A stretch of 42,410 bases of DNA from NCBI GenBank assembly GCA_021324355.1, contig JAJPJD010000023.1, positions 1 to 42,410 on the forward strand, in the 5' to 3' direction. The position numbers were made by a program, and so were the translations under genes. A model generated the notes under the pieces. That model made no database searches. It had not been told where the DNA came from and saw nothing but the letters and a program-made list of their open reading frames with translations. Position 1 is the stretch's first letter. Every line of letters starts with the position of its first letter. Source of the DNA: Actinomycetota bacterium. Its GTDB lineage: Bacteria > Actinomycetota > Acidimicrobiia > Acidimicrobiales > RAAP-2. Below are positions 1-42,410 of this stretch, piece after piece.

Positions 1-165
1 AGGCCTACGTCGGGCTCAACCCATCGAACTGGTCCAGTGGACAGACGGCCTCGCCCTCGCGGGCCATCACCAAGGAGGGACCCTCGGTGCTTCGGCTGGC
101 CTTCTACTAGGCCGCCAACGTCGCCCGGACCCGAGATCCACAGCTCGCGGAGTTCTATCAGCGCC
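1..165 (+). pseudogene. IS110-family transposase fragment (C-terminal part)
   Basis: Translation from base 3 gives AYVGLNPSNWSSG, then SRAITKEGPSVLRLAFY, an in-frame TAG at 108-110, and AANVARTRDPQLAEFYQRL. This matches the C-terminal transposase_20 region of IS110/IS116/IS902 transposases, where the usual sequence is LRLAFYQAAN, so the TAG probably replaces a Gln codon. After about base 165 the similarity stops and the frame continues into unrelated sequence. The 5' part lies outside the window. It cannot make an active transposase. Confidence 0.7.
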
Positions 166-239
166 TTGCCCGGTCCGGCTCACTTGGCGCAGGCGCCGAT
201 GGCGCTGCGGACTGCATGCGGCGGACCTTCACCGAGACC

Positions 240-1105
240 TCGCCCAAGGGCGGCCAATGAGGTCTGCCGACTGGTCGCTGAGTGCCCGATCCTTCGGGAT
301 CGGCTGGCACCGGGCTCCGGCGGCGGTCGAGACCCACGGCCGCCCCTTCGTGGACGATCCCCGGAGGCCACCCAGCTCATCGACCTAGACCGCCACCGGT
401 TGCTCAACGTGGTGAAGAACCTCACCGCAGCCTCGGCGTCGAGGTGGCTTGGGGACCGGACCCGGAGGTTCAAGGACCACATCTTCGTCGCCGCGACTGA
501 CACGCCGGCTACTACCAGGCCCTTCGCAACACCCTCCCTAAGGCGACCATCACCGTCGATGTCTTTCACGCGGTGGCCTTGGCCAACCGCTGCGTGGACG
601 AGGTCGGCCGGCGGCTCCAGCGAGAGACCCTCGGGCACCGAGGGCGCCGGACGATCCGCTCGTCGGAGTCCGCCGCCTGCTCGCCCGAGGCCATGAACGC
701 CTGAGCGATGACCGGGACGAAGCCTTCCGATGAGGCGACCCCTTCGGCGAAGTCGGTGGGGCCCTGGCGCTCAAAGGACAATTCCGCAGTGTCTGACCGA
801 AGCTCGCTGGCCGGGGCCCGACGGGAGCTCGTCGTCTTCTACGAGCTGGCCAATGATGCCGGCGCCCCCGAGGTCGCTCGGCTGGCCGGCACCATCAAGC
901 GCTGCCCGAGATCCTGAACCTCATCGTGGCCGGATGCACCAACGCGAGCAGCGAGGCCCAGAACCTGGTCACCAAGAAGCTCGGTGAATTGGCGCACTCT
1001 CTCGAACTTCGAACACGATCGGCTCCAGCTACTGCTCCACTCCAGAGTCCAATGGCAGACTGTCCGAACTCCGCGAATCGGGAGCTGTCACCCACGCCTC
1101 GTCGG
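240..1105 (+). pseudogene. ISL3-family transposase remnant, several frameshifts
   Basis: Pieces of an ISL3-type DDE transposase appear in changing frames. Around 508-655 one frame reads YYQALRNTLPKATITVDVF then HAVALANRCVDEVGRRLQ, which resembles the catalytic VVDxFHVVKLANxALDEVRRR region. Near 830-900 is ELVVFYELANDAGAPEVARL, and near 915-1000 EILNLIVAGCTNASSEAQN, like the family's SNAxxEAxN region close to the C-terminus. An internal stretch (about 690-790) matches poorly. At least three frame changes are needed to join the pieces, so this is a dead element. Confidence 0.65.
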
Positions 1106-1205
1106 TAGAGATTCCCTAACGTGTTGTCAAGGCTTTCTTTGCCGCCCGACCTGGTGGCGCGTGCCAACCACGATCGTCCGAAGCACACGACTCAACCGAG
1201 AACCC

Positions 1206-2409
1206 TTAGCGCGTGAGGCGAGCCCGATGGGTCGCGGTCGGACGAGCGCGGGATCGGCGGCGGACCTCATCGGGAACGCCGTATTCACCGGCTAGCGCTT
1301 TGGCGGCCCGGCGGGTGATGGGGTGACCATCGAGGTCTCTGAGCTCATAGGGCACACCGGTGGTGAGGGTGGCCCAGGTGCGGGCAACCAGCTTGCGGGC
1401 CACGGCACAGGTGGCTGGGTGTGGCAGTGGCCGCGTTCGGTCATGAGCCGTTTGGACAACCCGGCCAGCTGCGGGTCGATGCTGCGGGCCACGTTTGGCT
1501 GCTTGATAGAAGGCCAGGCGCAGAAGCGCCGGACACTCCTTGGTGATCGACCGCGACGGTGTCTCCATCGTTCCCAGGACTAGTTGGACGGGTTCAATCT
1601 GACGAAATGGCTGGCGTCGCCCATGCAGGCCCTCACCGTCGGGGCGGTCAGTGGGCCCATCCCGGGAACGGACAACAACAGGGGTCTCTCCCCACACGGA
1701 CTCCCAGTGGCCGCGTGCGACTTCGGCGGCTCGATCGACCCTGGCATTGGCGGCGTTGTCGTCCTCCAACAGCTCGGCTGTCTCCCAAGCGAGGGCGACC
1801 AGATCCAGATGTCCGGCCCAGAACTGCGCCCAGTCACCAGCCGCCCGGCGGATGGCCACGGCGCGCTCCTCGACATTGGTCACGGCGCGGGGGTCTGCCG
1901 CCACCACCCCCGACACCGATCCCACCCGGGCCCGGGAGAGGGCTTGGAGGTGGGGCCAACGGCCCAGAACACCCAGCGCCGTCCGGATAGGCACAGCGCG
2001 CCAGGGAGATGATCCGGCGCAGTGAGCGGTTGGCCTCGGTGAGAGCCTTGCCCCGACGGGACACGGTCCGGCGCAGGGCCAACTCGACCGGCGACGGCAC
2101 GCGAGCCGGGATGAGCCCAAAGAACTCTCCAGCCCGGGAGAACACCTCGGCGTCGATGGGATCGGACTTGTTCTTGCCGGCCACGGCCGACCGCAGCCAG
2201 GCCGAGTGGCCGTTCCCACCAGGGCCAGACTGCCGTCGGCAGCGCTGAGGGTGACGGACAATGGCAGCCAGGTCATGGAGGTGGGCTCGGCCACGGCCAT
2301 GACCCCGGCGTCCCGGCTTTCCCGGATGGAGGCTTCTGACTATGACGTGCTGGTTGGCCACCACCGCGGCGTCGATACCCACGGCCACGGATCTACCTTC
2401 GTTATTCAT
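1206..2409 (-). pseudogene. IS110-family transposase, frameshifted
   Basis: The ATG at 2409 follows a good ribosome binding site (GAAAGGAG) and starts MNNEGRSVAVGIDAAVVANQ, the N-terminal DEDD domain of IS110 transposases. Further on, KNKSDPIDAEVFSRAGEF carries the typical SDxxDA pair. The C-terminal half reads WATLTTGVPYELRDLDG and ITRRAAKALAGEYGVPDEVR, as in transposase_20 proteins. The coding sequence alternates between two frames at about 2330, 2220, 1990, 1500 and 1430, so no full-length protein of the usual 340-400 residues can be made. An N-terminal open frame runs from 2451 to 1834 and a C-terminal one from about 1990 to 1206. Confidence 0.8.
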
Positions 2410-2849
2410 CGAGGGCTCTCCTTTCTCGTGCTGCCCGTCGGGGTTGGTCAAGAACGCCGGCGGGCGGCGGATGGGTCAACGAGAGAGCCCTCGAGCGCGC
2501 TCGTGCTCCTTCTGGGCCACTGCTTCCTCGCCACCCGACAGGAAGTGGTGAACCTACGTAGGCCACCCTGGCTTGTGGGTCATCCGATGCGTCGGAAGGC
2601 GACACCGGATCCCGCCGGAAGGCCTTCCCATCAATTCCCCAATACAGGTCCGCTCAGGAGCGGGCCTCCGGCGACCATCTCTTTCACGAGCCCGAAACTC
2701 ACCCGAAATTCGTCACCGCCGGAAACCATCCCGAGGCCACCCTACGCAGTCACCACCACGTTCCGGGTGGGTGGGTTAGTGATACAAGCCCGGTAACTTC
2801 CGATTCTTGCGATCGCGACCCTGAGGGAACGGCCGGCAGGCTTTTGAGT
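2410..2849. other. Intergenic stretch without recognised gene
   Basis: This lies between the 5' end of the IS110 relic and the 3' end of the binding-protein gene. Open frames on either strand look like random high-GC translations, and I recognised no protein, RNA gene or clear terminator. Part of it is probably the non-coding end of the IS110 element. Confidence 0.5.
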
Positions 2850-4100
2850 TCAGTCCTTTGGTGGCGTGTAGTGGAAGAAACCGTCCGAGAGGGTGTCGAG
2901 CGGGGCAACGGTGAGCTGCCTTGGCGCTACGCCGGTGTGTCGCGCCGAAGTGTAGTTATAAGAGGCCAAAAGCCCCTGGTAGTTGGCATTCTCTAGGTAC
3001 GTCTGAATGTTGGCTGGTGCCACCGAGTTTATGCTATTGGCGGCCGCGGCAAGCATCAGAGTTCCATCGTAGGCCTCTGCGTACGGAATGATCGACCCGC
3101 GAAGGGTTGATACGTGCAGGTACTGCTTTAGCTGTTTTACAAAGCTGATCATCGATGGGTCTGAGGGTCCTTTGGCCTTCGCCGGAAGGACCACTGCTTT
3201 GGGAACGAGAAGGAAGACGCCGCTCTTCCCAGCGCTGGAGAGCTTTGATACCACCGCCTGGTCCGCGGCGACCGCCGTGGTGAGTGTTGGCACCGACCAG
3301 CCGAGCTGCTGCCGAGCCACGAGCACCTTACCGACTTGGAGGGTATCGCCAATCACAACCAGGGCTTGTGGCTTGGCTTCCTTGAGAGAGGACAGAGCGG
3401 ACGTGTTGACCTCACCAGTTCGAGGGATCATCACCGACCGCACTACGGATCCGCCGTTGCGCGCGAAGTCGCTCTTGAACTCGGATAGTCCTTGTTCTCC
3501 AGCGGGGTCGGATAGAGCAGCGACCGCTACCGCCGACCAATGTTGTTCATGCGCGTATGAAGCGAGGACGGTCGCTTGAACCGACGAGTCCGGTTGTGTC
3601 GGGAAGGTCATCGGGTAGTTGTTCCGGACTCTGGTCTGGTTAAGTGACGAGAAGGTGGTGTTCGGAACTCCGGACTGCCCAAGGTCGGAGCCAGTGAACT
3701 TGATCACCGAAGACTGGAAGGGTGCGACTAGAAACGTCACGATCTCACTGTTGACTAGGTCGAGTACGGCTCGGTCGCCGACATGGACGTTGTCGTCGAT
3801 GTTTTTATAGAGGAGCTCCAAGCAGGTGTGCTTAGAGAGGATGCCGTGAGTATCGTTGGTGTGAAACACCGCCAACTTCACGCCTGTGAGGTACTCGCGA
3901 CCGAGCGCAGCCTCGGGACCGGACAGGGGAAGAGCCGCACCAACCTCGTCGATCCGAGAGGTGTCGCAGTTGCCCTTTACCGGTACGGTGTGCGTAGGAA
4001 CCCCATATTGCTTCTGGAGCGTGCAGGCACTGAGGACTCCGATCAGTAGGCTCGCCGCAATCGCAGCGCGCCAACCAAAGCGGCGATCATTCCTGCTCAC
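2850..4100 (-). CDS. ABC transporter substrate-binding lipoprotein (LivK-like, Peripla_BP_6 fold)
   Basis: This is the extracellular ligand-binding subunit of a branched-chain amino acid/amide type (HAAT) ABC importer. I chose the GTG at 4100 because AGAGAGGA lies just upstream. From there the protein is 416 aa with a lipoprotein signal: a basic N-terminus, a hydrophobic stretch and the lipobox LSAC, with Cys at residue 26. The mature part has the family's opening (EVGAALPLSGPEAALGREY), a GV.LAV.H segment, and a second lobe (PQALVVIGDTLQVGKVL). It is the last gene of a minus-strand operon, 40 nt after the fused MFS-ATPase gene, so it probably feeds the LivHM-like permease encoded two genes upstream. 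The ligand cannot be read from sequence; these proteins also bind amides, urea and aromatic acids. An open frame extends to 4163, but that start would overlap the upstream gene and has no ribosome binding site. Confidence 0.85.
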   Translation of the reverse strand: MSRNDRRFGWRAAIAASLLIGVLSACTLQKQYGVPTHTVPVKGNCDTSRIDEVGAALPLSGPEAALGREYLTGVKLAVFHTNDTHGILSKHTCLELLYKNIDDNVHVGDRAVLDLVNSEIVTFLVAPFQSSVIKFTGSDLGQSGVPNTTFSSLNQTRVRNNYPMTFPTQPDSSVQATVLASYAHEQHWSAVAVAALSDPAGEQGLSEFKSDFARNGGSVVRSVMIPRTGEVNTSALSSLKEAKPQALVVIGDTLQVGKVLVARQQLGWSVPTLTTAVAADQAVVSKLSSAGKSGVFLLVPKAVVLPAKAKGPSDPSMISFVKQLKQYLHVSTLRGSIIPYAEAYDGTLMLAAAANSINSVAPANIQTYLENANYQGLLASYNYTSARHTGVAPRQLTVAPLDTLSDGFFHYTPPKD

Positions 4101-4140
4101 GACACTGTCCTCTCTAAGCGTTGTGTCCGGCCAGACGTCC

Positions 4141-7131
4141 CTAAACGGTCCCTGCGGCCGCACCGAGGTACGATTCGACGACGCGAGGGTGATTCAGGAC
4201 CTCAGTCGGACTTCCGACGACCACGACAGATCCTGTGTCCATCGCGATGACTCGATCGGAGAGAGCCTTCATCACTCCCATGTCATGCTCGATGAGGAGC
4301 ATGGAGCAACCGAGCTGTTCTTTGGTCTGGCGCAAGACTGGTATGAGTTCCTCGGTCTCAGCCTGCGCGATGCCGGCTGACGGCTCATCGAGCATCACGA
4401 TGCTCGGCCGCATTGCAACGATCACCGAAAGCTCCACTAGCCGTCTGGTTCCGGTTGAAAGGTCGGATGTGAGCAGGTCCCGGTAGTCGCCAAGGCCGAG
4501 CCAGTCGAGAACCTCATCGACTTCGCGCGCCACTCGCTTTTCGGCCCCCCGAACGCCGGGGACACAGAACAATGTCGGGAGCACACCAGGGGTGTGGATC
4601 CGCTTGGTGACCGCAAGTGCAAGGGTGTCCTGCACGGTCAAGCCTGGCCACAAGCGCGCAGCTTGGAAGGAGCGACCCAGCCCAATCTGAGCTCGGTGGT
4701 CGGGAGACCACTTGCTGACGTCATGACCGAGCATCATGACGCGTCCGCTGTCGGCACTGACGTGCCCCGAGATGAGCTCGAATGTCGTGGTCTTGCCAGC
4801 CCCGTTGGGTCCGATCAAGCCGAGGATCTCGCCGTCGTAAAGATCTAGGTCGACATCGTCTACGGCGACGACGCCCCCGAAGCTCTTGCGCAGGCCTCGA
4901 GCTGAGAGTACGACCTGGCGCTCTGCGTTCTGGGTTCCGGTCGACGAGGAATCCCCGGTTCCTGTCGAGGTGACTGCAATAGCCTGACCGTTGGCAGTTG
5001 TGCGCTCTTCGGTAAGAGCTTCGCCTCGAGCACCCTCCAAGAACACGGCCCGGACGATGTCATCACGCCCAAGTAGCTCAGAGGTAGGCCCGCAGAAGAC
5101 CACCTCTCCTTTCTCGATGAAGGCAGCCCGGTCGCAGAGACGAAGTGCGATGTTCACGGACTGTTCAACGAGGATGACCGTAGTTCCGTTCTCATGGATC
5201 GCTTTGACGATGTTGAGCAGTGACTCCACGACCGTTGGCGCCAGACCTAGGGAGAGCTCGTCGATCATGAGCAGGCGGGGCTTCGCGATAAAGGCCTGAG
5301 CAAGACTGAGCATCTGCTGCTCACCGCCCGAGAGGCTCCCCGCGGCCACGTTCATCCGGCTCCGGAGCACTGGGAAGTAGTCAAGGACCTGCTCAGTAGC
5401 CTGCTTCAGGTACTCGGGGTCGTTCTCGTACATCCAGCCCGAGACCCGCAGGCTTTCGGCGACCGTAAGCCCCGGGAAGATGCCTCGTCCGCCGGGCACT
5501 TGCATGATTCCGCTTTCGGCGATCTTGTTCGGGTCGGAGCTGGTGATGTCACGGCCGTCGAAGAGGACGGCTCCGGCATCGGGCACGAGCAGCCCCGAGA
5601 TCGTCCGTAGGAGAGTGCTCTTGCCGGCACCGTTGGTGCCCAGGATGGCGAGCATCTCACCATCTTCGACATCCAGATTGATGCCGAACAGTACTTGAAC
5701 ACCGTCGTAGCCGGCGTCGAGCGAGCGGACCATGAGCAGCTTGGCGCGTCCCTCCACTCGTGCCTTGCGGACCTCGGCCCGTGCCAGCGTGGAGACTCGC
5801 ACCTTGTCGATGTCGTTGTTCAAGAAGTTCCCCGACGACGAGAGCACGAGCGAGCCGACGACATATACCGGGACAAAGATCAGGAGGCCAGCTCGGATCC
5901 CGTATGCGTCACCAATCGTTCCTACGATCGGGATGATCGGTACACCCAGGATGAACCACAGCGAGCTGGTTGCGAATCCGAGAGTGCGCATCCTGGGTGG
6001 AACAGCGAGGGAGATGACTGCGTAGATCCCTGGGGTCAGCGCCGAAGAAATGAGGGCGTACATGAATTGCGCACCGAAGGCCCAGGGCAGACTCGGCGCC
6101 AGAGCGAAGACGCAGAGGCATGCCGCAGACCCGAGGCCAGTCAAGGCAATAAGGCGCATGGTGCGTCCCGGGTCCTTGGTCATCAACTTCTGGACCACGA
6201 AGAGCCCGATCCCCAGCCCGATGAACTCGCCTGGTTCGGTGAGGGCGACGATGAGGCCTCGCCTCGAGGCGTCCTGGTGCAGGATCTCCTGATAGAAGAG
6301 ACTGGTGAACTGCGCGATCCCGATCGCCGATGCAGTTAGGAAAGGGAGCGAATAGTAGATGCGCCGAGCTGACCGGTTGGCGAACAACACCCGAAATGTC
6401 TCGGAAAACGTAGGGGGCTCATCTTCGATCTCCGCAGTGGTGTCGTCGGCTCCGAGGTAGCGGCGTTCGTGTAGCCCTCGGATCGGCTCCTTTGTGCGCA
6501 AGCCGAGCACGATGAAGATCAGCGTCGGGGCAGCCAGAACGAAGAACGGAACTTCCCACGAATAGAAGAGCTCGAAGGCCGCGACAATCGCCGGACCTAA
6601 GGCGAGCGCAAGGGCGATGGCGGCGCGTTGCGCGTAGTAGACCCTTGGCCTGATATCGATCGGATAGAAGTCGGCGAGGAGACTGTTCTGCGTCGAGGTG
6701 AACGCACCGCCGACCGCGACTCCGCTTCGAGCTAGATACAGAACGGCAAGACTCGACAGCGCTCCAGCCACCCCGGTGAGGGCCGAAAAGCCCATGAATA
6801 GGGCCAATCCCGCGCACATAAGACGCATACGCCGGACCCGGTCGGCGTAGTAGCCGACCGGCACGTCCACGAGGAGCCCCAGAGGAAGGCTGACGGCAGT
6901 GATGAACGACACCCCGGCCAGACTCAGGTGGTACGAGTTCTTGATGTCTGGCACCAGGATGTTGAAGGCCGACCCGTCGAACTGGACCATGGCGGCCAGC
7001 CCAATCAGCACGATGAGGGGCGTGAGTGGATAGGGGGCAGTGATCCGTCGCGGATCGAACTTCGCGTACTTCCTCTCGCCTTCCCGGATTCGGCTGTCGT
7101 CCGGCTCGGTGAGCGTCGTCGTTGTGCTCAT
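4141..7131 (-). CDS. MFS transporter fused to LivF- and LivG-type ATPases (tripartite fusion)
   Basis: A 996-aa protein in three parts. Residues about 30-455 form an MFS permease with many hydrophobic helices and the loop GYYADRVRRMRLM between helices 2 and 3. Residues about 470-710 form a LivF-type ABC ATPase: Walker A GTNGAGKST near 495, signature LSGGEQQ near 602, Walker B LLMIDE, and Gln instead of His in the switch (ILVEQS), as is usual for LivF. Residues about 750-990 form a LivG-type ATPase: GPNGAGKTT near 772, signature LSTGTRR, VMLDEP and LLIEHD. The two ATPases would power the LivHM-like permease encoded just upstream. The role of the MFS domain is unknown; it could be a second transport route or only a membrane anchor. 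The ATG at 7131 has GGAGGGGGA upstream and overlaps the preceding stop (ATGA), so translation is probably coupled. No frameshift is needed, so the fusion looks real. Confidence 0.85.
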   Translation of the reverse strand: MSTTTTLTEPDDSRIREGERKYAKFDPRRITAPYPLTPLIVLIGLAAMVQFDGSAFNILVPDIKNSYHLSLAGVSFITAVSLPLGLLVDVPVGYYADRVRRMRLMCAGLALFMGFSALTGVAGALSSLAVLYLARSGVAVGGAFTSTQNSLLADFYPIDIRPRVYYAQRAAIALALALGPAIVAAFELFYSWEVPFFVLAAPTLIFIVLGLRTKEPIRGLHERRYLGADDTTAEIEDEPPTFSETFRVLFANRSARRIYYSLPFLTASAIGIAQFTSLFYQEILHQDASRRGLIVALTEPGEFIGLGIGLFVVQKLMTKDPGRTMRLIALTGLGSAACLCVFALAPSLPWAFGAQFMYALISSALTPGIYAVISLAVPPRMRTLGFATSSLWFILGVPIIPIVGTIGDAYGIRAGLLIFVPVYVVGSLVLSSSGNFLNNDIDKVRVSTLARAEVRKARVEGRAKLLMVRSLDAGYDGVQVLFGINLDVEDGEMLAILGTNGAGKSTLLRTISGLLVPDAGAVLFDGRDITSSDPNKIAESGIMQVPGGRGIFPGLTVAESLRVSGWMYENDPEYLKQATEQVLDYFPVLRSRMNVAAGSLSGGEQQMLSLAQAFIAKPRLLMIDELSLGLAPTVVESLLNIVKAIHENGTTVILVEQSVNIALRLCDRAAFIEKGEVVFCGPTSELLGRDDIVRAVFLEGARGEALTEERTTANGQAIAVTSTGTGDSSSTGTQNAERQVVLSARGLRKSFGGVVAVDDVDLDLYDGEILGLIGPNGAGKTTTFELISGHVSADSGRVMMLGHDVSKWSPDHRAQIGLGRSFQAARLWPGLTVQDTLALAVTKRIHTPGVLPTLFCVPGVRGAEKRVAREVDEVLDWLGLGDYRDLLTSDLSTGTRRLVELSVIVAMRPSIVMLDEPSAGIAQAETEELIPVLRQTKEQLGCSMLLIEHDMGVMKALSDRVIAMDTGSVVVVGSPTEVLNHPRVVESYLGAAAGTV

Positions 7132-9590
7132 CGGTTGGATCCCCCTCCATCGACGGAGCCGGCGGCCCCGCCTTCGTGGGCATGGACAGGCTCGGACACC
7201 GGCGCCGGCTCATGCGCCGCAGCCGAGTTTTGGTTTCTGTCCGAGGTGGAATCGACTCCGGCGGTCGCTGCCGACTCGCTTCGACCAGAGATCTCCGCGA
7301 TCACTGCGATCGCGCCCTCATCGGCCCCCTCTTCTGTTCGAGCGCGTGCAACAAGGCCGGGAACCTCAAGCTTGCGACGACGGGCAATGGTTCGCAGCAA
7401 TCGGTCACGGAGCATGTAGAGGAGTCCACCGAGGCCCTCTGGCAGGAACATCAAAAGGATCAAGATGCCGCCGCCACTGGCTACGAAGGCCCAACCCCCG
7501 GTCAGGAAGTACTGGGTGCCCCAGACGTAGATGGCACCGATGACCACGCCAGGAAGTGAGCCCAGTCCCCCGATGACAACCATGGAGAACAAGGCGATGT
7601 TGATGTCAGCTGAGAAGGAGCCAGAGTTCACACCCAGCTGATACGCAACGAACAGTGCGCCGGCGAACCCAGCGATCGCTCCCGACACCAAAAAGGCCGT
7701 AAGCTTCACCCGGGTGGTGTTGAGCGCCGCTGCTCTCGCTGCTGGCTCGTTGTCGCGGGTCGCGATCATGGCACGCCCGACCCTCGAATTCCTGAGAGAG
7801 CGAACGCCGAGCAAGATGAGCACGAACCAGAAGAGGCACAGGTAATAGATGCCTCTGTCCGAGCTAAACCAAGCCTGACCAAAGATCGTTGGCCTATTGA
7901 TCGAACTCGTCACGAACCAGGGCAGGTATTGAGGTGACAGGAAGTAAGCCGAGACGCTGATGCCAAAAGCCAGGGTCGTGACGGCGAGAAACGGACCTGA
8001 GACGCGAAGTGCCGGCAAACCGATGATGAGGGCCGCAAGGGCACCGATCAGGATCCCCATCAACGTCGCCGGAATGAAGTTCCAGCCGTGCTGGCCGAAG
8101 AGCATGGCCGTCGTGGCTCCGCCGAAGCCGGCCAATCCGAACTGGCCCAGGGAGATCTGACCCGTCCAGCCGGTCAGTACCAGCAACGACAGTCCGACGA
8201 TTGCGTAGATAACGATCCCGGCGAACAGGTAGGTATCGCTTGTCGCGACGGCGAATGGAAGCAGGATCGCGATGGCAAGCAGTGCAGCCCTCATACCCCA
8301 CAGACCCCAGCGCACTTCAGGCAGCTTCCGCATCATCTGAGGTATCGGGCGCACCTCGGCCACCGAGCGCCAGGTTGAGTTGTCCGACTCCGATACCCGA
8401 GCAAAGCGTCGGCGCTGCACGATCAGCGCAGCGATGATGACTAGGACCAGCGTGGCATCGACGAAGACAGTGTTCGAGAAGGTCCAGGTCGCGGCAGCAT
8501 CGAAAATCCCGATGCCTACTGCGGCGATAGCCGTGAGCGGCAAACTCTCCATTCCGCCGATCACCGCCGCAGCCAGCGTGCGAAGGAGGATGTCATCACC
8601 ACCGCCCGAGACGGTCTGGAAACCGCTGAACCCGAGCACCGGAACGCGGAGCAAGATGGCGAGAGCGGACAGCAGTGCGGCAAGCGACCACACGATGGTG
8701 TCCAGGCGGGGCACGGGGATGCCGAGAAGAGTTGCCCGGTCCCCGTTCTCTGCAGCCGCTCGGATCGCCATCCCGTAGCGGGAGAATCGAAGAAACAACG
8801 CGAGCGCGATCACAATGATCGCCGCCCCTCCTACGGCCACGATGTCATTGCCGCTGAAGATAACCGGGGAGACCGAGAACGACGCGTGGAGCGGGGTATT
8901 GAACGTCTGATTATTGGCAGCATTGATGCAGCTCTGGTTCTGAGCGGGGTTGCAGAACTCGAGGGGGATGATGGCCGAGAAGCCGCTCAGCAGCTGAGCG
9001 AGACCGATGGTTGCGACTGTCAGGATCAGCCGGGAGCTGCGGCGGAATCGACGAATAATGACCGTCTGGATGAACGCGCCCAGGACGATCGAACCAACGA
9101 TCCCGACCAACATCGCGACGAACCAGTTGACATGGTAGGTGACCACAAGTTCGATCGCGACGATGGCTGCGATTACTCCGAACTGCGCCTGAGCAAAGTT
9201 GATGATCCGGTTGCCGCGATAGACCAGAACGATCCCGATCGCGATCAGTGCATACAGAGATCCGTAGATGACACCAAGCAGCACGATCCCAATCGGGAGC
9301 CCCTTCGAGAGCACGTTGTTGAGAATCACCCAAAGGACGACGGCCGCAGCCGCCCACATGAAGGGGCGCCGCCGACTCCAGGCTTGGTCGGCAAAGGCTC
9401 GAAGAGGACTTGTTTGACCGTTCAAGGCCCCGTGATCATCGCTCTCGGGCACGGGCAGGCCCGGGGCCGGCGCCGTGGCAATAGCCGACGGCCCGATCCG
9501 CGAGGGATCACCCGCTCCATTGAGATCCGCAGACCGTGTGCGGGGGATTGGCCATCTCCGCGTCGAGCCGTCTCCAGACCTCTTCATCAT
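7128..9590 (-). CDS. Fused LivH-LivM branched-chain amino acid type ABC permease
   Basis: An 820-aa membrane protein that joins both permease subunits of a HAAT importer. After about 75 residues of polar N-terminus, a LivH-like half carries GSLYALIAIGIVLVYRGNR and INFAQAQFG (near residues 110-138). A LivM-like half follows with LTGWTGQISLGQFGLAGFGG, GLPALRVSGPFLAVTTLAF and RDNEPAARAAALN. The C-terminus (about 90 residues) is hydrophilic and rich in Ala, Glu and Ser. I chose the ATG at 9590 because GGGGAGGA lies 9 nt upstream; the frame is open to 9719. Its stop overlaps the start of the MFS-ATPase fusion by 4 nt. In most bacteria livH and livM are separate genes of about 290-320 and 320-420 codons. 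Confidence 0.85.
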   Translation of the reverse strand: MMKRSGDGSTRRWPIPRTRSADLNGAGDPSRIGPSAIATAPAPGLPVPESDDHGALNGQTSPLRAFADQAWSRRRPFMWAAAAVVLWVILNNVLSKGLPIGIVLLGVIYGSLYALIAIGIVLVYRGNRIINFAQAQFGVIAAIVAIELVVTYHVNWFVAMLVGIVGSIVLGAFIQTVIIRRFRRSSRLILTVATIGLAQLLSGFSAIIPLEFCNPAQNQSCINAANNQTFNTPLHASFSVSPVIFSGNDIVAVGGAAIIVIALALFLRFSRYGMAIRAAAENGDRATLLGIPVPRLDTIVWSLAALLSALAILLRVPVLGFSGFQTVSGGGDDILLRTLAAAVIGGMESLPLTAIAAVGIGIFDAAATWTFSNTVFVDATLVLVIIAALIVQRRRFARVSESDNSTWRSVAEVRPIPQMMRKLPEVRWGLWGMRAALLAIAILLPFAVATSDTYLFAGIVIYAIVGLSLLVLTGWTGQISLGQFGLAGFGGATTAMLFGQHGWNFIPATLMGILIGALAALIIGLPALRVSGPFLAVTTLAFGISVSAYFLSPQYLPWFVTSSINRPTIFGQAWFSSDRGIYYLCLFWFVLILLGVRSLRNSRVGRAMIATRDNEPAARAAALNTTRVKLTAFLVSGAIAGFAGALFVAYQLGVNSGSFSADINIALFSMVVIGGLGSLPGVVIGAIYVWGTQYFLTGGWAFVASGGGILILLMFLPEGLGGLLYMLRDRLLRTIARRRKLEVPGLVARARTEEGADEGAIAVIAEISGRSESAATAGVDSTSDRNQNSAAAHEPAPVSEPVHAHEGGAAGSVDGGGSNR

Positions 9591-10500
9591 CGGCCAGTAT
9601 CCTCCCCAAGGCGAAGGCTCTCCTTGAACGCCTGTGACCGGCATCTGGGTTGGCCCAGCTTGGCGTCGTCGGTCGGCACCGTCCCTGGGCCGAGTCGTGA
9701 ACCTCGGTGTGGCCGCCACCGGTTGCAGTTCCGGCCCCCCCTGACGCTGGCCTGCTGTGCGTACATAGAAGCGGCAGGGTAGCCGTGGAACGGCGCCGGT
9801 GCCTGCTCGCTAGACGCCATTCCCGACCCCGTGGGAACAAAATTGCACCGGGCCAGGAGGAACGGGGGGGCCGGGGGGAACGGGCGGGTCATGGCTCGGG
9901 TGCTGTCCACTGCCGCCCCTTGCGGGGTGTTTGGGGCAAGACCGCGACATCGAGAGGCCCCGGGTCCAAGCCTTGCCGGTGGGACGTTCGCCAAGCCCTG
10001 GACATTGAGTTGCCTCCCCGTGTCGGGCCGCCGGGCCCGTCAACCCTGTGGGAACGATACCGGCGCCTGGTCGGGGTTGCCTAGTCGCGAGCCTCGTCGT
10101 CATCCTGAGGGCGGCCTCGACCCCATCTGAACTGGACAAAATGACGGGGAGTCCGGCTGAGCTCGCTAGATGTCGTAAGCAGGGGTGGCCGAGCATGGGC
10201 GGAATCCCGTGAGGGGCGTCCCCCTGTGCCTTCGGGGCGGGAAGTTCTCCGGCACGAGTTGGCAGAGGGAGTAGGGGAGCGCTAGCTGGCGCGTCGTGCA
10301 CCGCGAGGGGTTCGGACGAGCGGACCCCGAACGCATTCGGCCGCTCGAAGCCACCCTCGAGGCATGCTGGGCTCTGCTCAGGCAACGTCGGGCGCGCCGA
10401 CAGGGGTAAAGGGGAAAAGGGAATCCTGACGGGGCGATCCCGATGTTGCGATCGGAGATCACGCACGACTAGCAGCGAGAGTGCCTGCAGTGACGAGAGG
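9591..10500. other. Gene-poor region upstream of the liv-type operon
   Basis: About 0.9 kb with no supported gene. The longest open frame (minus, 10523-9810) gives a Pro/Arg-rich translation with no recognisable domain and overlaps the MoaD-like gene. The stretch presumably contains the promoter of the minus-strand transport operon, but I could not pick out a convincing -35/-10 pair. It may hold decayed mobile DNA; I recognised no transposase motif. Confidence 0.5.
9864..9888 (+). other. G-rich tract, potential G-quadruplex
   Basis: Four or more runs of at least three G separated by short spacers (7 G, CC, 6 G, AAC, 3 G, C, 3 G) on the plus strand, about 275 nt upstream of the livHM start. 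The pattern fits the common G-quadruplex rule. Such tracts are frequent in high-GC DNA, so function is doubtful. Confidence 0.35.
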
Positions 10501-10797
10501 TCAGCCTCCAGCCATCGCGCCAATGACGAGTAACGGTTCTTGCCCTAGACAGACGACCGTGGGCAGCGCCCTGTCCATAGGCTCGAGCGAGAGATCTTCC
10601 TGGCAGGCGAAGAAGCGGATGAAGGGTCGCCGTTGTCGGCTGGCCGGATCTCTTAGGGTCCCTTTCAGCACCGGATACAGCGTCTCGAGGTCGTCGATCA
10701 CCTGGGACAGAGTTGCAATACCGTCCACATCCAACTGCAGCACGTGGTCTGCGCCAATCAAGGTTCGGAGGTGTTGGGGAAGGACAACCTTGATCAT
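10501..10797 (-). CDS. MoaD/ThiS-like ubiquitin-fold protein
   Basis: A 98-aa protein starting [20 protein letters not shown] and ending in GAMAGG. The beta-grasp pattern (LPQHLR, then a segment [19 protein letters not shown], then [15 protein letters not shown]) and the C-terminal Gly-Gly resemble MoaD/ThiS sulfur carriers, in which the terminal glycine is adenylated and thiocarboxylated. The ATG at 10797 overlaps the stop of the upstream beta-propeller gene by 4 nt (ATGA), so the two are translationally coupled. No moaE, thiG, moeB or other sulfur-transfer gene is visible nearby, so a role in molybdopterin or thiamine synthesis is not supported by context. The open frame extends to 10971, but that part overlaps the propeller gene and looks non-coding. 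Confidence 0.8.
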
Positions 10798-11909
10798 GGA
10801 AGCGTCTGGGCTTCGACTGAGAGCACCCGCGGCAAATCCCTCACGATAGGAATCCACGAATCTCCTGCATCGCGGGACGCGTACACCTGCCCGCCAGTCG
10901 TGCCGAAATACACGCCACAGTGGTCGAGCAAGTCGACGGCCATGGCATCTCGTAACACATTGACGTAGCAATCGGCCTGGGGGAGACCCGAACTGAGCGG
11001 TTCCCAGTCGTTTCCTCCGGTCCTGCTTCGGTAGACGCGGAGCTGACCTCCCGGCGGGTAATGCTCCGAGTCACTAGTGATAGGCACGACGTAGATCGTC
11101 TCGGGATCATGCGCGTGCACTGCGATCGGAAATCCAAAGTCGCTCGGGAGGTTGCCGCTAATCTCATTCCAGGTTTCCCCGTTGTCGTCACTGCGCATTA
11201 CATCCCAATGCTTCTGCATGTACAGGACATTCGGACGGTCACGGTGTCGTGCGATTCGGTGGACGCAGTGGCCGACGTCTGCTTCGGGGTCGGGGAGACC
11301 TTCAGATCGGAGTCCATGGTTGCCGGGAACCCACGTCCTGCCGGCATCATCGCTTCGGAAAACCCCCGCTGCCGATATCGCGACGTGAAGTCGAGCATTG
11401 TCGGTCGGGTCGACGAGGATGGTGTGTACGCACATTCCACCGGCCCCAGGCTGCCAGTTCGGGCTGGATCGGTGGGTCCGTAGCCCGGATAGCTCTGTCC
11501 AGCCGACTCCGCCATCGCGTGACTCGAAGAGAGCGGCATCCTCGACGCCGGCGTACAAAATGTCCGGATCATCCCAGGATGGCTCCAGATGCCAGACCCG
11601 GGCGAACTCCCAAGGATGGGGCGTTCCGTCATACCACTGGTGCGTCCCTGGAGCGGTCATATAGGAAAATTCGTTTCCAACCGGCCGCCAAGTAGCACCT
11701 CCGTCATCAGAACGCTGAATGAGTTGCCCGAACCATCCAGTCGATTGTGACGCGTACAACCTGTCCGGGTCACTTGGACTTCCAGTGACGTGGTAGACCT
11801 CCCAGCCTCCGAAGAGGGGTCCAGCTACGTTCCAACTGGATCTCGTCCCGTCGGCAGTGAGAATGAACGCGCCCTTCTGGGTCCCAACGAGTATTCGAAC
11901 TGCGGTCAT
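10794..11909 (-). CDS. Asp-box (BNR) repeat beta-propeller protein
   Basis: A 371-aa protein with repeated Asp-box motifs (S-x-D-x-G-x-x-W): [43 protein letters not shown], and a degenerate RSRTGGNDW. This predicts a sialidase/sortilin-type beta-propeller. Such proteins are often annotated as glycosyl hydrolase or exo-alpha-sialidase, but I see no sialidase active-site FRIP motif, so an enzymatic role is uncertain. There is no signal peptide, so it is probably cytoplasmic. The ATG at 11909 ([15 protein letters not shown]) is preceded by GAAGGG at proper spacing; upstream in-frame ATGs at 11918 and 11957 are less well placed. It is coupled to the MoaD/ThiS-like gene by a 4-nt overlap, which suggests that the two act together. 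Confidence 0.8.
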
Positions 11910-12086
11910 TCTGCTCATCCCTTCGCGAGTGAGGGCGAGGTCCATTGCCGACCGCAAGAGGGAACTCCAGCTTGTGGCCTGAGCACATGAAGCACGCTGA
12001 CACCAAACCCAGTGTTACCAAGGTAAGGCTAGGCCTTTTCTCGGCCGCCGTCATGTGGCAGCTGCCGACGTCACAGCGCAAGAGTG

Positions 12087-13121
12087 CTAGGGGCTCGATG
12101 TCTTTCGCCCCTTGGCGCGGCTAGGAGCAACCCTAGGAGCCTCCCCCGGCATTTTCGGATACACGGGCGGCCACGGGGCATCAGGCAGGCCCGCTGCTCG
12201 ATCCCGCTCGTAGAGGTCCAGGAGCGGTTCTATCGATTGACCACCGATTTCTGACCTGCTCCATGGATCGCCTTCATTTCGCAACCTGGCTGGGACGGTC
12301 GCGATGGTGAGGGAATCGGGTTCGATTGACTCCAGGTCCTCCCAATCGAAGGGCGTTGAGACCTGGGCTCCAGGTCGAGCTCGTACCGACCAAGCCCCGA
12401 ACATCGTCTTATGCGGGGCGTTTTGATTAAAATCGACAAAGACCCGGCGCCCGCGCTCTTCCTTCCACCACGCAGCGGTGATCAGGTCCTTTCGTCGGCG
12501 CTCAAGCTCTCGAGCCACCGCCACTGCCGCCGCTCGCACCTCATATGAAGTCCAGCGAGGCTCGAGAGTGCAGTAGATGTGGATGCCTCGGTTTCCGGTG
12601 GTTTTCGGCAGTCCGACAAGATCGAACTCGGACAGTAACCGCCGAGCTTCCGCAGCTGCCTCCTGGACCATCGCGAAGCTCACTCCGGGGGCCGGGTCGA
12701 GGTCTAGGCGGAGTTGATCAGCATGGTCGAGGTCTTCGGTTCGGGACGGCCAAACGTGAAAGCCAAGACAGGCGAGGTTGACTGCCCAAATCACGTGAGC
12801 GAGGTCGGCCACTACGAGGGCCCTCGACGTGGTCCCGTTGGGGGTCGACACCACCGCGGTCTCGAGCCACTTGGGCCGTCCGTCGGGCACCCGTTTCTGA
12901 AAAAAGGAAGGCCCGCTTGCCCCGTGTGGAAATCGTTGAAGGAGGACGGGCCTTCCCCCTGTTGCTCGAAGGAGCGGCTCTTCGACTGATCGGTAGTAAT
13001 TGACGAGGTCAAGTTTCGTCTCGCGTCGTTCGTCGAACAGCACCCGTTCGGGGTTTGTGATCTGGACCTCGCGTCCGGCGACCTCAAGCGTTAGCGAACC
13101 TCCGCTCTCCAGGTCGGGCAT
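12087..13121 (-). CDS. Stand-alone LigD-type polymerase/primase domain protein
   Basis: A 344-aa archaeo-eukaryotic primase-superfamily polymerase like the polymerase domain of LigD, used in non-homologous end joining and other gap filling. It contains DLDP with the catalytic Asp pair at residues 140 and 142, KTTGNRGIH (173-181; the family's nucleotide-binding SGGKGLH-type motif) and VDFNQN (229-234) with the third acidic residue. The N-terminus (LTNPERVLF-like, here ITNPERVLFD) is also typical. No ligase or phosphoesterase domain is attached, and no Ku gene is in the window, so it resembles the separate PolD1/PolD2-type enzymes of mycobacteria. The ATG at 13121 lacks a clear ribosome binding site, but TACAGT lies 7 nt upstream, as expected for a leaderless transcript. 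The PAC2 gene is divergent. Confidence 0.87.
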   Translation of the reverse strand: MPDLESGGSLTLEVAGREVQITNPERVLFDERRETKLDLVNYYRSVEEPLLRATGGRPVLLQRFPHGASGPSFFQKRVPDGRPKWLETAVVSTPNGTTSRALVVADLAHVIWAVNLACLGFHVWPSRTEDLDHADQLRLDLDPAPGVSFAMVQEAAAEARRLLSEFDLVGLPKTTGNRGIHIYCTLEPRWTSYEVRAAAVAVARELERRRKDLITAAWWKEERGRRVFVDFNQNAPHKTMFGAWSVRARPGAQVSTPFDWEDLESIEPDSLTIATVPARLRNEGDPWSRSEIGGQSIEPLLDLYERDRAAGLPDAPWPPVYPKMPGEAPRVAPSRAKGRKTSSP

Positions 13122-13221
13122 GGAAAGTACTGTAGGCGCTCGCTGGCTGGGAGGCTCCAGGAATCTCGAGGTCAGGACCTGGTAACGCCGATCGGCCGAG
13201 TGAGTCTCTGGGGGCGCTACC

Positions 13222-14088
13222 GTGCGGGATGTGGACGCGCTTGATTGGACAAGCCGGCCGTCGCTCGATCGGCCAGTAATGCTGGCAGCCTTCGAGGGAT
13301 GGACGGACGCTGGTGGTGCCGCGACCTGCGCCGTCGGATATCTGGCCGAGCAGTGGCACTCGCATGCCTTTGCGTCGATCGACCCGGAGGATTTTTACGA
13401 CTTCACGTCGGTACGGCCACAGGTTCGCTTGGGGACAGACAACCAACGCGAGATTGTCTGGCCCCAGAATCGTTTTCTTTCAGGACGCACTCAAGAAGGC
13501 CGCGACGTCGTGCTCCTGCTTGGAGTGGAACCACAGCTGCGCTGGCGGACCTTTGGCCAGTGCGTGACATCTGTTGCGGAGTCGCTTGGAGTGGAGGCCG
13601 TTTTCACCTTCGGCGCCATGCTGACCGATGTTCCTCACACCCGGGCGACTCCAGTCCGTGTCTCGAGCGCGGATCCAGGCCTCGCGTTACGGTTCGGCCT
13701 TTCGGCGCCTCGATACCAAGGCCCTACCGGGATTGTCGGTGTGCTCCAACACGCCTTTGCCAAGGTCGGAATCCCCGTAGCGTCACTGATGGCCCAGGTA
13801 CCGCACTACGTACCGAGCACGCCATCTCCCAAGGCAGCCCTGGCGCTGGTGCGACGGATCTCCACGATGCTCGAGATGTCCGTCAAGACATCGAGCCTCG
13901 AATGGGCGGCTGCTCGGTACGAGCGCGAGGTGAGTGAGGTCGTCGCTGCCGACGATGACATCGCGAGCTATGTGCGGCAGCTCGAGCGGCGAGCCGATGG
14001 CGGGGAGCTCGGCGACATGGTGAATGGGGACAACCTGGTTGAAGAGCTTGAGCGGTTCCTGCGTGAACAGGGCGGATCTCAGTCCTAG
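13222..14088 (+). CDS. PAC2 family protein (proteasome assembly chaperone-like)
   Basis: A 288-aa protein with the PAC2 signature near its start (PVMLAAFEGWTDAGGAA, residues about 18-34), followed by alternating strands and helices including VEAVFTFGAMLTDVPHTR and YQGPTGIVGVLQHAF, and an acidic helical C-terminus. Actinobacterial PAC2 proteins are common but their role is unproven; the name comes from eukaryotic proteasome assembly chaperones. It starts with GTG at 13222. It is divergent from the LigD-type polymerase, with about 100 nt between them. No proteasome gene is in the window. Confidence 0.85.
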   Translation: MRDVDALDWTSRPSLDRPVMLAAFEGWTDAGGAATCAVGYLAEQWHSHAFASIDPEDFYDFTSVRPQVRLGTDNQREIVWPQNRFLSGRTQEGRDVVLLLGVEPQLRWRTFGQCVTSVAESLGVEAVFTFGAMLTDVPHTRATPVRVSSADPGLALRFGLSAPRYQGPTGIVGVLQHAFAKVGIPVASLMAQVPHYVPSTPSPKAALALVRRISTMLEMSVKTSSLEWAAARYEREVSEVVAADDDIASYVRQLERRADGGELGDMVNGDNLVEELERFLREQGGSQS

Positions 14089-14287
14089 CGAGCTCACTGA
14101 TTTGGCCTAGCCGACTTGACAGGGGAGGTGAGGCGCGGCGATTTGAGCTGGGACCGAGGTGTGGCGTGCCCTTGAGTTCCCGTTGGCCATGTCAGGGCAC
14201 GAGTCGACGGAGATCGCTTCCGGCGACACGCTCGCATGTGATCTTGAGATCCTTCGGGATTGGGCTGAGGCCAGCTGGATCCTCGGA

Positions 14288-15404
14288 TCAGCGCATCGTA
14301 CGGAAGCAAGCTCGAACTTCATCGACGAACAACTCAGGTTGTTCGAAGGCTGCGAAGTGCCCGCCTACATTCAGTTCGTTCCAGTATCGAAGATCGCTAA
14401 AGCGTCTGCGTGCCCAACGCCGGGAGACGCGAAAGATTTCCTTGGGAAAGACCGAAACACCGGTCGGTGCGGTAACCGGCGCTGCGGAAAACGACCTGAA
14501 GCTCTCCCAGTAGAGGCGGGCTGACGAAGCCGCCGTGGCTGGGAGCCAATAAAGCATGACATTGTCGAGGATGCGATCGGCACCGAGAACAGCCACTGGG
14601 TCTCCCTGAGTATCAGTCCAGGACCAAAACTTTTCGAGTATCCAGGCGCACTGCCCCGCAGGGGAGTCGACGAGTCCGTAGCCGAGCGTCTGTGGTCGGG
14701 TCGACTGAATGTTCGCGTAACCCGAATCCCATCGTCAGAGCAGCTCGTTCATGCTCGTCGATGTCTGCCATCTCCTCAGAGCTCGGCACGTAGATCACCA
14801 TATTGAGGTGGATCCCGACCAGGTGTTCTGGGTCAGTGGTCGTGAGTGCGGTCGACACAGCCGATCCCCAGTCCCCTCCTTGAGCCCCGTACCTTGTGTA
14901 ACCCAGCTTGGCCATCAGCTGGGCCCAGGCCGCTGCGATGCGATCGACACCCCACCCGGGCGCGCTGGGCTTGTCGCTGAAGCCGTAGCCGGGCAGAGAG
15001 GGGCACACGACATGAAAGGCATCGCCAGGATCGCCTCCGTAGCGGCTCGGATCGCTCAAGGGGCCGACGACATCAAGGAATTCGATAACCGAGCCTGGCC
15101 ATCCGTGAGTCAGGACCAGGGGCAGGGCATCGGGTTCGGGAGAGGGCACATGGATGAAGTGGATACCGACTCCGTCGATATCGGTGCGGTACTGCGGATA
15201 TTCGTTCAGTAGCGCTTCGCGGGCGCGCCAGTTATAGACATCGGCCCAGTACTCACACAGTTCGCGCACATAGGTCAGTGGCGTGCCCTGACTCCAGTCT
15301 GTGACTGGCTCGGCTTCGGGCCAGCGCGTGTTGTGCAAACGTTCGCTGAGATCCTGGAGGACATCGTCGGGAATCTGAACGGTGAATGGGATGATCTCGG
15401 CCAT
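14288..15404 (-). pseudogene. Epoxide hydrolase, broken by one frameshift
   Basis: The ATG at 15404 has AGGAAGGA upstream and begins MAEIIPFTVQIPDDVLQDL, the N-terminal domain of microsomal-type epoxide hydrolases. Next come the oxyanion motif HGWPGS, the nucleophile elbow GGDWGS and LPGYGFS. Near 14730 the frame shifts by one base: the original frame continues with unrelated sequence to 14613, while the next frame continues the family sequence (RWDSGYANIQSTRPQTLGYG, then SPAGQCAWILEKFWSWTD) and ends at 14288 with the catalytic His region NVGGHFAAFEQPELF. Joined, the protein would be about 370 aa, close to the usual length. Either the gene is inactivated or there is a single-base sequence error; everything else looks intact. 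Related enzymes open epoxides to diols. Confidence 0.8.
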
Positions 15405-15574
15405 TGCTATCCTTCCTGGTTCGAAGGTGTCGTCGGGGCTGCTGTGGGCGGCTCCAGCTCTTCAGAAGACCTGGGCGACATGGTCTTCGAGGTGAAACTC
15501 CCCGTCAAGCTCGGCCGTCAGCACCGGCATGCTGGTGTTGCATTCATCCTCGTTGGATCATCTACGGTGGCGCA

Positions 15575-16423
15575 GTGGCTCACGCCCGGCGCGATCCACC
15601 AGCTTCATGGCTTACCCGGCCCGGCCCCTTACGGGTCCCGGAGGTCACCGTCTTCTTCTGGGTGATCAAGGGGCTGTCCACCGCGATGGGCGAGGCCACA
15701 TCGGACTTCTTGGTGCACACGATCGCCCCGGTGGTTGCGGTCTTGCTCGGGTTTGGAGCGTTCGTAACCGCACTGGGGTTCCAGTTCCGGCGGGGCCGCT
15801 ACTCCGCATGGACCTACTGGTTCGCGGTGACCATGGTGGGCACCTTCGGGACCATGGCCGCCGATGTGCTTCACGTCGGACTGGGCGTTCCCTACGTGGT
15901 GTCGACCGTTCTCTACGCGGTGGTACTGGCGGTCGTCTTTATCGCCTGGTACTGGACTGAGCACACCTTGTCGATCCACGCTATCGACACGCCGCGGCGG
16001 GAAGCTTTCTACTGGGCCGCGGTGGTCGCCACGTTCGCGATGGGGACCGCGCTCGGGGACCTCACCGCCACCACCATTGGGCTCGGCTACCTGCCGTCAG
16101 CGGTCCTGTTCGCTGGCGTGATCGCGATCCCGGCCATTGGGTTCCGATTTTTCGCCTGGAATGGGGTCTTCTCGTTCTGGTTTGCCTATGTGGTCACGAG
16201 GCCACTGGGTGCGTCGATTGCTGACGGCCTGGGCAAGCCCAAGGATGTGAGCGGGTTGGGCCTGGGAGACGGATGGGTTGCGCTGGCTTTCGGGGTGCTC
16301 ATCTTCGTGCTGGTCTGGTATCTGGCCGCGACCAGGCGCGATGTCCAGGGTCAGCCGGCCCCCCGGGCCGCTGGCGCTACGCGGGTCGTGGCTCGCTATC
16401 GAGCGCAGGTCCGGCCCCGCTAG
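15575..16423 (+). CDS. COG4705-like membrane-anchored protein
   Basis: An integral membrane protein of about 282 aa. It carries the typical opening VPEVTVFFWVIKGLSTAMGE and a repeated pattern: helix, W-A/W-F, VGTxxxD, then a GLGxPY/GLGYLPS turn (near ADVLHVGLGVPY and LTATTIGLGYLPS). Both repeats are visible, followed by KDVSGLGLGDGW and a last helix. The function of the family is unknown. The open frame begins with TTG at 15404, but the first 57 codons look non-coding and overlap the divergent epoxide hydrolase start; I chose the GTG at 15575, without a strong ribosome binding site. An ATG in another frame lies just before the conserved part, so a small indel here is possible. Confidence 0.65.
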   Translation: MAHARRDPPASWLTRPGPLRVPEVTVFFWVIKGLSTAMGEATSDFLVHTIAPVVAVLLGFGAFVTALGFQFRRGRYSAWTYWFAVTMVGTFGTMAADVLHVGLGVPYVVSTVLYAVVLAVVFIAWYWTEHTLSIHAIDTPRREAFYWAAVVATFAMGTALGDLTATTIGLGYLPSAVLFAGVIAIPAIGFRFFAWNGVFSFWFAYVVTRPLGASIADGLGKPKDVSGLGLGDGWVALAFGVLIFVLVWYLAATRRDVQGQPAPRAAGATRVVARYRAQVRPR

Positions 16424-16582
16424 GCGCTGAGCCGACGCTCTTCAGTGGCCGTCCGGACCATGCCAGTCTGCGATGTCGCGGTCGGGGCCCCGGGCATCCG
16501 CCCCGGCCCTCCCAACGCGGTCTGGTTCCTAGGTTTCTCCGTGTCCTGGCCAACGCCCGCATAGCATTCCCAGCGGCGCGGT

Positions 16583-17014
16583 ATGAATGCGTGTGTGACG
16601 GCGACCCGCGAGTTCGCTCCGAGTGCCAGGGCCGTCCGAGCGGCCCGGATGTTCGCTGCCACGACGGCTATCGGTTGGGGGGTTGATCCCACCGAGGTGG
16701 AGACGGTCGTCGGCGAGCTTGCCGCGAACGCGTACGCCCACGCCCGCAGCCCCTTCACCGTCTCGCTGCGGCGGGTCGACGCCCATCTCGAGGTGGAGGT
16801 CGCCGACCGCTCCTTCCGGATGCCGGTCGTCGCCACCGGCATCCCTCCCGACGCGCCGCGGGGACGGGGCCTGCTTATGGTGGGGTCCATCGCCTCATCC
16901 TGGGGGGCCCGGCCGACCCAGGCGGGCAAGGTCGTGTGGGCCGAGCTGGCCACACGAGCATTGCGCATTGCCACGATCCCTCCTCAGGATCGGCGAGAAC
17001 GATCCGGCCGATGA
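16583..17014 (+). CDS. RsbW-like ATP-binding protein (HATPase_c fold, possible anti-sigma factor)
   Basis: A 143-aa single-domain GHKL ATPase of the type used by Streptomyces and relatives as anti-sigma factors or serine kinases. The N-box is ELAANAYAHA (residues 45-54), the G1-like segment is VADRSFRMP (73-81) and the G2 box is GRGLLMV (94-100). The start TREFAPSARAVRAAR is typical. I used the ATG at 16583; a nearby GTG is an alternative. No sigma factor or anti-anti-sigma gene is adjacent, so the partner is unknown. It is convergent with the PEP mutase-like gene, with only 16 nt between the ends. Confidence 0.8.
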   Translation: MNACVTATREFAPSARAVRAARMFAATTAIGWGVDPTEVETVVGELAANAYAHARSPFTVSLRRVDAHLEVEVADRSFRMPVVATGIPPDAPRGRGLLMVGSIASSWGARPTQAGKVVWAELATRALRIATIPPQDRRERSGR

Positions 17015-17030
17015 CGGCAGGCGACGCCCC

Positions 17031-17981
17031 TCAGTCGGACACCCCAAAGTGGCGTGCGGTGTGCTCTGAGGCAAAGACGGAGCCGCCCGTCGTGGTCCCT
17101 CTCGGAAGGTAACGCTCCTCCATGGCGCGGAGCCGTTCGAGCGTAGCTACCCGACGGCGGTCACCAGTGCCGTAGCGGGCGAAATACTCCTCAATCACCT
17201 GCGGGCCGCGCTCTGCGATCTCCCGATACAATGCGCCGTACATCTGGACCGCCAACGGAATGGCCGACGTGTAGCAGTAGGCCGCAATGCCCAATTCTCG
17301 GTTTTCTTCGTGAGTGAGATTCCTCGGAAGGGCGAACATCGTGCAGATCAAGGGTCCCGAGACGGCCTCTCGGACTGCCCGAAGCTCATCTACCGAGCGA
17401 GGCGCTTCGATGTACAGCACATCGGCGCCTCCCTCTTTGTACGCACGGAGGCGATCAATCGCCTCATCGAGACCAGACGAGTTGACAGCGGCTAGAGCAT
17501 CGCAGCGCGCCACGATGACGAAGTCCGGGTCGATGGCCGCCCGAGTGTCCGCCGCGATGCGGAATTTCGCAACCGCCTCTTCAATAGGGATGACTTGCTT
17601 TCCGACCATCCCCCCGAACCGCTTTGATTCCAAAGGTTGGTCCTCGATCGTAATTCCGGCGACTCCAGCCCGGAGAAAATCCTGGACGGCGCGTTCGACC
17701 GTGAAGATACCTCCGAAGCAGACATCGGCATCGACCCAGACAGGAATGTCGAGCGCGTTCGCGTAGTAACCGGCAATGGTCACCGACTCCGTTAGCGTGA
17801 TCGTCCCATTGTCGGGACGTCCGGTTATCCCACCGATCACCGAGCCAGCTGCGATGTAGACAGCGGGATGACCGATCTCCTGCAGCATGAGAGCATGGTT
17901 GACGGTCGGGGGGCAGGCGAACTCGAAGGGCTCAGGGTCGAGAAACAGGGCCTTGAGGCGGCTCGTCATTGCTTCGGTCAT
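17031..17981 (-). CDS. Isocitrate lyase/PEP mutase family protein
   Basis: A 316-aa TIM-barrel enzyme of the superfamily that cleaves or rearranges C-C and P-C bonds in 2-oxo- or 2-hydroxyacids. Metal-binding DAD (84-86), TIEDQ (111-115) and VARCDA (157-162) are present. The active-site loop usually reading KKCGH is KRFGG here (120-124), so the catalytic Cys of isocitrate and methylisocitrate lyases is absent; a lyase, hydrolase or decarboxylase with a different substrate is more likely. The ATG at 17981 overlaps the stop of the amidohydrolase gene by 4 nt (ATGA). It ends the minus-strand operon P450-1, amidohydrolase, this gene, which starts at the operator near 20.39 kb, and it may carry out a carbon-carbon cleavage late in the pathway. 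Confidence 0.82.
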   Translation of the reverse strand: MTEAMTSRLKALFLDPEPFEFACPPTVNHALMLQEIGHPAVYIAAGSVIGGITGRPDNGTITLTESVTIAGYYANALDIPVWVDADVCFGGIFTVERAVQDFLRAGVAGITIEDQPLESKRFGGMVGKQVIPIEEAVAKFRIAADTRAAIDPDFVIVARCDALAAVNSSGLDEAIDRLRAYKEGGADVLYIEAPRSVDELRAVREAVSGPLICTMFALPRNLTHEENRELGIAAYCYTSAIPLAVQMYGALYREIAERGPQVIEEYFARYGTGDRRRVATLERLRAMEERYLPRGTTTGGSVFASEHTARHFGVSD

Positions 17982-19087
17982 GGGTCGAACCGCCTGAAGC
18001 AAGTCAGTGCGTTTTCCCAGAGGAGCTTGCGCCTTACATCCTCGGTCAGGTCCCACTCGAAGAAGGCCTCAGTCGCTCGAGGGAACCAGGACTCGCCATG
18101 CGGGTAGTCGGTCGAGAACATGAGCAGATCCTGACCAAGCTCATCGATGACCTGCTTGGTGAGGCGCTCGCCCTCGTGAAGTTCGATGGACTGGAAGTAG
18201 CGGCCCGACCGGATGTACTCACTGAAGGGCGCGACCCCAGCCGGAAGCGCGCCGGCCATGTACTCCGCCTGTTCCTCCAGCCGGTGCACCCAATATGGAA
18301 GCCAACCTTGTCCCGCCTCGAGAAGGGCGACGCGCAACGACTGGTGGCGGTCGAGCACGCCACTGCCCAGAAGGGACGCAATGTTGCGCATACCGGCCCA
18401 GGGGTGGGCGGCCGAACGTGCGATCCAGGCGTTGTCGAAGAAGGAGCCATCCAGGGCACCTGGCGAGTACGGCGGTGTGAAGGTGAACGTGTGCAGGACG
18501 ACGGTCAGGTCGAGTTCGTTCGCCGCAGCCCACAGCGGCTCGAGCTTGGGGCTGTCGAGTGGCATATCGCGGGGAACGGCGGGAAATACTCCCACGCACC
18601 ACCGTTCGGCACCGACCCTGCGAAGTTCAACTAGAGAGTCGTCGAGGGCGCGTGCACTCACCATAGCCACCCCGCAAAGCCGCCCAGGATATGGCGAGCA
18701 GTACTCAGCCATGTAGCGGTGGTAGGCACGGTGGACGGCGAGCTCAAGATCGACCTCCACTGAGCAGAACGAGCCGACCCCGCTGGGAACGACGATCGAA
18801 GCGTCGATGCCCTCAAGGTCCATATCGGCGATTCGCAGCGCAGGGTCACGGCTCGAGTCGGGGTGGGGCTCGCGGCCACGGAACTGGACGTTCGCTTTCG
18901 TAGAGGCTGGTTCTTCAGACCCGAGCAGCCGCCCGAACTGGATTGGATTGGGAGCGATAGACCGGTAGCGCCCGTCGTTGCGAGAGCGGAGCGCCTCCCG
19001 GTGAGATGGGTCGATGTGGGCTTCGAGAAGGTCAGGTGGTTCCCATACGTGAGCGTCTGCGTCGAAGACGCGGTGCCCGTTTCTCAT
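17978..19087 (-). CDS. Amidohydrolase family protein (ACMSD-like, COG2159)
   Basis: A 369-aa metal-dependent TIM-barrel protein. It opens with FDADAH (residues 8-13), the DxH metal ligands of aminocarboxymuconate-semialdehyde decarboxylase-type amidohydrolases, and ends with FSTDYPHGE, holding the catalytic Asp. The middle has DMDLEGIDASIVVPSG and VVLHTF with a further His ligand. Relatives decarboxylate or hydrolyse C-C bonds in ring-cleavage products. I chose the ATG at 19087 because GGGAGGT lies 7 nt upstream; the longer frame to 19132 has no such signal. It follows P450-1 by 90 nt and is coupled to the next gene by ATGA, so the three probably form one operon. Confidence 0.85.
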   Translation of the reverse strand: MRNGHRVFDADAHVWEPPDLLEAHIDPSHREALRSRNDGRYRSIAPNPIQFGRLLGSEEPASTKANVQFRGREPHPDSSRDPALRIADMDLEGIDASIVVPSGVGSFCSVEVDLELAVHRAYHRYMAEYCSPYPGRLCGVAMVSARALDDSLVELRRVGAERWCVGVFPAVPRDMPLDSPKLEPLWAAANELDLTVVLHTFTFTPPYSPGALDGSFFDNAWIARSAAHPWAGMRNIASLLGSGVLDRHQSLRVALLEAGQGWLPYWVHRLEEQAEYMAGALPAGVAPFSEYIRSGRYFQSIELHEGERLTKQVIDELGQDLLMFSTDYPHGESWFPRATEAFFEWDLTEDVRRKLLWENALTCFRRFDP

Positions 19088-19177
19088 CGTTCGCACCTCC
19101 CTGGTTCGCCGTCGGCGCACACTTGAGCACAACGACCAACCCGACGTCGAGAGGGCGGTGGCCCGGGCTCTGGCGAC

Positions 19178-20341
19178 TCATCGTTCGAAGACCACTGGAA
19201 GCGAGGACACCCCCATCCTGGGCCAGTCCGGCCGCCGTACTGGCCCGGCCAGCGAGAACCCAGTCGTGGATGCGAGCAGCTCCTCGATGACGATGCGCAG
19301 CTCCAGGCGGGCGAGGGGCGCGCCGACGCAGCGATGAATGCCTCGTCCAAAGGCGAGGTGACGTCGGTCGGCGCGATCCAGGTCGAAAGTCCCTGGGGCA
19401 TCCCAGTGAGACGGATCGACGTTGGCTGCCCCGAAGCACAACCAGACCAACTCTCCCTGGCCGATTACTTGGCCGGCCACCGACGTCGGCGTCGTGACCC
19501 TCCTGCGCATGGCTTGCTGAGGTGCGTCGATGCGGAGGCACTCCTCGATGGCGTCGGGCACTCGGCCCGGATCCTCGCGAAGTCGTTGCTGGAGGCCGGG
19601 ATCCTGCGCCAGTCGGAAGACGAGGTTGCCAAGCGCACTGGTGGTCGTGTTGTGGCCAGCCGACACCACCAGCAGCAGGAGGCTGAGCACCTGGTCGGGC
19701 GCCAGGGGTCGGTCGTCAACCCGGGCCCCGCAGAGGCCCTCGATCATCCCCACGCCTGACACGGGAGCCGCAACCAGACCGCGCAGGAACTCGAGCATCG
19801 GACCGGCGGCTTGCGACCGCGACGGATCGCCGGGCGGAGTGTTTCCCACCCGGTCGACGGCTCGAGCAAAGTCCTTGATGGTCCGCCAGTGACGGTCGTC
19901 GATCCCCAACAGCGTGCACAAGACGCGAGCGGGGAGTGGATGACTCAGTTCGGCGGCGAAGTCCGCCGAGCCTCTCATCACGAGGGGATGCAGCATCTCC
20001 TGGGCATACCGGCGGATCCTCGATTCAACAGAGGCGAGGGCTCTGGCCGAGAAGTGTGGGTTGAGGAGCTTTCGGTACTGGGTGTGCTCTGGCGGGTCAG
20101 ACTCCAGGGGTGGTCGACGGGTCGAGAACAGCGGGACGACGTTGCTGAACGTCCCTGGATCATCGGCAGCTTGGCACAGCTGCTCGAACCCGGCGATCGA
20201 CCAGAACCCTCCCAAAACCCCCTCCGTTCGGGCAATCGGGCGGCCGGACAGCATCGGCTCGTAGGCCGGGCCGACCCAGTCCTCCCGGCCGTCCACGATG
20301 CGCGCCCAGGCCGCGACCGGGTCCCAGGTCACGGTCGTCAT
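19178..20341 (-). CDS. Cytochrome P450 (P450-1)
   Basis: A 387-aa soluble bacterial P450 that would hydroxylate a small organic substrate using electrons from a ferredoxin. Visible are the helix C region DPPEHTQYRKLLNPHF, the I-helix SAGHNTTTS (Asn replaces the usual acidic residue, Thr retained), the ExxR motif EECLR and the heme loop FGRGIHRCVG with the Cys ligand. GGGAGGT precedes the ATG at 20341. It heads a minus-strand operon with the amidohydrolase and PEP mutase-like genes and is divergent from P450-2 across the shared operator. No ferredoxin or reductase gene is in the window. Confidence 0.93.
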   Translation of the reverse strand: MTTVTWDPVAAWARIVDGREDWVGPAYEPMLSGRPIARTEGVLGGFWSIAGFEQLCQAADDPGTFSNVVPLFSTRRPPLESDPPEHTQYRKLLNPHFSARALASVESRIRRYAQEMLHPLVMRGSADFAAELSHPLPARVLCTLLGIDDRHWRTIKDFARAVDRVGNTPPGDPSRSQAAGPMLEFLRGLVAAPVSGVGMIEGLCGARVDDRPLAPDQVLSLLLLVVSAGHNTTTSALGNLVFRLAQDPGLQQRLREDPGRVPDAIEECLRIDAPQQAMRRRVTTPTSVAGQVIGQGELVWLCFGAANVDPSHWDAPGTFDLDRADRRHLAFGRGIHRCVGAPLARLELRIVIEELLASTTGFSLAGPVRRPDWPRMGVSSLPVVFER

Positions 20342-20365
20342 CAAACACCTCCCTTTCGGGTTCGA

Positions 20366-20409
20366 AACCTATCTCAACTATGCGAACCTATCTCAACTAG
20401 ATTGACATA
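20366..20409. promoter_or_regulatory. Operator A, divergent promoter region of P450-1 and P450-2
   Basis: A near-perfect inverted repeat with core TCAA-CTAGA-TTGA (20393-20405) and outer arms TATC and CATA, 20389-20409. A 15-bp direct repeat, AACCTATCTCAACTA, occurs at 20366 and 20385, so a second half-site lies 19 bp to the left, facing P450-1. The right arm TTGACA is also the -35 hexamer of P450-2. The same core recurs at four other promoters of this island. I infer binding by the MarR regulator encoded at 34.95 kb. Confidence 0.7.
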
Positions 20410-20430
20410 ACTTGCGGATGGCCGTAGGCT
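20402..20430 (+). promoter_or_regulatory. Promoter of P450-2 (leaderless)
   Basis: TTGACA (20402-20407), a 17-nt spacer and TAGGCT (20425-20430), with only 8 nt before the ATG at 20439. This places the transcription start at or next to the start codon, as in actinobacterial leaderless mRNAs. The -35 lies inside operator A, so bound regulator would block polymerase. Confidence 0.65.
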
Positions 20431-20438
20431 GGTGATCG

Positions 20439-21668
20439 ATGCGGAACGATCCGGACCGGAAGGACCCGGGAGAACCCTTCCGCCACGAGCAGCAGTGGAA
20501 CAGGTGCGAGGGCATCGTCCGCTGGGATCCGTTCGGGCCCGAGATGGCGGACCCGGTTCGGGCTCTGGACCGGGTCCGGGTCCGTGCTCCTTTGGTCTGG
20601 ACCGATCGTGGCGGGGGGTTCTGGGCACTCACCCGCTACGAGGACATCGCTCGGGTTGCGCGAGACTTCCGCCGCTTCGGCCAGGGGCGACCGCAACGGG
20701 GTGCACCGCGCCCTCCCCTCGAGGTCGACCCGCCCCTGCACACCGCGTACCGCGCCATCCTGCGTCCCTACTTCACCGGGCAGAGGCTCGCGAGCTTCGA
20801 GGACGAGGTTCGCTCGCTGGTGGTGGCGCGGCTCCAGCCACTGCTCGACCAGGGGGGCGGCGACGTTGCGCCGACGCTCACCCACCCACTGCCTACTGAG
20901 GTGCTGTGTCGGTTCTTGCGCCTCCCTTCACAGAGCGCGCAGATCATCGACCGCCTCAGCGACGAGATCTACCGAAACGAGGAGGGCCGGGGCGGGAACC
21001 CCGAGGCCGTGGCAGCCGCCGACGCTGAGTTGACAGAGCATGCGTTCTCTGTGGTGTCGGCCCGACGCAGAGCGCCCGAGGACCCCGAAGTCGACCTGAT
21101 CAGCGGGCTCATTGCGGCCCGCATCGATGGCGCCGCCCTCGACGACGCCCAGATCGTGGAGGTGCTCCGGCTGCTCTTCGTCGCCGGGCACAACTCGACC
21201 ACCAGCTCGCTTGGGATCTGCCTGCTGGCGTTGGCTCGTGACCGCGAAGCCCAAGAGACATTGCGCGGGCGACCAGCGATGCTCCCGCGGGCGATCGACG
21301 AATTCCTGCGGCTCGAGACTCCGGTGCTTGGCATGCCCAGGACCGTCCGCGAGGAGACGGACCTGTTCGGTGCCCGGCTCGCCCCCGGCGACCAGCTCTT
21401 CTTGCTGTGGGGGTCGGCCAACCGGGACGATCGGGTCTTCGAGGAGGCCGCTACGTGTCGGCTCGATCGGCAACCGAACAAGCACATGGTCTTTGGCCGC
21501 GGTATCCATTCGTGCCTGGGGAGGGAGCTGGCCGAGATGGAGCTGCGAGTGGTGTGCGAGGAGCTGCTGGCCAGGACATCATCGATCGAGTTGGCTGGCG
21601 AGGTGACACGGACGAGCTGGGTTCGTTTCGGGGTGAGCCGGCTGCCGCTGCGCCTCTTCGCACGCTGA
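20439..21668 (+). CDS. Cytochrome P450 (P450-2)
   Basis: A 409-aa P450 with FWALTRYEDIARVARD, DPPLHTAYRAILRPYF, I-helix VAGHNSTTS, ExxR-type EFLRLETP, and heme loop FGRGIHSCLG with the Cys ligand. Like P450-1 it has Asn in place of the I-helix acid, and both keep the Thr pair, which suggests related enzymes. It starts at an ATG with a leaderless-type promoter. The dehydratase-like subunit gene follows after 10 nt, so it probably leads the operon P450-2, two dehydratase-like genes and CoA transferase. Confidence 0.93.
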   Translation: MRNDPDRKDPGEPFRHEQQWNRCEGIVRWDPFGPEMADPVRALDRVRVRAPLVWTDRGGGFWALTRYEDIARVARDFRRFGQGRPQRGAPRPPLEVDPPLHTAYRAILRPYFTGQRLASFEDEVRSLVVARLQPLLDQGGGDVAPTLTHPLPTEVLCRFLRLPSQSAQIIDRLSDEIYRNEEGRGGNPEAVAAADAELTEHAFSVVSARRRAPEDPEVDLISGLIAARIDGAALDDAQIVEVLRLLFVAGHNSTTSSLGICLLALARDREAQETLRGRPAMLPRAIDEFLRLETPVLGMPRTVREETDLFGARLAPGDQLFLLWGSANRDDRVFEEAATCRLDRQPNKHMVFGRGIHSCLGRELAEMELRVVCEELLARTSSIELAGEVTRTSWVRFGVSRLPLRLFAR

Positions 21669-21678
21669 GCACCTCGCG

Positions 21679-22824
21679 GTGACGGGCTCCAACGCGTCGC
21701 CTGACCAGATTCTCAGCCGGCTCGCCAGAGCCGCGTTTGACCCCCTCGGATGGGTCGAGACTGCGGCGAGCGGTCCGTACGTCGGTGTCGTCGGCTTCGA
21801 CGTACCGACCGAGATCCTGGTCGCGGCTGGGCTGCATCCGGTGCAGCTTCGAGGGGCCCCAATCGCCGCCACCGTGGCAGACTTCGACGGCCTGGGCCTG
21901 GATCCGGTGGCGGCGAGCCACGTCGCAAGCTTCGTGCGTGGTGACTACGCCGCACTCGACTACCTGGTCATCTCCCACGACCGGTCGATGAACGCCAAGC
22001 TCTTCTATGTGCTGCGCGAGCTGGCTCGCCTTGGAGAGCTACCGCAACGGCCCCGCCTGGCCTTCGTCGACTTGCGTCATATGCCGAGGCCGGCAACGAG
22101 CGCCTACAACCGGCGCCGAGTCCACCAGTTCGCCGAGCTGGTGGGTCGGTGGTGCGGCGGGACCCTCACCGACGTCGACCTGCAGCGGGCCATCGACGAG
22201 ACCAATCTGACCCGCCGCCTGCTGCGGTCGTTCGAGGCCGCACGGCGCAGTCCGGAGGCTCCCTTCCGTAGCACCGATGCGCTGGCGGTGTTGGGAGCGG
22301 CGCAGGTGATGGAGCCAGCGGAGTTCCGACGTGCAGTTGTGTCGTTGCTCGACGGCGTTGGAGGCAGGCCCGAGCGAGGGCCCCGACTCTACGTCTCGGG
22401 GAGCACCCCCGAGGACCCGCGTCCCTACCAAGCACTCGACTCCCTTGGCGCGGTGGTGGTGAGCGAGGACCACGACCTCGGACTGCGGCGGCGGGCCGAG
22501 CCCATCGAGCCCGGCGATGATCCTCTCGGCGCTCTGGCCAGCGCGTATGGCACCCCCCCGCCCGTTGCCGGGTGGGAGCCCCTCGGCGCCCGGGCTCGGC
22601 ACGCCGTCGACGCCGCTCGGGCGGCCGGGGCGACCGTAGTGCTCGAGGTCCGCTACCTCCACGATCGCGCTCTTGGGTGGGAGTGGCCGTCCATGCGGCG
22701 CGAACTGCTCCGTGGCGGAATCGACGGGCGAAGCTGGCAGATCCCGTGGCCCGAGGCGCCGGAGGTCCCCGAGCCGATTGCTTCCCTCATTGCCGGGGGA
22801 GATGCTCAGATGAGTCCCCGATGA
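21679..22824 (+). CDS. 2-hydroxyacyl-CoA dehydratase/benzoyl-CoA reductase-like subunit lacking cluster cysteines
   Basis: A 381-aa protein with the layout of HgdB/BcrC/BadD-type subunits: a Rossmann-like segment YVGVVGFDVPTEILVAAGLHP, a helix-rich FVRGDYAALDYLVISHDRS, and a later LYVSGSTPEDPRPYQALDSL domain. In the classical subunits these positions carry Cys ligands for a [4Fe-4S] cluster (GYxC..PxE, CPFV.., ..CD). Here they read FDVP, SFVR and SHDR, and the only Cys is in RWCGG, so it should not hold the usual cluster. It is coupled by ATGA to the second subunit and followed by a CoA transferase. Known relatives need an ATPase activator, which is absent here. Function is therefore uncertain; the assignment rests on fold-level similarity. 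Confidence 0.72.
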   Translation: MTGSNASPDQILSRLARAAFDPLGWVETAASGPYVGVVGFDVPTEILVAAGLHPVQLRGAPIAATVADFDGLGLDPVAASHVASFVRGDYAALDYLVISHDRSMNAKLFYVLRELARLGELPQRPRLAFVDLRHMPRPATSAYNRRRVHQFAELVGRWCGGTLTDVDLQRAIDETNLTRRLLRSFEAARRSPEAPFRSTDALAVLGAAQVMEPAEFRRAVVSLLDGVGGRPERGPRLYVSGSTPEDPRPYQALDSLGAVVVSEDHDLGLRRRAEPIEPGDDPLGALASAYGTPPPVAGWEPLGARARHAVDAARAAGATVVLEVRYLHDRALGWEWPSMRRELLRGGIDGRSWQIPWPEAPEVPEPIASLIAGGDAQMSPR

Positions 22825-24104
22825 GTGAAGCCAGCCGCCGGAGCACCAAGGTGCTCGCGGTGACCACCGATCTGAATCGCCGTCAACGCGAGTGGTTCGC
22901 CGAGGTCCGAGAACGGGCAGCCGAGCGGCCGATCGCTCTGGTGAACGCCGATGCGCCACACGAGGTGTTCCGGGCGGCAGGCGTCGACTACGTGGTGGTG
23001 CAATGGTGGTCGTCGCTGTTGTCTGCCAAGCAGCGGGCGAGCGCCTCCTTGTCCGCACTGCGAGAGCGGGGGTACCCGGACGACGACGAGCAGTACAGCG
23101 CGCTCGGACTGGGAGAGATGCTCGCCGGGGCCGGAGAGGAGCCATGGGGTGGCCTGCCCAGGCCGGCGATGCTGAGTGGCGTGGTCACGACCGACGGTTC
23201 GGCCAGGGTCCTTGAGGCTTGGGCGCAGGAGATCGGCGCGACCTGCTTTCTGTTCGAGAGCACGGTCGATCCCCGCCTGGACGTCGAGCGTCGGTGGTGG
23301 GACCGGCTGGCGCATGACTGGCCCTTGGTGCTGGACCCCGATCGGCTTGACCTCATGGTTGCTGAGCTGGAGGAGCTCATTGGCATCGTGGATCGACGGC
23401 TGGGTGCGGACTTCTCGGTCGACCGCCTCGCCGAGGTGATGGCGCTTGCAAATGAGCAGCTGGAGTACTACCGCCGGACGCGGGACCTGATCGCCACATC
23501 GGTCCCGGCCCCGGTCAGCGTGGTCGACACCATGCCAGCGACCATGGTCTCCCAGTGGCACCGGGGGAGCTCGGTCGGGCGGGATGCCGCCAAAGCTCTG
23601 TACGAGGAGGTCCGGGCACGGGTCGAAGCTGGCCAGTCAGCGTGCGCTGACGAGCAGATCCGGCTGATGTGGCTGGGCCGCGGCCTGTGGTCGGACATGG
23701 CCCTTTACCAGCACTTCGAAACCGAGTTCGGTGCGGTCTTCGTATGGTCGATGTACCTGAGCCTGGCCGCCGACGGCTACCTTCGCTATGGGGACGACCC
23801 GCTCCGTACTCTGGCCAGCCGGTTCGTGCCGATGATCGAGATCCTGCGCATGCCGACCTGGTCGAGCGCTTGGCACGACAAGGAGGCCCAACTGCACCAG
23901 ATCGACGGGGTCATCAGCCTGGGGGAGGAGGACTACTTCAGTGCTCGGGCGCTGGAGGCCCGGGGCATCCCGGTGCTGCGCATCGGGGCGACCAATGTCG
24001 ATCCGAGGACCTGGAGTCGGCGGGGCCTGATCGAGCAGATCAGTCGTTTCCTCGATGACCGGGTCGCGCCGGTCGCGGCCCGCAGGCGGGAGTCTGGCCG
24101 ATGA
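22821..24104 (+). CDS. Second 2-hydroxyacyl-CoA dehydratase-like subunit, cysteine-poor
   Basis: A 427-aa partner of the preceding gene. Family-like segments are RPIALVNADAPHEVFRAAGV, PRPAMLSGVVTTDGSARVLE and EIGATCFLFESTVDPRLDVE; a C-terminal half includes VDTMPATMVSQWHRG, LWLGRGLW-like MWLGRGLWSDMALYQHFE, and GVISLGEEDYFSARAL. The N-terminal Cys of HgdA-type subunits is replaced (ALVNADAP), and the usual Cys after the second strand is a Thr-Asp (TTDGS). Only two Cys are seen, neither at a canonical site. The ATG at 22821 overlaps the upstream stop (ATGA); the frame is open further upstream only as a shadow of the first subunit. The two proteins probably form a heterodimer. Confidence 0.72.
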   Translation: MSEASRRSTKVLAVTTDLNRRQREWFAEVRERAAERPIALVNADAPHEVFRAAGVDYVVVQWWSSLLSAKQRASASLSALRERGYPDDDEQYSALGLGEMLAGAGEEPWGGLPRPAMLSGVVTTDGSARVLEAWAQEIGATCFLFESTVDPRLDVERRWWDRLAHDWPLVLDPDRLDLMVAELEELIGIVDRRLGADFSVDRLAEVMALANEQLEYYRRTRDLIATSVPAPVSVVDTMPATMVSQWHRGSSVGRDAAKALYEEVRARVEAGQSACADEQIRLMWLGRGLWSDMALYQHFETEFGAVFVWSMYLSLAADGYLRYGDDPLRTLASRFVPMIEILRMPTWSSAWHDKEAQLHQIDGVISLGEEDYFSARALEARGIPVLRIGATNVDPRTWSRRGLIEQISRFLDDRVAPVAARRRESGR

Positions 24105-25351
24105 GCCGGCCAACAGCGGGAAGCCAGGCGCCGCTCGAGGGCCTGGTGGTGCTGGACCTCACCCGAGCCCTTGCCGGGCCGCTGGCCACGCTCCTTCTGG
24201 CAGGCCTGGGAGCCAAAGTGATCAAGATCGAGGACCCGGCGGCCGGCGACTCGGCCCGCACCAACGCCCCCTATGTGGGTCGCCAGGGACTCACCATCTC
24301 GCGCCGGGACGATAGCGACCTGGCGCTCGCCCACCTGAACCGAGGACGGGGCAAGCTCGGGATCACCCTTGACCTCAAGCATCCTGCCGGCCGGGAAGTC
24401 TTCTTCGACCTCGCCCGCCAGGCCGATGTCGTGGTGGAGAACTTCTCGGCCGGGACCGCCGAGCGCTTAGGGGTTGGCTACGACCAGGTTCGGGCGGTGA
24501 ACGAGGCTGTCGTCTACTGCTCGATCAGTGGGTTCGGCCACGGCCAACGGCCCGGCGTTGGGGCCATGGACGCAGTGATCCAGGCCCTGAGCGGGATCAT
24601 GGTGGCCAGCGGGGCCACTGACGACCCGCCGATCCGGGTCGGGGTCCCCCTGGCCGACGGCCTGGCTCCGTTGTACGCGGTGATCGGGATCCTCTCGGCT
24701 CTCAGGGTTCGAGACCACACTGGCCGAGGCCAGCACGTCGATGTCTCGATGCTCGGCGTCCTCACCTCTTTCGTCGCGATCGAAGACTGGGACGCGCTGG
24801 AGCGGCTGGGCCAGCCGATCCGGACCGGCGCCACACTGCCCCGGCTCGCCCCTTTCGGGGTCTTCGAATGTGCAGACGGCCATGTGGCGATCGTGGCGCC
24901 GCAGGACGCCATGGCTCACCGCCTATTCGTGGCGATGGGCCGGGCCGATCTGGTCGAGCACCCCGACTTCGCGACTCGCGACGGGCGGGTGCGGCACCAC
25001 CGCGACGTCGAGGCGGCTGTCGAGGCATGGACGGCCCAGCGCCCGGTCGCCGAGGTCGTCTCGGTGCTCGAGCAGGCCGGGGTGTCGGTGGCCCCGGTAC
25101 GCAAACCGGGTGAGGCGCTGCGCGACCCGGCGGTGCTCGAGCGCCGCGACGTGGTGCCGGTCCTCCATCCCGAACTGGGCGAGCTGTCCGACTTGCTCAC
25201 CTATGGCCTGCCGATCCGACTCTCCGAGAGCCCCACCGGGTATGGGGCGGCCGCACCAGGCCACGGGACAGACACGACGTCGGTCCTACGCGAGCTCCTC
25301 GGCTACACGCCGGCCCGTCTGGATGAGCTGCGGCGGGCCAGGGCGATCTGA
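24101..25351 (+). CDS. CaiB/BaiF-type (class III) CoA transferase
   Basis: A 416-aa enzyme that moves CoA between acids, making the CoA ester on which the neighbouring enzymes could act. The N-terminus LEGLVVLDLTRALAGPLAT and LGAKVIKIEDP, the region LNRGRGKLGITLDLKHPAGR and VVENFSAGTAERLGVGYD are typical. The catalytic Asp is probably D157 in GAMDAVIQALSG. Near the C-terminus are APVRKPGEALRDPAVLERRD and GLPIRLSESP. Its ATG overlaps the preceding stop (ATGA), so it is coupled to the dehydratase-like subunits. The acyl acceptor is not known. Confidence 0.92.
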   Translation: MSRPTAGSQAPLEGLVVLDLTRALAGPLATLLLAGLGAKVIKIEDPAAGDSARTNAPYVGRQGLTISRRDDSDLALAHLNRGRGKLGITLDLKHPAGREVFFDLARQADVVVENFSAGTAERLGVGYDQVRAVNEAVVYCSISGFGHGQRPGVGAMDAVIQALSGIMVASGATDDPPIRVGVPLADGLAPLYAVIGILSALRVRDHTGRGQHVDVSMLGVLTSFVAIEDWDALERLGQPIRTGATLPRLAPFGVFECADGHVAIVAPQDAMAHRLFVAMGRADLVEHPDFATRDGRVRHHRDVEAAVEAWTAQRPVAEVVSVLEQAGVSVAPVRKPGEALRDPAVLERRDVVPVLHPELGELSDLLTYGLPIRLSESPTGYGAAAPGHGTDTTSVLRELLGYTPARLDELRRARAI

Positions 25352-25477
25352 CGGCGGGCTGCCCGACGCCGTAACCGGACCGACGGGCACCAGACACCGC
25401 GCGCCAGGCCGCCTCGGCAGACCGGATGATGGCTCGGGCACCCCCCTGACCAGGACCCAGGTCGAGATGGGCCTGAT

Positions 25478-25494
25478 GCCGGTCGGCGACCGGC
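25478..25494 (+). terminator. Short GC hairpin after the CoA transferase gene
   Basis: GCCGGTC-GGC-GACCGGC forms a perfect 7-bp stem with a 3-nt loop, 127 nt after the CoA transferase stop and just before the next promoter. No T-run follows, so it is only a possible terminator. Confidence 0.35.
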
Positions 25495-25515
25495 GTCGGG
25501 TCAGCCGGGACCCTC

Positions 25516-25532
25516 TATCAAGCTACTTGACG
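25516..25532. promoter_or_regulatory. Operator C, upstream of the second uptake operon
   Basis: Inverted repeat TCAA-GCTAC-TTGA (25518-25530), flanked by TA and CG, with the same arms and spacing as operators A and B. The right arm TTGACG (25527-25532) serves as the -35 of the promoter for the binding-protein operon. Confidence 0.7.
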
Positions 25533-25555
25533 AATTGACCCAGGAACGTTACGTT
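25527..25555 (+). promoter_or_regulatory. Promoter of the second liv-type operon
   Basis: TTGACG (25527-25532), a 17-nt spacer and TACGTT (25550-25555). The start would fall near 25562, leaving a leader of about 48 nt that carries AAGGGGG before the GTG at 25610. Confidence 0.6.
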
Positions 25556-25609
25556 CACGCCCAGGATCGATCGGTCGCCACGGGACCGCTGGCGACCCAA
25601 GGGGGACAC

Positions 25610-26797
25610 GTGCGAACCAAGCACCTCGTAGCACTGTGTACCGCTCTCGCTGCCTCGCTGGGCGGCCTGGCGGTCGGCGGCGTCGGGCCGGCGTCGGCAG
25701 CAAGTTTCAAGGGGGCACCGGTCCAGATCGCGATGATCGTGGACCTCGAGGCGCCGGCGCTCGGGTTCAACTTCTCGGAGGCGGCCGCAGGAGCCAAGGC
25801 AGCGGTCGACGCGGTCAACGCGGCTGGCGGCATCCACGGGCACAAGCTGGTTCTTGACATCTGTGACGGCAAGGGCGACCCGAATACCGAGAATGCCTGC
25901 GGCCGCTCGGTCGAGGCCAGCCAAGCGGTGGCCACGGTCGGCGACGCCACGTTCATCAACCCTATGGCGCCGCTGCTCAGCGGCATGGCCGAGATCATGG
26001 ACAACCCTGCCCAGCCTGCAGAGCTCACCGCATCCAACTCTTTCCCGGTGACCGGCAGCGCCTTCCTCGGCAGCCTCGGCTCGCTCGGCTTGGCCCACAG
26101 CGTCATCCACGCCAAGACGGTGAGCCTCATGGCGGTCGGTCCCTCGTCGTCAGCTCTGTACTCGAGCCTCGGCAAGGTGGCGCCGTCGCTGGGCATGAAG
26201 ATCGCCAACGAGGTGACCCTCACTGGGTCCGAGACGGACCTCACCCCGGCGGTCGAGCAGGCCGCCAGCGGATCCCAGGCGATCATCCTGCTCATGCCGC
26301 CTGACAATGCCGCTCGGGTGATCGCCGCGCTGAAGCAGAACAGCATCAAGACCCCGGCGATCACCATCACCCTCACACCCCAAGACCTCAAGTCGCTGGG
26401 GTCGGCCGTGAACGGGGAGTACGAGATCAACTACTTCCCGACGCTCAACGACACCAAGGTCCCTGGGATCCGCCAGTACCTCCAGGAGATCAAGAAGTAC
26501 CAGCCGGGTTCGCTCGAGGATGGCACATCGATGATTCCCTGGTTGGGCGTCCACATGTTCGCCGAGGTGGCCAACAAGCTGAAGACGGTCACTCGGGCAA
26601 CCGTCTTGCAGGCCATGACCAACGCCAAAAACCTCTACGCCTGGGGACTCATCCCTCCCTACTCGACTGACAAGCCCTACACCGGGCAGGGAGGGTTGTT
26701 CCCAAGAGCCTTCAACGACGCATTCTGGTACGCGAAGTTTCGCGGGACGACCGCCTACCTGATCGAGAACCATGATGTTCCAGTCCCCAAGACCTGA
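25610..26797 (+). CDS. ABC transporter substrate-binding protein (LivK-like)
   Basis: A 395-aa secreted binding protein with a Sec signal peptide (hydrophobic ALCTALAASLGGLAVGG, cleavage likely after ASA near residue 31). There is no lipobox, unlike the other binding protein in the window, so it may be released or held by other means. The mature part begins with VQIAMIVDLEAPALGFNF and continues AAVDAVNAAGGIHGHKL and SQAIILLMPPDNAARVIAAL, the two-lobed Peripla_BP_6 fold. The GTG at 25610 has AAGGGGG just upstream; the frame is open to 25535, but the promoter -10 lies inside that part. It is first in the operon with LivHMG, LivF, MmgE/PrpD and esterase, so its ligand may be the pathway substrate. 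Confidence 0.87.
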   Translation: MRTKHLVALCTALAASLGGLAVGGVGPASAASFKGAPVQIAMIVDLEAPALGFNFSEAAAGAKAAVDAVNAAGGIHGHKLVLDICDGKGDPNTENACGRSVEASQAVATVGDATFINPMAPLLSGMAEIMDNPAQPAELTASNSFPVTGSAFLGSLGSLGLAHSVIHAKTVSLMAVGPSSSALYSSLGKVAPSLGMKIANEVTLTGSETDLTPAVEQAASGSQAIILLMPPDNAARVIAALKQNSIKTPAITITLTPQDLKSLGSAVNGEYEINYFPTLNDTKVPGIRQYLQEIKKYQPGSLEDGTSMIPWLGVHMFAEVANKLKTVTRATVLQAMTNAKNLYAWGLIPPYSTDKPYTGQGGLFPRAFNDAFWYAKFRGTTAYLIENHDVPVPKT

Positions 26798-26870
26798 GTA
26801 GGGCCCAGGCCGGGGTCGACGTGGGGGGCTGCACGGCGGCTCGATCCTCGGGGCCGGAACGGAGCACCCG

Positions 26871-29606
26871 GTGACGATCTTCTGGCAGTTCGCCATCCTT
26901 GGGGTTGGGGTTGGGGCCCTCTACGCGCTCGTCGCCCAAGGCCTGGTCCTCATCTATCGGAGTTCGGGGGTGGTCAACTTCGCCCACGGCGCCACTGCTG
27001 GGGTCGGCGGCTACACCTACTACGAGCTGCAGTTCCATTTCTCGCTGGCCTGGCCGGTGTGCCTGGTTGCGGGGGTGGCCGCGGCGACGGCGGTCGGCAC
27101 CGCCATGCAGGGATTGGTCATCAGGCGGCTGCGGCTGGCCTCGCCGCTCACCAGGGTCATCGCGACCACGGCCTTGCTCGCGGTCATCGTCCAGGCGGCC
27201 AACCTCATCTTCGGCTCGGCACCGGACTTCGTCCAGGGGTTCTTGTCAACGTCGACCCTGCAGGTGGGGGGGGTCAGCATCGAGGTGGACCGGCTGATCC
27301 TCACTGGCATCGCCCTCGGGCTCACGCTGGCCCTGTGGGCCTTCTACCGCTTCACGCGGTTCGGGCTCGCCACCACCGCGGTGGCGGAGAACGAGACGGT
27401 CGCCGGGGTGCTCGGCGTGTCGAGCGACCGTGTTGCCCTCATCAACTGGGCCGTGGGCTCGGCGCTGGCCGGGCTGGCCGGGGTGCTGCTGGCGCCGATC
27501 ATCTCGCTCACCCCCTCAGGCATCGGCCTTTTGGTGGTCCCGGCGCTCGCGGCCGCCATGATCGGCAACTTCTCGTCGTTCCCGCTGAGCTTCGCCGGCG
27601 GCCTCGGAGTGGGGATCCTCCAGTCCGAGCTCACGCACTACGTCACCGCGCCCGGGTGGGCCGACGCGAGCCCGTTCCTCGTCATCGTGGTGCTCATGGT
27701 CGTGCGGGGGCGGGCCCTCCCGCTGCGCGGCCACGTCCTCGAGCGCCTGCCCCGGGTGGGCCGGCCGCAGCTGCGCGCCTTTGGCGCGGTGGTCGGCCTG
27801 GTGGTGGGCGAGGCGGTCATCGTGGCCACGTCCGGCAGCTGGCAGGAGGTGTTCGCGACCTCGGCAATCTTTTCCCTCATCTGCCTGTCGGTGATTCTCC
27901 TCACCGGCTACGCCGGGCAGCTGTCCCTGGCCCAGTACGCGCTGGCCGGGATGGGGGCGTTCGCCTCGGCCCGCCTCGACGAGGCGGCACACATGACCTT
28001 CCTGTTGGCCGCGCTGGTCGGCATCGTCGCTGGGACCGCGGTCGGGGTGGTGGTCGGGCTGCCGGCGTTGCGCACCCGCGGGGTCAACCTGGCCATCGTC
28101 ACCCTCGGCCTGGGCCTGTGCATCACGGACATCGTCTTCGGCAACGCCGGGTGGACCGGGGGGGCGGTTGGGACCACGGTGCGTCCGCCGAGCATCTTCG
28201 GGGTGAGCGTCAATCCCATCAGCCACCCGGGCCGCTACGCGACCATGACCCTGCTTGTGGCGGTGGCCGGCGCGCTCGCGGTGGCAAATGTTCGGCGCAG
28301 CCGGGTCGGGCGCCGGTTGCTGGCGGTGCGGAGCAATGAGCGGGCCGCAGCTGCGCTCGGGATCTCGGTCGCGGCAGCCAAGCTGTACGCATTTGGTCTC
28401 TCGTCCCTCCTGGCGGCGACGGCCGGGGTGCTCTTGGCCTTTCAGGATCCCCAGGTGCTGTTTACCCAGTACAACGTCACCAATTCGATCAACGTGGTCG
28501 TCCAGACGGTCGTGCTCGGGGTGGGCTATGTGGCCGCGGCGTTCATGGCCGGCGTGGCCGCGCCGGGTGGGCTGATCCCCCACGCGCTCGACACCGTGGT
28601 CAACGTGGACAACTACGTGGTGCTGGTCTTCGGCCTGTTCCTGTTGGCCACCTTGCCCAAGCTGCCCAACGGCGCGGCCGCTCAGAACGAGCGGCAGTTC
28701 CGCTGGATCGCCCGACGTCTGCCCGGATGGCTGCGTGAGGGGACCGGCGCCGCCGCCGACGCGTCCGGGCACTTCGAGCGGGTGCGTCCCGGCCGTCTGG
28801 TGGCCGATGGAGTCAGCATCTCATTCGGGGGTGTCCGGGCGCTCGAGGGCGTCTCGATCGAGGTCGGCCCGGGCGAGATCGTCGGTCTGATCGGCCCCAA
28901 CGGTGCGGGCAAGACCACGCTGCTCGACGTTCTCTCGGGGTTCTCGGTGCCCACCCGCGGCCGGGTGGTGTTCAATGGCCAGTCGATCGAGTCGTGGTCG
29001 GTCGCCCGACGGGCCCGTGCGGGCATCGGCCGCTCCTTCCAGAACCTGGAGCTGTTCGACGACCTCACGGTGCGGGAGAACCTTCTCGCGGCGTGCGAGC
29101 AGCGCGACCTGGCTTCGTACGTCACCGCGATCCTCCGTCCGGGGCGGGCTCGGCTGTCGGCTGCCGCCGCGGCCGCAGTGGTCGAGTTCGAGCTGGCCGA
29201 CCACCTCGAGCAGGTCCCGAGCGAGCTCTCGGCTGGCCGTCGCCGACTGGTCGGCCTGGCCCGGGCGGTCGCCTCGGAGCCATCGATCCTGCTCTTAGAC
29301 GAGCCAGCGGCCGGCCTGGACGAGCGCGAGACCCGCGAACTCGGCGAGCTGCTCCAGCGCCTGGTTCGGGACTGGGGCATCGGCATCGTCCTGGTCGAGC
29401 ACGACCTGTCGTTGGTGCTCGACGTGTGCGATCGCCTGATCGTGCTGAGCACCGGCACGGTGCTCGCCGCCGGCCCGACCGACGAGGTGGCCGCCGACCC
29501 GGCGGTGATCGAGGCGTTCATCGGGTCTTCGGCCGCCGAGTCGGAGCGTGGGAGTCTGGCCGGGTCGCCGGGGGTGGCCGGCGGTTCCAGGGCGGTGGCG
29601 CCGTGA
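26871..29606 (+). CDS. Tripartite LivH-LivM-LivG fusion (two permease halves and an ATPase)
   Basis: A 911-aa protein. Residues 1-290 form a LivH-like permease (LVLIYRSSGVVNFAHG near 25-40), about 310-610 a LivM-like permease (TGYAGQLSLAQYALAGMGAF near 343-362; GLPALRTRGVNLAIVTLGLG), and about 640-885 a LivG-type ATPase with Walker A GPNGAGKTT near 675, signature LSAGRRR near 785, Walker B ILLLDEP and the H-loop LVEHD. Only LivF and the binding protein are separate. The GTG start has GGAG 7 nt upstream. Fusion of LivG to the permease differs from the first system in this window, where LivG is fused to LivF and an MFS domain. It ends with a GTGA overlap with livF. Confidence 0.9.
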   Translation: MTIFWQFAILGVGVGALYALVAQGLVLIYRSSGVVNFAHGATAGVGGYTYYELQFHFSLAWPVCLVAGVAAATAVGTAMQGLVIRRLRLASPLTRVIATTALLAVIVQAANLIFGSAPDFVQGFLSTSTLQVGGVSIEVDRLILTGIALGLTLALWAFYRFTRFGLATTAVAENETVAGVLGVSSDRVALINWAVGSALAGLAGVLLAPIISLTPSGIGLLVVPALAAAMIGNFSSFPLSFAGGLGVGILQSELTHYVTAPGWADASPFLVIVVLMVVRGRALPLRGHVLERLPRVGRPQLRAFGAVVGLVVGEAVIVATSGSWQEVFATSAIFSLICLSVILLTGYAGQLSLAQYALAGMGAFASARLDEAAHMTFLLAALVGIVAGTAVGVVVGLPALRTRGVNLAIVTLGLGLCITDIVFGNAGWTGGAVGTTVRPPSIFGVSVNPISHPGRYATMTLLVAVAGALAVANVRRSRVGRRLLAVRSNERAAAALGISVAAAKLYAFGLSSLLAATAGVLLAFQDPQVLFTQYNVTNSINVVVQTVVLGVGYVAAAFMAGVAAPGGLIPHALDTVVNVDNYVVLVFGLFLLATLPKLPNGAAAQNERQFRWIARRLPGWLREGTGAAADASGHFERVRPGRLVADGVSISFGGVRALEGVSIEVGPGEIVGLIGPNGAGKTTLLDVLSGFSVPTRGRVVFNGQSIESWSVARRARAGIGRSFQNLELFDDLTVRENLLAACEQRDLASYVTAILRPGRARLSAAAAAAVVEFELADHLEQVPSELSAGRRRLVGLARAVASEPSILLLDEPAAGLDERETRELGELLQRLVRDWGIGIVLVEHDLSLVLDVCDRLIVLSTGTVLAAGPTDEVAADPAVIEAFIGSSAAESERGSLAGSPGVAGGSRAVAP

Positions 29607-30403
29607 GCGCAGCGGCGGCCGTCCCAGAGCGGGCCCGGTTGGTGGCCGAAGGACTCACCGTCGGCTACGGGCAGCTGGTCGTGGCCCGCAACCTCGACCT
29701 CTCGGTTGCCGCCGGGGAGGTGCTCCTCCTCATGGGGGCCAACGGTGCCGGCAAGACGACCACGCTCATGACCATCGCCGGCGCCCTGCCGGCCCTGGGC
29801 GGCCGGGTCACCTGGGCCGGGCGGGAGTTGGAGGGCCCGGTCCATCGCCGGGTAGCCGCCGGCATCGGGGTGGTGCTCGACGAGCGTGGGTCGATCTCGC
29901 GGCTCACCGCCGCCCAGAACCTCCGTCTGTGCGGCGGTTCGATCGCCCGCGCCCTCGAGTTGTTCCCCGAGCTCCAAGACCATCTCGACCGGCGGGCGGG
30001 GCTGCTCTCGGGCGGCCAGCAGAAGATGCTGAGCCTGGCGTTGGCCTTGAGCCGCTCGCCGGCCATCTTGTTGGCCGACGAGCTCTCCCTTGGTTTGGCG
30101 CCGCAGGTGGTCGAGCGCCTGCTGGCCGCGGTGCGGGCCACCGCCGACCGTGGGGCAGCGGTGGTCATGGTCGAGCAGCACGCCCGCCGGGCCCTTGGAA
30201 TCGCCGACCGGGTCGCGGTGCTGGCCGGCGGGACCATCGAGGTCTCCGGGCCGACCGCCCAGGTCCGGGCGGAAGTCGAGACCATTCTGGCCCAGGGGTA
30301 CCTTCGGACGAGTGCCGCCCGCGGGCGTGCCGAGCGGGTCCCGGGCAGCGCCACCAAGGAGACCAGAGCGGTCGGCCCGAGCTCGCCGGCGCTGGACCAG
30401 TGA
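29603..30403 (+). CDS. livF: LivF-type ABC transporter ATPase
   Basis: A 266-aa ATPase. Walker A GANGAGKTT lies near residue 46, the signature LSGGQQK near 135, Walker B ILLADELSLGLAP, and the switch reads VMVEQH with Gln, as usual for LivF. With the LivG domain of the upstream fusion it would form the ATPase pair. The GTG at 29603 overlaps the previous stop (GTGA), and its own stop overlaps the next gene in the same way. The C-terminal 25-30 residues are longer than usual and look unstructured. Between Walker A and the signature the protein is shorter than typical LivF, reading GSISRLTAAQNLRL where GRxxFPxLTVxENL is expected. Confidence 0.9.
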   Translation: MSAAAAVPERARLVAEGLTVGYGQLVVARNLDLSVAAGEVLLLMGANGAGKTTTLMTIAGALPALGGRVTWAGRELEGPVHRRVAAGIGVVLDERGSISRLTAAQNLRLCGGSIARALELFPELQDHLDRRAGLLSGGQQKMLSLALALSRSPAILLADELSLGLAPQVVERLLAAVRATADRGAAVVMVEQHARRALGIADRVAVLAGGTIEVSGPTAQVRAEVETILAQGYLRTSAARGRAERVPGSATKETRAVGPSSPALDQ

Positions 30404-31857
30404 ACGCACGGGCCGGTCTGTCGAGCGTCCTCGCCGACCATGTGGCGACGACGCGGCTGGTCTCGCCAGCGGTGCTGCGGGGCACCGCGCGGAGCCTGCT
30501 CGACGCGGTCGGGGTCTCGCTCGGAGCGAGCGGTGCTGCAGAGGGCTGCGCTGCCTTCGTCCGCCTGGCCGAGGAGAGCGATGGCTCGGGCCCAAGCCGG
30601 GTTCTCGGCACCCCCTTCCGAGTCGTTCCCTCGCTCGCTGCTCTGGCCAACGGCGCATTCGCCCACGCCCTCGACTACGAAGACGCCCACGACGTTGCGA
30701 TGGTCCATCCCCACGCCGCCCCGGTCGCGACCGCGCTCGCGCTGGCCGATGCGCTGGCCCGGCGCCACCCGCCACGGGTAGTGAGTGGACCCGAGCTTCT
30801 GGCGGCCGTGGCGGTCGGCGCAGACCTGGTGTGTCGGCTCGGCCTGGTGCTTACCCGGGCGGCCGACGAGCGCGGCTGGTACCCACCGCCGATTCTCGGT
30901 GCGCTGGGTGCGGCGGTCACCGCGTCGCACCTCCTCGAGCTGCCGGCGCCCAAAGTGCGCGACGCCCTGTCCCTGGTGACCTGCCAGGCAACCTGCTTCG
31001 GCGAGCTCAAGCGCAGCCCCCACTCGGACGTCCGCGCGGTTCGGGATGCCTTCGCGGCCCAAGGAGGCGCGCTGGCCGGGCTCTTGGCGGCTGAGGGGGT
31101 CCGGGGGTTCGACCAGCCACTCGAGGGTGACGCCGGGGTCATCGCCCAGTACGCGGGCCGGCCGGTCGATCCATCCCCGGTGCTCGAGGGGTTGGGCGAG
31201 CGGTTCTTGGGGATCGAGGTCAGCTTCAAGCCGTGGCCGAGCTGTCGAGGCACCCACGCCTTCGTCCACGCCGCACTGCGCGTGCGCGAGGAGCTTGGGG
31301 GCCAGCTGCCTGTCTCGGTCACCCTGACCGGTGGGCCGGAGAACCTGATGCTCGTAGAGCCGTCGTCCCAGAAGGTCGAGCCCGCGACCGCCATCGACGC
31401 CCAGTTCTCCTTGCCGTTCTGCGTGGCGACCGCGCTGGCACGCGGCCGACTGGAGCTGGCCGACTTTGGCCCGTCCGCCCGGCGCGACCCCGAGGTGCTG
31501 GCGCTCGCCCGGAGGATCAGCTACCAGCTCGAACCGGGTGCCGCGGCTGGGTCGGTCTGGGCAAAAGTGACCGCGCGGCTGGCGTCGGGCGTCACGCTCG
31601 AGCGGGTTGTCGACCAGGTTCCCGGCCATCCGGACCTCCCGCTCGACGACCGAGCGCTGGTGGACAAGTTCGTGTCGTGCGCCGCCCTGGCGGCGTGGCC
31701 GCTCGGGCAGGAGCAGGCCCGCGACCTGGCCGGGCGGCTGCTCGGCCTACCCCAGGAGCCGGACGCGCTCGCCGCTTTCGACGGCATGGTCGGCGGCCCC
31801 CTGGCCGGGCGGGACCCTGAGGCGACCGGGACAGTCACCCGAGGAGGCGAACGGTGA
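30400..31857 (+). CDS. MmgE/PrpD family protein (methylcitrate dehydratase-like)
   Basis: A 485-aa protein of the family that includes 2-methylcitrate dehydratase and cis-aconitate decarboxylase, enzymes that dehydrate or decarboxylate tricarboxylates and similar acids. Typical parts are ARSLLDAVGVSLGAS, ALANGAFAHALDYEDAHD then HPHAAPVATALALADAL, FGELKRSPHSDVRAVRDAFA, and SFKPWPSCRGTHAFVHAAL. The GTG at 30400 overlaps the livF stop (GTGA), and its TGA overlaps the next start, so the gene is inside the uptake operon. This position suggests that it acts on a product of the imported compound. The true reaction cannot be told from sequence. Confidence 0.88.
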   Translation: MNARAGLSSVLADHVATTRLVSPAVLRGTARSLLDAVGVSLGASGAAEGCAAFVRLAEESDGSGPSRVLGTPFRVVPSLAALANGAFAHALDYEDAHDVAMVHPHAAPVATALALADALARRHPPRVVSGPELLAAVAVGADLVCRLGLVLTRAADERGWYPPPILGALGAAVTASHLLELPAPKVRDALSLVTCQATCFGELKRSPHSDVRAVRDAFAAQGGALAGLLAAEGVRGFDQPLEGDAGVIAQYAGRPVDPSPVLEGLGERFLGIEVSFKPWPSCRGTHAFVHAALRVREELGGQLPVSVTLTGGPENLMLVEPSSQKVEPATAIDAQFSLPFCVATALARGRLELADFGPSARRDPEVLALARRISYQLEPGAAAGSVWAKVTARLASGVTLERVVDQVPGHPDLPLDDRALVDKFVSCAALAAWPLGQEQARDLAGRLLGLPQEPDALAAFDGMVGGPLAGRDPEATGTVTRGGER

Positions 31858-33416
31858 GCGACATCGTGGTGGAAACCGATCGAGGCGCGCTGCGCGGCAC
31901 CCGGCGCGATGGCGTTGCGAGGTTCCTCGGCGTTCCGTACGCTGCCCCGCCAGTCGGTCGGCGTCGCTTCCTGCCGCCTGAGCCCGAGCGGTGGTCCGGG
32001 GTTCGGGACGCGCTGGCGTTCCCGCCGATCTCCATCCAGGCGCCCGAGCGGGCCGGTCCGAGCTCGCTCGCTGCGCTCCGAGGGGCAGCACCGGAGGCGC
32101 CGATGGGTGAGGACTGCCTCGCCCTCAACGTGTGGACTCGGGAGCTGTCCGGGCGGGCGCCGGTCATGGTCTGGCTCCACGGCGGCGGGTACACCACCGG
32201 CAGCGGGACGGGTGCGTCCACCGATGGCGAGATGCTGGCCCGGACCCACGGCGTCGTGGTGGTCACGGTGAACCACCGGCTCGGGTTGCTCGGGTTCCTG
32301 GACCTCTCGGGTCACCTCGGCCCGGCGTACGCACGGTCGGGAAACGTCAGCCTTCTCGATCTGGTCGCAGCGCTCGAATGGGTGCGCGACAACATCTCGT
32401 CCTTCGGCGGGGACCCGGGCTCGGTCACCCTGTTCGGATGCTCGGGGGGCGGTGGGAAGGTGGCCGCCCTCATGGCCATGCCTGCGGCTCAGGGGTTGTT
32501 CCACCGGGCGATCATCCAGAGCGGCCCGCCGTTCAGCTTCCGAGACCCCGACCGCGCTCGCCAGGTCACCCAGCAGGTGCTCGACCACCTCAAGGTGGCG
32601 CCGCAGGCGCTGGTGGAGGTGTCGCCCGAGCTCCTGTACCAAGCGCAGGCCGCACTGGGCGCCGGTGGCGGACCCTCCGAGGGTGGCATGGCCTTCGCGC
32701 CGACGGTGGACGGCGAGGTGCTGGTCGATTACCCGGAGGCGGCGTTCGCCCGGGGGATGGCTCGCGACGTGCCGTTGCTGATCGGGACCAACCGGGACGA
32801 GGCCCGCTTCGTGCTCGCCGTGGCGCCTCGGGTGGCGGCCTCGCCGCCGCACGACGACGCCGAGGTGGCGTGGCTGGTCGCCCCCGGCTTCGACGGGTCG
32901 CCGGAGCCGGTCGTGGCCGCCTACCGAGCCCGCTACCCCGAGCTCTCGAGTGCCGACCTCCGCCTGCTGATCGAGACCGAGCAGTTCCGGATCCGGAGCC
33001 TCCGGCTCGCCGACGCCAAGGCGCGCCACGGCTCGGCGCCGGTGTTCGTCTACCGCATGGACTGGTCGTCACCGAGCTTCGCGGCGTGGGGGGCGTTCCA
33101 CAGCCTCGAGGTCCCGCTCGTGTTCGCCAACACGCAGGCGCCGGCCATGGCATCGGACCCCGAGGCCCGACGGTTGGCCGGGGAGATGAGCCGCGCGTGG
33201 GTCGGCTTCGCGACCAGCGGGCGACCCTGGGCGCCCGGGGTGTCGTGGGACCCCTATGACCCTGACCGGCGGGCCACCATGGTCATCGATCGGACCTGGA
33301 GCCTCGAGTTCGACCCAATGGGGGAGGAGCGCAGCCTGTGGGACGCCGAGGCGCTCAGCCACCGGACCCGTCCGTGGGGCCGCCTGCTGGCTGTCCCCCC
33401 GGGCCGCCCCGGGTGA
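31854..33416 (+). CDS. Type-B carboxylesterase
   Basis: A 520-aa alpha/beta hydrolase of the carboxylesterase family. It shows FLGVPYAAPPVGRRRF, EDCLALNVW, the oxyanion motif HGGGY, and the nucleophile elbow GCSGG with Ser197 (the usual sequence is GESAGG, so Glu is replaced by Cys). The acid lies in GTNRDEARF and the His in FHSLEVPLVF. There is no signal peptide, so it should act inside the cell on an imported ester. The GTG at 31854 overlaps the MmgE/PrpD stop. It is the last gene of the operon and is convergent with the hydrolase-domain gene. Confidence 0.92.
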   Translation: MSDIVVETDRGALRGTRRDGVARFLGVPYAAPPVGRRRFLPPEPERWSGVRDALAFPPISIQAPERAGPSSLAALRGAAPEAPMGEDCLALNVWTRELSGRAPVMVWLHGGGYTTGSGTGASTDGEMLARTHGVVVVTVNHRLGLLGFLDLSGHLGPAYARSGNVSLLDLVAALEWVRDNISSFGGDPGSVTLFGCSGGGGKVAALMAMPAAQGLFHRAIIQSGPPFSFRDPDRARQVTQQVLDHLKVAPQALVEVSPELLYQAQAALGAGGGPSEGGMAFAPTVDGEVLVDYPEAAFARGMARDVPLLIGTNRDEARFVLAVAPRVAASPPHDDAEVAWLVAPGFDGSPEPVVAAYRARYPELSSADLRLLIETEQFRIRSLRLADAKARHGSAPVFVYRMDWSSPSFAAWGAFHSLEVPLVFANTQAPAMASDPEARRLAGEMSRAWVGFATSGRPWAPGVSWDPYDPDRRATMVIDRTWSLEFDPMGEERSLWDAEALSHRTRPWGRLLAVPPGRPG

Positions 33417-33421
33417 GGGCC

Positions 33422-33445
33422 CCTCAGAACTCGCCTCAGAACTCG
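33422..33445. repeat. Tandem 12-bp duplication at the end of the hydrolase-domain gene
   Basis: CCTCAGAACTCG occurs twice in a row (33422-33433 and 33434-33445). The second copy holds the stop codon of the minus-strand gene, and the first repeats the same end of the gene behind it. It probably arose by replication slippage. Confidence 0.6.
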
Positions 33446-34863
33446 ACTTTGTGCGCCTCGGCGGCGATCGCGGCGGCGTCGGCCGGAAGCAGCCAGCGCT
33501 GGGCGGCCAGTTCGGCGCAGCGCTCGGCCACCAGCCGGGCGTACTCGGTCGGGGTGCCATAGAGGCGGCGCAGCGTTTCGCCCTCGAAGGGCACTTTGTG
33601 CCCGATGAGGCTGCCCAGGGCGACCACCCGACCTTCAGGGGTCCGGGGCACCCCGGCGTCGCCTGACGCCAGGGTGCTGTGCGGAACGTAGGTGGCGGTC
33701 GGCACGTCCACGTAGGGCGTGCGGACACCGCCCAGCGCGTTGGCGTGCTCGTCCCGGGCCAGAGGCTCGGCTCCCTGGAGGCCACCCTTGACCGGCCCGC
33801 CTTCCTCCGCGTAGGCAAAGCGGTCGGCCCGGGGCGGAGGAACCCCGCGGGCGACCCACGCCTCCAGGTTGTCGAAGACCGCCGCCGCCACCCGGTCCAT
33901 CGGGAAGTCGCTCGGGGTCTCGAGGATCTCGGGGTCGGCGGGGAGCAGTCCTCGGCCGCGTAACTGGCACTGCTCGACGCCGCCGGCCACCCGGCGGTTG
34001 ATGTGACTGGCGCCAGCCACCTCGAACAGGCGGTAGCGGTCGTCCGGCTCGTCGGCGTCGGGGCGTCGGGTCGCCCGGTTGGTTTCGGCCTCGCACTCCG
34101 AGAGCAGCTCGATGATCGGGACTTGGTGCGGCCTGACGGTTCGTCGGGGGTCGTCGGCCTCGATGGGCGGATCGTCTGGGTGCAAGGTGAGGTATCCGCC
34201 GAAGAAAGCGCCCGAGGAGATGGCAAAGACGTAGCCGTCGAACAGCGGCCCGCCGTCGGGGCGGCAAGCCCGATCGCCGAACCCTTCGGCCACGAAGGTC
34301 CGCCACAGGCTGCCGGTGTACGACCAGCCCGACGCGTAGACCCGTGCGACTCCGAAGCCCCCGAGCGGCCCGGTATCCGAACGGACCAGTGCCCCGGTCT
34401 GGGCGAGGACATCCCAACGGAGGCCGTCGCTGGGCAGCGAGACGGTGGCGTAGGCATCGGGGTCGTAGGCGGCCAGGGCGGCGGCACCCATGTTGGTGAC
34501 CGTCACCCCGACCCAGGCATGGCCCGCCGACACCAGGTAGGGGGCGAGGCTCGCCCAGCTGAGCCCGCGGTCACCGGAGGGATGGAGCGCTTCGAAGTGC
34601 ACGACGCCGCTGAACGCGCGCCGATCGCGGGGCCGGCGTACGAGCATGCGGGTCTCGTACTCGAGCGCGTCGGCTCGGGCTGCTGGGTTCCCGGCCGCGT
34701 CGCGATCGTAGAGGTGGGCCTTGCCCGACACCACGAACTCCTCCTCGACGTAGCCCGCCGGAGCCAGGTCGAAGCCCACCTTCTCGTCGGGGAGGTAGGC
34801 GGTTCCGAAGGGCACCCGGGCCCGCCCGAGCCGCCAGGCAGCAGGCGGGGGCGGTTCGCTCAC
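33436..34863 (-). CDS. Alpha/beta hydrolase domain protein (Abhydrolase_10-like)
   Basis: A 475-aa protein resembling the alpha/beta hydrolase domain family (PF20091). Features are LVSAGHAWVGVTVTNMG, the putative nucleophile region VYASGWSYTGSLWRTFV (GWSYTG fits the G-x-S-x-G elbow), VPIIELLSECEAE, and FEVAGASHINR with a likely catalytic His. Substrates of the family are not established. The GTG at 34863 has AGGGG 9 nt upstream. An ATG at 34905 is also in frame, but it lies inside operator E. The gene is divergent from marR and shares that operator, so it is probably part of the regulon. Confidence 0.75.
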   Translation of the reverse strand: MSEPPPPAAWRLGRARVPFGTAYLPDEKVGFDLAPAGYVEEEFVVSGKAHLYDRDAAGNPAARADALEYETRMLVRRPRDRRAFSGVVHFEALHPSGDRGLSWASLAPYLVSAGHAWVGVTVTNMGAAALAAYDPDAYATVSLPSDGLRWDVLAQTGALVRSDTGPLGGFGVARVYASGWSYTGSLWRTFVAEGFGDRACRPDGGPLFDGYVFAISSGAFFGGYLTLHPDDPPIEADDPRRTVRPHQVPIIELLSECEAETNRATRRPDADEPDDRYRLFEVAGASHINRRVAGGVEQCQLRGRGLLPADPEILETPSDFPMDRVAAAVFDNLEAWVARGVPPPRADRFAYAEEGGPVKGGLQGAEPLARDEHANALGGVRTPYVDVPTATYVPHSTLASGDAGVPRTPEGRVVALGSLIGHKVPFEGETLRRLYGTPTEYARLVAERCAELAAQRWLLPADAAAIAAEAHKVEF

Positions 34864-34899
34864 CGGTGTCGGCCCCTGAGCGCGACCACCGACCGACGG

Positions 34900-34916
34900 T
34901 ATCATGCTTCTTGAGA
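34900..34916. promoter_or_regulatory. Operator E, between the hydrolase-domain gene and marR
   Basis: Core TCAT-GCTTC-TTGA (34902-34914), flanked by TA and GA, matches the other operators with one mismatch in the left arm. It lies 37 nt before the hydrolase-domain start and about 40 nt before the marR start, a place suited to autoregulation. Confidence 0.6.
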
Positions 34917-34953
34917 CCGGTCGCCGAGGCGTTCGCTCGGTACAGTGAGCCCG

Positions 34954-35439
34954 GTGAGCGAGGTGGGGTCGAGCGGTCGTCGCCGACGGCTGGCCCACGT
35001 CCTGCACGCCCTGTCCCGAGGGTTGCGCCGCGAGCTCTCGGACCAGCTGCGGCCGTTAGGGGTCGACGCTCGCGAGTGGACCACGCTGCAGTTCATCGAC
35101 GACCGGCCGATGTCGTCGAACGCCGAGCTCTCCCGCCGGCTTGGCGTCACGCCCCAGGCGGTCCACACGGTGGTGCGCGAGCTCGAGGCTCGGCAGCTGA
35201 TCGTGCGCAAGCCCGACCCCACCCACGGCCGGATCGCTCGGTTCGTCCTGACCGAGTCGGGACGGTCGGTCCTGCAGGCCGCCAACGCGGTCGCCGATCG
35301 GGTGGAGCGTCGCCTGCTGACCGCCCTCGGGCCGGCCGAGCAGCGGGCGTTGCTCGGCTCGGCGGTGGCCCTGCTGCGGCGCCTGGAGGGCGCCGAGGAG
35401 GCTGCCGGGCGGCGGGCCCGGGCAGCCGGCCCCGGTTGA
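34954..35439 (+). CDS. MarR family transcriptional regulator
   Basis: A winged-helix DNA-binding protein of about 161 aa. HVLHALSRGLRRELSDQL forms the first helix, AELSRRLGVTPQAVHTVVRE the recognition region, LEARQLIVRKPDPTHGRIAR the wing (the D-x-R motif reads DPTHGR), and the C-terminal helix is for dimerisation. MarR proteins usually repress and release on binding small phenolic or acyl-CoA ligands. TACAGT at 34941-34946 lies 7 nt before the GTG at 34954, which suggests a leaderless start there; GTG at 34945 overlaps the -10 and is less likely. It is the only regulator in the island, and operator E lies in its own promoter region. Confidence 0.88.
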   Translation: MSEVGSSGRRRRLAHVLHALSRGLRRELSDQLRPLGVDAREWTTLQFIDDRPMSSNAELSRRLGVTPQAVHTVVRELEARQLIVRKPDPTHGRIARFVLTESGRSVLQAANAVADRVERRLLTALGPAEQRALLGSAVALLRRLEGAEEAAGRRARAAGPG

Positions 35440-35451
35440 GCGGCTGCCCGG
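35418..35451. terminator. Strong hairpin between convergent marR and capA-like gene 1
   Basis: CCGGGCAGCCG and CGGCTGCCCGG form a perfect 11-bp GC-rich stem around a 12-nt loop that contains the marR stop codon. The stop of the opposite gene lies 5 nt away. There is no T-tract, but the position suits a bidirectional terminator or a shield against colliding transcripts. Confidence 0.6.
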
Positions 35452-35455
35452 TGGG

Positions 35456-36577
35456 TCACAGGAACCGGACCCAGCCCTCCTCCCAGCGGAACCTGGTGTC
35501 CAGCCCGGCGTCGGCGGTGATCTGCTCGACGTAGGCCGCGACCGACCGGCCGAGCGGATCGTCCCCGGCGACCTGCGGGCGCGCTGCTTCGTCGATGTAG
35601 GCCGGCTGGAAGCCGGCGCTGCGCACCCCTCGTTCGTCGACGGTGACCCGGGCGATCATGGTGTGCCGAGACTGGCGTGAGTACGGCCAGTTCTTGACGG
35701 TTCGGTCTGGCTCGATGCCGCGCAGGATGGGCGAGCGCCGGCCAAAGGAGGGCCGGTTCGTCGTCTCGCTCCGGGGATTGGACCGCGGGTCGTAGGCGGT
35801 CACGAAGTGGTTGATCCCGTGGAAGATCGGGCGGCCCTTGTACACCTCGACGCCCCGCAAGATGTGGGCGTGGTGCCCGACGACGACGTCGGCCCCGGCG
35901 TCGATGGCGGCCCGGGCCAGTGCCCGCTCGTACTGGGCCAGTTCGGCGTGGACGAAGCCCATGCCCTTGTGGAACGAGACCGAGACGACGTCGACCCGGG
36001 ACGCCAGCTCCTCGACGTCGGCCTGCATGTCCTCGAGCGACGACTGCTCGACGAAGGTGTACTCGGTCGGCTGGCTGCCAGGGCTGGCCATCTCCAGCTC
36101 GTAGTGGGAGAGCACGTTGACCCAGGCCGCCCCGGCCTTGAGTGGGGTGGCCCAGGACTCACGGGGACCGACCGCGTTGTAGCTGAGGAACCCGAGGCTG
36201 AGCCCGTCCCGGCGGATCTCCGCCGGCCGACGGGCCTCGGCCAGGGTCATCCCGGCCCCGGTGGTGGCGATGCCGAGCCGGTGGAGCTCGGTCAGGGTGT
36301 CTTCGACCCCGTTGGGTCCCTGGTCGAAGGTGTGGTTGCCGGCCAGGGTGGCCACGTCGACGCCGCAGTCGACCAAGGCGGCCAGGTTCTCCGGTGGCGC
36401 CGCCGGCGCCGGGTACTCGACCGCGCAGTAGGCACCCCGGTCGGTGTGGGGCCACTCCACGTGGGCCACGGTCACGTCGTAGGCACGCAGCGCGTCGCGA
36501 GCCAGGTCGAAGTACCGGTCCGCCCGCGGCGCCCCCAGGATGAGGTCCCCGACGTAGCCGATCGTGCGCGCTGGCAT
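35456..36577 (-). CDS. CapA-family metallophosphoesterase-like protein 1
   Basis: A 373-aa protein of the CapA/PgsA superfamily. It shows the opening GYVGDLIL (residues 7-14), ATLAGNHTFDQGPNG, VSVSFHKGMGF and GADVVVGHHAHILRGVEVYK then GRPIFHGI, the metal-binding phosphoesterase motifs. There is no signal peptide or membrane anchor, unlike secreted capsule CapA, and no other poly-gamma-glutamate gene is near, so a cytoplasmic phosphoesterase-like role is more likely. The ATG at 36577 has AGGAG 7-8 nt upstream, next to operator B. It is divergent from P450-3. Confidence 0.87.
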   Translation of the reverse strand: MPARTIGYVGDLILGAPRADRYFDLARDALRAYDVTVAHVEWPHTDRGAYCAVEYPAPAAPPENLAALVDCGVDVATLAGNHTFDQGPNGVEDTLTELHRLGIATTGAGMTLAEARRPAEIRRDGLSLGFLSYNAVGPRESWATPLKAGAAWVNVLSHYELEMASPGSQPTEYTFVEQSSLEDMQADVEELASRVDVVSVSFHKGMGFVHAELAQYERALARAAIDAGADVVVGHHAHILRGVEVYKGRPIFHGINHFVTAYDPRSNPRSETTNRPSFGRRSPILRGIEPDRTVKNWPYSRQSRHTMIARVTVDERGVRSAGFQPAYIDEAARPQVAGDDPLGRSVAAYVEQITADAGLDTRFRWEEGWVRFL

Positions 36578-36588
36578 CGAGTCGCTCC

Positions 36589-36611
36589 TATCTCAACCTT
36601 CTTGACAGATA
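36589..36611. promoter_or_regulatory. Operator B, between capA-like gene 1 and P450-3
   Basis: Core TCAA-CCTTC-TTGA (36593-36605) with outer TATC on the left and CAGATA on the right. The left end touches the ribosome binding site of the capA-like gene, and the right arm TTGACA is the -35 of P450-3, so one bound protein could control both directions. Confidence 0.7.
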
Positions 36612-36629
36612 CGGTAGCCCAGCTATCCT
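36602..36629 (+). promoter_or_regulatory. Promoter of P450-3
   Basis: TTGACA (36602-36607), a 16-nt spacer and TATCCT (36624-36629). The start would be near 36636, after the GTG at 36633 and before the ATG at 36705. Confidence 0.6.
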
Positions 36630-36704
36630 GGTGTGTGGCGGCCACCGGCCAGTGCCGCCTTGGACCGAGGGTCCTCGTCGCTGGAGGAGGCGTACCGGCG
36701 CACC

Positions 36705-37904
36705 ATGGTCGACGCAGCGCAGCCCGTCACCGACGACTTCGACCCGTTGGCACCGGAGACCTTCGAGAGCCCGCACCAGCTCTACCGGGAACTGCGGGCC
36801 CGCTGCCCGGTCGCGTACACCTCGGCCTACGGCGGTTTCTGGGCCCTGCTTCGCCACGCCGACGTCGACGCCGCGGCCCGCGATCCCGAGCTGTTCATCT
36901 CCTCGGTCCGGGCGGTCGTGCCCTCGGACCCCCGCGGCATCCGGCGGCCTCCGCTCAACTTCGACGCCCCGGCCCACACCCCATTCCGCACCGCGCTCGA
37001 ACGGACGCTCGGCCGGGAGCGGCTGGCGGCCATGGCGCCCCGGCTCCGTGCCCACGCGATCGCACAGCTCGAGCCGCTCCTCAGGTCCGGGGAGGGGGAC
37101 ATCGCCAAACAGTTCGGCACCACCTACCCAGCCTTCGTCGCCGCCGAGTGGCTCAACCTGAAGGAGTCGGAGGTGTGGCAGTTGGCCGAGACGGCCAGCA
37201 TCTGGGTCGACGCCTGGCGCCGTCAGGACGCCGAGACCGTCACCGACAAGAGCAATGCGATGTACGCGATGGCACGGGCGCTGGTGGCCGACCGCCGGGC
37301 GAATCCCCGTCCGATCACCGAGGACCCGGCCAGCTCGCTGCTGGCGGCGACCGACCACGAGGGCCGCCCGCTCGACGAGGAGCTGATCGTCGGCGCGCTG
37401 CGCCAGTCCCTGGTGGTAGGCCTGGTCGCCCCCCCAATCCTGCTCGGGGCGATCGCGGTGCACCTGGCCCGGGACCCCGGGCTGCACGACCGGCTCCGGG
37501 ACGATCCGGCGCTGGTGCCACCGGCGCTCGAGGAGCTGCTGCGCCTCTACGCCCCGTACCGCGGCTTCTCCCGGACGGTCAGCCGGCCGGTGGTGCTCCA
37601 TGGCCGGCGGATCGTCCCGGGGGTACCGGTGACCTTGGTCTACGCCTCCGCCAACCGGGACGAGTCGGTGTTCTCCGACCCCGACGCCTTCGTCCTCGAC
37701 CGCCCGAACATCGGCCGGCACCTGGCGTTCGGCGCCGGCCCGCACCGCTGCCTGGGGATGAACCTGGCCCGCTTGAGCCTGCGGATCGCGCTCGAAGAGC
37801 TGGTGCGCCGGGTCCGCCGGATCGAGGTGGTTGGGGAGATCGAGCCCACTCGGATGCCCGAGCTCGGGCCCCAGCGGGTGCCGGTGCGGCTGCTCCTGGC
37901 CTGA
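36705..37904 (+). CDS. Cytochrome P450 (P450-3)
   Basis: A 399-aa P450 with DDFDPLAPETFESPHQLYRE, FWALLRHADVDAAARD, ExxR-type ELLRLYAPYRG and heme loop FGAGPHRCLG with the Cys ligand. The I-helix, normally A-G-x-D/E-T, reads VVGLVAPPILLG, so the acid and Thr that deliver protons to bound oxygen are missing. I chose the ATG at 36705, 14 nt after GGAGGAGG; the frame is also open from a GTG at 36633, but that lies at or before the expected transcript start. It is convergent with P450-4 and controlled by operator B. Confidence 0.9.
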   Translation: MVDAAQPVTDDFDPLAPETFESPHQLYRELRARCPVAYTSAYGGFWALLRHADVDAAARDPELFISSVRAVVPSDPRGIRRPPLNFDAPAHTPFRTALERTLGRERLAAMAPRLRAHAIAQLEPLLRSGEGDIAKQFGTTYPAFVAAEWLNLKESEVWQLAETASIWVDAWRRQDAETVTDKSNAMYAMARALVADRRANPRPITEDPASSLLAATDHEGRPLDEELIVGALRQSLVVGLVAPPILLGAIAVHLARDPGLHDRLRDDPALVPPALEELLRLYAPYRGFSRTVSRPVVLHGRRIVPGVPVTLVYASANRDESVFSDPDAFVLDRPNIGRHLAFGAGPHRCLGMNLARLSLRIALEELVRRVRRIEVVGEIEPTRMPELGPQRVPVRLLLA

Positions 37905-37923
37905 GCACGGGCCCTCGACGGGC

Positions 37924-39177
37924 TCAGCGAGGCACCACCCGCATCGGCAATCTCCGGGGGCCGTAGACCGGCCACGACATCCACTCGGGCTCGCCGTCGA
38001 GCTCGACGGTCCGAGTGCGGGCCAGCAGCTCCTCCACGCCGACCCGAAGCTCAAGTCGAGCCAGGTGTTGGCCGATACAGCTGTGCGGTCCGTGCCCGAA
38101 CGCCAGGTGGTGCTGTCGCCGGCCGAGCACGAGGTCGTCGGGGCGCTCGAAGACCGCGTCGTCTCGGTTGGCCGAGGTGAGCACGATCGCCACCTGGTCC
38201 CCGGGGTGCAGGTCGACGCCTGACACCGTGACCGGCCGGCGCACCGTGCGGGCGAATCCCTGGTTGGGGGTGTAGAGCCGAAGCAGCTCCTCGACCGCGT
38301 CGGCCGTGCGGGCCGGCTCCGCCCGCAGCCGCGTCTGCAGCGCGGGATCGCCGCACAGATGGATCAGCGCGCTGGCCAGCGCACAGGTGGGAGCGATGTG
38401 GGCGGCGATGATCATCTGGCGGACGCTCCCGGTGATGGTCTCGACGTCCACCGGCCGGCCGTCGGGCCGTGCCCGGGCCAGCGCCGCGACGACGTCGTGC
38501 TCGGGGTCGGCACCCTCCGCCAGCCGCTCCTCGACGAACTGCCGGCAGTACCGGGTGAGCAGCTGGCTCTCGGCCTCGGCGGTCGCCGCGTCCTCCGCGA
38601 TCTGGGCCGCCTCGAAGCGTTCGCTGTGCTCCTGGAGCGCCCGTCCCTGCTCGGGCGAGACGTTGAGCATGGCCAGGAAGGCCAGCGTGGCGAGGGGCGA
38701 GCTGAAGGCGGCGACCATGTCGGCCCGGCCCGCCTCGAGGACCGGTTCCAACAGCTGCGACGCGATCGCTCGGACCGCTGGCTCGAGCGCGGCCGCCCGC
38801 CGCTTGGTGAAGGCGACATTGAGAGCCTGGCGGTAGACGGTGTGTTCGGGCGGGTCGTAGTGGAGCGGCGGCCGCCGGCCCGAGACCGGGTTCTTCGGGA
38901 TCACCACCCCCTCGGCACTGGAGAAGGTGGTGGGATCGGTGCTCGCCCGGACGATGTCCTCGTAGCGGGTCAGCGCGAAGAAGCCGCCCCAACGCTCGCA
39001 CCGGGCCACCGGCGCCTCGCGTCGGAGCCGGGCGAAGGTGGGATGGGGGTTGGCGCGGAACTCCGCTGCGGTCGGGTCGAAGTCCCCGATCGCGCTCCGC
39101 TCCCGGTTCGTGCCCTTGGCGCCCGGCGGCCGGCTCGGTTCGTCGGTGGTGTCTTCTCGGTGTGGCTCTTCGGTCAT
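37924..39177 (-). CDS. Cytochrome P450 (P450-4)
   Basis: A 417-aa P450. FFALTRYEDIVRAS, DPPEHTVYRQALNVAF, ExxR-type ELLRLYTPNQG and heme loop FGHGPHSCIG (Cys ligand) are clear. The I-helix reads IAAHIAPTCA, also without the usual Gly and acid, and the sequence around EELLRLYTPNQGFARTV is very like P450-3 (EELLRLYAPYRGFSRTV), so the two form a pair. The ATG at 39177 follows the capA-like gene 2 stop by 13 nt, with GAGG upstream, so both are in one minus-strand operon. The open frame that extends to 39675 is a shadow of the upstream gene. Confidence 0.92.
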   Translation of the reverse strand: MTEEPHREDTTDEPSRPPGAKGTNRERSAIGDFDPTAAEFRANPHPTFARLRREAPVARCERWGGFFALTRYEDIVRASTDPTTFSSAEGVVIPKNPVSGRRPPLHYDPPEHTVYRQALNVAFTKRRAAALEPAVRAIASQLLEPVLEAGRADMVAAFSSPLATLAFLAMLNVSPEQGRALQEHSERFEAAQIAEDAATAEAESQLLTRYCRQFVEERLAEGADPEHDVVAALARARPDGRPVDVETITGSVRQMIIAAHIAPTCALASALIHLCGDPALQTRLRAEPARTADAVEELLRLYTPNQGFARTVRRPVTVSGVDLHPGDQVAIVLTSANRDDAVFERPDDLVLGRRQHHLAFGHGPHSCIGQHLARLELRVGVEELLARTRTVELDGEPEWMSWPVYGPRRLPMRVVPR

Positions 39178-39190
39178 GGTGCCTCGTCGC

Positions 39191-40315
39191 TCATTCCGGC
39201 AGCTCGTGCAGCTGGGCGCGGGTACCGTCAAAGTCGAGCCGGCAGCGCAGGCCGGCCTCGGTGCCGATCGCCTCCACGTAGTCCACGACCGCCTGCCCAG
39301 TGGCACCGCCGACCGGGACCGGTCGGGCTCCTTCGTCGATCCAGCACGGGATGAGCGCAGCCACCAGGCTCCCGTCGGCAGAGACGGTGCACTCGGCGAT
39401 GGCGGTGTTGCGACTCTCGGGGTGGAAGGGATAGGTCGGCATGGCCGGATCGGGCACGAAGCCGAACAGCTCCATCCGTCGCCGAGCCCAGGCGGCCGCC
39501 TCTGGGGTCTTCGTGTTGGCCGGCGACAGTGCCCGGGTGACCGTGACGAAGTTCCCGAGGCCGTGGAAGATCGGGCGACCCTTGTACAGCTCGACCCCCC
39601 GCAAGATGTGGGCATGGTGGCCGACCACCACGTCGGCGCCAGCATCGATCGCGGCCCTGGCCACCTCCCGCTCATACATCGCGAGCTGGGCTCGCAGGTG
39701 ACCGATGCCCTTGTGGAAGGCGACCACCACCACGTCGACCCGCGGCCGCAGGTCGGCCAGGTCCGCTCGCATCGCGTCGAGGCTCTCGGGGGTGGCGAAG
39801 GTGTAGACGGTCGGCGGTCCTCCGGGAGCGGCGTGGTCGAGCTCGTAGTGGGTGAGGACGTTGAGATAGGCGCACCCGGGCTTGGAGGGGCGGGCCCAGC
39901 TCTCCTTGGGGCCGACGCAGTTGTAGCTGAGCACCCCGACCCGCATGCCCGCCGCCTCGACCACCGCCGGCCGCCGGGCCTCGTCGAGGTTCATCCCGGC
40001 CCCGGTGGTCGCGATGCCGTAGCGCGCCAGCGTCTCGACGGTGTCCTCGATCCCCTGGGGCCCGGCATCGGCGATGTGGTTGCCGGCCAGGGTGGCCACC
40101 GTGAAGCCGGCCTCAGCCAGGGCGGCCAGGTGCTCGGGATCCGACGGGCGGGCCGGGACGTCGGTCGAGTAGACCGGGGCCGCCCGCCGAGAGTGAGGCA
40201 CCTCGACGTGGCCGATCACCACGTCACCTTGGCGCAGGAACTCGGCGGACGGGGCGAAATAGGAGGACGGGTCGGGCTCGTCCAAGATGAGGTCGCCGAC
40301 GCAGAGGATCCGCAT
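39191..40315 (-). CDS. CapA-family metallophosphoesterase-like protein 2
   Basis: A 374-aa paralogue of CapA-like protein 1, with MRILCVGDLIL at the start, ATLAGNHIADAGPQGIEDT, VVVAFHKGIGHL, and GADVVVGHHAHILRGVELYK followed by GRPIFHGLGNFV. The two proteins share long identical stretches, including GIATTGAGM and DAGADVVVGHHAHILRG, so they come from a duplication. The ATG at 40315 starts the conserved part; the frame is open to 40477, but that part overlaps the divergent MBL gene and its promoter. It lies upstream of P450-4 in one operon, under operator D. Confidence 0.87.
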   Translation of the reverse strand: MRILCVGDLILDEPDPSSYFAPSAEFLRQGDVVIGHVEVPHSRRAAPVYSTDVPARPSDPEHLAALAEAGFTVATLAGNHIADAGPQGIEDTVETLARYGIATTGAGMNLDEARRPAVVEAAGMRVGVLSYNCVGPKESWARPSKPGCAYLNVLTHYELDHAAPGGPPTVYTFATPESLDAMRADLADLRPRVDVVVVAFHKGIGHLRAQLAMYEREVARAAIDAGADVVVGHHAHILRGVELYKGRPIFHGLGNFVTVTRALSPANTKTPEAAAWARRRMELFGFVPDPAMPTYPFHPESRNTAIAECTVSADGSLVAALIPCWIDEGARPVPVGGATGQAVVDYVEAIGTEAGLRCRLDFDGTRAQLHELPE

Positions 40316-40353
40316 CACCCGGCTTGGCTCGAGGACTCGGCAGCCACCACCGG

Positions 40354-40370
40354 TATCAGGGTACTTGACA
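40354..40370. promoter_or_regulatory. Operator D, between capA-like gene 2 and the MBL-fold gene
   Basis: Core TCAG-GGTAC-TTGA (40356-40368), one mismatch from the others, inside a wider inverted repeat of ACCGGT on both sides. It lies 39 nt before the capA-like start. For the MBL gene it sits upstream of the core promoter, so control there may differ. Confidence 0.6.
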
Positions 40371-40403
40371 CCGGTAGCCCAGGCCACCCCCGGCGGGCAC
40401 CGG

Positions 40404-40409
40404 TAGGCT
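40404..40409 (+). promoter_or_regulatory. -10 element of the MBL-fold gene
   Basis: TAGGCT, 6 nt before the GTG at 40416, matches the -10 of P450-2 and suggests a leaderless transcript. No good -35 is seen at 16-18 nt upstream. Confidence 0.4.
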
Positions 40410-40415
40410 GGGTCG

Positions 40416-41216
40416 GTGCAGGTCGGCAACCTCTCGGTGGAGCCAATCATCGACGGTGTCGCCCGACTGGCGGCCACCGACGCCTATCGCACCGGCGGCG
40501 GCGGCAAGGGCTCGGGCGAGCAGGACTGGGCACCACACCGCGACCTCCTGGACGCCGACGGGATGCTGGAGCTCGCGCTGGGCGGCTTCCTGGTCCGCTC
40601 GGGCGAGCGGGTGGTGGTGGTCGACACCGGAGTCGGAGCGCTCGAGCGGGGGGCGTTCTCTGGCGGCCGGTTCCTCGCCAGCCTGGCTGCTCACGGGGTC
40701 GGCCCGGAGACGGTGACCGACGTCGTCCTCACCCATCTCCACTTCGACCACGTCGGATGGACCACCCGCCACGGTGAGATCGTCTTCCCCAATGCCACCT
40801 ACCGATGCGACATCTCGGACTGGGAGCACTTCGTCGGACCGGACCCCGGGGCCACCAGGAAGCTCCGGCCCATCGAGCACCGCCTCGAACCGTGGCGTGG
40901 CTCGGGCCCGCTGCTCCCCGGGATAGATGCACTGGCGGCGCCGGGGCACACCCCAGGCAGCACCATCGTGGTGCTGTCGTCAGGGACGTCCCGGGCCATG
41001 CTGCTGGGTGACGTGGTCCACTGCCCGGTCGAGTTGCTCGACGACGAGTGGGCCGGGATCGCTGACGTCGATCCCGCACTGGCGCTGCGGACCAGGCAGG
41101 CGCTCGTCGCCGAGCTGGAAGGGAGCGAGACCCCGGTCGCGGCGGCCCACTTTCCCGGCCTTCGCTTCGGGCGTCTCCTGGGCGCGAGCGGCCGTCGGTC
41201 CTGGGTCGTCGACTGA
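40416..41216 (+). CDS. Metallo-beta-lactamase-fold hydrolase
   Basis: A 266-aa MBL-fold protein with the full metal site: HLHFDH (residues 107-112), PGHTPGS (His178), LLGD (Asp199) and AAHFPG (His245). It resembles lactonase-like hydrolases of the quorum-quenching type, so lactone or ester hydrolysis is plausible; a dioxygenase or other MBL role cannot be excluded. It starts with GTG at 40416 at a leaderless-type promoter. It is divergent from capA-like gene 2 and convergent with the SCO6745-like gene. Confidence 0.88.
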   Translation: MQVGNLSVEPIIDGVARLAATDAYRTGGGGKGSGEQDWAPHRDLLDADGMLELALGGFLVRSGERVVVVDTGVGALERGAFSGGRFLASLAAHGVGPETVTDVVLTHLHFDHVGWTTRHGEIVFPNATYRCDISDWEHFVGPDPGATRKLRPIEHRLEPWRGSGPLLPGIDALAAPGHTPGSTIVVLSSGTSRAMLLGDVVHCPVELLDDEWAGIADVDPALALRTRQALVAELEGSETPVAAAHFPGLRFGRLLGASGRRSWVVD

Positions 41217-41235
41217 GGCCTTCCCGGTCCGGCCG

Positions 41236-42093
41236 TCAGCGCAGCCCGAAGACCCCGCTGTCGACGATCCGGCGGGACCACGGTCGGACGAGCTGGCGCA
41301 GCCGATCGGCCTCGGCGTCGGTCAGCACCTCCCATGCCGGAGCAGCCGCCCGGTCGGTCTGGTCCTCCACCTGCTGGCGGAGGGCGACGCCGGCGTCGCT
41401 CAGCTGGTCGCCCGAGAGCAGGCCCCGCTCGGTGAGGCGGCGGCAGGCGGCCTCCCACTCCTCCTGCGGCCAGGCTCGGGACCGCTGCAGGGTGTCGGGC
41501 GTGACGCCCGTCCCGGCGGCCCCGTGGGTCACCAGCGCCTCGCACGGGTCGAGCCCGACCAGGACCAGCGCGGCGATGTGGCCGTCCCCCCGGTACTCCC
41601 GCAGCAGGGTGATCGCATGCCACAGGACCAGGTGGGGCGGCTCCGGCCAGGGCAGGGCGGCGTGGGCCGCGAACAGCGGGCGCCCAGCCACCGGAGCGGC
41701 CCGGGCCGCCCGCTCGGCCAGCGCGGCTGCTTCGGCGACCTCGGCAGCGTCGAGGATCTGGTCCCCGAGCGTGTCGCGCAAGGCTCGATCGGCGACATCG
41801 AGCCGGGCGGCCAGGATGGCCTCGGGGCTGGCCCGCCGCCAGGCGGCCGGGATCGCGTGGCGCACCAACGACGGGTGGAAGTTGTAGAAGGTGGCGATCA
41901 CCACCTCGGCCGCCACCGGCCCGAGCGGAGCGGCCCGGGAGGCGAAGTAGCCGTCTCGACCCTCGATGCCCAGCTGGGCGTAGCGCTCGGCGGCGTGCGG
42001 GGTGAAGTAGACGATGCCGTGGTAGGGCTCGAGTGTCCGCCACATCTTGCGGGCCAGCTCGGCTCGGTTCGGATCGGGGGGTTGGGTGGTCAC
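41236..42093 (-). CDS. SCO6745-like protein (function unknown)
   Basis: A 285-aa helical protein that begins with ARKMWRTLEPYHGIVYFTPH and contains EVVIATFYNFHPSLVRHAIPAAWRRA, as in the actinobacterial SCO6745 family. The second half, with EEWEAACRRLTERGLL and a following winged-helix-like piece, suggests a MarR-like fold, but no function is established. I chose the GTG at 42093, with GAGGAGG 11 nt upstream; the frame is open to 42195. It is convergent with the MBL gene and has no copy of the island operator upstream, so it may lie outside the regulon. Confidence 0.75.
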   Translation of the reverse strand: MTTQPPDPNRAELARKMWRTLEPYHGIVYFTPHAAERYAQLGIEGRDGYFASRAAPLGPVAAEVVIATFYNFHPSLVRHAIPAAWRRASPEAILAARLDVADRALRDTLGDQILDAAEVAEAAALAERAARAAPVAGRPLFAAHAALPWPEPPHLVLWHAITLLREYRGDGHIAALVLVGLDPCEALVTHGAAGTGVTPDTLQRSRAWPQEEWEAACRRLTERGLLSGDQLSDAGVALRQQVEDQTDRAAAPAWEVLTDAEADRLRQLVRPWSRRIVDSGVFGLR

Positions 42094-42312
42094 GGCCTGG
42101 GCTGCCTCCTCGTGGTCGTCCTGGACTCTAGGGATCCTCGAGGGCCCGGTCGAAGCCGAGAGGGCCCGCCGTGCGTGGCCCGGCCTGCTGCCCACCGCGT
42201 GCGCGCCGACGGTGGTCGGCCCTGAGTAGCGTGCCGACAGGAGGCTGGGCTTCGGCGCGACCGGGACCGACGCCGGCTGGGACCGAAGGGGCGACGACCC
42301 AAGGGAGGTGCG

Positions 42313-42410
42313 ATGACACCCTCTGTGTCAACCTCAAGCGGCCAAAGACTTTCCAAGGCGGAGGATCGCCCCGTGGTGCGCGGGGTCGTAGGGGGTGCGG
42401 TCGACCCAGC
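42313..42410 (+). CDS. Start of an unrecognised gene, cut by the window end
   Basis: ATG at 42313 preceded by AGGGAGG, a good ribosome binding site, with an open frame of at least 32 codons (MTPSVSTSSGQRLSKAED...) to the right edge. I do not recognise the product; the N-terminus is polar and Ser-rich. It lies 219 nt from the divergent SCO6745-like gene. Confidence 0.5.
   Translation, partial: MTPSVSTSSGQRLSKAEDRPVVRGVVGGAVDP

Follow-up and report, generated by a model that had tools for sequence, protein, structure and literature searches.

Five palindromic sites as predicted operators of a MarR-family regulator in a catabolic gene island of an actinobacterial genome

Genes and palindromes of the island

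The window analysed here is a stretch of 42,410 nucleotides that makes up the whole of contig C29 in a genome of 2,445,054 bases and 64 contigs. Fresh gene calls, with families assigned by Pfam, place in it a 24-kb island of four cytochrome P450s, hydrolases, a CoA-transferase, an HGD-D-like pair, an MmgE/PrpD protein and an ABC transporter. Judged by its genes, the island would serve uptake and oxidative breakdown of some compound. Its genes and five palindromic sites are arranged as follows.

17031..20341, minus strand: g6 (PEP_mutase), g7 (Amidohydro_2) and g8 (cytochrome P450), a probable operon left of operator 1
20391..20407, plus strand: operator 1, TCTCAACTAGATTGACA, between the divergent g8 (P450) and g9 (P450); matrix rank 4
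20439..25351, plus strand: g9 (P450), g10 and g11 (HGD-D-like pair) and g12 (CoA-transferase III), a probable operon right of operator 1
25516..25532, plus strand: operator 2, TATCAAGCTACTTGACG, upstream of the transporter operon g13–g17; matrix rank 3
25610..33416, plus strand: g13 (binding protein), g14 (permease–ATPase fusion), g15 (ATPase), g16 (MmgE/PrpD) and g17 (carboxylesterase), a probable operon behind operator 2
33436..34815, minus strand: g18, Abhydrolase_10 family (Pfam)
34900..34916, plus strand: operator 3, TATCATGCTTCTTGAGA, between the divergent g18 (hydrolase) and g19 (marR); matrix rank 1
34945..35439, plus strand: g19, MarR-family regulator and proposed repressor (Pfam MarR_2, 3.3e-13)
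35456..36577, minus strand: g20, CapA/PGA_cap family (Pfam)
36591..36607, plus strand: operator 4, TCTCAACCTTCTTGACA, between the divergent g20 (CapA-like) and g21 (P450); matrix rank 5
36660..37904, plus strand: g21, cytochrome P450 (Pfam), start uncertain
37924..40318, minus strand: g22 (P450) and g23 (CapA/PGA_cap), a probable operon left of operator 5
40354..40370, plus strand: operator 5, TATCAGGGTACTTGACA, between the divergent g23 (CapA-like) and g24 (metallo-hydrolase); matrix rank 2
40416..41216, plus strand: g24, metallo-beta-lactamase-fold hydrolase (Pfam)

For g21 an alternative ATG lies further downstream, behind the GGAGGAGG stretch. The g19 protein matches Pfam MarR_2 with 50 bits (cut-off 27) and MarR with 33.2 bits (cut-off 24.6), and its presumed recognition helix, TPQAVHTVVRELEARQ, spans residues 69–84.

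Both g10 and g11 match the Pfam HGD-D family, yet they score far under the NCBIfam cut-offs for the anaerobic enzymes. Conserved cysteine ligands of iron–sulphur clusters are a feature of anaerobic HGD-D and benzoyl-CoA reductase enzymes. No invariant cysteine column was present in 42 g10-like proteins (most frequent column, 26/42) or in 77 g11-like proteins (61/77), and the pair is therefore unlikely, by its sequence, to form a classical iron–sulphur dehydratase. No close relative of g11 was found in 397 genomes of the order, own genome included, where the other genomes reached at most 29% identity; nor was a close g19 orthologue found among 60 relatives, the best match in another genome standing at 5.1e-17. 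This scarcity of close relatives nearby points to horizontal acquisition.

The initial annotation had described a TCAA-N5-TTGA core repeated in five promoter regions, and all five sites were found where it had placed them (cores at 20393, 25518, 34902, 36593 and 40356). Every one lies between genes in the fresh calls (g8/g9, g12/g13, g18/g19, g20/g21 and g23/g24), and four indeed sit in divergent promoter regions, with the 25518 site between the tandem genes g12 and g13. The core recurs at all five sites, but the true unit is longer: alignment of the five sites suggests a 17-bp palindrome, TATCA-N7-TGA(T/C)A, with the ideal form TATCAAG-N3-CTTGATA, from which these imperfect palindromes depart by 2, 2, 2, 3 and 4 mismatches. 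MarR operators are described as palindromes of 16–20 bp in the excerpted text of PMC10458429. Within the window, a palindrome of 17 bp precedes g19 and recurs in four more promoter regions, and operator 3 is a probable site of marR autoregulation.

The right arm had also been taken to double as a −35 hexamer at three sites, in agreement with the TANNNT hexamers that lie 16–17 nt behind it at 20393, 25518 and 36593. At operator 1 the right arm reads TTGACA and is followed after 17 nt by TAGGCT, and at operator 2 it reads TTGACG with TACGTT after the same spacing. Operator 4 carries a −35-like TTGACA at 36602, then 16 nt and TATCCT, and is alone in passing a stricter promoter scan. Behind the right arm of operator 5 no −10 was seen.

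Rarity of the sites and recurrence in related clusters

The exact TCAA-N5-TTGA core occurs three times in the window (20393, 25518 and 36593), against 0.06 expected from 100 shuffles. Cores with one mismatch are common (10 matches against 4.34 expected, 34902 and 40356 among them), and hence the 13-bp core alone cannot separate these two sites from chance. A matrix was built from 13 different TATCA-N7-TGATA sites of other genomes, none of them from the window, and with it the five sites are the five best of the window (20.3, 16.5, 16.4, 15.7 and 13.6 bits). The sixth best, at 15071 with 12.8 bits, falls within an epoxide-hydrolase gene. The fifth-best score in 500 first-order Markov windows was never above 9.94, so that the observed fifth score was reached by 0/500 of these windows, and it was reached by 1/1000 column-permuted matrices. 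A chance recurrence in a high-GC window, with sites picked by eye, would suit the one-mismatch counts, but it is rejected by the independent matrix, by its Markov and permutation controls and by the window-free palindrome count given below, and its probability appears negligible.

In the whole genome the exact core has 8 occurrences, 3 of them in the window. The pattern TMTCA-N6-TTGAVR, which is descriptive only since it was fitted post hoc, has 7 matches, namely the five window sites, C6:15607 and C45:15347. Twelve places lie within three mismatches of TATCAAGNNNCTTGATA; four are window sites and one is C39:214502, in front of a second regulator locus described below. Among the other seven, six fall inside genes, comprising 15071, C41:24678 in a gene read as an aldo/keto reductase, and four in other called genes; the remaining non-genic place, C21:2832, is upstream of a sigma-factor gene. 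Such a genome-wide scan had been named in the initial annotation as a check on the regulon, and its outcome agrees with the regulon: matches are not distributed evenly over genes, and 5/7 matches of the fitted pattern are the sites discussed here.

Related clusters were collected through relatives of g11. Two relatives at 53% identity were present among 396 genomes of the phylum (G499 and G667), and a four-sequence alignment search of named species genomes returned 216, of which the best 80 were used. The gene-called set comprised 44 loci, 43 actinobacterial and one from Chloroflexi; a second, mostly proteobacterial set of 37 loci held 36 others, including the short actinobacterial L107, and the plasmid locus L079. 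Over these 81 loci a CoA-transferase match was present in 79 and a CapA-like match in 62, and a g10 match was absent only from L079, L107 and L137. Clusters with CoA-transferase, two HGD-D and CapA genes occur in Arthrobacter, Citricoccus, Microbacterium, Nocardioides, Streptomyces and Pseudonocardia. Their enzymes are homologous to those of the island (about 50% identity for g11 and g12, up to 64% for g23), and many of them have the same operator type and a MarR gene. They differ from the island in gene order, in the transporter and in the MarR lineage, of which g19 is a separate one; moreover, a P450 match was found in 11/81 loci within the stretch examined, whereas the island has four P450s.

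Perfect palindromes were counted in the 44 loci without any use of the window. With five-base arms TATCA-N7-TGATA headed the list, with 15 places in 13 loci, and CAGGA-N1-TCCTG followed with 19 places in 10 loci; with six-base arms ACAGGA-N1-TCCTGT led (8 loci), with ATATCA-N7-TGATAT next (7 loci). All 15/15 copies of TATCA-N7-TGATA and 19/19 of CAGGA-N1-TCCTG fall outside the called genes. As some genes escape the calling, these counts are upper limits for intergenic placement; the called genes leave 11% of bases uncovered in these loci. Also outside the called genes are 24/24 places within three mismatches of TATCAAGNNNCTTGATA, against a mean of 1.24 and a maximum of 8 intergenic matches for 399 permuted half-sites. 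The matrix reached at least 13 bits at 24 places in the 44 loci, of which 23 are outside called genes (the exception is L114 3831). Of the 37 other loci a dozen reached 13–18 bits with the matrix, six of those inside genes, and neither TATCA-N7-TGATA nor CAGGA-N-TCCTG had a single copy in the 37.

The related clusters repeat the layout of the window, with sites at marR, at the transporter operon and at enzyme operons. Sites within three mismatches stand upstream of 8/13 called clade-A MarR genes (the clades are defined below), at 10–132 nt in L104, L110, L116, L117, L143, L156 and L159 and at 267 nt in L152; no such site was found within 300 nt upstream of the other 5/13. Ten loci have a site 51–56 nt upstream of the gene that heads, as assigned by position, the transporter operon, and in L117, the one of the ten whose gene list was read, the head gene has a lipoprotein-like start. 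In addition, the CoA-transferase gene of Nocardioides luteus is preceded at 82 nt by a perfect palindrome, and in Pseudonocardia sp. MH-G8 a site lies 40 nt upstream of MmgE/CapA genes.

Neither type of site was found in clusters G499 and G667, which come from the same phylum and carry P450 genes and an HGD-D with 53% identity; in G667 a MarR-like gene with 31% identity to g19 is about 10 kb away and is outside the 27 rows of the MarR tree. Since these two clusters and the 37 other loci lack the motif, the operator belongs to the regulator and not to the pathway as such. Conservation in related clusters, on which the initial annotation had staked the regulon, is found in actinobacterial clusters with a MarR of the right clade and fails in clusters without one. 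At MarR homologues of relatives (14 loci, L010–L023), no site scored above 5.2 bits. Elsewhere in the phylum the exact palindrome occurs in 6/396 genomes and hence is not exclusive to this system. Three of these six places are by glycine-rich reading frames, and at one of them a MarR gene also lies 75 nt away, the only such neighbour seen among the six; two of the three frames were run against Pfam and gave no match. At the other three places no gene was called.

MarR clades and operator types

The MarR tree (27 rows) contains two clades relevant here. Clade A holds 13 rows, from Micrococcales families, Nocardioides and Modestobacter. Clade B (support 87/94) holds 11, from Streptomyces and Amycolatopsis, plus another Nocardioides protein; its basal row is a paralogue of g19 on contig C39 of the own genome. 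Operator type follows these clades. TATCA-N7-TGATA is present in 12/14 loci with a clade-A MarR, L144 being assigned to clade A by sequence rather than by tree, against 1/30 without; CAGGA-N-TCCTG is present in 9/9 loci with a clade-B MarR against 1/35 without, where 'without' means that none was found in about 21 kb per locus. Fisher p values of 5e-8 (clade A) and 1e-8 (clade B) are nominal, several loci being close relatives. In Nocardioides luteus both MarR types are encoded, and both operators directly adjoin in one divergent promoter region.

The recognition helix differs in parallel. It starts with Q-A-[A/T]-H in 13/13 clade-A rows, L104_13 included, and with Q-S-M-A-D in 7/7 Streptomyces rows of clade B, whose other rows have QTMNE, QSAAD, QTMAG and, in the C39 paralogue, QAGNQ. 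The g19 helix has Q-A-V-H, which fits the clade-A motif QAxH. In the tree g19 stands alone on a long branch that leaves an open fork, and it is only about 30% identical to clade-A MarR proteins; it thus forms a separate lineage and is no straightforward orthologue of them. By helix and operator the window nevertheless appears to side with clade A.

These relations bear on a reading in which the sites are promoter elements only, the right arm being the −35 TTGACA and the left arm accidental or an upstream promoter element, with no repressor involved. TTGACA or TTGACG is indeed present at 4/5 window sites, with TANNNT at a fitting distance in three. Nevertheless, conservation in other genomes extends to both arms, and the right arm there closes with TGATA instead of TGACA; operator 5 has no −10, and plain promoters would not track the MarR clade. 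We rejected this reading on arm conservation and on covariation with the MarR clade, and it seems very improbable.

A second MarR locus in the same genome bears on which protein binds. On contig C39 an operator-like site of the AAG type, CATCAAGGAGCTTGACA at 214502, stands in front of an HGD-D remnant, of which only the C-terminal part was detected by tblastn (36% identity to g11 over 106 residues, 2e-14). The remnant runs into the gene of the MarR paralogue (C39:215362), which is the nearest relative of g19 in the genome (35% identity, and 37% over an aligned stretch of 116 residues, 2e-22). The combination of operator-like site, HGD-D sequence and MarR gene is thus present at two places in this genome, and the one on C39 appears to be a decayed copy. 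The paralogue belongs to clade B by tree and yet has an AAG-type site, which shows that the clade rule admits exceptions; this one slightly lowers our confidence in g19 as the regulator and slightly raises the alternative, which we consider unlikely, that the sites are real and their main regulator is the paralogue or, for example, some winged-helix protein encoded outside the window, with g19 acting at most on its own promoter. The same alternative could draw on the exact palindromes in other genomes, where no MarR was seen beside 5/6. Against it, g19 carries the clade-A helix motif whereas the paralogue has QAGN, and the g19 gene lies among the five sites and adjoins the best-scoring one.

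Proposed regulation and its context

The initial annotation had named the MarR protein as candidate regulator of one regulon across the island, and computation lends support to this reading through recurrence of the operator near marR and pathway genes and through the tracking of MarR clade by operator type. From the sequence evidence, the five sites are very probably operators of g19, predicted to act as repressor, rather than activator, of the catabolic island. In the proposed mechanism, a g19 dimer without ligand would sit on the 17-bp palindrome, and at three sites it would cover the −35 hexamer and keep RNA polymerase off. The promoters so repressed would be those of the P450, HGD-D/CoA-transferase, transporter, CapA-like and hydrolase operons and of marR itself. 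Binding of the pathway substrate or its CoA thioester may then free g19 from DNA, and uptake and degradation would be switched on together. Blocking of −35 recognition is a usual mode of repressors, and other catabolic MarR systems are induced by CoA thioesters, according to the excerpted text of PMC5487221. The CoA thioester of the substrate is our guess for the inducer, by analogy with those systems and because a CoA-transferase is in the regulon.

A MarR-controlled catabolic regulon is a well-known kind of system. In the excerpt of PMC5487221, MarR catabolic repressors are dimers with palindromic operators at marR and at catabolic genes, and ligands release the repression; HcaR of Acinetobacter and CouR have this layout, the same as proposed here for g19, and both are among the closest solved structures to g19 by sequence. 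They serve another pathway, and HGD-D or CapA genes are not named for them in that excerpt. The best sequence match of g19 among solved structures is Rv2887, a MarR protein of Mycobacterium tuberculosis (2e-15), whose helix, TPQAMNTV, resembles TPQAVHTV in g19. Unlike the island operator, the 27-bp Rv2887 footprint, as given in the excerpt of PMC5526998, is GC-rich, with CGATCG as its named palindrome and no TATCA...TGATA. A search of open-licence titles and abstracts returned no description of this operator with a MarR protein or of the gene set, and neither the regulon nor its operator or dialects appeared in the titles and abstracts so covered.

A wider reading, to which we give even odds as a whole, is a cross-genus regulon family controlling an undescribed aerobic pathway, in which two MarR clades read two operator dialects set by helix residues. 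Under this single joint estimate, the degradation pathway would be built on a CoA-transferase, on CapA-like hydrolases and on two HGD-D-like proteins that lack invariant cysteines; QAxH helices would read TATCAAG-N3-CTTGATA, and QSMAD, QSAAD and QTMAG helices would read TnnCAGGA-N-TCCTGnnA.

The proposed regulation would place about 19 genes of unassigned purpose in a single regulon. Culturable bacteria that share the operator and have a related regulator may offer a handle on the inducer and the pathway. Moreover, the pairing of MarR clades with operator dialects would provide a natural test of how the recognition helix controls DNA specificity.

Operator arrangements in and outside the window

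The left arm of operator 1 (20391..20407), TATCTCAACTA (window 20389-20399), has a further copy 19 bp upstream, at 20370-20380 (20370-20399 overall), and this upstream copy is perhaps a second half-site. On C21, another contig of the same genome, the operator-like site TATCAAGCTGCTTGGTG (17 bits; L037 2832) precedes a sigma-70-family gene by about 54 nt. Three genomes belonging to a single genus (L163-L165) have the exact palindrome TATCAAG-N3-CTTGATA beside glycine-rich reading frames, and in one of the three it additionally lies 75 nt from a MarR gene. In Nocardioides luteus (L134 7548-7581), CATCAGGATTCCTGTGA and TATCAAGTTGCTTGATA immediately adjoin within a single divergent promoter region, and MarR proteins of both clades are encoded at this locus.

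Apparent second-cluster remnant on contig C39

L036 10003-11267 (C39:214502-215766): operator-like site with promoter, C-terminal HGD-D remnant and MarR paralogue

This stretch, on a further contig of the same genome, is apparently what is left of another cluster like the one in the window.

Transporter fusions

In a single 996-aa frame at 4141-7131 of the window, two ABC ATPase matches come after an MFS transporter domain, an unusual fusion. In g14 (26871-29606), part of the probable transporter operon g13-g17, two permease stretches are joined with one ATPase.

HGD-D-like pair

Window 21679-24104: g10/g11, HGD-D-like pair

An invariant cysteine is expected in iron-sulphur dehydratases, whereas none was found among the g10/g11 homologues compared (42 g10-like and 77 g11-like proteins). 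The g10/g11 pair and its homologues possibly perform other chemistry, in aerobes.
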